DNA from: Acetobacteraceae bacterium
GTDB taxonomy: Bacteria > Pseudomonadota > Alphaproteobacteria > Acetobacterales > Acetobacteraceae
Assembly: GCA_027488195.1 (NCBI GenBank)
Contig: JAIYCD010000034.1
Span: 1 to 37,160, forward strand
Length of the DNA stretch: 37,160 bases
Reading direction: 5' to 3'
Shown: piece after piece, positions 1 to 37,160 of the stretch
How the letters are laid out: every line of letters starts with the position of its first letter
Numbering within the stretch: the stretch's first letter is position 1
Program-made: the position numbers and the translations under genes
The notes under the pieces: model-generated
Seen by the model: only the letters and a program-made list of their open reading frames with translations
The model's database searches: none
Told to the model about the DNA's origin: nothing

Positions 1-699
1 CTGGCCGATGCGGTGAACAGCGTCATCACCGTCATGCAGCTCGGCATTCCCGTGGCGCGGATCGAGCTGCTGGACGAAGTCCAGATGGCCGCCTGCATCG
101 CCTATTCCAAGCTGGAGGGCTATGCGCCGGTCCCCACTCTCTTCCTGGAATTCCACGGCACCGAGGCGGGTGTGACCGAGCAGGCCGAGGCGGTGGAGGC
201 CATCACCGCCGATCACAACGGCTCCGGCTTCGCCTGGGCGCGCGAGGCCGAGACGCGCAACAAGCTCTGGAAGGCGCGGCATGACGCCTATTGGGCCGGC
301 ATCGCCTATCGCCCCGGCAAGCGCGGCATCACCACCGATGTCTGCGTGCCCATCTCGCGCCTGGCGGAAGCGCTGCTGGGTGCGAAGGCCGATATCGAGG
401 CGAGCGGCTTCGAGGCGCCCATCGTCGGCCATGTCGGCGACGGCAATTTCCACACCATCATCCTCGTCGAGGAAGGCAATGCCGAGGAGATGGAGCGCGC
501 CTGGGCACTGGACCGCAAGATCGTGCAACGCGCGCTGGACCTCGGCGGCACCTGCTCGGGCGAGCATGGCATCGGCCTCGGCAAGCGCGAATTCCTGGAG
601 ACGGAGCACGGCATGGAGGCCATCGCCGTGATGCGCAGCCTGAAGGCGACGATGGATCCGAAGGGCATCCTCAATCCGGGCAAGATGTTCCGCAATTGA
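1..699 (+). CDS. FAD-linked oxidase, GlcD/D-lactate dehydrogenase type (C-terminal part)
   Basis: The open frame enters from the left edge, so only the last 232 residues are seen. This is the FAD-linked oxidase C-terminal half found in glycolate oxidase GlcD and cytochrome-type D-lactate dehydrogenases, which oxidise 2-hydroxy acids and pass electrons to the respiratory chain. Visible family motifs are VGHVGDGNFH (metal/substrate histidines), CSGEHGIGLGKREF and the terminal DPKGILNPGKMF, which marks a complete C-terminus. The substrate (glycolate, D-lactate or another 2-hydroxy acid) cannot be decided because the FAD-binding half lies outside the window. Its TGA overlaps the TTG start of the following transporter gene, suggesting co-translation. 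Confidence 0.9.
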   Translation: MADAVNSVITVMQLGIPVARIELLDEVQMAACIAYSKLEGYAPVPTLFLEFHGTEAGVTEQAEAVEAITADHNGSGFAWAREAETRNKLWKARHDAYWAGIAYRPGKRGITTDVCVPISRLAEALLGAKADIEASGFEAPIVGHVGDGNFHTIILVEEGNAEEMERAWALDRKIVQRALDLGGTCSGEHGIGLGKREFLETEHGMEAIAVMRSLKATMDPKGILNPGKMFRN

Positions 700-1871
700 A
701 CCCGATCGCCGTTCCGCTGCTGGCCCTCACGCTGGGCCATGTGTTTTCCAACGCCGTCCGCACCCTGCCGGCCGTCGCGACCGATGTGCTCACACGGGAC
801 CTCGCGATCAGCGCCGAGACGCTGGCCGCCATCACCAGCGCCTTCCCGGCGGCCTTCGCGGCGGCCATGATCCCGGTGGGCGTGGGGCTGGATCGCTATG
901 GCGTGAAGCCGGTGGCGCTGACGCTGATGGCCATCGCGGTGCTTGGCTCGGCCATGGCGGCGCTGGCCCCATCGGCGGCGACGCTGCTGCTGGCGCAGAT
1001 CGTGCTGGGCATCGCCTGCTCGGGGATGATGATGTGCCCGATGACCTATGCCGCGCGCGGCGTGCCGCAGGCGCAGTTCGGCCTCTGGGCGGGGCTCGTC
1101 CAGGGCTTCGGCAATTCGGGGATGATCCTCTCCGCCTCGCCGCTCGCCTGGCTGGTCGAGGTCTCGGGCTGGCGTGCGGGCTTCTGGGCCTGTGGCGCGC
1201 TGGCGCTCGGCGCCATGCTCGCGATCCTGCTGACGGTCCGGCACGAAAAACCGGAGGAGGCAGCGCGTTCCAGCATCTGGCAAAATGCGCGGGAAGTGAT
1301 GGGCTTCGCCCTCTCGCCCCGGCTGCGGGGGCTGATGGCGCTGGCCTTCGTTTCCTTCGGTGCGGTGCTGGGCGTTCGCGGGCTCTGGGGCGGGCCCTGG
1401 CTGATGGACATCAAGGGCATGGGGCGCATCGAAGCCGGGCATGTGCTGCTGCTCTGCACCTTCACCCTGGTGGCCGGCCCGGCGGTGGCGGGCTGGCTGG
1501 TCAGCCGCTTCGGCCATTTGCGGCAGATGCTGCTGGGCGGGCACCTCGCGGCGGCTGGCTTCATCGTGGCCCTGGTGCTGGGCGGCCCGCTGGGCTTTCC
1601 CCCCTGGGCGGATGCGCTGCTGCTGCTGCTCTTCGGGGCCAGCATCACCTTCCAGATCCTGTGCTTCGCCCTGCTGCGCAGCCTGGTCCGGCCGGAGGAG
1701 GCGGGGCGCGCGCTCTCGGCCCAGAACATCTTCTTTTTCGGAGGGGCCGCAGTGCTGCAGGGGCTGAGCGGGGCGGCCGCGGCGCTGGGCGGGGTGGCGG
1801 CCGCGCTGCTGACCTTCGCGGCCGCGCTGGTGATGGGCTGCGCGCTTTTCATCCGCTGGCAGAAGGCCTGA
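696..1871 (+). CDS. MFS transporter
   Basis: A 391-residue major facilitator superfamily permease of usual length with about 12 hydrophobic segments. The N-terminal half carries the loop 2-3 motif GVGLDRYGVKP (MFS motif A, G-x3-D-R-x-G-x-(K/R)), and the second half has a related loop, WLVSRFGHLRQ. The open frame runs further upstream, but that part is a shadow of the oxidase gene. The protein is placed at TTG 696, which overlaps the upstream TGA (TTGA) and starts directly before the first transmembrane helix. Overlap with a 2-hydroxy-acid oxidase gene suggests uptake or export of a small organic acid, but this is inference and no substrate motif was recognised. Confidence 0.85.
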   Translation: MNPIAVPLLALTLGHVFSNAVRTLPAVATDVLTRDLAISAETLAAITSAFPAAFAAAMIPVGVGLDRYGVKPVALTLMAIAVLGSAMAALAPSAATLLLAQIVLGIACSGMMMCPMTYAARGVPQAQFGLWAGLVQGFGNSGMILSASPLAWLVEVSGWRAGFWACGALALGAMLAILLTVRHEKPEEAARSSIWQNAREVMGFALSPRLRGLMALAFVSFGAVLGVRGLWGGPWLMDIKGMGRIEAGHVLLLCTFTLVAGPAVAGWLVSRFGHLRQMLLGGHLAAAGFIVALVLGGPLGFPPWADALLLLLFGASITFQILCFALLRSLVRPEEAGRALSAQNIFFFGGAAVLQGLSGAAAALGGVAAALLTFAAALVMGCALFIRWQKA

Positions 1872-1893
1872 AGCGGCGCGTCCTTTCCAGGCT

Positions 1894-3156
1894 TCAGGCG
1901 GCGCGCGCCAGCTCCGTCAGCCCTTGCAGAAGCTTGGTGGGGCTGGGCGTGGCGAAGCGCTGGGCGGCGGCGCACGCCGCCGCATGACGCGGCCCGGCCG
2001 CCGCGAAATCCGCCAGGGCGGCGGCCCAGCCGCACACGTCCCGCGGGTCGAGCAGCTCCGCGAAGCCCGTGACATATTCCCGGTGCGCCGGAATGTCGGA
2101 CGCGATGACCGGCACGCCCGAGGCCAGCGCCTCATGCACCGGATAGTCGAAGCCTTCCTCCAGCGAGGGAGCCAGCACCGCCATGGCGCCGCGCAGGAGG
2201 CGCGCCATGGCGTGGTCGCTCAGTCCTTCGGCACGCAGCAGCTGCACGCCGGCCGGCATCGCCCCCAGCATGGCCAGCACCTCCGCCCCATCAAGGCCGG
2301 ACGCGCCCGCCAGGATGATGTCGAAGTCGCGCGGCCCGCCCATGATGCGCGCGGCCTCGGCCAGCAGCGCGAGATTCTTGCGCGCGGTGATGAGGCCCGG
2401 AACCAGGAAGTAGCGTCGGCCCGCGTGGGGACGCGGCGCGCGCTCGGCGAAGAGTTCCGCCACCGGCGGCGCGATGACGTCGATGTGCGCGAAGCGCAGC
2501 CCGTGCATGGCCGCCGTCTCCAGGATGCGCGCGCGGGAGGCGGCGGAGTTGGTGACGATGCGCACCGGGCGCTCGCCCAGGTGGCGGAGCATGCGGCGGA
2601 AGCGCTGGTCGCTGCCGGGTGCCGCGAAGTTGGGGCGGCGCAGCGGGATGTCGTCATGCAGGTAACAGAGCAGCCGCGCCGTGCGGGACAGCGCGGCGAA
2701 GAGCTTCGCATCGTGCAGGTTGCGGTGCGAGAGGTTCAGATAGGCGCGGCCCTGCAAGGCCTCGGGCTCTTCCGGCCGCAGGGCGCCGCGGCGATAGAGC
2801 AGCCCGGCCAGCAGGGTGCGGCCGAGATCCACGAGTGGCACCTGCCGGTCGGCGAGGCGCGCGCGGGCGGGCGGGAAGGCCACGGCATCGCCTTGCAGAT
2901 AGGCCGCGACGCGCCGGCACGCGGCATCGCCCGGATGGCCCGACCAGCGGGCGGCCGCGCCCTCGACCAGGCGGCGCGCCATGGTGGGCTTGAGGCCACG
3001 GACCACGCCGCCATCGGTGAAGACGAAATGCGCCGAGGGCTCCTCGCGCAGCAGGTGCTGCGCCATGGCCAGCTCCAGCCGGTCGATGCCGCCTGGCGCC
3101 GAGCGCACGGCACGCCACAGCAGGCGCGAGACGTCGAGGGCGATGGCGATGGTCAC
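1894..3156 (-). CDS. Glycosyltransferase, GT4/GT-B family
   Basis: A 420-residue GT-B fold glycosyltransferase. The C-terminal domain carries the GT4 signature EEGFDYPVHEALASG (E-x7-E near residues 331-340), followed by GVPVIASDIPAHREYV, the nucleotide-sugar binding region. No signal peptide or transmembrane segment is evident, so it is probably cytosolic or membrane-peripheral. The GTG start at 3156 overlaps the TGA of the upstream short Rieske-like gene by 4 nt (GTGA), making it the last gene of a minus-strand operon that begins with an SDR at 7153. In that setting it may transfer a sugar onto the lipid or amino-alcohol made by the divergent PKS locus. Sugar donor and acceptor are unknown. 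Confidence 0.85.
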   Translation of the reverse strand: MTIAIALDVSRLLWRAVRSAPGGIDRLELAMAQHLLREEPSAHFVFTDGGVVRGLKPTMARRLVEGAAARWSGHPGDAACRRVAAYLQGDAVAFPPARARLADRQVPLVDLGRTLLAGLLYRRGALRPEEPEALQGRAYLNLSHRNLHDAKLFAALSRTARLLCYLHDDIPLRRPNFAAPGSDQRFRRMLRHLGERPVRIVTNSAASRARILETAAMHGLRFAHIDVIAPPVAELFAERAPRPHAGRRYFLVPGLITARKNLALLAEAARIMGGPRDFDIILAGASGLDGAEVLAMLGAMPAGVQLLRAEGLSDHAMARLLRGAMAVLAPSLEEGFDYPVHEALASGVPVIASDIPAHREYVTGFAELLDPRDVCGWAAALADFAAAGPRHAAACAAAQRFATPSPTKLLQGLTELARAA

Positions 3157-3389
3157 GCGGGCTCGTCCGGCCCATTGCCGCGCCCGGCCTGGCGCGGCCG
3201 GACGGAGCGGTGTGCGCAGCGCTGGATGAGGACCGGGCGGCCGCCCAGCGTGGTCCGGAGGCAGTCATCCTCCCGCGGCAGTTCCGAGGTGACACCCACC
3301 AGCGCCCACACCGCGCCAAGCCGCGCCCGCCCGGCCGCGAAACCCTGCGGATCATGCAGCGCAGCTAGGTTGAGGTCAGGCTCCGCCAT
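3153..3389 (-). CDS. Short Rieske-oxygenase-like fragment, probably truncated
   Basis: Only 78 residues. The middle (VWALVGVTSELP, then a TTLGGRPVLIQR stretch) resembles the beginning of the Rieske [2Fe-2S] domain of ring-hydroxylating oxygenase alpha subunits. It then jumps to CAHR and ends. A working Rieske site needs C-x-H and a second C-x2-H about 17-20 residues later. Here only the first pair is present, and the segment that normally separates the VLIQR strand from the first Cys is missing. No continuation in another frame was found, so cluster binding is unlikely. It is held in the operon: its ATG lies inside the end of the upstream GNAT-like gene (14-nt overlap) and its stop overlaps the glycosyltransferase start. 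It could be a remnant kept for translational coupling or a small new protein. Confidence 0.5.
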   Translation of the reverse strand: MAEPDLNLAALHDPQGFAAGRARLGAVWALVGVTSELPREDDCLRTTLGGRPVLIQRCAHRSVRPRQAGRGNGPDEPA

Positions 3390-4011
3390 GGCGCGTCTCC
3401 GGTGAGAGCGTGATGGTCAGGCGTTCGTAATCCCCCGCCGTCGCCATCAGGAGCCGCGTGAGCGAGACGGGTCGCGCCACCACCGGCACCGCGCCCGCGC
3501 GCCGCACCAGCGCGCGGATCGCCGGGCGGCGGATCTCCATGTCGAGGCTGGCATAGCCGAGGCGCGTCGCCGCCTCCACCGCCGCGGCCATCAGCGCGCC
3601 GCCCACATCGCGCCCCCGCTTGTGGCCGCGCCAGGGCTTCAGCACGTCGAGCCCGTAGATGTAGGCGCCGCCCGGGCGCGGCCGGGTGCGCGCCTCGATC
3701 CAGGAGAACACCGCCCAGGCGTGCAGCCCGCGCCGCCAGCCCTGGCAGCGGATGAAGTCGCCCGGGCCGGGCGCGAAGGGCCCGCGCCCCGCATGTTTCA
3801 GGCTCAGATACCCCGCCAGCTCACCCCCCACCGTGGCCACCAGGAAGCGGTCCGCGCGCATGCCGGGCCGGAACAGCGCGTGGCGCCCGGCGGCATCGCC
3901 CAGCAGCGCCGCAAGGCCGGCGCGGCCGGTGGCGGCGAGGTCCAGCACCTGGTCGGCCAGCGGCCCGGGCGTCAGCGGGCCGACGACCACGCGGGCCTCA
4001 GAAACTGTCAT
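3376..4011 (-). CDS. GNAT-like acyltransferase
   Basis: A 211-residue protein with the pattern of the GNAT acyl-CoA N-acyltransferase fold. A strand RFLVATVGGELAGYLSLKH is followed by YIYGLDVLKPWRGHKRGRDVGGALMAAAVEAA, where the R-G-x-x-x-G-x-x-L pattern fits the pyrophosphate-binding loop of motif A, then YASLDMEIRRPAIRALVRRAGAVPV as motif B. GNAT proteins move acyl groups from acyl-CoA or acyl-ACP to amines. In this operon an amino lipid or amino alcohol is a natural candidate substrate, which is inference. The ATG at 4011 lies 14 nt inside the end of the upstream acyltransferase gene, and its own end overlaps the next gene by 14 nt. No close named homologue is recognised. Confidence 0.7.
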   Translation of the reverse strand: MTVSEARVVVGPLTPGPLADQVLDLAATGRAGLAALLGDAAGRHALFRPGMRADRFLVATVGGELAGYLSLKHAGRGPFAPGPGDFIRCQGWRRGLHAWAVFSWIEARTRPRPGGAYIYGLDVLKPWRGHKRGRDVGGALMAAAVEAATRLGYASLDMEIRRPAIRALVRRAGAVPVVARPVSLTRLLMATAGDYERLTITLSPETRHGGA

Positions 4012-4903
4012 CGAGCCAGAACCATTGCTCCAGATGCTCCAGGATCACCGGCTCGATCACGCCGTTCAGGAAGCTCACATCGTCGAGCAGGCCGGTGGAG
4101 TCCTTCGGCAATTCGATCACGTCGCTGAAATTGACCCGGAAATGGGCCTCCGGCAGGCGGGTGACGTGGCAGAGCACGATCGTCGCATTGGCCCGCCGCG
4201 CGAGCTTGGCGGCGATGGCGAGGTTGCCCTCCGCATGGGGCGGGCGGCCGAAGAGGGGCGCCATCAGCTGGCCGCCGCGCGCCTCATCCACGAAGATGGC
4301 GAGCAGCCCGCCCTCCTTCACCTCCTTGTAGGCGGCGCGCACGCCGCCGTGGTCCATGCTGAGATAGCGCAGGCCGTTGCGGCGGCGCAGGTCGTTGATG
4401 ACCCAGGTCTGGCCGCGCGTCTCCCACGCGATGGGCGCGCAGGCGGCACTCATGCCGACGGCCTTCAGCCCCTCGAGCATCACCTCCCAATTCCCGGTAT
4501 GCAGGCACAGCGCCACGATCCCGCCGCGCTTGCGGATTGCCCTGGCGCGCTCGGGATTGGGCAGCTCGATCCGCCCGGCGGCCATGTAGCGGCCGATGCT
4601 CGGCGTCTCCCCGATGTAGCGGGCGATATTGTCGAGGAAGGCATCCACCCAGGCCTCGATCTCAGCCTCGGTCGCGGAGGGGCGGTGGCGCTTCAGATTG
4701 GCCCGCGCCCGCTCCACCACCCAGGGCCGCTCGCGCCGGATATAGGCGATGATGCCGGAGGTGCCGAGGCGCGAGCCAAGGTCGATCGGCATGTGCCGGA
4801 ACACCAGGTATTGCGCGATCTCCCAGGCATCGAGCAGCCAGTTGCGCAGCGTGGGCGCCCGGCGGTCGGGCAGGGTGGCGGCGGGGTCGGCCTCCTCCCT
4901 CAT
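3998..4903 (-). CDS. LpxL/HtrB-like lysophospholipid acyltransferase family protein
   Basis: A 301-residue member of the LPLAT superfamily, lipid A late-acyltransferase branch (about 300 residues is usual). The catalytic H-x4-(D/E) motif is present as CLHTGNWE (H135, E140), and the typical ending EHLEQWFWLDDSF matches the PEQWFW terminus of LpxL-like enzymes. These proteins transfer an acyl chain from acyl-ACP or acyl-CoA to a hydroxyl or amine at the inner membrane. It may be a spare lipid A acyltransferase. Its place in a P450/SDR/glycosyltransferase operon opposite a PKS argues instead that it acylates the locus product, for example N- or O-acylation of a sphingoid-like base. The ATG start overlaps the P450 stop (ATGA). 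Confidence 0.85.
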   Translation of the reverse strand: MREEADPAATLPDRRAPTLRNWLLDAWEIAQYLVFRHMPIDLGSRLGTSGIIAYIRRERPWVVERARANLKRHRPSATEAEIEAWVDAFLDNIARYIGETPSIGRYMAAGRIELPNPERARAIRKRGGIVALCLHTGNWEVMLEGLKAVGMSAACAPIAWETRGQTWVINDLRRRNGLRYLSMDHGGVRAAYKEVKEGGLLAIFVDEARGGQLMAPLFGRPPHAEGNLAIAAKLARRANATIVLCHVTRLPEAHFRVNFSDVIELPKDSTGLLDDVSFLNGVIEPVILEHLEQWFWLDDSF

Positions 4904-6294
4904 GCCCGCCGCTCCAGACGGGCCAGGATGGGCGCGCGGGGGCGCAGCGAGAGGCGGCAGACCGGATCGGCGCGGAAACCCTCGGCCAGTCGGAGCCGGA
5001 AGGCGCGGGCCACCGCGGCGAGGCAGAGGATCGCCTCGGTCAGTCCGAAATTCAGCCCGGCGCAGATGCGCGGCCCGGCCGAGAAGGGAATGTAGCTATA
5101 GGGCACTGGCGCACCTTCGAGAAAACGCTCCGGACGAAAATGCATGGGCTTGTCCCACAAATCGGGCGAGCGGTGCAGGATCCAGGGCACCACCAGCACG
5201 AGAGCATCCTTCTCCACCGCGATGCCTCCGACCTGCGTCGCCTCACGCGCCTGGCGGGGCAGGATGGGCACGGGCGGGTAGAGGCGCAGCGCTTCCTCGA
5301 TCACCGCGCGGGCATATGGTAGTCGGGCCATGTCCTCGGCTGTGGGCTCGCGGTCACCCAGGACGCTGTCCAGCTCGGCATGGAGCCGCGCCTCCGCCCA
5401 GGGCGCCTTGGCCAGGAGATAGAAGGCCCAGGTCAGCGTCGCCGCCGTGGTCTCGTGCCCGGCCATGAAGATGGTCGCGGCCTCGTTGCGGAGCGCCTGC
5501 ATGTCGAGGCCGAGCTCGGGGCTGCGCTGCATGCGCCGCACCAGCATATCCACCATCGAGCCATGCTCGCCCCGGCCGGCGACATGCTCGGTGATCACAT
5601 GCTCCACCACGCGATGCACCTCGGCGATGGCCTCGCGCATGGCCCGGCCGCGGCCCACCGGCCAGCCCTCGGCCGCGCCCAGGAAGAAGGGCAGGTTGAA
5701 GCTGTCGATCCCGGCCTGGTAGCGGGCGAAGCCCTGGACGATACCGGCCAGCGCGCCCTCCCCCAGCCGCGTGCCGAAGATGGAGCGCGCGATGATCTGC
5801 GCCGTCAGCTCGGCCATCGCCGGCAGCAGGCTGATGTCCTGGCCATCGCGCCAGCCGGCCAGCATCTCGGCTGCGGCGCCGGTCATCATGGGGGCGTAGA
5901 AGGGCACTTGCGTCTTGTGCGCGATGTCGGCCACCAGGGGCCGCCGCCGGCGCCAGGTTTCGCCATCCGAGATGAAGAGCCCGTCGCCCAGCAGGGGCGT
6001 GAGGGCGCGGCGCATCATGGCGCCCTTGCGCTCGAACCGCTCGGCGCCGGTGACGAAGACCGCCTTGATGGAGGCCGGGTCGTTGAAGACGCAGACCTGG
6101 CGGCGCAGCAGCGGGTAGGCGAAGTCCCGCGCCGCGTAGCTCTCCCGCGTCCAGAGGCCGAGCAGGCTGTGCCGCGCCATGAGAGCCAGGCGCAATCCCC
6201 CCGGCGGCTCCGCAAGGGGCTGCGGATGCGCGGGGATGAGCCAGTCCGGCCCCGCCTCCTCGATGATCGGCGGCTGGAGGGAGAGGCGCTTCAC
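4900..6294 (-). CDS. Cytochrome P450
   Basis: A soluble-type bacterial P450 of about 464 residues. The I-helix oxygen-activation motif AGHETT is near residue 277, the K-helix ExxR motif lies in EEALRLYPP near 331, and the haem-binding loop FSAGPRICAG carries the thiolate Cys at about 411. The frame stays open to 6411, but those extra residues are a shadow of the SDR gene. GTG at 6294 lies one base after the SDR stop (6298-6296) and begins VKRLSLQPPIIEEAG, a credible N-terminus. The enzyme needs ferredoxin and reductase partners that are not encoded in the window. By position it probably hydroxylates the polyketide or amino-alcohol chain made by the divergent genes, as P450s do in fumonisin biosynthesis. 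The site of oxidation is unknown. Confidence 0.92.
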   Translation of the reverse strand: MKRLSLQPPIIEEAGPDWLIPAHPQPLAEPPGGLRLALMARHSLLGLWTRESYAARDFAYPLLRRQVCVFNDPASIKAVFVTGAERFERKGAMMRRALTPLLGDGLFISDGETWRRRRPLVADIAHKTQVPFYAPMMTGAAAEMLAGWRDGQDISLLPAMAELTAQIIARSIFGTRLGEGALAGIVQGFARYQAGIDSFNLPFFLGAAEGWPVGRGRAMREAIAEVHRVVEHVITEHVAGRGEHGSMVDMLVRRMQRSPELGLDMQALRNEAATIFMAGHETTAATLTWAFYLLAKAPWAEARLHAELDSVLGDREPTAEDMARLPYARAVIEEALRLYPPVPILPRQAREATQVGGIAVEKDALVLVVPWILHRSPDLWDKPMHFRPERFLEGAPVPYSYIPFSAGPRICAGLNFGLTEAILCLAAVARAFRLRLAEGFRADPVCRLSLRPRAPILARLERRA

Positions 6295-6295
6295 G

Positions 6296-7153
6296 TCAGC
6301 GGGAATCCTCGGGGTGCCGGCGCAGCAGCCTCCGCTGCGCCGCCTCCAGATAGCGCGCCCAGGGCCGCCCGGCCCAGAGCAGCAGGCTGGCACCGAAGCC
6401 CGGTGCCACATGCCTGGCGCCCCGATCGGCAGCGGCCAGGATGCGCCCGGCGACGAAACCGGGGGTGAGCGGCCGGCTGCCCGCCGCGAAGCGGGCCGTG
6501 AAGGCCGGGCGCCGGGCGCTCTCCTCGGCCAGTTGCGGCGTATCCGTGTCGGGCGGGAAGGCGGTCAAGACCCGCACGCCATGCGCGCCCAGCTCGAGCG
6601 AGAGGATGTCCCCCAAGCCCCGGAGCGCCCATTTCGAGGGCGCATAGGCCGCATAGCCCGCGAAGCCGCCCAGCGCCGCGGCCGAGGAGACGAGGATGAC
6701 CTGGCCACGCCCGGCCCGCGCCATGGAGGGCGCCAGGGCGTGCACCACATGCAGGCTGCCCAGGTAGTTGGTGCGCCACTGGGCCTCATGCTCGGCGAGC
6801 GGCTGGTCGAGGAAGCGGCCGGGAAGGGCGATCCCGGCGCTGGCCACCACCCAGCCGGGCGGGCCCAGGCGGCCCAGCAGCGCCGTCATGGCGGCCGCGA
6901 CGGCGTCGGCATCCCCCACATCCAGCGCCAGGGTCTCGGTGCCGCCTCCCAGCCGCAAGGCCGCGGCGGCGAGCCGCCCGGGATCCCGGGCCAGCAGGAC
7001 GACATGGCACCCGCGGCCCAGCAAACCCGCGGCCAGCGCCTCGCCCATGCCGCTGGACCCGCCGGTGACCAGGGCCCAGACGCGCCCCGGCGCGGTGGCA
7101 GGGACCGACTTTTTCGCTTGTTCATGCGAGCCGGGATGCGCCTCGGTCACCAT
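6296..7153 (-). CDS. Short-chain dehydrogenase/reductase, 3-ketodihydrosphingosine-reductase-like
   Basis: A classical SDR of 285 residues. The nucleotide-binding glycine motif TGGSSGMG is at 30-37, the catalytic serine lies in VSSAAA (about 156-157), and Y-x3-K appears as YAPSK (Y170, K174). Classical SDRs of this length include 3-ketodihydrosphingosine reductase (KDSR) and fungal Fum13, which reduce the 3-keto group left by an alpha-oxoamine synthase. That is the reaction expected here, though general SDR similarity does not prove it. An in-frame ATG exists at 7180, but the ATG at 7153 has an AGGAG Shine-Dalgarno five bases upstream and is preferred. It is the first gene of the minus-strand tailoring operon and is divergent from the PKS gene. 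Confidence 0.85.
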   Translation of the reverse strand: MVTEAHPGSHEQAKKSVPATAPGRVWALVTGGSSGMGEALAAGLLGRGCHVVLLARDPGRLAAAALRLGGGTETLALDVGDADAVAAAMTALLGRLGPPGWVVASAGIALPGRFLDQPLAEHEAQWRTNYLGSLHVVHALAPSMARAGRGQVILVSSAAALGGFAGYAAYAPSKWALRGLGDILSLELGAHGVRVLTAFPPDTDTPQLAEESARRPAFTARFAAGSRPLTPGFVAGRILAAADRGARHVAPGFGASLLLWAGRPWARYLEAAQRRLLRRHPEDSR

Positions 7154-7414
7154 GCAGGCTCCTGGGCCGAGAGGTCCCATCGACGGGAGCGGAAATCATC
7201 AAAACTTGAAACAAACCGAAGAAATAGCGTATCCGAAAGCGTCGGGAACGCAAAGCGTTGTGCTCCCATCATTCCGGTCGGGCAGTCTGTGAGAAAGCGG
7301 TCGATCGCAACAGGGCCGTCCGGAAAACGCCATGCCAGGCTGCGCGGGAAGGCCTGGCCCGCCGCGGACCGGGCGTGACCTGGCGGCCCTGCCCCGCTGC
7401 TTCAGACCCGGCGC
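7154..7414. promoter_or_regulatory. Divergent intergenic region between tailoring operon and PKS operon
   Basis: About 260 bp separate the SDR start from the longest PKS frame. The part around 7196-7240 is clearly more A/T-rich than the surroundings. Rightward, TTGAAA (7206-7211) and TATCCG (7230-7235) are 18 bp apart and form a weak sigma-70-like pair. No clear operator palindrome was found. Both arms of the locus must be driven from here, so it is the logical control point. The promoter assignment itself is tentative. Confidence 0.35.
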
Positions 7415-10400
7415 TTGCGTGCCGCACACCTCAATTCTCTGCTGGAAACCGCGTTGATCCTGAACCTCCCTACCCCGCTCAACATTCTCGGCCTCGCCGT
7501 GCGGCTGCCGGGGGCGGAGAACCTCCAGGAGCTGTGGGCGCTGCTGGAGGCGGGCGGCTCTTCCGTACAGGACATTTCGCCCCCCGACCGCTGGCGCCCT
7601 GAGCGCTTCCTCAGCACGGATCCAGGCGCACGGGGCACCGCCTACACCTTCGCCGGTGGCTATCTGCGCGATGGCATGTCGTTCGACGCCGCCGCCTTCG
7701 GCATGTCCCGCCGCGAGGCCGAGCAGATGGACCCGCAGCAGCGCGTCCTCCTCGAAGTCGCGTGGGAGGCCTTGGAGGATGCGGGCATCGCCCCCTCCCG
7801 CCTGATGGGCCGGGAGGTCGGCGTCTTCATGGGGGCCTCGGCGACGGATTACGCCGATGTTCCGCTGCTCGACGTCTCGGCGCTCGATGCGCATTTCATG
7901 ACCGGCAACAGCCTGGCCATGGTGTCCAACCGCATCTCCTACGCCTACGATCTCAAGGGCCCGAGCCTGACGCTCGACACGGCCTGCTCCTCCTCGTTGG
8001 TGGCGCTGGCCCAGGCGGCCGCGGCACTGGAGGCCGGCCGGATCGAGCTGGCCATCGTCGGCGGCGTGAACATGCTCTCCTCGCCGGCGCCTTTCATCGG
8101 CTTTTCGCGCGCCGGCATGCTTTCGCCCACCGGGCGTTGCCGCCCGTTTTCCGCCAAGGGCGATGGCTATGTGCGGGCTGAGGGGGCCGTCGTGCTCATC
8201 CTCGCGCGCGCCGATGCTGGGCTGGCCAATGCTGGGCTGGCCAATGCTGGGCTGGCCAATGCTGGGTTGGGGGTCTCGCCGCCGCGCGCCGTGCTGCATG
8301 CCATCGGCGTGAACTCCGACGGCCGCACCAACGGCATCTCCCTGCCCTCCCTCACCGGCCAGCGGGACCTGCTGGTGGCGCTGTACCGCCAGTCCGGCAT
8401 CTCGCCCGATGCGCTCGCCTTCGTCGAGGCGCACGGCACCGGCACCCGCGTCGGCGATCCGATCGAGGCGCGCGCCATTGGGGAATCGCTCGGGCGGCAC
8501 CGCCGCGCGGCCCTGCCCATCGGCTCGGTCAAGTCGAATATCGGCCATCTTGAATCCGCATCCGGCATGGCCGGCATGGCGAAGCTCATCCTCTCGCTCG
8601 AGCAGCGGCGCTACCCCGCCACGCTCTACCTGGAGGAGCTGAACCCCGATATCGACGTGGCGGGCCTCGGCCTCGCCCCCGCCGCGCAGGCGGTCGAACT
8701 GGCGGCGAGCGGCCCGCTGCTGGCCGGGCTCTGCAACTATGGCTTCGGCGGCACCAATGCCCACGCCATCATCGGCAGCGCGCCCGAGCCCGCCCTGGCG
8801 GCGGCGGAGGCACCGGCGGCCCGCTACCTCGTGATTTCCGCCCATAGCAAGGCGGCGCTCCGCCAGCTGGTGCCCGCCTATCTCGACCCCATCGAGCGGC
8901 TGGGTGCCGCGGCCGTGGCCAGCGCCGCCCAGGCAGGGCGCGACCTGCTGCCGCACCGCCTGGTGCTGGACCTTGCCCAGGGCGGGGCCCAAAGCGGGTC
9001 AGCGGCGCAGGCGCTGGTGGAGCCCGAGGTGCCCCGGCCCGACCTCGCCATGGGCGAGGCCATCGCCCGGCAGGCGCGGGTGGCCTTCGTATTTTCCGGC
9101 AATGGCGCGCAATGGCCGGGCATGGGCCGCGCGGCCTATCGCGGCAATGCCACCTTTCGCGTGGCGTTCGACGAATGGGCCGCCCGCATCCGCGCGGCCG
9201 GCGGCACCTGCCCGCTGGAGACCATGCTGGCCGAGGATGTGGCCCAGCGCCTTGTTGCCACCAGCGCCATGCAGCCGCTGCTCTTCACCATCCAGCTGGC
9301 ACTTTGCGCGGCCCTGGCGGCCGAGGGGCTGCGGCCGGATCTCGTGCTCGGCCATTCCGTGGGCGAGGTGGCCGCTGCCGCCGTCTCGGGCGCGCTGACG
9401 CCCGATGACGCCGCCCGGCTGATCGTGGTCCGCAGCGCGGCGCAGGAGGCGGTGCACGGCCTGGGCGGCATGGCCGTCCTGGCCTGCGATGCAGCCCGCG
9501 CGCTCGAGATCATCGCCGATGCCGGAACGACGGATGTCGAGATCGCCGCGCGCAACGCACCGGGTTCCACCACCCTCTCAGGCGGCACCCAAGGTCTCGG
9601 CGAGGTCCTGCGCGTGGCGCGGCGGGCGCGCATCGCCTTCGTCACGCTCGATGTCGCCTATCCCTTTCACAGCCGCATTCTCGATCCCGGCCGGGCTGAG
9701 ACGATCGCCGCCCTGGAGGGGCTTTCGCCCGGGCGCACGCGCACCCCGATGATCTCCTCCGCCACCGGAGCCCTGGTGGACGGCACCGAGCTGGACGGCG
9801 CCTATTGGTGGGCCAACATCCGGGCGCCGGTGCTGTTCCAGGACGCCGTGACCGTGGCCCTGGAGCGCGCGGATCTCTTCATCGAGATCGGGCCCCGCCC
9901 GATCCTTGGTTCGCTGATCGCCGAAGTCGCGCGCCATGTCGGTGCCAGGGCCGCGACGCTCGCGACCCTCACCCAGGGCACACGCGGGGAGGAGGCGGAC
10001 CCCATCGCCCGCATCCTGCTGGAGGCGGTGGTCAAGGGTGCCATCCCGGGCGGCGCCACCCCGGGCGGGGCGCCGCAAGCGACCTCCCCGGGCAGCTTGG
10101 CCATCCGCCAGCTTCCGCTGATGCGCTGGGACCGCCAGACCTACCTGATCGCGGCAACGCCGGAGGCCTATGGGGTCTATGGCCCCTCGCATGGCGGGCC
10201 GCCGCTGCACCCGCTGATCGGCAGCCGGATGGCGCCGGGCGGGGCCGAGTGGCGCCACATGCTGAGCGTCGCGACCCAGCCCTTCCTGGCCGGGCACCGG
10301 GTGGACGGGCAGGTCATCCTGCCCGCGACGGCCTATATGGAAATGGCCCTGGCGGTCGGTCGCGAGGTCTATGGCACGGGCCGGCTGCGCCTGCTCGACC

Positions 10401-13400
10401 TCGACATCCTGCGCGCGTTGAGCCTTGAGCAGGCGCAGGAGCTCAGCATCGTCTGGCACGAGGCGGAGCACATGGTCGAAATCCGCGCCCGAACGCGGCT
10501 CGAGGCCGGGGCCGCCTTCACCCTGCATGCCCGCTGCACCGTGCTGGTCGAGCCCGTCGCCGCTCCCCATCCGCAGCCGCTGAGCGCGGAAGGCACGCTG
10601 CATGACGCGGCCGCCATCTACGCGGCGACGGCCGCCTGCCGGCTCGATTATGGCGGCGCGTTCCGCGTGGCGCGCAGCGCGCGCGTGACCGGCGCGGACG
10701 TCGTCACCGACATCGCGGGCGTCACGCCCGATCTCGGCTTCTTCACCAACATCCAGGTGATCGACCCGCCGAGCTATGACGCCGCCTTCCACGGCATCTT
10801 CCTCGGCATCGCGCAGAAACCCGGCGAGGTGGTGGGGGAATTGCCGGTCCGCATCGGGCGCCTCTCGATGTTCCGCCCCGGCGAGCCGGTGACGCGCTCG
10901 GTGGCGCGCCTGACGCGCCAGACCTCCGATGCCCGGGTCCTCGACATCGACCTGGTCGCCGCCGATGGGCGCCTGGTGGCCCGCGGCGAGGGCGTGGTGA
11001 TGCGCCGCGTCGTCTTCTCGAGCTGGCGCGAGGCGGACCGGATCATCCGGAACCGCTTCCTGCCCTGGCGCGCCGGCCCGGCCGAACTCGGCCCCGCCAT
11101 GGCCGAGGCCCTGAACCGCAGCATCCCCGGCCCCGACCTGACAGCACGGCCCGCCCTCATCGGCCTCGCGCTCGACATCGCCGGGCATGTGGTGAACAGG
11201 GTCACCGAGGGCCGCGCGCCGGAGCGCCATCCCGGACTGGCGGGGCTGATCGCGCCCGAGGCGCGCGTCATCTGGCGGGCACTGAACGATGCCCGGCAGG
11301 AGGCCGGCCAGCTTGCGGCCGCACAGGCGCCGCAAAGGCCGGGCGGGGTGCTGGCCGAGGCGCTGACCGACCCTGGCGCGGCACTCGCCGCCTTCGCCGC
11401 CCGCCACCCGGCAGCCAGCGCCGACCTGCGTCTCGCGCTGCACGCGCTCGAGGCGCTGCCGGCCCTGCTCGTCACCGGCCAGGAGGCGCCGCCCAACGCG
11501 GACCTGCAGGATGCGGTGATGACCGCCTCGCTCTTCGCGGCGCCGAGCCTGGATGCGCTTTGCGTCGTGCTCGACCGGCTGCTGGAATCCCACCGGGAGG
11601 ACCGGCTGCGCGTCCTGCTGCTCGAGCCCGGCCTGGGCGGGTTGCTGCCGCGCCTGCTGCCGCGCCTGCGGGCGGGTGGGATCTCGCTCGCCATCCTCGC
11701 CGCCGATGTGGAGGGCGCGGAGCGCCTGCTCGCCCGCGCCGGCGCGGCGCGCGCCATCCCCGTGCACGGGCCGGATGCCGAGCTGGGCGGTGCCGCCTTC
11801 GATCTCGCCCTCTGTGCCGCGGTCACGCCCCTCGATGCCGGGCAGCCGAGCGCGCTCGACCTGCTGAGCGGCCTGGGCGACGACGCACCGCCCCTGCTCG
11901 TGGCCATCCCGCCGCACCACCCCGCGATCGACGTGCTGCACGCGGCAACCCCCGGCTGGTTCCGCTTCTCACACACGCCGGAGCTGCCTGTGGGCGCCTG
12001 GCCCTACCCCTCCGAGGCGGATGAGGCACTGACCCAGCATGGCTTCGCCGTCCTGCGCCAGGCGAGCCTGCCGGCCTCGGGCGACCGCCTGGTCTTCGCG
12101 CAACTGCTGCGCCGGTGGGCCGAAAGCCCGCCCGCGGCGCCGTTCTCGCTCAGCCTCCTGGCGGGCGGCGCGGCCGAAGCCCAGGGCCTGCAGACCCGGT
12201 TGATCGGCTTCGCGCCAGATCTCACGCTCAGCCCGGCGGAAAGCGCCGAATGGGCCGCCGCCGCCACCACCGCCCTGGCCGAGGGCATGCCCGTCATCAT
12301 CGAGACCGGCGCGGCGGCCGGATCGGACGAAGCGGCCATGCTGGCGGCGCGCATGCTGCGCCTGCGCGAACTCGCCATCGCGCTCAGCGACGGCGAGGCC
12401 AATGCGCGCCTCTATGTCGCCCTCGAACTCGCCCCGGGCGCCCGGCCCACCGCCCTTTCGCAGGCGATGGCCGGCTATGCCCGCTGCCTGATGAATGAGT
12501 TCCCGACGCTCGAGGTCTGCCTGCTGCAATGGGCGCCCGAGGCGACGGCCGAAATGCTGGAGGCCGCCTTGCGCCGCCACCTGGCCGAGCCGTTGGTGGA
12601 GCGCGAGATCTGGCTCACGGCCGGGGGCGTGCTGGTGCCGCGCGCCGCGCACCGCCGCGAGAGCATGCCGCGCGAGCCGGTGGCGGGGGAGCGCAGCCTG
12701 CTCGGCATCGGCGCGCGTGGCCTGGATGACTTCACCTGGTCCATCGCGCCGCGCGCCGCACCCGCACCGGGCGAAGTCGAGATCCGCGTGGCGGCGACCG
12801 GCCTGAATTTCCGCGACGTGATGCTGGGCCTGGGCGTGCTGGATTCCGAGATCCTGGGCGAGGGGCTGACCAGCGGTTCGCTCGGCTTCGAATTCGCGGG
12901 CCATGTGGTCCGTGCTGGCGCGGGCGCGCCGGGCTTCGAGGTGGGCGACGCGGTGATGGGTTTCGGCGCCCAGGCCTTCGCCTCCCATCTGACCCTGCCC
13001 GCCGATCGGCTGTTCCATCTCGGTCCGAACCTGCCGGCCGAGGCGGCGGCAGCGATCCCCGTGGCCTTCGTGACGGCCTGGTTCGGGCTGATCGAGCGGG
13101 CCGGGCTGAAGCGCGGCGAGACGGTGCTGATCGAGGGTGCGGCCGGCGGCGTGGGCATGGCGGCGGTACAGATCGCCAAGGTGCATGGCGCGGTCGTGGT
13201 GGCCACCGCCGGCACGGCGGAGAAGCGCGCCCTGCTCCGGCACCTGGGCGCCGACCATGTCGTGGATTCCCGCGCGGCCGATGTCGAGGACCGCATCCGC
13301 GCGGCGGTGGGCGGCGTGGACGTCGTGCTGAACTCGGTCGCGGGCGATGCGATGCGCGCGGCGCTGCGGCTGGTGAAACCCTTCGGCCGCTTCGTCGAGC

Positions 13401-14797
13401 TCGGCAAGCGCGACTTCTTCGAGAATACGCGCCTGGGCCTTCGGCCCTTCGTGAAGAACATCACCTATGTGGGCGCGGATATCGACCAGCTGCTGGCGCA
13501 TGACCCGGCCGCGGTGCGGCGGATGATGAGCGTCATCATGGTCCTGTTCGAGACGGGGCGCCTCAGGCCGATCCCCTACCTCGCCTTCGAGGGTGGCCGT
13601 GTGGCGGACGCCTTCCGGCTGATGCAGGCCTCGGGCCACCTGGGCAAGATCCTGGTGCGGCCGAGCCTGGTCGCGCAACCGGTGCCGCCGCCGCCAGGCC
13701 GCTTCCGCCCGGCTCCGGGCGTTCACGTGGTCCTGGGTGGGACCGGCGGCTTCGGCCTCGAGACCGCGCTCTGGCTGGCCGCGCAGGGGGCGGGCTGCGT
13801 GGTTGCCGTCTCCCGCCGGGGCGCGGTGGATGAGGCGATGGCCGGGCGCGTGGAACAGGCCCGGGCCGCCGGCGTGGATTTCCGCGTCGAGGCGCTGGAC
13901 ATCACCCGGCCCGGGGACGTGGCCGCGGCCTTCGCGCGCTGGCGCGCGGAGCTCGGGCCCATCGCCGGCGTGATCCACTGCGCCATGGTGCTGGATGACG
14001 GCATGATCCTGGGACTGACGGGGGAGAAGATCGCGCGCGTGCTGGGCCCCAAGGTCACCGGAATGCGCGCGCTGGAAGCCGCCACCGCGGGCGATGCGCT
14101 GCAATACCTTGTCGCCTATTCCTCCTCGACGACCTTCGTCGGCAGTCCCGGGCAATCGGCCTATGTGGTGGGCAATGCCTTCCTGGAGGGGGCGGTGGAA
14201 GGCCTCAGGGCGCGCGGCGTGCCGGCGCTGGCGGTCTGCTGGGGTGCGATTTCCGACGTCGGCGTGATCGCGCGCACGCGGGGCCTGGCCGAACGGCTGC
14301 GGATGGCCACCGGGGTCTCGGGCGTGACCTCGGCCGAGGCGCTCGCTCATCTGGGCACGCTGTTGCCCGATCCGGCGGCGGCGCCGGCGGTCAGCGCCTA
14401 TTCGGTGATCCGCTGGTCACCTGCCGCGAAGAAGCTCGCCGTCCTCCGCTCGCCCTATTTCGCGAATGTCTTCACCGAGCAGGGCCAGGGCACCGCCGCG
14501 GCCGGGGAGGAGACGCTCGACGTCTCTGCCCTTTCGCCGGAGGCGGCGGCGGATGCGCTGCTGGCCCTGGTGCGCGACGAGGTGGCGCGCATCCTGCGCC
14601 TGCCGACCGAGGCGGTGGAGCCCGACCGCCCGTTGATCGATATCGGCCTCGACTCCCTGATGGCGCTGGAGCTGCGCCTGGGGGTGGAAAAGCGCACGGG
14701 GGTTGAATTGCCCCTGACGACCATGGCGGGCAACCGCTCCATCCGCGATCTGGTCACGCGGATCGTGGGAAGCCTGCATGCCCAGCGGTTTCAATAA
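7415..14797 (+). CDS. Highly reducing type I polyketide synthase, one module, no thioesterase
   Basis: 2460 residues. Domains in order (numbered from TTG 7415): KS about 22-445 (C191 in DTACSSS, H340, H378); AT 555-857 (S648 in GHSVGE; YPFHS specificity region); DH 932-1216 (H961 in HRVDGQVILP, D1122 in YDAAFH); a methyltransferase-like region about 1370-1560 whose SAM loop is degenerate (LEPGLGG), probably inactive; structural pseudo-KR about 1577-1758; ER 1773-2084 (GAAGGVG); KR 2104-2295 (GGTGGFG, LDD at 2193-2195, Y2250, N2254), the LDD suggesting a B-type hydroxyl; ACP with S2414 in GLDSL. A single full reductive set suggests iterative use, as in fungal HR-PKS or mycobacterial Mas. No release domain exists; the next gene is an alpha-oxoamine synthase. 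TTG 7454 (residue 14), five bases after GGAAA, is a better-supported alternative start. The KS contains a 15-bp tandem repeat. Confidence 0.95.
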   Translation: MRAAHLNSLLETALILNLPTPLNILGLAVRLPGAENLQELWALLEAGGSSVQDISPPDRWRPERFLSTDPGARGTAYTFAGGYLRDGMSFDAAAFGMSRREAEQMDPQQRVLLEVAWEALEDAGIAPSRLMGREVGVFMGASATDYADVPLLDVSALDAHFMTGNSLAMVSNRISYAYDLKGPSLTLDTACSSSLVALAQAAAALEAGRIELAIVGGVNMLSSPAPFIGFSRAGMLSPTGRCRPFSAKGDGYVRAEGAVVLILARADAGLANAGLANAGLANAGLGVSPPRAVLHAIGVNSDGRTNGISLPSLTGQRDLLVALYRQSGISPDALAFVEAHGTGTRVGDPIEARAIGESLGRHRRAALPIGSVKSNIGHLESASGMAGMAKLILSLEQRRYPATLYLEELNPDIDVAGLGLAPAAQAVELAASGPLLAGLCNYGFGGTNAHAIIGSAPEPALAAAEAPAARYLVISAHSKAALRQLVPAYLDPIERLGAAAVASAAQAGRDLLPHRLVLDLAQGGAQSGSAAQALVEPEVPRPDLAMGEAIARQARVAFVFSGNGAQWPGMGRAAYRGNATFRVAFDEWAARIRAAGGTCPLETMLAEDVAQRLVATSAMQPLLFTIQLALCAALAAEGLRPDLVLGHSVGEVAAAAVSGALTPDDAARLIVVRSAAQEAVHGLGGMAVLACDAARALEIIADAGTTDVEIAARNAPGSTTLSGGTQGLGEVLRVARRARIAFVTLDVAYPFHSRILDPGRAETIAALEGLSPGRTRTPMISSATGALVDGTELDGAYWWANIRAPVLFQDAVTVALERADLFIEIGPRPILGSLIAEVARHVGARAATLATLTQGTRGEEADPIARILLEAVVKGAIPGGATPGGAPQATSPGSLAIRQLPLMRWDRQTYLIAATPEAYGVYGPSHGGPPLHPLIGSRMAPGGAEWRHMLSVATQPFLAGHRVDGQVILPATAYMEMALAVGREVYGTGRLRLLDLDILRALSLEQAQELSIVWHEAEHMVEIRARTRLEAGAAFTLHARCTVLVEPVAAPHPQPLSAEGTLHDAAAIYAATAACRLDYGGAFRVARSARVTGADVVTDIAGVTPDLGFFTNIQVIDPPSYDAAFHGIFLGIAQKPGEVVGELPVRIGRLSMFRPGEPVTRSVARLTRQTSDARVLDIDLVAADGRLVARGEGVVMRRVVFSSWREADRIIRNRFLPWRAGPAELGPAMAEALNRSIPGPDLTARPALIGLALDIAGHVVNRVTEGRAPERHPGLAGLIAPEARVIWRALNDARQEAGQLAAAQAPQRPGGVLAEALTDPGAALAAFAARHPAASADLRLALHALEALPALLVTGQEAPPNADLQDAVMTASLFAAPSLDALCVVLDRLLESHREDRLRVLLLEPGLGGLLPRLLPRLRAGGISLAILAADVEGAERLLARAGAARAIPVHGPDAELGGAAFDLALCAAVTPLDAGQPSALDLLSGLGDDAPPLLVAIPPHHPAIDVLHAATPGWFRFSHTPELPVGAWPYPSEADEALTQHGFAVLRQASLPASGDRLVFAQLLRRWAESPPAAPFSLSLLAGGAAEAQGLQTRLIGFAPDLTLSPAESAEWAAAATTALAEGMPVIIETGAAAGSDEAAMLAARMLRLRELAIALSDGEANARLYVALELAPGARPTALSQAMAGYARCLMNEFPTLEVCLLQWAPEATAEMLEAALRRHLAEPLVEREIWLTAGGVLVPRAAHRRESMPREPVAGERSLLGIGARGLDDFTWSIAPRAAPAPGEVEIRVAATGLNFRDVMLGLGVLDSEILGEGLTSGSLGFEFAGHVVRAGAGAPGFEVGDAVMGFGAQAFASHLTLPADRLFHLGPNLPAEAAAAIPVAFVTAWFGLIERAGLKRGETVLIEGAAGGVGMAAVQIAKVHGAVVVATAGTAEKRALLRHLGADHVVDSRAADVEDRIRAAVGGVDVVLNSVAGDAMRAALRLVKPFGRFVELGKRDFFENTRLGLRPFVKNITYVGADIDQLLAHDPAAVRRMMSVIMVLFETGRLRPIPYLAFEGGRVADAFRLMQASGHLGKILVRPSLVAQPVPPPPGRFRPAPGVHVVLGGTGGFGLETALWLAAQGAGCVVAVSRRGAVDEAMAGRVEQARAAGVDFRVEALDITRPGDVAAAFARWRAELGPIAGVIHCAMVLDDGMILGLTGEKIARVLGPKVTGMRALEAATAGDALQYLVAYSSSTTFVGSPGQSAYVVGNAFLEGAVEGLRARGVPALAVCWGAISDVGVIARTRGLAERLRMATGVSGVTSAEALAHLGTLLPDPAAAPAVSAYSVIRWSPAAKKLAVLRSPYFANVFTEQGQGTAAAGEETLDVSALSPEAAADALLALVRDEVARILRLPTEAVEPDRPLIDIGLDSLMALELRLGVEKRTGVELPLTTMAGNRSIRDLVTRIVGSLHAQRFQ
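8213..8272 (+). repeat. 15-bp in-frame tandem repeat inside the KS domain
   Basis: Four consecutive 15-bp units (8213-8227, 8228-8242, 8243-8257, 8258-8272) read gatgctgggctggcc or aatgctgggctggcc, the last diverging after gctggg. They encode repeated (D/N)AGLA pentapeptides in the KS loop just before the conserved PRAVLHAIGVNSDG strand. Other KS domains have a short, variable loop here, so the expansion should be tolerated. The middle two units are identical, which points to recent slippage or unequal exchange. Confidence 0.9.
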
Positions 14798-15028
14798 TGG
14801 GAATATGTCCAGCGATAATCTGTAATACGAGGCCCGTCGAGCAGCGAGAGACGCAAGCCGATTATGCGGCTTCGCTTGGTAAATGCTGCACTGCACGAAA
14901 TTCTTGTGCCATCTTTCCGGTCTTGGCAGGGCAAGCATCATCATTCGCTTTGCTGAATCTCGAAAACACGATAAGTCAGGCGTAGGCTGGGGAACAATCT
15001 CGACAAAATCCTTACTAATACGAAAGGA
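14798..15028. promoter_or_regulatory. A/T-rich intergenic region between PKS and alpha-oxoamine synthase
   Basis: About 230 bp with much lower G/C than the genes on either side. It holds a perfect 6-bp hairpin AAGCCG-ATTATG-CGGCTT (14855-14860 / 14867-14872) with no following T run, and an AAAGGA purine tract at 15023-15028 just before the synthase frame. A 62-codon frame (14797-14985) overlaps the PKS stop but lacks the third-position GC bias of real genes here and matches nothing recognised. The region could carry a separate promoter or an RNA element. No convincing -35/-10 pair was found. Confidence 0.35.
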
Positions 15029-16441
15029 TTGTTCATTTCCCGTTCAGATGGAATGAGATATACGAAAGTCTTCTCGCGAGACCGCCTTCTGATGAATCTC
15101 AGGCTGACCCCGACGGAGCTGGATGTGGCGGGCTTGGGCCGTGAAGCGGCCGAACCGTCTCACCCAGCGGAATTTCCTTCCGCTCTGGTCAACGACCGGA
15201 GGCAGCCCCGCGCCCGCGTTCTGCGTCAGGACGCGCCCAAGCATGACCTCTCTTTCGAGAGCCTGCCCGCCTATCGCGAGATCCTGCTGGAGCGTCAGGT
15301 CGGCCCTGCACTCGGCTTCACCAACCCGTATTACCGCGTTCACGATGGTCGCGCCGGCACCAGCACCTCGATCAATGGCCGGGCGCTGCTGAACTTCTCC
15401 AGCTACGACTATCTCGCGCTGAACGGGCATCCGGAAGTCCTGGCCGCGCATGAGGAGGCGGCCCGCGCCCATGGCACCAGCGTCTCGGCCAGCCGCATCA
15501 CCTCGGGCGAAAGGCCGGTTCACCGCGCGCTCGAGGCGGCGCTGGCCGATGTGTACGAGGCCGAGGCAGGCGCGCTCTTCGTCAGCGGCCACGCGACGGC
15601 CGCCTCGGTGATCGAGACGATCCTCGGCCCGAAGGACCTCATCATCCATGACTCGCTGATCCACAATTGCGTGGTGGTCGGCGCCCAGGGCGCGCGCTGC
15701 CAGCGCAAATCCTTCCGTCACAACGACCTCGACGACCTCGAGAGCTACCTGACGCTGACGCGCCACCTGTTCGAGCGCGTGCTGATCGTGACCGAGGGCC
15801 TGTTCTCCATGGATGGCGACGGGCCGGACATGTTCCGCCTCGCTGAGATCAAGGAGCGCTTCCAGGCCTGGCTGATGGTGGATGAGGCGCATTCGCTGGG
15901 CGTGATCGGCGCCACCGGCCGCGGCATCGCCGAGCATTCGGGCATCGATCCCCGCCGGGTGGATATCTGGTTCGGCACCCTCTCCAAGGCCCTGGTCGGC
16001 TGCGGCGGCTATGTCTGCGGCAGCCAGGTGCTCATCGATATCCTGAAGGCCCGTGCCCCGGGCCTGGTCTATAGCGTGGGCATGCCGGCGCCGGTCGCCG
16101 CCGCCTCCCTCAAGGCGCTGGAGATCATGCGGCGCGAGCCAGGGCGCGTGGCGGCGTTGCAGGCCAACGGCACCTATTTCCTCGAGGGTGCGCGTGCCCG
16201 TGGCCTCGATGTGGGGCCCAGCTGGGGCTTCGGCGTGACACCCATCATCCTCGGCAGCGACATCCGCACCTTCGCCATGGCGCAGGAGCTGGAGCGGATG
16301 GGGATCTACAGCTTCCCCGTCAGCTCCCCAGGGGTGCCCAAGGGAACGTCGCGCTTGCGCTTCTTCCTGTCGGCCGCGCACAAGACCGATCAGATCGACA
16401 CCGCCCTCGACGCCGTAGCGACGATCCTCGATCGGTCGTGA
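15029..16441 (+). CDS. PLP-dependent alpha-oxoamine synthase (serine palmitoyltransferase/AONS family)
   Basis: A fold-type I PLP enzyme of the alpha-oxoamine synthase family, which joins an acyl thioester to an amino acid with loss of CO2 (AONS, KBL, ALAS, SPT, Fum8, PigH). Family landmarks: AHGTSVSASRITSGE, VSGHATAASVI, the cofactor-aspartate region DEAHSLGVIGATGRGIAEHSG, the Schiff-base lysine K320 in GTLSKALVGCGG, and a C-terminal RLRFFLSAAH. A 70-100-residue N-terminal extension precedes the core. Placed directly after a PKS ending in an ACP, it probably offloads the polyketide as an alpha-amino ketone; the amino acid used cannot be told. The start is unclear: TTG 15029 abuts AAAGGA too closely, an in-frame ATT at 15035 would be ideally spaced, and ATGs occur at 15053 and 15092. 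CqsA/LqsA signal synthases belong to the same family and are an alternative role. Confidence 0.9.
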   Translation: MFISRSDGMRYTKVFSRDRLLMNLRLTPTELDVAGLGREAAEPSHPAEFPSALVNDRRQPRARVLRQDAPKHDLSFESLPAYREILLERQVGPALGFTNPYYRVHDGRAGTSTSINGRALLNFSSYDYLALNGHPEVLAAHEEAARAHGTSVSASRITSGERPVHRALEAALADVYEAEAGALFVSGHATAASVIETILGPKDLIIHDSLIHNCVVVGAQGARCQRKSFRHNDLDDLESYLTLTRHLFERVLIVTEGLFSMDGDGPDMFRLAEIKERFQAWLMVDEAHSLGVIGATGRGIAEHSGIDPRRVDIWFGTLSKALVGCGGYVCGSQVLIDILKARAPGLVYSVGMPAPVAAASLKALEIMRREPGRVAALQANGTYFLEGARARGLDVGPSWGFGVTPIILGSDIRTFAMAQELERMGIYSFPVSSPGVPKGTSRLRFFLSAAHKTDQIDTALDAVATILDRS

Positions 16442-17139
16442 CGCCTCGTCGTGTGAATGGCGGTTTTCTCGCCAAGCCGGAGGCGCGGGCTCTCGATGCG
16501 TTGGTGAAGCGGGTTCCGGCCTCGATCGGGCCCGACATGCTCACACGCATCGGTATCTTCGGGGCGGTGGTTGGCGCGCTTGGCTTTGCCCTGGGGCTGA
16601 CGACACCCCTCTCGCTCGCGCTGGTCTTCATCGGTTTCACGCTGAACTGGCTGGGCGATTCCCTGGACGGCAAGGTGGCGCGCCACCGCGGCGTCCAGCG
16701 CAAGGTCCAGGGCTTCGTGCTCGACAACGGGGTGGACCTGATCGCCTACACCCTGCTGGCGCTCGGTTTCGCGGCCTCGGGCCTCGTCTCGCTGCCCATC
16801 CCCTTCATCCTGCTGTCCTTCTACATGCTGCTGAGCAACCTGGCCCTGGCCCGCATGATGGTGACCGGCGTACACAGCCTCGCCCTCGATTCCGTCGGCA
16901 CGACGGAGCTGCGCGTCGCCTTCCTGCTGCTGGCCGTGCTGCTCTTCCTGTTTCCCGGCGCCTTCCAGGCGATCGTCCCGGGCCTCGGCGCCACGGTGCT
17001 GGATGGACTTTCGCTGCTTTGGGCCGGCATCATGCTGGTGAATTTCGGCTTCGTCCTGCGCCGCGACATCCGCAGCGCCGGCCTGGCCGACCAGCGGCAG
17101 GCACGCGCGGCCGCCGAAGCGGAAAGGACCGAGGGTTGA
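16438..17139 (+). CDS. CDP-alcohol phosphatidyltransferase family protein
   Basis: A 233-residue integral membrane enzyme with several hydrophobic helices and all signature residues of the CDP-alcohol phosphotransferase family: D74-x2-D77-G78-x2-A81-R82...G92-x3-D96-x3-D100. There are nine residues between AR and G rather than the usual eight. Family members move a phospho-alcohol or phosphatidyl group from a CDP-activated donor to an alcohol, as in PgsA, PssA and Pcs. The GTG start overlaps the alpha-oxoamine synthase stop by 4 nt (GTGA), so both products are made together. This suggests the amino-alcohol is an acceptor or donor partner and that a phospho head group is added at the inner membrane. 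General phospholipid synthesis cannot be excluded. Confidence 0.85.
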   Translation: MTPRRVNGGFLAKPEARALDALVKRVPASIGPDMLTRIGIFGAVVGALGFALGLTTPLSLALVFIGFTLNWLGDSLDGKVARHRGVQRKVQGFVLDNGVDLIAYTLLALGFAASGLVSLPIPFILLSFYMLLSNLALARMMVTGVHSLALDSVGTTELRVAFLLLAVLLFLFPGAFQAIVPGLGATVLDGLSLLWAGIMLVNFGFVLRRDIRSAGLADQRQARAAAEAERTEG

Positions 17140-17570
17140 GCATCTGGCGCCAGCACACCACGCCCGAGGAGATCCACAGCCGCGCCGCCGGCTCGGTCAA
17201 CGGGCTGCTCGACATCCGCATCACGGAGATCGGCCCTGACTTTTTGCGCGGCGAGATGCCAGTGGATGAGCGTCACGTCCAACCCTTCGGGATCATCCAT
17301 GGCGGGGTCTCGGTCGTGCTGGCCGAGACCTTGGGCAGCGTCGCCTCCATGATGGCCTGCGATCCCGGCTTCATGGCGGTCGGCCTCGAGATCAACGCGA
17401 ACCATCTGCGCCCGCTGCCCAAGGGCGGCCGCGCCTTCGGCCTTTGCACGCCCGTCCGCATCGGCCGCAGCGTGCATGTCTGGAACATCGAGCTGCGCCG
17501 CGACGATGGCGAACTCTTCTGCGTCTCCCGCCTCACCACCTCCATCATCGAGAGGAAGCCCACCAAGTGA
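17136..17570 (+). CDS. Hotdog-fold thioesterase (PaaI/MenI-like)
   Basis: A 144-residue single hotdog domain. The motif QPFGIIHGGVSVVLAETLGS supplies the HGG loop (H55-G57) and the catalytic Glu (E64) typical of MenI/EntH/PaaI thioesterases, which hydrolyse acyl-CoA or acyl-carrier-protein thioesters. The frame is open upstream, but TTG 17136 overlaps the previous TGA and has an excellent Shine-Dalgarno (GGAAAGGA), so it is chosen. EntH-type enzymes free mis-primed carrier proteins in natural-product assembly lines. An editing role for the PKS ACP, or removal of stalled chains, fits this operon. It may instead act on CoA esters of the final lipid. Confidence 0.85.
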   Translation: MSIWRQHTTPEEIHSRAAGSVNGLLDIRITEIGPDFLRGEMPVDERHVQPFGIIHGGVSVVLAETLGSVASMMACDPGFMAVGLEINANHLRPLPKGGRAFGLCTPVRIGRSVHVWNIELRRDDGELFCVSRLTTSIIERKPTK

Positions 17571-18565
17571 CCAAACCCAAGATTGCCCTGATCGGCACTG
17601 GCGGCACCATCGGCTCGCTCGGCCGCGGTCCTTTCGACATCGCGGACTACGCGACGCTGGGCAAGGTCATGGATGCCGAGCAGCTGCTGGCCTATTGGCC
17701 GCAGGTGCATGAGGTGGCCGAGGTGGTCGCGGTGAAATACGCGGCCGTGCCCTCCACCGCGCTCGGCCCCAAGGAATGGCTGGAGCTGGTGCGCCTTTGC
17801 GACCAGGTGGTGGCCGATATCCCGGGGCTGGATGGCATCGTCATCACCCATGGCACGGCGACGCTGGAGGAGACGGCCTATTTCCTCTCACTGACCGTGA
17901 AGGTCGAGGTGCCGGTGGTGCTGGTCGGCGCGCAGCGGCCCTCCTCCGGCCTCTCCTCCGATGCGGGCATGAACCTGGCCAATGCCTGCCGCGTGGCGGG
18001 TGACAAGCGCGCGCGCGGCCTCGGCGCCCTGGTGCTGCTGAATGACGAGGTGCATGCGGCGCGCGAGGTGACGAAGACCAGCACCTCCCGCTTGCAGACC
18101 TTCCGCAGCCCGGATTTCGGCTGCCTCGCCCATGCCGACGCCGATGCCATCGCCTGGTATCGCCGCCCGCTGCGCAAGCTGGGGCGCGAGACGGAGTTCG
18201 ATGTGCGTGGCCTCAGCGCGCTGCCGCGGGTGGATATCGTCTATTGCTATGCCGGCGCCGATGGCGCGGCGGTGGAAGCCTTCATCGCCGCTGGCGCGCA
18301 GGGCCTGGTTTCGGCCGGCTTCGCGCCGAGCTTCGTGACACCCGCGCTGGCCGAGACGATGACGGCCGCCATGGCCGCGGGCTTGCCCATCGCCGCCAGC
18401 ACGCGGGCCGGCTCGGGGCGGATGTTCCACACGACGCGGATGCAGGAGGCGGGGTTTCTCAACGCCGACAACCTCAATCCGCAGAAGGCGCGCATCCTGC
18501 TCATGCTGGGGCTGACCGTGACGAAGGACCGGGCGGAGCTGAACCGCATTTTTGCCGAATACTGA
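17567..18565 (+). CDS. L-asparaginase/glutaminase family amidohydrolase
   Basis: A 332-residue bacterial-type asparaginase (usual length 320-350). The first catalytic Thr motif IGTGGTIGS lies at the N-terminus, the second motif ITHGTATLEETAYFL follows near residue 93, and VLVGAQRP and LNDEVHAAREVTK are also conserved. No signal peptide precedes the first strand, so it is cytoplasmic. The GTG start overlaps the thioesterase stop (GTGA), making it the fourth gene of a tightly coupled set beginning with the alpha-oxoamine synthase. Why an asparaginase should be coupled to lipid or polyketide genes is unclear. It might adjust the amino-acid pool used by the synthase or hydrolyse an amide in the product, or it may simply be a passenger. 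A hairpin terminator follows. Confidence 0.9.
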   Translation: MTKPKIALIGTGGTIGSLGRGPFDIADYATLGKVMDAEQLLAYWPQVHEVAEVVAVKYAAVPSTALGPKEWLELVRLCDQVVADIPGLDGIVITHGTATLEETAYFLSLTVKVEVPVVLVGAQRPSSGLSSDAGMNLANACRVAGDKRARGLGALVLLNDEVHAAREVTKTSTSRLQTFRSPDFGCLAHADADAIAWYRRPLRKLGRETEFDVRGLSALPRVDIVYCYAGADGAAVEAFIAAGAQGLVSAGFAPSFVTPALAETMTAAMAAGLPIAASTRAGSGRMFHTTRMQEAGFLNADNLNPQKARILLMLGLTVTKDRAELNRIFAEY

Positions 18566-18609
18566 GGGCCTCCGGCGGCCGAGGGGCTGGCCCCTCGGAA
18601 CCCCGTTTC
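18566..18609 (+). terminator. Hairpin between convergent genes; member of a repeated intergenic module
   Basis: Between the asparaginase stop and the convergent thioesterase stop lies a GCCTCCGGCGGC block followed by a perfect 8-bp hairpin, CCGAGGGG-ctgg-CCCCTCGG (18579-18598), then AACCCCGTTTCT. It is placed as a bidirectional terminator. The same module, GCCTCCGGCGGC plus stem-loop plus A-CCCC, recurs at 36864-36900. Confidence 0.6.
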
Positions 18610-19011
18610 TCAGGCGAGCTTCGCGAAGCCTTCGCGCCAGGCTTCGGGCATGGGGGCGGAGCGGCGCGTGGCGCGGTCGGTGAAGACGATCACGCTCTCG
18701 GCCGTCGCGAAGCAGCGGCCGCCCTCGAAGAGCGATTGCGCGATGGTGATGGAGCTGTTGCCCACCTTCGCGATCCGGCTGCCGATGCGCACCACGCCCG
18801 GGTAATGCACCTCGGCCAGGTATTCGATCGTCACGCGGCGCAGCGCCGAGCCCAGCGCGCGCTCCCGCGGGGTGCCGGCGACGGCGCTGATGATCTCGCC
18901 GCGCCCGGCCTCGCAGAGTGCCGCGATGGAGGCGTTGTTCACATGGCCGTTCAGGTCGGTGTCCTGGATGCGGAGCTTTTCTTCCGTCCAGAAGGGGAAA
19001 TCAGCGGACAC
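18610..19011 (-). CDS. Acyl-CoA thioesterase, 4HBT/YbgC-like hotdog family
   Basis: A 133-residue 4HBT-type hotdog thioesterase. The signature RIQDTDLNGHVNNASIAALCE contains the catalytic Asp and the GHVNN turn, and EYLAEVHYPGVVRIGSRI follows as expected. It hydrolyses acyl-CoA esters in the cytoplasm; chain preference is not readable. The frame extends upstream into the neighbouring gene, but GTG 19011 with a G-rich tract upstream gives a protein of normal family length. The start overlaps the end of the small secreted protein gene by 11 nt, so the two are probably co-transcribed. Confidence 0.85.
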   Translation of the reverse strand: MSADFPFWTEEKLRIQDTDLNGHVNNASIAALCEAGRGEIISAVAGTPRERALGSALRRVTIEYLAEVHYPGVVRIGSRIAKVGNSSITIAQSLFEGGRCFATAESVIVFTDRATRRSAPMPEAWREGFAKLA

Positions 19012-19354
19012 GCATGCCCCGGTCCGTGATGACGACCTCATTGATGCGGCAGATATCCACGTTGCGCAGCTCGTCCGTCGCCGAGGTGATCCACACGATG
19101 CGGAAATCATAGGGCACCTCATTGGCCAGGCGGAAGCTCACGCTCCGCCGCGGGTAAACCTCGGCCGTACCGAGCCGGTTGGTGCCCCAGCTCCGGTTGC
19201 CGGTCGGGTTGTAGTAGATGCCGGTCACGATGCTGGAGGATTCGTTGGTGACGCGGATATTGGTGTCGCAGCGCTGCGCCTGCGCGGCCGGGGCGCCCGC
19301 CGCGAGGAGAGGAAGGGAGGCGGTCAGGGCGAGCAGCGCAGAGCGCGATAACAT
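19001..19354 (-). CDS. Small secreted protein, unknown function (paralogue 1)
   Basis: 117 residues with a clear Sec signal peptide (SRSALLALTASLPLLAAGAPAAQA). The mature domain contains C-D-x-x-I-R-V-T-N, a WG-x-x-RLG turn, then DFRIVW and ELRNVDICR, giving two cysteines about 75 residues apart that could form a disulphide in the periplasm. The same pattern occurs in the lipoprotein at 19730-20116 and in the broken copy between them, so this is a local tandem family. I do not recognise a function. The alternating short strands suggest a small beta-sandwich. The gene overlaps the downstream thioesterase start by 11 nt. Confidence 0.75.
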   Translation of the reverse strand: MLSRSALLALTASLPLLAAGAPAAQAQRCDTNIRVTNESSSIVTGIYYNPTGNRSWGTNRLGTAEVYPRRSVSFRLANEVPYDFRIVWITSATDELRNVDICRINEVVITDRGMRVR

Positions 19355-19369
19355 GGCATTTCCTCACAT

Positions 19370-19396
19370 GAACCGTCTCGTTACTTGAGACGATTC
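19370..19396. repeat. Inverted repeat upstream of small secreted protein gene
   Basis: GAACCGTCTC (19370-19379) and GAGACGATTC (19387-19396) form a 10-bp stem with one mismatch and a 7-base loop, 15 bp upstream of the ATG at 19354 on the minus strand. No T run follows it, so it reads better as an operator or 5'-UTR hairpin than as a terminator. Confidence 0.4.
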
Positions 19397-19426
19397 ACGC
19401 GTTGCTGACAAGGCTCGACCGTCAGG

Positions 19427-19740
19427 TCAGAAGGCGCGCAACCCCGCATTGGTGATGGAGACCCTGCTCACGCGGCAAACATCCACGTTGCGCAGCTCGG
19501 ACGAGCGCCCATTCTCCCAGACGATGCGGACATCATGGGGCCGCGCGTAGCTCATGCGCGCATTGGAGACGGCGCCGGGCCGCAGGACATCTTGGCCGAG
19601 GCGATCCGGACCCCAGGTCGCGACGGGAAGGGGGTGTAATACAGGTTCGTCACCGTGATCGAGGAGGTATTCTCGAAGCGGATGCTGGTGTCACACCCGG
19701 CCCAACCGGATGTGTTGGGCTGGCGCGTGTCAGGGTGCAT
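19427..19740 (-). pseudogene. Frameshifted second copy of the small secreted domain
   Basis: The minus strand reads CDTSIRFENTSSITVTNLYYTPFP in one frame, then WGPDRLGQDVLRPGAVSNAR and ELRNVDVCRVSRVSI in the next frame, ending at TGA 19429-19427. Joined, the two parts align along their whole length with the neighbouring intact domains. Restoring one C in the C runs at 19625-19627 or 19630-19634 gives a continuous domain with exactly the spacing of paralogue 1 (Y-Y-x-P-x6-W-G). No signal peptide precedes the first Cys. The frame is instead one base out of register with the end of the upstream lipoprotein gene at the GGG of 19733-19735, hinting at an original two-domain lipoprotein. It may be decay, a switch, or sequencing error in C tracts. 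Confidence 0.7.
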
Positions 19741-20116
19741 TGATCCCGAAATCGCCGACGGTGATGGGCGTGGCCGAGCAGATGGTGATGCGGCGGCGCT
19801 CCGCCGGCTGCCGGTCCGCCCAGAGCAGTCGCATATCGTAGACGCCGGGCGAGCGCGTGCGGAAGTTGCTGGTCTGGCCTGGGGCGAGAACATCCTGGCC
19901 CAGCAGGTCCGGCCCCCAATTCGTCAGCGCCGCGTCGCGCAGATGCAGGCGGGAGATGATGCGCGTGGAGTTGTTCGTCACGCGGAGCGTCCCGTCGCAG
20001 GCCTGGCCGCGCGCAGCGGCCGTGCTGGCGGCCGGCCGAGGCTCGGGCGGCTCCGACGCGCAGGCGCCCAAGGTGAGGGCGCTGGCGAGCAGTGCCGCCG
20101 CGAGCCGCGCGCTCAT
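19730..20116 (-). CDS. Small lipoprotein, unknown function (paralogue 3)
   Basis: 128 residues beginning with a lipoprotein signal peptide (SARLAAALLASALTLGAC). The lipobox LGAC predicts a lipidated Cys19, then a Pro-rich spacer and a domain with C-D-G-T-L-R-V-T-N-N, NWGPDLLGQDVLAPGQ, YDMRLLWA and the second Cys in ITIC. It shares this layout with the secreted protein at 19001-19354 and the broken copy between. It should sit in the periplasm, anchored to a membrane. The ATG overlaps the TGA of the RraA-like gene (ATGA). The frame is open far upstream, but the signal peptide fixes this start. Function not recognised. Confidence 0.75.
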   Translation of the reverse strand: MSARLAAALLASALTLGACASEPPEPRPAASTAAARGQACDGTLRVTNNSTRIISRLHLRDAALTNWGPDLLGQDVLAPGQTSNFRTRSPGVYDMRLLWADRQPAERRRITICSATPITVGDFGINAP

Positions 20117-20829
20117 GCGCGCCCTGCGGCCTTGTCGGCCTCGTAGCGGGCCTTGTTTTCGGCATTGGCGGGGTAGAGGCCGGGCAGCGCCATGCCGGCA
20201 TCTACCTGCGTCATGATCCACCCTTCCAGGCGCTCCTGCTCCACGCTCTCCTCGGTCACGGCGTCCACCATGGCCTGCGGGATGAGCACGCAGCCATCGG
20301 CGTCGCAGACCACCACATCGCCCGGGAAGACGGCGACGCCGCCGCAGCCGATCGGCTCCTGCCAGGAGACGAAGGTGAGGCCCGCGACCGAGGGCGGGGC
20401 CGCACCACCGGCGCACCAGACCGGCAGGCCCGTGCCGTTCACGCCCGCCACGTCGCGCACCGCGCCATCGGTCACCAGCGCCGTCACGCCGCGCTTGGCC
20501 AGCCGCGCGCAGAGGATGTCGCCGAAGATGCCGGCATCGGAGACACCCATGGCGTCGGCGACCGCAATGCAGCCCTCGGGCATCGCCTCGATGGCCGCAC
20601 GGGTGCTGATCGGGCTGGACCAGGAGGCGGGGGTGGCGAGGTCCTCGCGCGCGGGGACGAAGCGGAGCGTGAAGGCCTCACCCACCAGGCGGACATTCTG
20701 CGCGGCGGGCGTGAAGGGCGCGGCGCGGCGCATCCAGACGTTGCGCAGGCCCTTCTTCAGCAGCACCGTCGTCAGCGTCGCGGTGGTGATCTTCTCGAGC
20801 TTGGCCTTGGTTTCGGCGGAAAGCGCCAT
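20113..20829 (-). CDS. RraA/HMG-aldolase family protein
   Basis: 238 residues of the RraA-like fold. The conserved segment ALVTDGAVRDV holds the Arg-Asp pair used for substrate and divalent-metal binding in 4-hydroxy-4-methyl-2-oxoglutarate/4-carboxy-4-hydroxy-2-oxoadipate aldolases, and FPGDVVVCDADGCVLIP is the other hallmark. Members of this length are generally aldolases or oxaloacetate decarboxylases rather than the shorter RNase E regulator RraA. The ATG at 20829 has a good AGGAGAA upstream, so the in-frame ATG at 20883 is not used. The downstream lipoprotein overlaps by 4 nt. No other aromatic-degradation genes are nearby, so the pathway is unknown. Confidence 0.85.
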   Translation of the reverse strand: MALSAETKAKLEKITTATLTTVLLKKGLRNVWMRRAAPFTPAAQNVRLVGEAFTLRFVPAREDLATPASWSSPISTRAAIEAMPEGCIAVADAMGVSDAGIFGDILCARLAKRGVTALVTDGAVRDVAGVNGTGLPVWCAGGAAPPSVAGLTFVSWQEPIGCGGVAVFPGDVVVCDADGCVLIPQAMVDAVTEESVEQERLEGWIMTQVDAGMALPGLYPANAENKARYEADKAAGRA

Positions 20830-20893
20830 GGTGGTTCTCCTGAACGATGCCGCGCTTTTCCGCCCGGCGGCGGCCAGCGTCAATCGGGCCCGG

Positions 20894-22234
20894 TCATAGG
20901 AAATGCGCGGGGACGATCCGCCGCTCCCGCGCCTCGCGGCTGAGTTCCTCGCGGTAGTCGGGATGCGCGAGGCCGATGATGGCCTTCGCGCGCTCCGGCA
21001 CGGAAAGCCCCTTGAGGTTCACCATCCCATATTCGGTGACGACAAACATCTGGTCCGAGCGCGGCGTGGTGACGATGTTGCCCGGCGTCAGGTCGAGCAC
21101 GATCCGGCTGCGGCGCTTTCCGTGCCGCTCATAGGTGGAGGCCAGGCAGATGAAGGATTTGCCCCCCTTCGACGCATAGGCCCCGCGCACGAATTGCGAC
21201 TGCCCGCCCGTGCCGCTGATGTGCCGGTGCCCATCGGATTCCGAGGCCGCCTGGCCCTGGAGATCGAGCTGCGTGGTGTTGTTGATCGCCACCACGCGGT
21301 CATTGCGGGCGATGATGTCGGGCATGTTCGTGTCCTCCACCGGGCGGCAGAGGAAGTCGTCATTGCCGCGCAGCGTGTCGTAGCTGGCGCGGCTGCCCAG
21401 GCAGAAGCTGTAGGTGACGAGGCCCTGGTCCGTCGCCTTGCGCCCGCCGCTGACGCGCCCCGCGCGATACAGCTCGACCAGCCCGTCATTCAGCATCTCG
21501 GTATGGACGCCGAGGTCCTTCACATGGGATTCCAGCAGCAGCGTCGTCACCGCATTGGGCATGCCGCCGATGCCGACCTGGAGGCAGGCGCCATCCTCGA
21601 TCTCGGTCGCGATGAGGCGGGCGACGGCGCGGTCCACCTCGCTCGCCTGGGCGTTTGGCAGCTCCGGCATCGGCGTGTCGTCGCCCTGGATCACATAATC
21701 CACCTGATCGCGATGCACGCGCACATGCGTGCCGACCACGGGCGGCATGTCGGGCGTGATCTCGAGGATCAGCACCGTCGCGCGCTCCACCACCGCCGGG
21801 TGCCAGATGCTGACGGGGCCGAGGTTGAAATACCCCTCCGCATCCATGGGCGCGGCCTTGAGGATGGCGATGTCCAGCCGCGCGATGAAGCGGCGGTAGT
21901 AATCGGGAATCTCGCCCAGATGGCAGGGGATGTAGTGGCACAATCCGGCATCGTGCTTCTTCCGGTCGTAGCCGGAGAAATGCCAGTTGTAGAAGGCGAA
22001 ATGCGCGCGCTCCGGGTCGGATTCCAGCGTCGCGCGCGGGCGCATGCTGAGGCAGTTGCGGATGCTGACGTCGCGCAGTTCCTGCTTGCGCGCGGCGAGT
22101 GCGCGGTCGAAGGCATCGGGCTGGTTGAAGGTGGCGCCGTAGTCCAGCCAGTCGCCGGATTTGACGAGTGCCGCCGCCGCCTCGGGCGTGATCTCGCGGC
22201 ACGCGCGGCCGCCGCTGCGTTGGATCATCGTCAC
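20894..22234 (-). CDS. Acetyl-CoA hydrolase/transferase family (4-hydroxybutyrate CoA-transferase type)
   Basis: 446 residues, usual for the two-domain family I CoA-transferases related to 4-hydroxybutyrate and butyryl-CoA:acetate CoA-transferases. The C-terminal domain has GIGGMPNAV, then [20 protein letters not shown] with the catalytic Glu near 245, and later an acetyl-CoA hydrolase-type [19 protein letters not shown] region. It moves CoA between short-chain acyl-CoA and carboxylates. The GTG start at 22234 overlaps the stop of the upstream acyl-CoA synthetase (GTGA); an ATG lies two codons later. Two consecutive CoA-activating genes suggest metabolism of a carboxylic acid taken up by the cell. 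Confidence 0.88.
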
Positions 22235-23877
22235 GCCGTCTTCTGCTCGGCCAGGCCAAGCTCCGCGATCATCGCCTCGCGCATCAGGTATTTCTGGACC
22301 TTCCCGGTGACCGTCATCGGGAATTCCTCGACGAAGCGGATGTGGCGCGGAATCTTGTAATGCGCGATCTGCCCCTGGCAGAAATCGCGGATCTCCTCGG
22401 GCGTCGCGCTCTCGCCGGGCTTGAGGCGGATCCAGGCGCAGATCTCCTCGACGAAGCGCGGATCGGGCACGCCGATCACCTGCACCTCCGCCACCTTCGG
22501 GTGGCGAAACAGGAATTCCTCCACCTCGCGCGGGTACACATTCTCGCCACCGCGAATCACCAGGTCCTTGATGCGGCCGACGATGTTGCAGAAGCCTTCC
22601 TCGTCAATCACCGCGAGGTCGCCCGTGTGCATCCAGCGCGCGGGATCAATGGCCTCACGCGTGCGCGCCTCATCGCCCCAATAGCCGAGCATGACGGAAT
22701 AGCCGCGCGTGCAAAGCTCGCCGGGCTGGCCGCGGGGCACAATTCGGCCTTCGGCATCCACGATCTTCACCTCGATATGCGGCTGCACGCGGCCCACGGT
22801 GGAGACGCGGCGCTCCACTGAATCCGTCGTGCTGGATTGGAAGCTGACGGGGCTGGTCTCGGTCATGCCATAGGCGATGGTGACCTCGGCCATGTTCATG
22901 TCGCTGATGCAGCGGCGCATCACCTCGATCGGGCAGGGCGAGCCCGCCATGATGCCGGTCCGCAGGCTGCTCAGGTCGAACTTCGCGAAATCGGCGTGGT
23001 TCAGCTGCGCGATGAACATGGTGGGCACGCCATAGAGAGCGGTGCAGCGCTCCTCCGCCACGGCTTCCAGCGTGGCCAGCGGATCAAAGCCCTCGCCCGG
23101 ATAGACCATGGTGGCGCCATGGGTGGTGCAGCCCAGATTGCCCATCACCATCCCGAAGCAGTGATAAAGCGGCACGGGGATGCAGATGCGGTCCTCATGC
23201 GTGATGCGCTGCGCGCGGGCCACGAAATACCCGTTGTTGAGGATGTTGTGGTGGGTGAGCGTGGCCCCCTTCGGCGCGCCGGTGGTGCCCGAGGTGAACT
23301 GGATGTTGATCGCATCATCGCTTTGCAGCGTCGCCTCGATGGCGTGCAGCTTCGCGCGCGCCTCGGCGGGTGCCGGCTGCATCAGCTCGGCGAAGTTGCG
23401 ATAGCCCTGCCGCGTCTCGGGCCCGATCTGGAAGCGGTGGCGCAGCGTGGGCAGTTTCTCCGCGCCCAAGATGTCCAGCATGGTCACGTATTCGCTGGTC
23501 TTGAAGCGGGTCGCGGTGACGATGGCGGCACACCCCACCTTGTTCACCGCGTATTCCAGCTCCGAGAGGCGGTAGGAGGGGTTGATGTTCACCAGCACCA
23601 GCCCCGCCAGCGCGGTGGCATATTGCGTCAGCGCCCATTCGGCATTGTTGGGCGACCAGATGCCCACGCGCTCGCCCGGCGTGAGCCCGGCGGCGAGGAA
23701 ATTGGCGGCCACATTCTCCGCATGGGCCAGCATTTCCGCATAGGTCCAGCGCACGCCCTGCTGCCGCGCGATGAGCGCCAGGCGGTCCGGGAAGCGGGCC
23801 ACGGTGTTGCGGAAATTCGTGCCGATCGTCTCGCCCAGCAGCGGCGTGGACGAGGCGCCATGGACGTAACTCAACAT
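22231..23877 (-). CDS. AMP-dependent acyl-CoA synthetase
   Basis: A 548-residue ANL-superfamily ligase of standard length. Motifs include the P-loop [11 protein letters not shown] (about 193-203), YGMTETSP, the hinge [32 protein letters not shown] (interrupted here only by usual variation) and the terminal catalytic Lys in TVTGKVQKY near 523. It activates a carboxylic acid to acyl-AMP and then acyl-CoA. The overall pattern resembles medium-chain fatty acyl-CoA synthetases (ACSF2/FadD-like), but the chain length is a guess. It overlaps gntK upstream by 7 nt and the CoA-transferase downstream by 4 nt, so it is the third gene of a four-gene operon. Confidence 0.9.
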
Positions 23878-24374
23878 GCAGCGATCCTCCGCAATTGCGC
23901 CGCCGCCTGGAGGATGAGGACCTCCGGCGGGGCGGTGATGTCGAGCACCAGCGCCGCTTCATCCGGCGCGGGTGGTTCCAGTGTGGCGAATTGGCTGGCC
24001 ATGAGCGAGGGCGGCATGAAATGCCCCTCGCGCGCCGCCTGCCGCGCCGTGATCATCGCGGGCTGGCCCGCGAGATGCAGGATGCGAAGCCCCGGCACGG
24101 CGGCGCGCAGCCGGTCCCGATAGGCGCGCTTCAACGCCGAGCAGGCGATGACGCCGCCCCCCGCCTGCGCCGCGAGCCAGGCGCCCAACGCATCGAGCCA
24201 GGGCCAGCGATCCTCATCGGTCAGCGGCGTGCCGGCGGACATTTTCCGCACGTTGGCTTCCGGGTGGAAGGCATCCGCATCGCCGAAGGGCAGCGCCAGC
24301 GCGCGCGCCAGCTGCGCCCCGATGGTGGATTTGCCGGAGCCGGAGACGCCCATGACGAGGAGATGCAGGGTCAT
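23871..24374 (-). CDS. gntK: Gluconokinase
   Basis: A 167-residue P-loop kinase of normal length for GntK. Walker A is GVSGSGKST (residues 9-17), followed by the substrate region [30 protein letters not shown], which is diagnostic for gluconokinase, and [15 protein letters not shown]. It phosphorylates D-gluconate to 6-phosphogluconate. The ATG overlaps the stop of the 6-phosphogluconate dehydrogenase gene (ATGA), the enzyme that uses its product. The sugar dehydrogenase at 34956 belongs to a family that generates aldonolactones in the periplasm and could supply gluconate, though it is 10 kb away. Confidence 0.95.
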
Positions 24375-25324
24375 TCCTTCTTCGGCTCCAGATGCCCTCC
24401 GAACCCCTTTCGCATGGCGCTCAACGCCTTGTCCGCGAAGCTCGCCTCCTGGCGCGAGCGGAAGCGGGCAAACAGCGCCGCCGCCAGCACCGGCACGGGC
24501 ACCGCCTGCTCGACCGCCGTGTCCACCGTCCAGCGTCCCTCGCCGCTGTCGCTCACATGGCCGCTGTATTCGGCGAGGTCGGGGTCATAGGCCAGCGCCT
24601 GGGCCGTCAGGTCCAGCAGCCAGGAAGAGACGACGGAGCCGCGGCGCCAGGCCTCGGTGATGTCGGGCAGGTCGAGCGCGAAGGGGGCGGCGCGCATCAG
24701 GTCCAGCCCCTCGGCCATGGCCTGCATCATCCCGTATTCGATCCCGTTATGGACCATCTTCGCGTAGTGCCCCGCGCCATTCGGGCCGCAATGCACATAG
24801 CCCTGGGCGGGGCGTGGGTCGCGCGCCTCGCGCCCCTCTGTCGGCAGGGCGGTGCCCGCGCCGGGCACCAGCGCGGCAAGGATGGGATCGAGCCGCGCCA
24901 CCACCTCGGCCGGCCCGCCGATCATCAGGCAGTAGCCGCGCTTGAGCCCCCAGACGCCGCCGGATGTGCCGATGTCGAGGTAATGCAGCCCGCGCGCGGC
25001 CGCTTCGGCCCCGCGCCGGGCGGAATCCTTCCAGAAGGAATTGCCGCCCTCGATGATGGTGTCGCCCGGGCTCAGCAGCCCATGCAGCTCGGTCAGCGCG
25101 GCTTCCGTGATCTCGCCGGCCGGCAGCATGACCCAGACGGTGCGCGGCGCGCGCAGCAGGCCGACCAGTTCCTTCAGGCTCGTCGCACCGGTCGCGCCCT
25201 CGGCCACCAGGCTCGCCACCGCCCCGTCGTCGCGGTCGAAGGCGACGCCCTCATGCCCTGCCTGCATCACCCGGCGCAGGATGTTCCCGCCCATCCGGCC
25301 GAGGCCCACCATGCCCAGCTGCAT
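24371..25324 (-). CDS. gnd: 6-phosphogluconate dehydrogenase, decarboxylating (short GndA/YqeC type)
   Basis: 317 residues, the short dimer-type 6-phosphogluconate dehydrogenase. The N-terminal Rossmann motif GMVGLGRMGGNI, then EGGNSFWKDSARR, DIGTSGGVWGLKRGYCLMIGG, and the catalytic helix GHYAKMVHNGIEYGMMQ (Lys and His-Asn) are all intact. It oxidises and decarboxylates 6-phosphogluconate to ribulose 5-phosphate. The frame is open further upstream, but the Rossmann strand begins immediately after the ATG at 25324. It is the first gene of the gnd-gntK-synthetase-CoA-transferase operon and is divergent, over 60 bp, from the PLP lyase gene at 25385. Confidence 0.95.
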   Translation of the reverse strand: MQLGMVGLGRMGGNILRRVMQAGHEGVAFDRDDGAVASLVAEGATGATSLKELVGLLRAPRTVWVMLPAGEITEAALTELHGLLSPGDTIIEGGNSFWKDSARRGAEAAARGLHYLDIGTSGGVWGLKRGYCLMIGGPAEVVARLDPILAALVPGAGTALPTEGREARDPRPAQGYVHCGPNGAGHYAKMVHNGIEYGMMQAMAEGLDLMRAAPFALDLPDITEAWRRGSVVSSWLLDLTAQALAYDPDLAEYSGHVSDSGEGRWTVDTAVEQAVPVPVLAAALFARFRSRQEASFADKALSAMRKGFGGHLEPKKE

Positions 25325-25384
25325 CTCGCTTCCCCCGTTCATTGCGGCGTGTTCAGATGGTGAAAACGCCGTCCGAGGAAAATC

Positions 25385-26611
25385 ATGATCGCAATTCCCG
25401 AGCAAGGCCAGGATTGGCCCGCCCTGAAGCAGGCCCTGCTGGAGGCCAAGGCGCGCGACTATTCCTGGAAGCGTGGCCGCATGGCGGTCTTCTTCTACTA
25501 CCTGGACGAGGCGCTGGAGCGCATCCAGCAGGAGGCCTACCTGACCTTCTGGACCGAGAACAATCTCGGCCAGCGCGCCTTTCCCTCGCTGGCGCGGCTG
25601 GAGGGCGAGGTGGTGCAGATGGGCCTCTCCCTGATGCAGGCGCCCGAGGGCGCGGGCGGCACCTTCACCTCCGGCGGCAGCGAAAGCATCTTTCTCGCCA
25701 TGCTGGCCGCGCGCGAAAGGGCGGGCGTGGCGAAGCCCAACATGGTGATCCCCGACACGGCCCACCTCACCTTCGACCGCGCGGCCTGGTACCTCGGCAT
25801 GGAGGCGCGGCGCGTGCCCGTGGATGCGGAACGCCTGAGCGACGTGGCGGCCATGGCGGCGGCGATGGATGCGAACACGGTGGCGCTGGTGGGTTCCGCG
25901 CCCAACTACCCCTTCGGCGGCATTGACCGGATCGCGGAGCTGGGCGCGCTGGCCGAGACGCGCGGCGTCTGGCTGCATGTGGATGCCTGCGTGGGCGGCT
26001 TCCTCTCGCCCTTCCTGTCACGCCTGGGCGTGGCGCTGCCGGCCTGGGATTTCAGCGTGCCCGGCGTCACCTCCATCAGCGCGGACATCCACAAGCACGG
26101 CATGGCGCCCAAGGGGGCCTCGCTGCTGCTGCTGCGGGACGCGGCGCTCAAGGCGCATCACCGTTTCGAGAGCAAGGCCTGGGCGCGCGGGATGTATGCG
26201 GCGCACACCGCGCAGGGCACGCGGCCCGGCGGCGCGGTGGCGGCGGCCTGGGCGGTGATGAACCATCTGGGCCAGGCGGGCTATCTCGATTGCGCGCGGC
26301 GCATCCAGCAGGCCCGCGCCACCATCGCGGCCGGCGTGGAAGCGCTGCCGGGGCTGGAGGTGCTGCCCGGCAACCACGCCATCCTGGTCTATCGCAGCAC
26401 GGACGCCGCGCTGAATATCGGCCGCGTCGCGACCGCGATGGATGCGCGCGGCTGGCTGGTCAGCCGCCAGCAGGAGCCGGACGGGATCCACCTGCACCTG
26501 AACCCGCTGCATGCCGAGGTGGCCGAGGAATATCTCGACGACCTTCGCGCGGCGGTGGCGGAAGCGCGCGAAGGCGCCGCGCCCGAAATGGCGGCGGGCA
26601 GGGCCTACTAG
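25385..26611 (+). CDS. Sphingosine-1-phosphate-lyase-like PLP-dependent enzyme
   Basis: 408 residues of the group II decarboxylase-like PLP family, closest in pattern to sphingosine-1-phosphate lyase. Evidence: GTFTSGGSESIFLAM, PDTAHLTFDRAAWYLGM, SAPNYPFGGIDRI, HVDACVGGF, and DFSVPGVTSISADIHKHG, where K237 should bind PLP, followed by MAPKGASLLLL. The order and spacing follow S1P lyase rather than glutamate or aromatic amino-acid decarboxylases. No N-terminal membrane anchor is present, as in other bacterial homologues. The reaction would be retro-aldol cleavage of a long-chain-base phosphate to aldehyde and phosphoethanolamine. A good Shine-Dalgarno (GAGGAAAA) precedes the ATG. Its presence near an alpha-oxoamine synthase/SDR locus is suggestive but not proof of a shared pathway. 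Confidence 0.82.
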   Translation: MIAIPEQGQDWPALKQALLEAKARDYSWKRGRMAVFFYYLDEALERIQQEAYLTFWTENNLGQRAFPSLARLEGEVVQMGLSLMQAPEGAGGTFTSGGSESIFLAMLAARERAGVAKPNMVIPDTAHLTFDRAAWYLGMEARRVPVDAERLSDVAAMAAAMDANTVALVGSAPNYPFGGIDRIAELGALAETRGVWLHVDACVGGFLSPFLSRLGVALPAWDFSVPGVTSISADIHKHGMAPKGASLLLLRDAALKAHHRFESKAWARGMYAAHTAQGTRPGGAVAAAWAVMNHLGQAGYLDCARRIQQARATIAAGVEALPGLEVLPGNHAILVYRSTDAALNIGRVATAMDARGWLVSRQQEPDGIHLHLNPLHAEVAEEYLDDLRAAVAEAREGAAPEMAAGRAY

Positions 26612-26636
26612 GCCCGACGGAGGAGGATCCAGGATC

Positions 26637-27689
26637 ATGCCCACCCCCCTCATCTCGCGGCGCCTCGCGCTGCTGGCCCCCATGCTCGCCGCGCCGGCCG
26701 TCCTGGCGCAGGCCCTGCCCACCCCGCGCGAGATCACATGGGTCGCGCGGGATTTCCGCTTCCACACCGGCGAGGTGATGCCCGAGCTGCGGCTGCATGC
26801 GCTCACGCTCGGCGCCCCAGGTGGCGAGCCCGCGCTGATCCTGCACGGGACCGGCGGCACGGGCCGCGGGCTGCTTTCGCCGCAATTCGGTGGTCGCCTC
26901 TTCGGGCCCGGGCAGCCGCTGGATGCGGCGCGCTATTTCATCATCCTGCCCGATGCGCTGGGCGCCGGGCGCTCGGCCAAGCCCTCGGACGGGCTGCGCG
27001 CCGCCTTCCCCCGCTACAACTACGCCGACATGGTGGCCGCGCAGCATGCCTTCGTCACGCAGGCGCTGGGCCTGTCCCGGCTGCGGCTCGTGCTTGGCAA
27101 TTCCATGGGCGGCATGCATGCCTGGCTCTGGGCGGTGACGCATCCGGAGATGATGGACGCCGTCATCCCCATGGCCGCGCAGCCCACCGCGATGGCCAGC
27201 CGCAACTGGATGCTGCGCCGGCTGATGGTGGAGACCATCCGCCGCGATCCCGCCTACAACCAGGGCAACTATACCGAGCAGCCGTCCACGCTGCGGCTGG
27301 CCAATGTCTTCTACGCCACCGCCACCAATGGCGGGACGCTGGCCCTGCAGGCCGAGGCACCGACGCGCGAGGCCGCGGACCGGCTGGTGGAAGCGCGGCT
27401 GGGGGCGCCCATGCCGGCCGACGCGAATGACTTCGTGTACCAGTGGGATTCCTCGCGCGACTACGATCCCGAGCCGCTGCTCGGTCGCATCCGGGCCCGC
27501 GTGCTGGCGATCAACTCGGCCGATGACGAGCGCAACCCGCCCGAGACCGGCCTGACGGCGGCGGCGATTGCGCGGATTCCCGGCGCGCGGCTGCACCTGA
27601 TCCCGGCCAGCGCCGAGACGCGCGGCCATGGCACCACGGGCGATGCACGCTTCTGGGCGGAAACCCTGCGCGAATTCCTGGCGGGGTAG
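26637..27689 (+). CDS. Secreted alpha/beta hydrolase, MetX-like
   Basis: 350 residues with an N-terminal signal peptide (SRRLALLAPMLAAPAVLAQA), so probably periplasmic. The fold is alpha/beta hydrolase of the homoserine O-acetyltransferase type: oxyanion region ILHGTGGTGRG, nucleophile elbow LGNSMGGMHAW, Asp in INSADDERNPP and His in RGHGTTG. MetX itself is cytoplasmic, so a signal peptide makes methionine synthesis unlikely; hydrolysis of an ester is more plausible. ATG 26637 is preceded by GGAGGA, which settles the start against an open frame reaching 26511. It follows the PLP lyase by 25 bp and is probably co-transcribed with it. Confidence 0.85.
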   Translation: MPTPLISRRLALLAPMLAAPAVLAQALPTPREITWVARDFRFHTGEVMPELRLHALTLGAPGGEPALILHGTGGTGRGLLSPQFGGRLFGPGQPLDAARYFIILPDALGAGRSAKPSDGLRAAFPRYNYADMVAAQHAFVTQALGLSRLRLVLGNSMGGMHAWLWAVTHPEMMDAVIPMAAQPTAMASRNWMLRRLMVETIRRDPAYNQGNYTEQPSTLRLANVFYATATNGGTLALQAEAPTREAADRLVEARLGAPMPADANDFVYQWDSSRDYDPEPLLGRIRARVLAINSADDERNPPETGLTAAAIARIPGARLHLIPASAETRGHGTTGDARFWAETLREFLAG

Positions 27690-27698
27690 TTCAGCGGT

Positions 27699-28907
27699 TC
27701 AGGCGCGCCGACCGATCCAATCCGCCAGGCGGAACATGAAGGGATTGACCGCGATCGAGATGATCGCCGCCGCCAGGATCAGGTCCCGCCCCGCCTCGGG
27801 CAGCACGCCCTCCGTCACGGCCAACCCGGCCAGGATGAAGCTGAACTCCCCCACCTGCGCCAGCGCGGCGGCGATGCTGAGCGCCGCCTTGGTCTCCAGC
27901 CCGCGCAGCCGCGCGATGGCATAGGCCGCGACGGTCTTGCCGATCAGCACGACCAGCACCGTGCCGAACAGCGCCAGTGGCTCGCGCAGGACGATCAGCG
28001 GGTCGAACAACATGCCGACGGCCACGAAGAACAGCACCGCGAAGGCATCGCGCAGCGGCAGCGTCTGCTCGGCCGCCTTTTGCGAGAGCGCCGATTGCCC
28101 CAGCACCAGCCCCGCCAGGAAGGCGCCCAGCGCGAAGGAGACGCCGAACAGCACATAGGCCAGGTAGGCGATGCCCAGCGCCGTCACCAGCGCGGCCAGC
28201 GAGAACAGCTCGCGCGAGCGCAGCCGCCCGACCCAGGAGAGCGCCCAGGGCAGCACGCGCGCGCCGACCACCAGCATCAGCGCCACGAAGATGGCCACCT
28301 TGCCGAGCGTGATGAGCAGCATGAGGGCCACGCCCTCGGCGCCGCCCATGCCGATGACCAGGCCGGCCGCCGGGCGGTCCTGCGTGACGGCGGCCAGCAC
28401 CGGCACCAGCACCAGCGCCACCACCATCGCCATGTCCTCCACCACCAGCCAGCCGACGGCGGTGTGCCCCTGGGTGGTGGCGAGTTCGCCGCGCTCGGTC
28501 AGCGCGCGCAGCAGCACGACGGTGGAGGCGACGGAGAGGCAGAAGCCGAAGATGATGCCCGCGGCATCGCCCCAGCCCATGAGCCGCGCCAGCCCCCAGC
28601 CCATCAGCGTGGCGCAGCCCATCTGCAAGAGGGCGCCGGGCACCGCCACGCCGCGCGCATCCGCCAGCTCGCGCGGCGAGAAATGCAGCCCCACGCCGAA
28701 CATCAGCAGGATCACGCCGATCTCGGCCAGCTGCTGCGCCGCGCCGACATCCGCCACAAAACCCGGCGTGGCCGGCCCGATGACGATGCCGGCGGCGAGG
28801 TAGCCGACGATGGTGGGCAGCCGCACCGCGCGGGCCGCCAGGCCGAGGAAGAGCGCGAAAGTCAGGCCCAGCGCGATGGTGGCGATCAGCCCCGTTTCAT
28901 GGGGCAT
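27699..28907 (-). CDS. CPA2-family cation/proton antiporter (Kef/YbaL membrane domain)
   Basis: 402 residues, almost entirely hydrophobic, with about 12 transmembrane segments of the Na+/H+ exchanger-like fold. PTIVGYLAAGIVIGP at the N-terminus and LAEIGVILLMFGVGLHFS are typical of CPA2 K+/H+ antiporters (KefB/C, YbaL). The cytosolic TrkA-N regulatory domain found in KefC and YbaL is absent; the protein stops after the membrane part. It probably exchanges K+ or Na+ for H+. The stop is 9 bp from that of the convergent hydrolase gene, and the start meets the stop of the M32 peptidase gene at base 28907. Confidence 0.9.
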   Translation of the reverse strand: MPHETGLIATIALGLTFALFLGLAARAVRLPTIVGYLAAGIVIGPATPGFVADVGAAQQLAEIGVILLMFGVGLHFSPRELADARGVAVPGALLQMGCATLMGWGLARLMGWGDAAGIIFGFCLSVASTVVLLRALTERGELATTQGHTAVGWLVVEDMAMVVALVLVPVLAAVTQDRPAAGLVIGMGGAEGVALMLLITLGKVAIFVALMLVVGARVLPWALSWVGRLRSRELFSLAALVTALGIAYLAYVLFGVSFALGAFLAGLVLGQSALSQKAAEQTLPLRDAFAVLFFVAVGMLFDPLIVLREPLALFGTVLVVLIGKTVAAYAIARLRGLETKAALSIAAALAQVGEFSFILAGLAVTEGVLPEAGRDLILAAAIISIAVNPFMFRLADWIGRRA

Positions 28908-30403
28908 CAGGCGGCGGCGCCGTCGAGGTAGCGGGACGCGAGGTGCGCCTGGAAATCCATGGGGTCGAGCGGCTTGCCCGTCGCCGCCCGCAGCAGATCC
29001 TGGAAGCCCAGGCTGGCGCCATGGGCATGCACATTCACCCGCAGCCAGCCGACGAGGGGCGAGAGATCGCCCTGCGCCAGCGCCGTATCCAGCCCTGGCG
29101 TGGCCGCCCGCGCCGCCTTCATGAGCTGCGCGGCGGCCATGGCGCCCAGCGTGTAGCTGGGGAAATAGCCGAAGCCGCCATCATGCCAATGGATGTCCTG
29201 CAGGCAGCCGCGCGCATCATCCGGCGGCGTGATGCCGAGCAGCGATTGCAGCCCCTCGGCCCAGGCGCCCGGCAGGTCGGCGATGGAAAGCTGCCCTTCG
29301 ATCATCGCGCGCTCCAGCCGGAAGCGGAGGATGACATGGGCGGGGTAGGTCAGCTCATCCGCATCCACCCGGATGAAGCCGCGCGAGACGCGGCGCCAGA
29401 GCTTCGCCAGGTTCGCCGGCGCATAGGGCGCGGCCTCGCCGCCATAGAGCCTGTGCAGCTCGGGGCCGAGGAAGCTCAGGAAGGCATCGCTGCGGCAGGC
29501 CTGCATCTCGATGATGAGGCTTTGCGATTCATGTGCCGCCATGCCGGCGGATTCGCCCACGGGCTGGCGGGCGAAGGCATCGGGCAGGCCGCGCTCATAG
29601 AGGGCGTGGCCGGTCTCGTGCAGCACGCCCAGCAGCGCCTTGGCGGGGTCGGCTGGGCTGTAGAAGGTGGTGATCCGCACATCGGAGGGCGTGCCGCCGC
29701 AGAAGGGGTGGACGCTCTCATCCAGCCGGGAGTGCTCGGCCTCAAGGCCGAGGCGCAGCGAGAGGCTGCGGCACAGCTCGCGCTGCTTCTCGACCGGGAA
29801 GGGGCCGGGCAGCGGGATGGGCGCGCCGCGCCGGGCCTGGATTTCCTCGGCGCGGGGCAGGGCCTCGCGCAGCCAGGCCTCATAGGCGTTGAAGACCGGC
29901 TCCACCTCGGCCGCCGTCACGCCGCGCTGGTAGCCCTCCATCAGCGCGTCATAGGGCGAGAGGCCGGTGGCGGCAGCGAGCGCCTGCGCCGTCTCGCGCT
30001 GGAGGCGCAGCACCTCCTCCAAAGCGGGGCGGACCATGGCGAAGTCCGACGCCGCCTTGGCCTCCCGCCAGATCTTCTCGCAGGCGGAATTGGCGCGGGC
30101 CGTGGCCTCGACCAGCGCGGTGGGCAGCGCCGTCGCACGGGCATGGGCGCGGCGCATCAGGGCGAGGTTCGCTTCCTCCCACGGGCCTGTCGCCTCGGCC
30201 GCACGCAGGTCGTCGGCCACATCGGGCGCCGTCATCATGTCATGCGCGAGCCCGGCCAGCGTTGCCAGCTGCTCACCGCGCGCGGCGCCGCCGCCGCGGG
30301 GCATCATGGTGCTGGCATCCCAATGCAGGATGGCGGCCGCCTCCCCCAGGGCGCCGAGCCGGGCGGTGCGCGTGGTCAGGCGGTGATAGGCGGCGTTGCT
30401 CAT
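28907..30403 (-). CDS. Carboxypeptidase Taq, M32 metallopeptidase
   Basis: 498 residues, the standard M32 length. The zinc-binding HExxH motif is HETGH within VLHETGHALYERGLP (near residue 262), followed by AAHESQSLIIEMQ with the third ligand Glu and IRVDADELTYPAHVILR. M32 enzymes are cytoplasmic metal-dependent carboxypeptidases with broad specificity that remove C-terminal residues other than Pro. No signal peptide is present. Its ATG overlaps the stop of the upstream SURF1 gene by 4 nt, and its last base is shared with the antiporter start, so SURF1, peptidase and antiporter probably form one transcript. Confidence 0.95.
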   Translation of the reverse strand: MSNAAYHRLTTRTARLGALGEAAAILHWDASTMMPRGGGAARGEQLATLAGLAHDMMTAPDVADDLRAAEATGPWEEANLALMRRAHARATALPTALVEATARANSACEKIWREAKAASDFAMVRPALEEVLRLQRETAQALAAATGLSPYDALMEGYQRGVTAAEVEPVFNAYEAWLREALPRAEEIQARRGAPIPLPGPFPVEKQRELCRSLSLRLGLEAEHSRLDESVHPFCGGTPSDVRITTFYSPADPAKALLGVLHETGHALYERGLPDAFARQPVGESAGMAAHESQSLIIEMQACRSDAFLSFLGPELHRLYGGEAAPYAPANLAKLWRRVSRGFIRVDADELTYPAHVILRFRLERAMIEGQLSIADLPGAWAEGLQSLLGITPPDDARGCLQDIHWHDGGFGYFPSYTLGAMAAAQLMKAARAATPGLDTALAQGDLSPLVGWLRVNVHAHGASLGFQDLLRAATGKPLDPMDFQAHLASRYLDGAAA

Positions 30404-31143
30404 GTCTCGCGAACCCTTCGGTTGGCCCAGAGGAGAAAGATCGCGATCCAGGCCAGGGCCAGGCCGAACCAGGTGACGGCATAGCCCAGATGCGGGTTGC
30501 TCGGGGATGGGAAGCCATGCGCCGCATCCGGCACCGGCCCGCGCTGCGGCGGCGGCGTCGAGCCAAGGCCCGAGGGGCCCAGCGGCGCGCCCGGCACCAC
30601 CACCACCAGCGCATAGGGGAGTGCGTCGGGCGCGCCGAGGCTGGCCGCGATGGCGCGCGGGTCGAAGCTGTAGAAGCGCCGCGCCGCCGGGTCGTCCTTC
30701 GCGGCGAAGAGGCTGCGGCGGTCCGCGTAACGGGCATAGCCGCTGACCGTCACCTCGCCCTCCGGCCGCTGGATCGCCCCGCCTTCCAGCGGTGCCCAGC
30801 CGCGCTCCACCAGCAGCGGCGGCTGGCCGGGGCGCTCGAGCACGGCGATGAGGCTGCCGCCCAGCACCGTCCCGCGCACCTCAAGCCCCAGCATGGCCTC
30901 CGCGCCCGGGCGGAAGCGGCCGGTGGCGGTGATGTGGGCGAAGGCCTGGGGGTTGGCCGAGGCCTCGATCGGCCCCCGCGCCTGGGCGGCGGCGAGCTCC
31001 GCCAGCAGCCCGTTCTTCCAGGCCAGGCGCTGCACCTGCCAGCTGCCGAGGCCGAGCAGCAGCGCCAGCACCGGCAAGGCCAGGAAGCTCGGCAGAATCA
31101 GGCGTTGCCATGGCAACGGGCGGTTTTCGGAAGGGGTCATCAC
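30400..31143 (-). CDS. SURF1 family cytochrome oxidase assembly protein
   Basis: 247 residues with the SURF1/Shy1 layout: a first transmembrane helix at about 16-36 (PSFLALPVLALLLGLGSWQVQR, the WQVQRLxWK signature), a periplasmic domain with LLVERGWAPL and a second helix near the C-terminus (AVTWFGLALAWIAIFLLWA). The protein helps insert haem a during assembly of aa3-type cytochrome c oxidase. No oxidase subunit genes are visible here, so it is separated from them. It is preceded by a 36-bp gap to the PmtA-like gene on the same strand and overlaps the M32 peptidase gene downstream. Confidence 0.93.
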   Translation of the reverse strand: MMTPSENRPLPWQRLILPSFLALPVLALLLGLGSWQVQRLAWKNGLLAELAAAQARGPIEASANPQAFAHITATGRFRPGAEAMLGLEVRGTVLGGSLIAVLERPGQPPLLVERGWAPLEGGAIQRPEGEVTVSGYARYADRRSLFAAKDDPAARRFYSFDPRAIAASLGAPDALPYALVVVVPGAPLGPSGLGSTPPPQRGPVPDAAHGFPSPSNPHLGYAVTWFGLALAWIAIFLLWANRRVRET

Positions 31144-31179
31144 CCCCTCATGTGGCGCAATCCGGCCCGGATGTCAGGC

Positions 31180-31938
31180 TCAGTTCTTCACTTCGACGAG
31201 GGTGAAGAGCGAAAGCGGCGGGCAGGCCTCCATCCGCTCGATCTCGGCTTCGCCCTCGCCCAGCAGGTCACTGAGCTTGAAGTCCGGATGCCAGCCGAGG
31301 ATGCGCGCCAGCGGCGCCGTCGTGCGCTCCAGCCACCAGCGGAAGCCGTCATCCGCCGCGAAATGGTTCACGAAGAGCAGGTGCCCGCCCGGCCGCACCA
31401 CGCGCGACATCTCGGCGTAGAGCTTGCGCGCATCCGGCACGACCGAGGCGGTGAACATCGCCACCGCGATGTCGAAGCTGTCATCGGCGAAGGCGGTGTT
31501 CTCGGCATCCATCTCGAGCAGGCCGTGGCAAGCGGTGATCCGCTCGGCCGCCACGCGCTCCTGCGCCTTCAGCAGCATCTCGCGCGAGAGATCGATGCCG
31601 ACCACATCCAGGTCGGGCCGGTAATGCGGCAGGGCAAGGCCGGTGCCCACACCCACTTCCAGGATGCGGCGGCCCGCGGTCTGCGAGATGCGGTTGACGG
31701 CGGCCACGGCCGAGCGTCGGCCGAAGGCCGAGACGCCGCCGAAGACCAGGTCATAAACGCCGGCCCAACGCCGATAGGCGTTGCGGACGGATGCGGCGTC
31801 CAGCGCGGCGCGGGGATGGGCGCGCTCGCCCTCCGAAAGCCCAACGGTTGGAATGTGACGATCCCCTGTTCGATCGGGCTCAGGGGTTAGCCCGGCCTTA
31901 AGGGGTGTGCAAGCGGGATTGTCGAGATCACGTTGCAT
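31180..31938 (-). CDS. pmtA: Phosphatidylethanolamine N-methyltransferase-like SAM methyltransferase
   Basis: 252 residues of the class I SAM-methyltransferase fold, matching the Rhodobacter-type PmtA pattern. VRNAYRRWAGVYDLVFGG leads into the SAM loop ILEVGVGTGLALP, then VVGIDLSREMLLKA, SFDIAVAMFTASVVPD and VRPGGHLLFVNHF. PmtA methylates phosphatidylethanolamine to phosphatidylcholine at the inner membrane. ATG 31938 is chosen; the frame continues upstream through a 24-bp repeat that would add a peptide rich in RRRRN, considered unlikely. This start lies 11 nt inside the end of the exporter gene. If the PKS locus makes an aminophospholipid, this enzyme might also use it, which is speculation. 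Confidence 0.85.
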   Translation of the reverse strand: MQRDLDNPACTPLKAGLTPEPDRTGDRHIPTVGLSEGERAHPRAALDAASVRNAYRRWAGVYDLVFGGVSAFGRRSAVAAVNRISQTAGRRILEVGVGTGLALPHYRPDLDVVGIDLSREMLLKAQERVAAERITACHGLLEMDAENTAFADDSFDIAVAMFTASVVPDARKLYAEMSRVVRPGGHLLFVNHFAADDGFRWWLERTTAPLARILGWHPDFKLSDLLGEGEAEIERMEACPPLSLFTLVEVKN

Positions 31939-32842
31939 TATCGGTATGGTTCCGTTGCGGCGGCGCCGCATGAGCGCGTTGCGGCGGCGCCGCATGGGCG
32001 CGTTGCGGCAGCGCCGTCAGGACGCCGCCGGCCGCGATGATCACGGCCCCCAGCAAGGTGATTTCGTCCGGCCAGTCGCCGAAGACGAGGATGCCGGCCA
32101 GGCTCGCCCAGACCAGCTGCGTGTAGGAGAGCGGCGCCAGCAGGCTGGCCGGCGCGCGGGCATAGGCCAGCACCAGCAGCCCATGGCTCACCGCCCCCAG
32201 CACGCCGACCGCGATCATGATGCCCCAGTCCAGCGCGCCAGGCGCCACGAAGACGAAGGGCGTCGCGACCGATGTCGCGAGGCTGGCGGCCAGCCCGGTG
32301 TGAAAGATGGTCACCCGGCTGTCGTCCAGCGCGGCCAGCCGGCGGGTCAGGATCTGGTAGAAGGCGAACATGGTCGCGGTGCCGAGCGGCAAAAGATAGG
32401 CCCAATGCAGCGGCGCCCCCGTCAGGAAGGGGGGCCGCAGCGCCACCATCACCCCCAGGAAGCCCAGCCCCACGCCGCACCAGCGCCGGAGGCTCACCTT
32501 CTCGCGCAGCAGCAGGGCCGCCAGCGCCACGGTGATCAGCGGCGAGGCGAAGCCCACCGCCGTCGCATCCGCCAGCGGGATGCGCGCCAGCGCCGCGGTG
32601 AAGAGGATGCTGCACCCGCAGAGCAGCAGGGAGCGCAGCGCCTGCAACCCCGGCGCGCGGGAGCGCCAGGGAAAACGCCCCATGGCGATCCGCAGCGCGA
32701 TGGCGACCGTGATGAAGGAAAAGATGAAGCGCGCCCAGATGATCTGGAACACGGGGAAATCCGCCGCCATCACCTTCAGCAGCGTGTCCATCATGACGAA
32801 GATCATGAGGGCGCCGAGCTGCAGGAAGACGCCAATGAACAT
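31928..32842 (-). CDS. EamA/DMT family transporter
   Basis: 304 residues with ten hydrophobic segments arranged as two EamA repeats, the drug/metabolite transporter fold. The second repeat includes the typical TQLVWASLAGILVFGDWPDEITLLGAVIIAAGG. It is an inner-membrane exporter or permease of unknown substrate. The C-terminal tail after LTALP is unusual: it consists of repeated QRAHAAPP octapeptides from a 24-bp tandem repeat, ending QRNHTDNAT. The last 11 nt overlap the PmtA start. It lies downstream of gcrA on the same strand, separated by a hairpin-rich 176-bp gap. Confidence 0.9.
   Translation of the reverse strand: MFIGVFLQLGALMIFVMMDTLLKVMAADFPVFQIIWARFIFSFITVAIALRIAMGRFPWRSRAPGLQALRSLLLCGCSILFTAALARIPLADATAVGFASPLITVALAALLLREKVSLRRWCGVGLGFLGVMVALRPPFLTGAPLHWAYLLPLGTATMFAFYQILTRRLAALDDSRVTIFHTGLAASLATSVATPFVFVAPGALDWGIMIAVGVLGAVSHGLLVLAYARAPASLLAPLSYTQLVWASLAGILVFGDWPDEITLLGAVIIAAGGVLTALPQRAHAAPPQRAHAAPPQRNHTDNAT
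31954..32016 (-). repeat. 24-bp tandem repeat at the exporter C-terminus
   Basis: Units start at 31954, 31978 and 32002 on the plus strand, each beginning gttgcggcggcgccgcatg; the third is partial. In the exporter frame they encode QRAHAAPP. In the PmtA frame, upstream of its chosen start, the same DNA reads as repeated RRRRN-A/G. The expansion therefore changes one protein's tail and the other's 5' leader without shifting either frame. Confidence 0.88.
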
Positions 32843-33018
32843 GTCTTGACGCCCTCAGATGCGTCACGCCGGAGGCGTAGCTTCGGCAAGCGTGCCTTCG
32901 GCACGACGCGGCCTTGGCTTCGGAACGCTGAAGCGTTCCGGCCCGGCTATTCGCCCCGCATTCGAGAGGGGCGGCCGCCGCTTTGGTGGGGCCGGCCGGT
33001 TGGCCTGGCCCCTGTGCT
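32843..33018. repeat. Hairpin-rich intergenic spacer between gcrA and exporter
   Basis: The spacer contains CGTGCCTTCGGCACG (32891-32905, 6-bp stem, 3-base loop) and CGGAACGCTGAAGCGTTCCG (32921-32940, perfect 8-bp stem, TGAA loop), with further G/C-rich dyads such as GGCCGGCCGG. No T tract follows either stem on the minus strand. It may end the gcrA transcript or be a REP-like element. No gene was seen in it. Confidence 0.5.
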
Positions 33019-33507
33019 TCACGCCGCGTCTTCGCGCCGGTCCTTGACGCGGACATAGGCCAGCGCCGCGTGCTCGGCGCAATAGGGCTTGCCGCCCATG
33101 GCGGGGTCCGCGCAGAAGCGGAAGCCCTTGGTGCCGGGCTCGCCGATCGGCCAGCAGCAGGCCTTGCTGCTGACGCGCGGGAAGGCCCGCACCACGCCGG
33201 ACGGCTTGGGCGGCAGGGCCAGGATGGTCGGCGCCACCGGCTTCGACTCCTCGCGCCGTGGCGCGGCGGCGACGACAGGCATGGCGGCGCGCAGCGGCGG
33301 CAAGGTAGGCCGGCGGCCGGTCGCGACGGGACGCGGAGCAGCGGGGTCACGGCGGATCGGGCTCGGCCGCGCGGGCAGGTCCAGGCGATGCGCCTTGCCC
33401 ACCACGGCATTCTTCGAAATGCCCATCCGGCGACCGATCTCGGCGGTTGAATGGCCCTCGGCCCAAAGGGCGCGCAGGCGGTCAATGGCTTCGTTCGTCC
33501 AGTCCAT
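33019..33507 (-). CDS. gcrA: GcrA cell-cycle regulator
   Basis: 162 residues with the two conserved ends of GcrA. The N-terminal DNA-binding region is WTNEAIDRLRALWAEGHSTAEIGRRMGISKNAVVGKAHRLDL, a helix-turn-helix that reads GANTC methylation in Caulobacter. The C-terminal sigma-70-interacting region is CCWPIGEPGTKGFRFCADPAMGGKPYCAEHAALAY with its Cys/His set. A Pro/Arg-rich linker joins them. GcrA acts with CcrM methylation to time cell-cycle genes and is restricted to Alphaproteobacteria, which makes it the best taxonomic marker in the window. An A/T-rich promoter region lies upstream. Confidence 0.95.
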   Translation of the reverse strand: MDWTNEAIDRLRALWAEGHSTAEIGRRMGISKNAVVGKAHRLDLPARPSPIRRDPAAPRPVATGRRPTLPPLRAAMPVVAAAPRREESKPVAPTILALPPKPSGVVRAFPRVSSKACCWPIGEPGTKGFRFCADPAMGGKPYCAEHAALAYVRVKDRREDAA

Positions 33508-33661
33508 AGGATGCTATCCCCCGTCCCTGATACTACATACAGTAGCAAAATAGAGGATTGACATACAAGGTCTGGATAATCCCGATTCGCCAGAAACTTG
33601 TGGAAAAGCCTTGGCGATTGACTTTCGGATTCAGAAACAGGGGGTTGTGACTCCGCCTGAA
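33508..33661 (-). promoter_or_regulatory. Promoter region of gcrA
   Basis: This 154-bp spacer also carries the 3' end of the TonB-like gene's transcript. The stretch 33520-33580 is A/T-rich. On the minus strand TTGTAT (33571-33566) is followed 18 bp later by TACTGT (33547-33542), a reasonable sigma-70 pair ahead of gcrA. No GANTC site stands out within the -35/-10 interval. Low-confidence reading. Confidence 0.35.
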
Positions 33662-34846
33662 TCACCGCCTGATCAAGACATAGTTCACCGTAAGCTCGAT
33701 CGTCACCCCATTGGGGTCCGCGCCAGGCGGAAAAGCCGGCAGCCGGGCCCCCTGGAAGGGGAAGGTCGTGCCGAAATTCAGCGAGGGCGAGGTCGAAGGC
33801 CCGGCCAGGCGCACATTGCGCACCGTGCCATCCGGCGCCGCCGTCACCACCACCCGCACGGTGCCATCCTCCCCCAACGCGACCGCGCGCTCCGGGTAGC
33901 TCAAATTCTGGTCCAGCCAGCGGCGGAAGGCGGCGCGCCAATCGGCGCCCACCTGCGCGCCGGTCACCCGCACCGAGGGGTCGGTGCGGGGGCGGCCCTC
34001 CAGGAAGCGGGGATCCACCGTGGTGTCCGTGCCGCGCGCCTGGGGCCGGCCCGCCGGGGGTGCCGCGGGACGGCCGAGCTGCACGCCGCCCGGCACCCAG
34101 AGGCCGGGCAGGTTGGGTTGGGCCTGTTGCTGGCGTTGCGCCTGCTGCTGTGGCTGCTGGGGCGGGCTTGGCTGGCGCTGCGGCGGCGCGGGCGGGGTGG
34201 GCGGCGGCGGCAGGGGCAGCGTCTCGGCCAGGCGGTCGGGGATGCGCAGCTCGGTCGGCGGCACGAAGAGCTCCACCGCGCCCGGCAAGGGCGGTGGCGG
34301 GGCCTGCGCCACCACGGGAGGCTGCGGGATGGGAGGCTGCGGCATCGGCGGCGCCGGCTGCGCCTGCGGCACGGGTGGCGGGGGCGGCGGCGGCATGGGC
34401 AGCGCCTGTTGCACCGGGGGCAGCGCGGGCTGCGAGGGGATGGGCGGCGCGTTGGGTGGCGGCGGAACCGGCGCCTGGCTGGGGGGCGCGGGTGGGGCGG
34501 GCGGCGTCTCCACCCCCTCCACCGGCTCCTGCATCGCCTGTTCCACCTGCCCGCCCTCGAAGACGATATCGAAGCTGGGCGGCGGCATCTGCTCGGGCGC
34601 GCGCGGCCGGAACTCGGGCCAGAACAGGATCAGCGCCGCCACCAGCAGATGCGCGGCAATGGAGGCGATCCAGAAGGCCGGGAAGCTCAGATACGGGCGC
34701 GGCGGCTCGGGCGGGCGCCAGCGCGCGCGGGCGGGTGCCGGGCGCCAGCTCGGCGGCAGCGGCTCGCGCCGCGTCGTCACGCGCCGCCGCGCGCCGAAGC
34801 GCGGGCGGTTGCGGAGGCGGGGCGGTGTGGAGTTCGCGCGCGTCAC
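33662..34846 (-). CDS. TonB family protein
   Basis: About 394 residues with TonB architecture: a basic N-terminus, one transmembrane helix (FPAFWIASIAAHLLVAALILFW), a long Pro/Gln-rich periplasmic spacer (PPPPPPP and QQQAQRQQQAQ tracts) and a C-terminal TonB-type domain (NLSYPERAVALGEDGTVRVVVTAAPDGTV). TonB proteins transmit proton-motive force from ExbB/ExbD to outer-membrane receptors; no exbBD or receptor gene is in view. The spacer is unusually long and may reflect repeat growth of CCN codons. The start is uncertain: GTG 34846 and GTG 34780 are both in frame, and neither has a good Shine-Dalgarno. It is divergent from the sugar dehydrogenase gene over about 109 bp. Confidence 0.85.
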   Translation of the reverse strand: MTRANSTPPRLRNRPRFGARRRVTTRREPLPPSWRPAPARARWRPPEPPRPYLSFPAFWIASIAAHLLVAALILFWPEFRPRAPEQMPPPSFDIVFEGGQVEQAMQEPVEGVETPPAPPAPPSQAPVPPPPNAPPIPSQPALPPVQQALPMPPPPPPPVPQAQPAPPMPQPPIPQPPVVAQAPPPPLPGAVELFVPPTELRIPDRLAETLPLPPPPTPPAPPQRQPSPPQQPQQQAQRQQQAQPNLPGLWVPGGVQLGRPAAPPAGRPQARGTDTTVDPRFLEGRPRTDPSVRVTGAQVGADWRAAFRRWLDQNLSYPERAVALGEDGTVRVVVTAAPDGTVRNVRLAGPSTSPSLNFGTTFPFQGARLPAFPPGADPNGVTIELTVNYVLIRR

Positions 34847-34955
34847 GAGGCAGGGCCGGACATGCGCCCCGCTTAAACCAATCAACCCGTGTCGGGGAAT
34901 GCTGGCGCGTGACAAAACATCCCCATCTGTGTCGCAGCACCGACGGAGCCCGCGC

Positions 34956-36161
34956 ATGCCCATCAACCGCCGCCCCCTGCTCGCCGCGCTGCTGGCCAGC
35001 CCTGCCCTCGCGCGCGCCCAGCCCCCGGCCGAGACGGCGAGCAGCGAGCGCGGCGCCTTCCACTGGCGGAGCATCGCCTCGGGCCTCGAACACCCCTGGG
35101 GCGGCGGCTTCCTGCCCGATGGCCGCCTCCTGCTGAGCGAGCGCGCCGGCCGCGCCCGGCTGATGGACCCGGACGGCACCCTCTCGCCCCCCTTGCCCGG
35201 CCTGCCGGAGGTGGTGGCCGAGGGCCAGGGCGGCCTGCTCGACATGCAGCCCGCCCCGGATTTCGCGACCACTTCCGAGGTCTTCTTCACCTCCGCGACC
35301 TTTGTCCAGGGCGGCGCCGCCGCGCTTGTCCAGGGCGGCGCCGCCACCCTTGTTCAGGGCGGCGCCGCCGCCGGGGTCGAGGGCGGTGTCCTCACCCGCC
35401 TCTCCCGCGCGCGCCTCACGCCGCGCGGCTTCGAGGCGGTGCGCCCGGTGCTGGACGCGACGCCCGCCCAGGCGCGCGGCCGGCTGCATTATGGCGGCCG
35501 CATCGCCTTCTCGCCCGATGGCGCGCACATCTTCCTCACGACCGGCGAGCGCAACAATGAGCGCGAGCGGGCGCAGAAGCTGAACGACCTCGCCGGCAAG
35601 GTGATCCGCCTGACCCGCCAGGGCGAGATCCCGCGCGACAACCCCTTCTTCGGCCGCGAAGGCCTGCGCGGCGAGATCTTCACCTATGGCCACCGCAACC
35701 CGCAGGGCATCGCCTTCAACCCGGCGAGCGGCAGCCTTTTCGTCGCGGAATATGGCCCGCGCGGCGGGGATGAGCTGAACCTGATCCTGCCCGGCCGCAA
35801 TTTCGGCTGGCCCGACGTCTCCTATGGCCGCGAGTATTCCGGCCGGCAGATCGCGGGTGGCCGCACCTCCGCGCCCGGCATCACCGAGCCGCTGCGGCAT
35901 TGGGTGCCCTCGGTCAGCCCCTCCGGCATCAATTTCGCCCCGGCCCGGGCCCAGCCGCTCTGGCGCGGCGCGCTCTATCTCGCCTGCCTCAACACGCCGG
36001 GCCTCTTGCGCCTGCAAATGGAGGGCGATGCCGTGGTGGCCGAGGAACGCCTGCTCTGGGGCCGCGCGCGGATGCGCCAGGTGCTGTTCGCCCCCGATGG
36101 CGGGCTGCTGCTGCTGACCGATGAATCCCGCGGCCGCGTGCTGCGGCTGGACGCGGCCTGA
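34956..36161 (+). CDS. PQQ-dependent sugar dehydrogenase (soluble aldose dehydrogenase type)
   Basis: 401 residues with a signal peptide (NRRPLLAALLASPALARA), so periplasmic. The six-bladed beta-propeller of the soluble glucose dehydrogenase/YliI (Asd) family is marked by LEHPWGGGFLPDGRLLLSERAGR, GGRIAFSPDGAHIFLTTGERNN, the PQQ-site GHRNPQGIAFNP, and EYGPRGGDELNLI-LPGRNFGWP. Family members oxidise aldoses to lactones, passing electrons from PQQ to the respiratory chain. A tandem-repeated loop (VQGGAAAL units, residues about 117-145) sits between the FTSATF strand and LTRLSRARL. Most relatives lack this insert, which probably projects from a propeller blade. Confidence 0.92.
   Translation: MPINRRPLLAALLASPALARAQPPAETASSERGAFHWRSIASGLEHPWGGGFLPDGRLLLSERAGRARLMDPDGTLSPPLPGLPEVVAEGQGGLLDMQPAPDFATTSEVFFTSATFVQGGAAALVQGGAATLVQGGAAAGVEGGVLTRLSRARLTPRGFEAVRPVLDATPAQARGRLHYGGRIAFSPDGAHIFLTTGERNNERERAQKLNDLAGKVIRLTRQGEIPRDNPFFGREGLRGEIFTYGHRNPQGIAFNPASGSLFVAEYGPRGGDELNLILPGRNFGWPDVSYGREYSGRQIAGGRTSAPGITEPLRHWVPSVSPSGINFAPARAQPLWRGALYLACLNTPGLLRLQMEGDAVVAEERLLWGRARMRQVLFAPDGGLLLLTDESRGRVLRLDAA
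35304..35390 (+). repeat. 24-bp in-frame tandem repeat in sugar dehydrogenase
   Basis: Three 24-bp units (35304-35327, 35328-35351, 35352-35375) and a partial fourth. Each begins gt(c/t)cagggcggcgccgcc and encodes VQGGAAAL or a close variant. Differences are confined to the end of each unit and one third position. The insert lies in a loop of the beta-propeller and keeps the frame. Confidence 0.9.
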
Positions 36162-36172
36162 CGCCGCACCCC

Positions 36173-36835
36173 TCACAGCCAGGCTTCGCGGATGTGCCGT
36201 GGGATGTATCTTCGCCCGCCGGCCAATGTGTGGAGGCTCCTGAGCCCCCGGAGAAACTCCAGGACCGCGCCCTTGTCGCGCCGCCAGCGGCGGAATTGCT
36301 GGGCCAGCGGCAGGCCCCGGATGATTTCGGACAAAGCCGGATCCGCCACCATCACCGGCGGGCCCGGCAAGGCGCGCAACAATCCCAACCGCCGCGCCAG
36401 CGCGATCAGCCCCACGCCCCGGAGGCGGATGGCCCGGCGCGCGGCGCGGCAGATCAACCCCTCCAGCTCGCGCAGGGGGCTGCCGGGCGGGGCGGCGGCC
36501 AGCGCGTGCAACAGCCGCTCCCACAGGCCCGCATGCGTCAGCCGGCGGAAATGCCGCGCCACCGTGGCGCCCTTGCCATAGGCCTCCGGCAATTCCCGCC
36601 AGGAGCCCTCGGTGGCACCCACCCGGAAGATCGCATCCAGATGCGCGCGCTGGTCACAGGGCCGCCCGCGCCCGGAGGGCGGGAGATGAGGCCGCAAGGC
36701 CGCCCATTGCTCATCGGTCAGGCGGGCATAGGGGATGAGAATCCAGGCCGGCGGGCGGGGGCGGGGGCCCCTGGGGTAAATGCGGGGTTCGCGGAAGATG
36801 GGGGGGAGGAAATCGCGCATTGGGTATTGTGGCAT
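36173..36835 (-). CDS. IS5-type transposase N-terminal (DUF4096-like) protein with non-transposase C-terminus
   Basis: 220 residues. Residues about 36-110 match the helix-turn-helix N-terminal part of IS5-family transposases: LTDEQWAALRPHLPP, GRPCDQRAHLDAIFRV, SWRELPEAYGKGATVARHFRRLTHAGLWERLL. The DDE catalytic core that should follow is absent. Instead there is an Arg/Leu-rich helical region (REAWL at the end) of no recognised family. No inverted repeats or target duplications flank it. It could be a domesticated transposase-derived DNA-binding protein or a decayed insertion. The frame starts at 36835; an ATG at 36817 is also possible, and the real N-terminus may be nearer ARLTDEQW. Confidence 0.7.
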   Translation of the reverse strand: MPQYPMRDFLPPIFREPRIYPRGPRPRPPAWILIPYARLTDEQWAALRPHLPPSGRGRPCDQRAHLDAIFRVGATEGSWRELPEAYGKGATVARHFRRLTHAGLWERLLHALAAAPPGSPLRELEGLICRAARRAIRLRGVGLIALARRLGLLRALPGPPVMVADPALSEIIRGLPLAQQFRRWRRDKGAVLEFLRGLRSLHTLAGGRRYIPRHIREAWL

Positions 36836-36863
36836 AAAAACTAGAACAAATAAAGAACAAAAT

Positions 36864-36955
36864 GCCTCCGGCGGCTGGGGCCGAAAGGCCCCAGACCCCA
36901 GGACTTGGCGCCAAAGGAATGGGGTCTGGGGCCCCCGGCCCCAGCCGCCGGAGGC
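36864..36955. repeat. Large structured inverted repeat with nested hairpins
   Basis: Perfect 19-bp outer arms (36864-36882 and 36937-36955) read GCCTCCGGCGGCTGGGGCC and its complement. Inside are CTGGGGCC-GAAA-GGCCCCAG (36875-36894), an 8-bp pair AGACCCCA/TGGGGTCT (36893-36900 / 36920-36927) and the palindrome TTGGCGCCAA (36905-36914). Several alternative folds compete. The minus strand continues into a T-rich run. The outer module recurs at 18568. It is best described as a REP-like or terminator element. Confidence 0.8.
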
Positions 36956-37014
36956 CCTGTTTCACCCCTTCCCTTCCGGTGCCAAGCTCCCCCGGCACCG
37001 CCAGGAATTCCCGC

Positions 37015-37160
37015 GTGACCGACCTGCTCTTCCTGCCCGCCCACCGCGCCGCCGCGCTGATCCGCACCAGGCGCCTCTCGCCCGTCGAGTATCTCGACGC
37101 CGTGCTGGCGGCGGTGGAGCGCCAGCAACCGCGCCTCAACGCCTTCGTCACCGTGATGGC
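37015..37160 (+). CDS. Amidase signature family protein (N-terminal fragment)
   Basis: The first 48 residues are present before the window ends. The pattern AALIRTRRLSPVEYLDAVLAAVERQQPRLNAFVTVM is the usual N-terminus of amidase-signature enzymes (GatA and related amidases), which hydrolyse amide bonds with a Ser-cisSer-Lys triad located further downstream. GTG 37015 is the only start consistent with this alignment. No function can be assigned beyond the family. Confidence 0.75.
   Translation, partial: MTDLLFLPAHRAAALIRTRRLSPVEYLDAVLAAVERQQPRLNAFVTVM

Follow-up and report, generated by a model that had tools for sequence, protein, structure and literature searches.

The window, by which we mean the whole stretch of 37,160 nucleotides analysed here, comes from a Roseomonas-like bacterium and holds a PKS-type gene cluster. 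Judged from its genes, this cluster most likely makes a sphingolipid by a polyketide route, and the product would probably be a free lipid of the cell envelope. We predict a very-long-chain sphingoid lipid that is acylated, hydroxylated by the P450 and capped by a head group of phospho and/or sugar type; chain length, tailoring order, acylation site, head group and cellular location are what we infer from the gene content. The core recipe of polyketide synthase (PKS), alpha-oxoamine synthase (AOS) and short-chain reductase (SDR) has precedents in capsule genes and in a 2025 study of SgaABC. What the sequence comparisons present as new is that this core is detached from capsule genes and carries other finishing enzymes.

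Gene content and layout of the cluster

The genes between positions 1894 and 17139 were confirmed by Pfam (the scan covered 30 of the 138 listed frames of the window) and their catalytic motifs are intact. The following features were assigned:

1894-3156, minus strand: GT4 glycosyltransferase (Pfam Glyco_trans_1_4, 50.9 bits), a probable accessory gene at the cluster edge
3376-4011, minus strand: GNAT-like protein (Pfam 20.5 bits, just below the cut-off of 20.7)
3998-4903, minus strand: LpxL-like (LPLAT) acyltransferase (Pfam PF03279, 88 bits; HX4E motif)
4900-6411, minus strand: cytochrome P450 (Pfam p450, 257 bits), start probably GTG at 6294
6296-7180, minus strand: KDSR-type SDR (Pfam; best PDB match TSC10)
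7181-7414: divergent intergenic region, a 234-nt gap presumed to hold the promoters of both arms
7415-14797, plus strand: one-module reducing type I PKS (Pfam), KS-AT-DH-(degenerate MT-like)-ER-KR-ACP
15029-16441, plus strand: PLP-dependent AOS (Pfam PF00155), proposed to have serine palmitoyltransferase (SPT)-like activity
16438-17139, plus strand: CDP-alcohol phosphotransferase (CDP-AT; Pfam), nearest to choline/ethanolamine phosphotransferases
17444-18565: type II asparaginase (Pfam/NCBIfam), probably outside the pathway

An earlier note on this DNA had listed the same set (PKS with ACP, AOS and CDP-AT on one arm, KDSR-type SDR, P450, LpxL-like, GNAT-like and glycosyltransferase genes on the other), and Pfam and motif analysis bear this list out, with the GNAT-like protein narrowly missing its cut-off. 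The description of nearly all genes as overlapping by 4-14 nt does not hold. There are three such overlaps (GNAT/LpxL 14 nt, LpxL/P450 4 nt, AOS/CDP-AT 4 nt in window coordinates) and three gaps (GT4-GNAT 219 nt, the divergent SDR-PKS pair 234 nt, PKS-AOS 231 nt). The P450/SDR overlap measures 116 nt as called and vanishes when the P450 starts at GTG 6294, one base past the SDR stop. The span given before, 1894 to 18565, takes in the asparaginase gene. The asparaginase was rejected as a pathway gene, since it is a same-site neighbour of another cluster in sister genomes.

In genome G174 all genes from an MFS gene at the left edge through CDP-AT are conserved at 66-91% identity (GNAT 85%; GT4 66% and in place). 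In genome G049 the GNAT (71%), SDR, PKS, AOS and CDP-AT genes are conserved at 67-81%, other flanking genes are present, and the P450 and LpxL-like genes have shrunk to a single short fused frame. This conservation in two genomes indicates that the gene grouping is not due to chance. GT4 and the MFS gene have no match in 40 kb around the G049 cluster, and their membership is therefore less certain.

The polyketide synthase, alpha-oxoamine synthase and reductase

The PKS is a single-module, reducing, ACP-terminated enzyme of the SgaABC type, and comparison with 17 relatives indicated that its catalytic motifs are complete (AT motif YPFH). It is 39% identical over 1201 aa, and 34% over the full length, to the Sinorhizobium meliloti PKS of locus L125. 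In the MT-like stretch the motif is degenerate or lost in the same comparison and Pfam gave no match, so that a methyl-branched chain was rejected. The PKS would work iteratively, building on its own ACP an acyl chain that is saturated, unbranched and probably very long.

The best PDB match of the AOS is serine palmitoyltransferase (1.4e-60) and the sequence carries the motifs TLSK and DEAH. In a tree with ALAS, BioF and canonical SPT as outgroups, the AOS proteins of PKS loci formed one supported group (100/99; 59 rows) apart from all three; this group includes the S. meliloti AOS, to which the window AOS is 44% identical over 405 aa, and that of L128, a locus without an annotated PKS. The AOS stayed below the NCBIfam cut-offs for SPT (264, 245 and 162 bits vs 640, 500 and 670) and outside the SPT group of the tree, whereas L177, a canonical SPT from the same order, clears its cut-off (626 vs 500). 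Tree and NCBIfam together led us to reject a misplaced BioF or ALAS. The earlier note had made a grouping with AONS/KBL housekeeping enzymes one of the refuting tests of its reading; the AOS groups neither with BioF (AONS) nor with ALAS in the tree, the rows of which include no identified KBL and no PfSgaB.

The SDR lies inside the cluster, as in SgaABC-type loci, and carries the motifs TGGSSGMG and YAPSK. The best of its 19 PDB sequence matches at E 1e-15 is the 3-ketodihydrosphingosine reductase TSC10 (8jat, 1.1e-22), and it is 36% identical over 247 aa to the SDR downstream of the AOS in S. meliloti. We propose that the AOS off-loads the polyketide chain by decarboxylative condensation with L-serine to 3-ketosphinganine, which the SDR would reduce to sphinganine. 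The proposal of a sphingoid base from a polyketide chain, an AOS and a KDSR is well supported, and the core is the same as in SgaABC and rkp.

The 80 named loci were taken as the best of 583 confirmed ones and hence are biased towards the window; 28 of them are shorter than 18 kb. In 76 of the 80, the PKS and the AOS are adjacent among the recognised genes. Of the other four, L045 and L070 are cut by a contig edge that falls within the AOS or shortly ahead of it, in L104 two recognised genes separate the AOS from the PKS, and L113 has no recognised PKS.

Canonical SPT catalyses the same reaction type in alphaproteobacteria but groups apart from the window AOS, and in the window, unlike in that pathway, the chain is supplied by a PKS. 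The acyl donor of the Caulobacter SPT is reported to be likewise ACP-bound (PMC9386255). Profile matches to canonical SPT were obtained in 66 of 99 genomes of the order, all 66 below the curated cut-off of the model, with the SPT of one genome passing a sister model. Such matches occurred in 6/27 genomes with a cluster-type AOS vs 60/72 without (p=2e-8, uncorrected for ancestry). The window's own genome (G000; 88% complete, 6% contamination) gave no canonical-SPT match at E 1e-120, and at E 1e-5 its AOS relatives besides the cluster AOS were ALAS only.

In fungal fumonisin and sphingofungin biosynthesis an AOS off-loads the PKS chain, and a KDSR-type SDR and P450s follow. The fumonisin logic of the earlier note is apt as an analogy of pathways: SphA (9pep, which we take to be the fungal sphingofungin enzyme and which is the single SphA entry of the PDB list) scored 82 bits against the AOS, bacterial SPT 209 bits, and the acyltransferase and CPT-like enzyme of the window are bacterial envelope types. 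By the SphA score, fumonisin would be an analogy rather than a close relation. Homology of the reductases FUM13 and SphF has been stated (PMC12134224).

Proposed tailoring and head group enzymes

The P450 has the haem loop FSAGPRICAG and an AGHETT motif and would hydroxylate the chain, either of the base or of the acyl group. The LpxL-like protein has the family profile and an HX4(D/E) motif (HTGNWE); profile search retrieved lipid A acyltransferase (5kn7, 2.3e-18) and also PIM acyltransferase. It would add a fatty acyl group, N- or O-linked and most simply on the amine, which would give a ceramide. G000 has a stronger LpxL copy elsewhere (163 bits vs 88 bits for the cluster paralogue), and LpxC together with a separate, stronger LpxL was found elsewhere in 10/10 genomes examined. 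A sphingolipid replacing LPS was therefore rejected. Weaker second PF03279 copies are also present in G093, G036 and G060, so that a second LpxL paralogue is not special by itself. Of the 80 named loci, 11 bear a P450, and 6 of these 11 have an LpxL-like gene as well. The GNAT-like protein shares 33% identity with a GNAT encoded in a capsule locus of Pseudomonas that has PKS and AOS genes.

The CDP-AT is closest to choline/ethanolamine phosphotransferases (CPT/CEPT) by profile and by structural model, and it shares with CPT1/CEPT1 the fold and the catalytic CDP-AP motif. Its spacer after AR comprises 9 residues, the usual CDP-AP spacer 8. Three CTP_transf_like (PF01467) matches each were found in G000, where they are CoaD, NadD and HldE, and in G174. 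Within this family, G000 holds no cytidylyltransferase suited to CDP-choline, CDP-ethanolamine or CDP-glycerol, and we rejected these as donors on that basis. This fits a CPT-like reaction badly and would leave CDP-diacylglycerol as the plain donor. In 8/13 CDP-AT loci, the first recognised gene beside CDP-AT is a GT4. The CPT-like enzyme and GT4 would equip the lipid with a head group of phospho and sugar.

The combination of P450, LpxL-like, CDP-AT, SDR and GT4 genes is also present in Bosea sp. AAP35 (L059). The Bosea loci L058 and L060 have the same set minus a recognised LpxL-like gene, and Rubritepida flocculans DSM 14296 (L050) has P450, SDR, PKS, AOS and CDP-AT. Our literature search, framed on terms other than P450, LpxL or CDP-alcohol transferase, found no description of the P450/LpxL-like/CDP-AT/SDR/GT4 set.

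Relation to capsule loci and SgaABC

The S. meliloti locus L125 has the PKS-AOS-SDR order of the window, and its AOS falls into the same tree group. We take L125 to be the rkp-1 region (RkpA/G/H/I/J), matched by gene order in a record without rkp names. L125 carries one sulfatase/LTA-synthase-family gene and one capsule biosynthesis gene; the window has CDP-AT, P450, LpxL-like, GNAT and GT4 genes instead. The PKS and AOS of the window are homologous to those of S. meliloti, while neither Capsule_synth (KpsC/KpsS-type) genes nor an LTA-synthase/sulfatase neighbour accompany them: no Kps family and no LTA-synthase/sulfatase family appeared among the Pfam matches of 30 window frames, nor by similarity beside the G174 and G049 clusters. 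A PKS gene of this kind is reported for the rkp and wcb capsule clusters too (PMC3908369, PMC3557214), wcb of Burkholderia and rkp are termed orthologous (PMC3908369), and rkp-1 is assigned to a lipophilic carrier or anchor of the K polysaccharide (PMC3557214).

In Pseudomonas fluorescens MYb115, SgaABC makes C24-C28 sphinganines and most likely also phosphoglycerol-sphingolipids (Peters et al., 2025; PMC12134224). Its iterative one-module PKS, SPT-active AOS and KDSR-like SDR form the same core as in the window, and 6,101 homologous clusters were reported; the main text of that study mentions neither P450, acyltransferase and capsule nor wcb and rkp (PMC12134224). Our link between the window and SgaABC is drawn from the shared gene set and from L126, a related locus on a Pseudomonas plasmid. 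SgaABC and the rkp/wcb loci are precedents for the core, so that the earlier statement that no such bacterial cluster had been described needs correction.

In the order of the window, 63 other genomes have the AOS, and 54 of them also carry the KpsC/S family (PF05159); in no fewer than 47 of the 54 it lies within 12 kb (counted on a single PF05159 place per genome). The family is also present in 42/136 genomes of the order without a cluster-type AOS. The nine AOS genomes without PF05159 are G004, G049, G064, G068, G133, G169, G174, G193 and G196, among which G169 and G193 have weak AOS matches and G133 and G196 are fragmented assemblies. A strong PF05159 match was present in 0/12 genomes with a window-type CDP-AT; this count leaves out the CDP-AT loci L067, L076, L099 and L104, takes L045 and G064 as one genome, and does not represent 12 independent events, since the AOS of L044 and G049 are near-identical. 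One of the searches behind this count covered nine CDP-AT genomes and gave 0/9. G174, G049 and G064 have no match, and G000 has one partial match of 36 bits. At the corresponding site of the chromosome, six sister genomes have retained a PKS-AOS cluster of the capsule type, which indicates that the cassette was swapped. We read the module as derived from the lipid module that rkp/wcb/sga-type loci, mostly capsule-linked in this order, contain; in the window branch it replaced a capsule-type cluster at the old site. This replacement and the lack of strong KpsC/KpsS matches in the CDP-AT genomes counted point to a probably free envelope lipid.

Alternatively, the sphingoid may be the terminus of an ABC-exported polysaccharide, with CDP-AT and GT4 as a linker in place of LTA-synthase-like protein and KpsC/KpsS. 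Seven CDP-AT loci (L059, L062, L063, L067, L076, L099, L104; from Bosea, Novosphingobium, Methylocella and others) adjoin KpsM/T/E/D-like genes, so a polysaccharide link may hold in the wider group, and the pairing of GT4 with CDP-AT would fit such a linker. CDP-AT and LTA-synthase-like genes were together in none of the best 80 loci (13 and 19 singly; p=0.03, uncorrected for ancestry), a mutual exclusion that may follow ancestry. Against this stand the missing Kps families around the window-type clusters and the PF05159 results for G174, G049, G064 and G000, and we consider a polysaccharide anchor rather unlikely for the window. Two further observations do not fit our reading: L075 has P450 and LpxL-like genes with neither a CDP-AT nor a PF05159 match, and G068 combines an AOS of 62% identity and a capsule-type SDR with no PF05159 match and no CDP-AT within 20 kb.

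It is quite improbable that the AOS takes an amino acid other than serine, which would lead to a 1-deoxysphingoid or another aminoketone lipid; with glycine or alanine, another amino-alcohol would result. Serine use was demonstrated for SgaB of MYb115 only (PMC12134224), and AOS proteins of the same order (window-type and G068 rows excluded) share 45-50% identity with that of the window. However, the closest solved relative is an SPT, and serine would bring, at C1, the hydroxyl group that a CPT-like enzyme has to phosphorylate. It is unlikely that the product is a diffusible bioactive aminopolyol like fumonisin: the P450, the GNAT and the adjoining MFS transporter do resemble a secreted natural-product cluster, and SgaAB was classed with the biosynthetic gene clusters for secondary metabolites (PMC12134224), but three of the proteins (the LpxL-like one, the CPT-like enzyme, which is an integral membrane protein, and GT4) are of envelope-lipid type, the MFS gene is without match beside the G049 cluster, and SphA is only a distant relative of the AOS.

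Implications

The preferred reading, a free polyketide-route sphingolipid, can be joined to a wider one, which we advance tentatively as a possibility. The gene neighbourhoods suggest that the rkp/wcb capsule lipid is itself a sphingoid. There, PKS, AOS and KDSR would make sphinganine, and the LTA-synthase-like protein would add phosphoglycerol, which would account for the phosphoglycerol-sphingolipids of MYb115. The resulting mimic of lyso-phosphatidylglycerol would be the acceptor on which KpsS and KpsC begin the Kdo linker. In the window branch, freed from the capsule, the CPT-like enzyme and GT4 would displace the phosphoglycerol and Kdo steps, and P450 and LpxL-like protein would turn the base into a hydroxylated ceramide, so that complex sphingolipids would arise without canonical SPT.

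These comparisons join the PKS-derived bacterial sphingolipids described in 2025 with the lipid of rhizobial K-antigens and Burkholderia capsules, two literatures without mutual reference in the available texts, and the gene neighbourhoods give a concrete candidate identity for that lipid. The window branch would represent the core module retooled outside capsule synthesis. Surveys keyed on the canonical SPT gene would miss such bacteria, which would look sphingolipid-negative.

Results

Pfam searches bore out the eight enzymes that the earlier note had named in proposing a fumonisin-like route to a polyketide-derived sphingolipid, with a marginal match for the GNAT-like protein. The tight gene order described there holds for some neighbouring genes and not for the rest, and the asparaginase gene (17444-18565) probably lies outside the cluster. 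The polyketide synthase (PKS) has the domain order KS-AT-DH-x-ER-KR-ACP. In KS, AT, DH, ER, KR and ACP, the motifs are preserved and, small changes aside, common to 17 aligned relatives, and the MT-like stretch lacks its motif in this alignment; therefore, the chain should be saturated and unbranched. The AT carries YPFH, a motif consistent with malonyl-CoA. We found TLSK and DEAH in the alpha-oxoamine synthase (AOS), the haem loop in the P450, HX4E in the LpxL-like protein and DxxDGxxAR-x9-GxxxDxxxD in the CDP-alcohol phosphotransferase (CDP-AT). Among solved structures, the short-chain reductase (SDR) best matched TSC10, a 3-ketodihydrosphingosine reductase. The 231-nt PKS/AOS gap (14798-15028) is apparently AT-richer than the genes, and AOS and CDP-AT perhaps have a promoter or leader of their own there. 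The window is one entire contig of a draft genome (G000) of 88% completeness. Close to the contig end lies a transposase-like gene (DUF4096, IS4/5 type; 36173-36835), and a 1528-aa open frame without Pfam match in very GC-rich DNA (31938-36524) may be a shadow frame.

By AOS, the closest named relatives are draft genomes, one of Acetobacteraceae and the others of Roseomonas. We retrieved 80 named loci (the best 80 of 583 confirmed) along with an alignment of the window AOS; in 76 of them, a recognised PKS adjoins the AOS. A tree of 81 rows placed the AOS of PKS loci, together with those of S. meliloti and of a capsule locus without annotated PKS (L128), in a single group (100/99, 59 rows) that excluded the outgroups. 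The outgroup rows submitted to NCBIfam were ALAS (L123, L174, L168, L170, L176, L179, L180), SPT (L177, above cut-off) and rows with BioF as best match (L166, L167, L169, L173; partial frames slightly below cut-off). The earlier note had named grouping with AONS/KBL enzymes as contrary to its proposal; the AOS stands apart from the BioF, ALAS and SPT rows, and KBL is absent among the named outgroups.

At E 1e-120, a canonical-SPT profile matched 66 of 99 other genomes of the order, all 66 below the model's cut-off. Matches occurred in 6/27 genomes with an AOS like that of the cluster versus 60/72 without (p=2e-8, uncorrected for ancestry). G000 gave no match at this threshold, and beyond the cluster AOS its only AOS relative at E 1e-5 was ALAS.

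When 199 other genomes of the order were searched, 63 were AOS-positive (E 1e-60). The KpsC/KpsS family (PF05159) was present in 54 of these versus 42 of the 136 without this AOS (p=3e-13, uncorrected for ancestry), and at least 47 of those 54 genomes have the two genes no more than 12 kb apart. In the S. meliloti record, the genes run PKS-AOS-SDR-(sulfatase/LTA-synthase family frame)-capsule biosynthesis gene, and from this order we take it to be rkp-1, rkp names being absent from the record. It (L125:1-25215) is titled pSymB, yet it is 3.7 Mb long with secD and looks like a mislabelled chromosome.

An Acidisoma plasmid (L128:11040-25047) carries SDR-AOS-'sterol desaturase family'-GT-capsular genes-LTA synthase-ABC export, and no PKS is annotated next to its AOS. 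Sphinganine hydroxylases belong to the sterol desaturase superfamily, and this protein, unrelated to P450, perhaps takes the P450's role. A Pseudomonas plasmid typed mobilizable (L126:4353-24919) holds PKS-AOS, a phytanoyl-CoA dioxygenase-family protein, an LTA synthase family protein, GNAT and capsule genes. In Paraburkholderia dioscoreae (L127:10917-11831), an annotated UDP-3-O-acyl-GlcNAc (LpxC-like) deacetylase lies between PKS and AOS.

Genome searches for PF05159 gave no match in three genomes with the window type of cluster (G174, G049, G064). G000 yielded one partial 36-bit match, below usual KpsC/KpsS strength, in a 372-aa protein away from the cluster (L124:459-1577). Among the 15 genomes behind the chosen loci, strong matches were found in none of the nine with CDP-AT (two had weak ones, at most 56 bits) and in five of the six without. 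Six same-genus genomes share the window's flank as far as the asparaginase and then carry a PKS-AOS of the capsule type together with a Capsule_synth-type gene; at that site, the window and G174 instead have CDP-AT-AOS-PKS with a divergent SDR-P450-LpxL-GNAT-GT4 arm. The AOS tree agrees with this swap: 14 same-order rows, every one from a PF05159-positive genome, form one group (100/100), and seven window-type rows (100/100) are nested among Hyphomicrobiales (e.g. Bosea, Rhizobium, Beijerinckiaceae). Several Hyphomicrobiales loci around them carry P450 and LpxL-like genes. The simplest interpretation is horizontal replacement. The G049 cluster lies among different neighbouring genes, and all that is left of its P450 and LpxL-like genes is a single fused in-frame 177-aa remnant (L132:1505-2035), as if by internal deletion, which could be an assembly fault. 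A 946-aa TIR-LRR-Roc-COR protein (L131:7495-10335) adjoins this cluster.

Discussion

A 2025 study showed that a two-gene PKS/AOS cluster of Pseudomonas fluorescens MYb115 yields C24-C28 sphinganines, its AOS uses L-serine almost exclusively, the cluster also holds a KDSR-like SDR, and 6,101 homologous clusters were reported (PMC12134224). Searching the main text for capsul-, wcb, rkp, polysaccharide, P450 and acyltransferase gave no hit. Likeness to this set (SgaABC) strongly supports a scheme in which the window PKS would build the chain, serine would off-load it and the 3-keto group would then be reduced. Phospho transfer by the CDP-AT is likely, hydroxylation of the lipid by the P450 somewhat less so, and acylation to a ceramide-like lipid is slightly favoured; the odds that the GT4 adds a sugar appear even. 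These gradings are our own judgement.

The rkp-1 product is described as lipophilic carrier or anchor of the K polysaccharide (PMC3557214), and another paper calls wcb orthologous to rkp-1 (PMC3908369). A word search of a 2025 capsule review found no 'sphingo', 'polyketide' or 'rhizob' (PMC12220298). Our literature search found no work linking PKS-derived bacterial sphinganines with the rkp/wcb capsule lipid. E. coli group 2 capsules begin on lyso-phosphatidylglycerol, with a Kdo linker added by KpsS and KpsC. We tentatively suggest that the LTA-synthase-like gene found close to PKS, AOS and SDR in capsule-type loci might account for the phosphoglycerol-sphingolipids reported in 2025, phosphoglycerol-sphinganine mimicking the lyso-phosphatidylglycerol acceptor. 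Independence of the capsule is probable for the window type, though not for every CDP-AT cluster.
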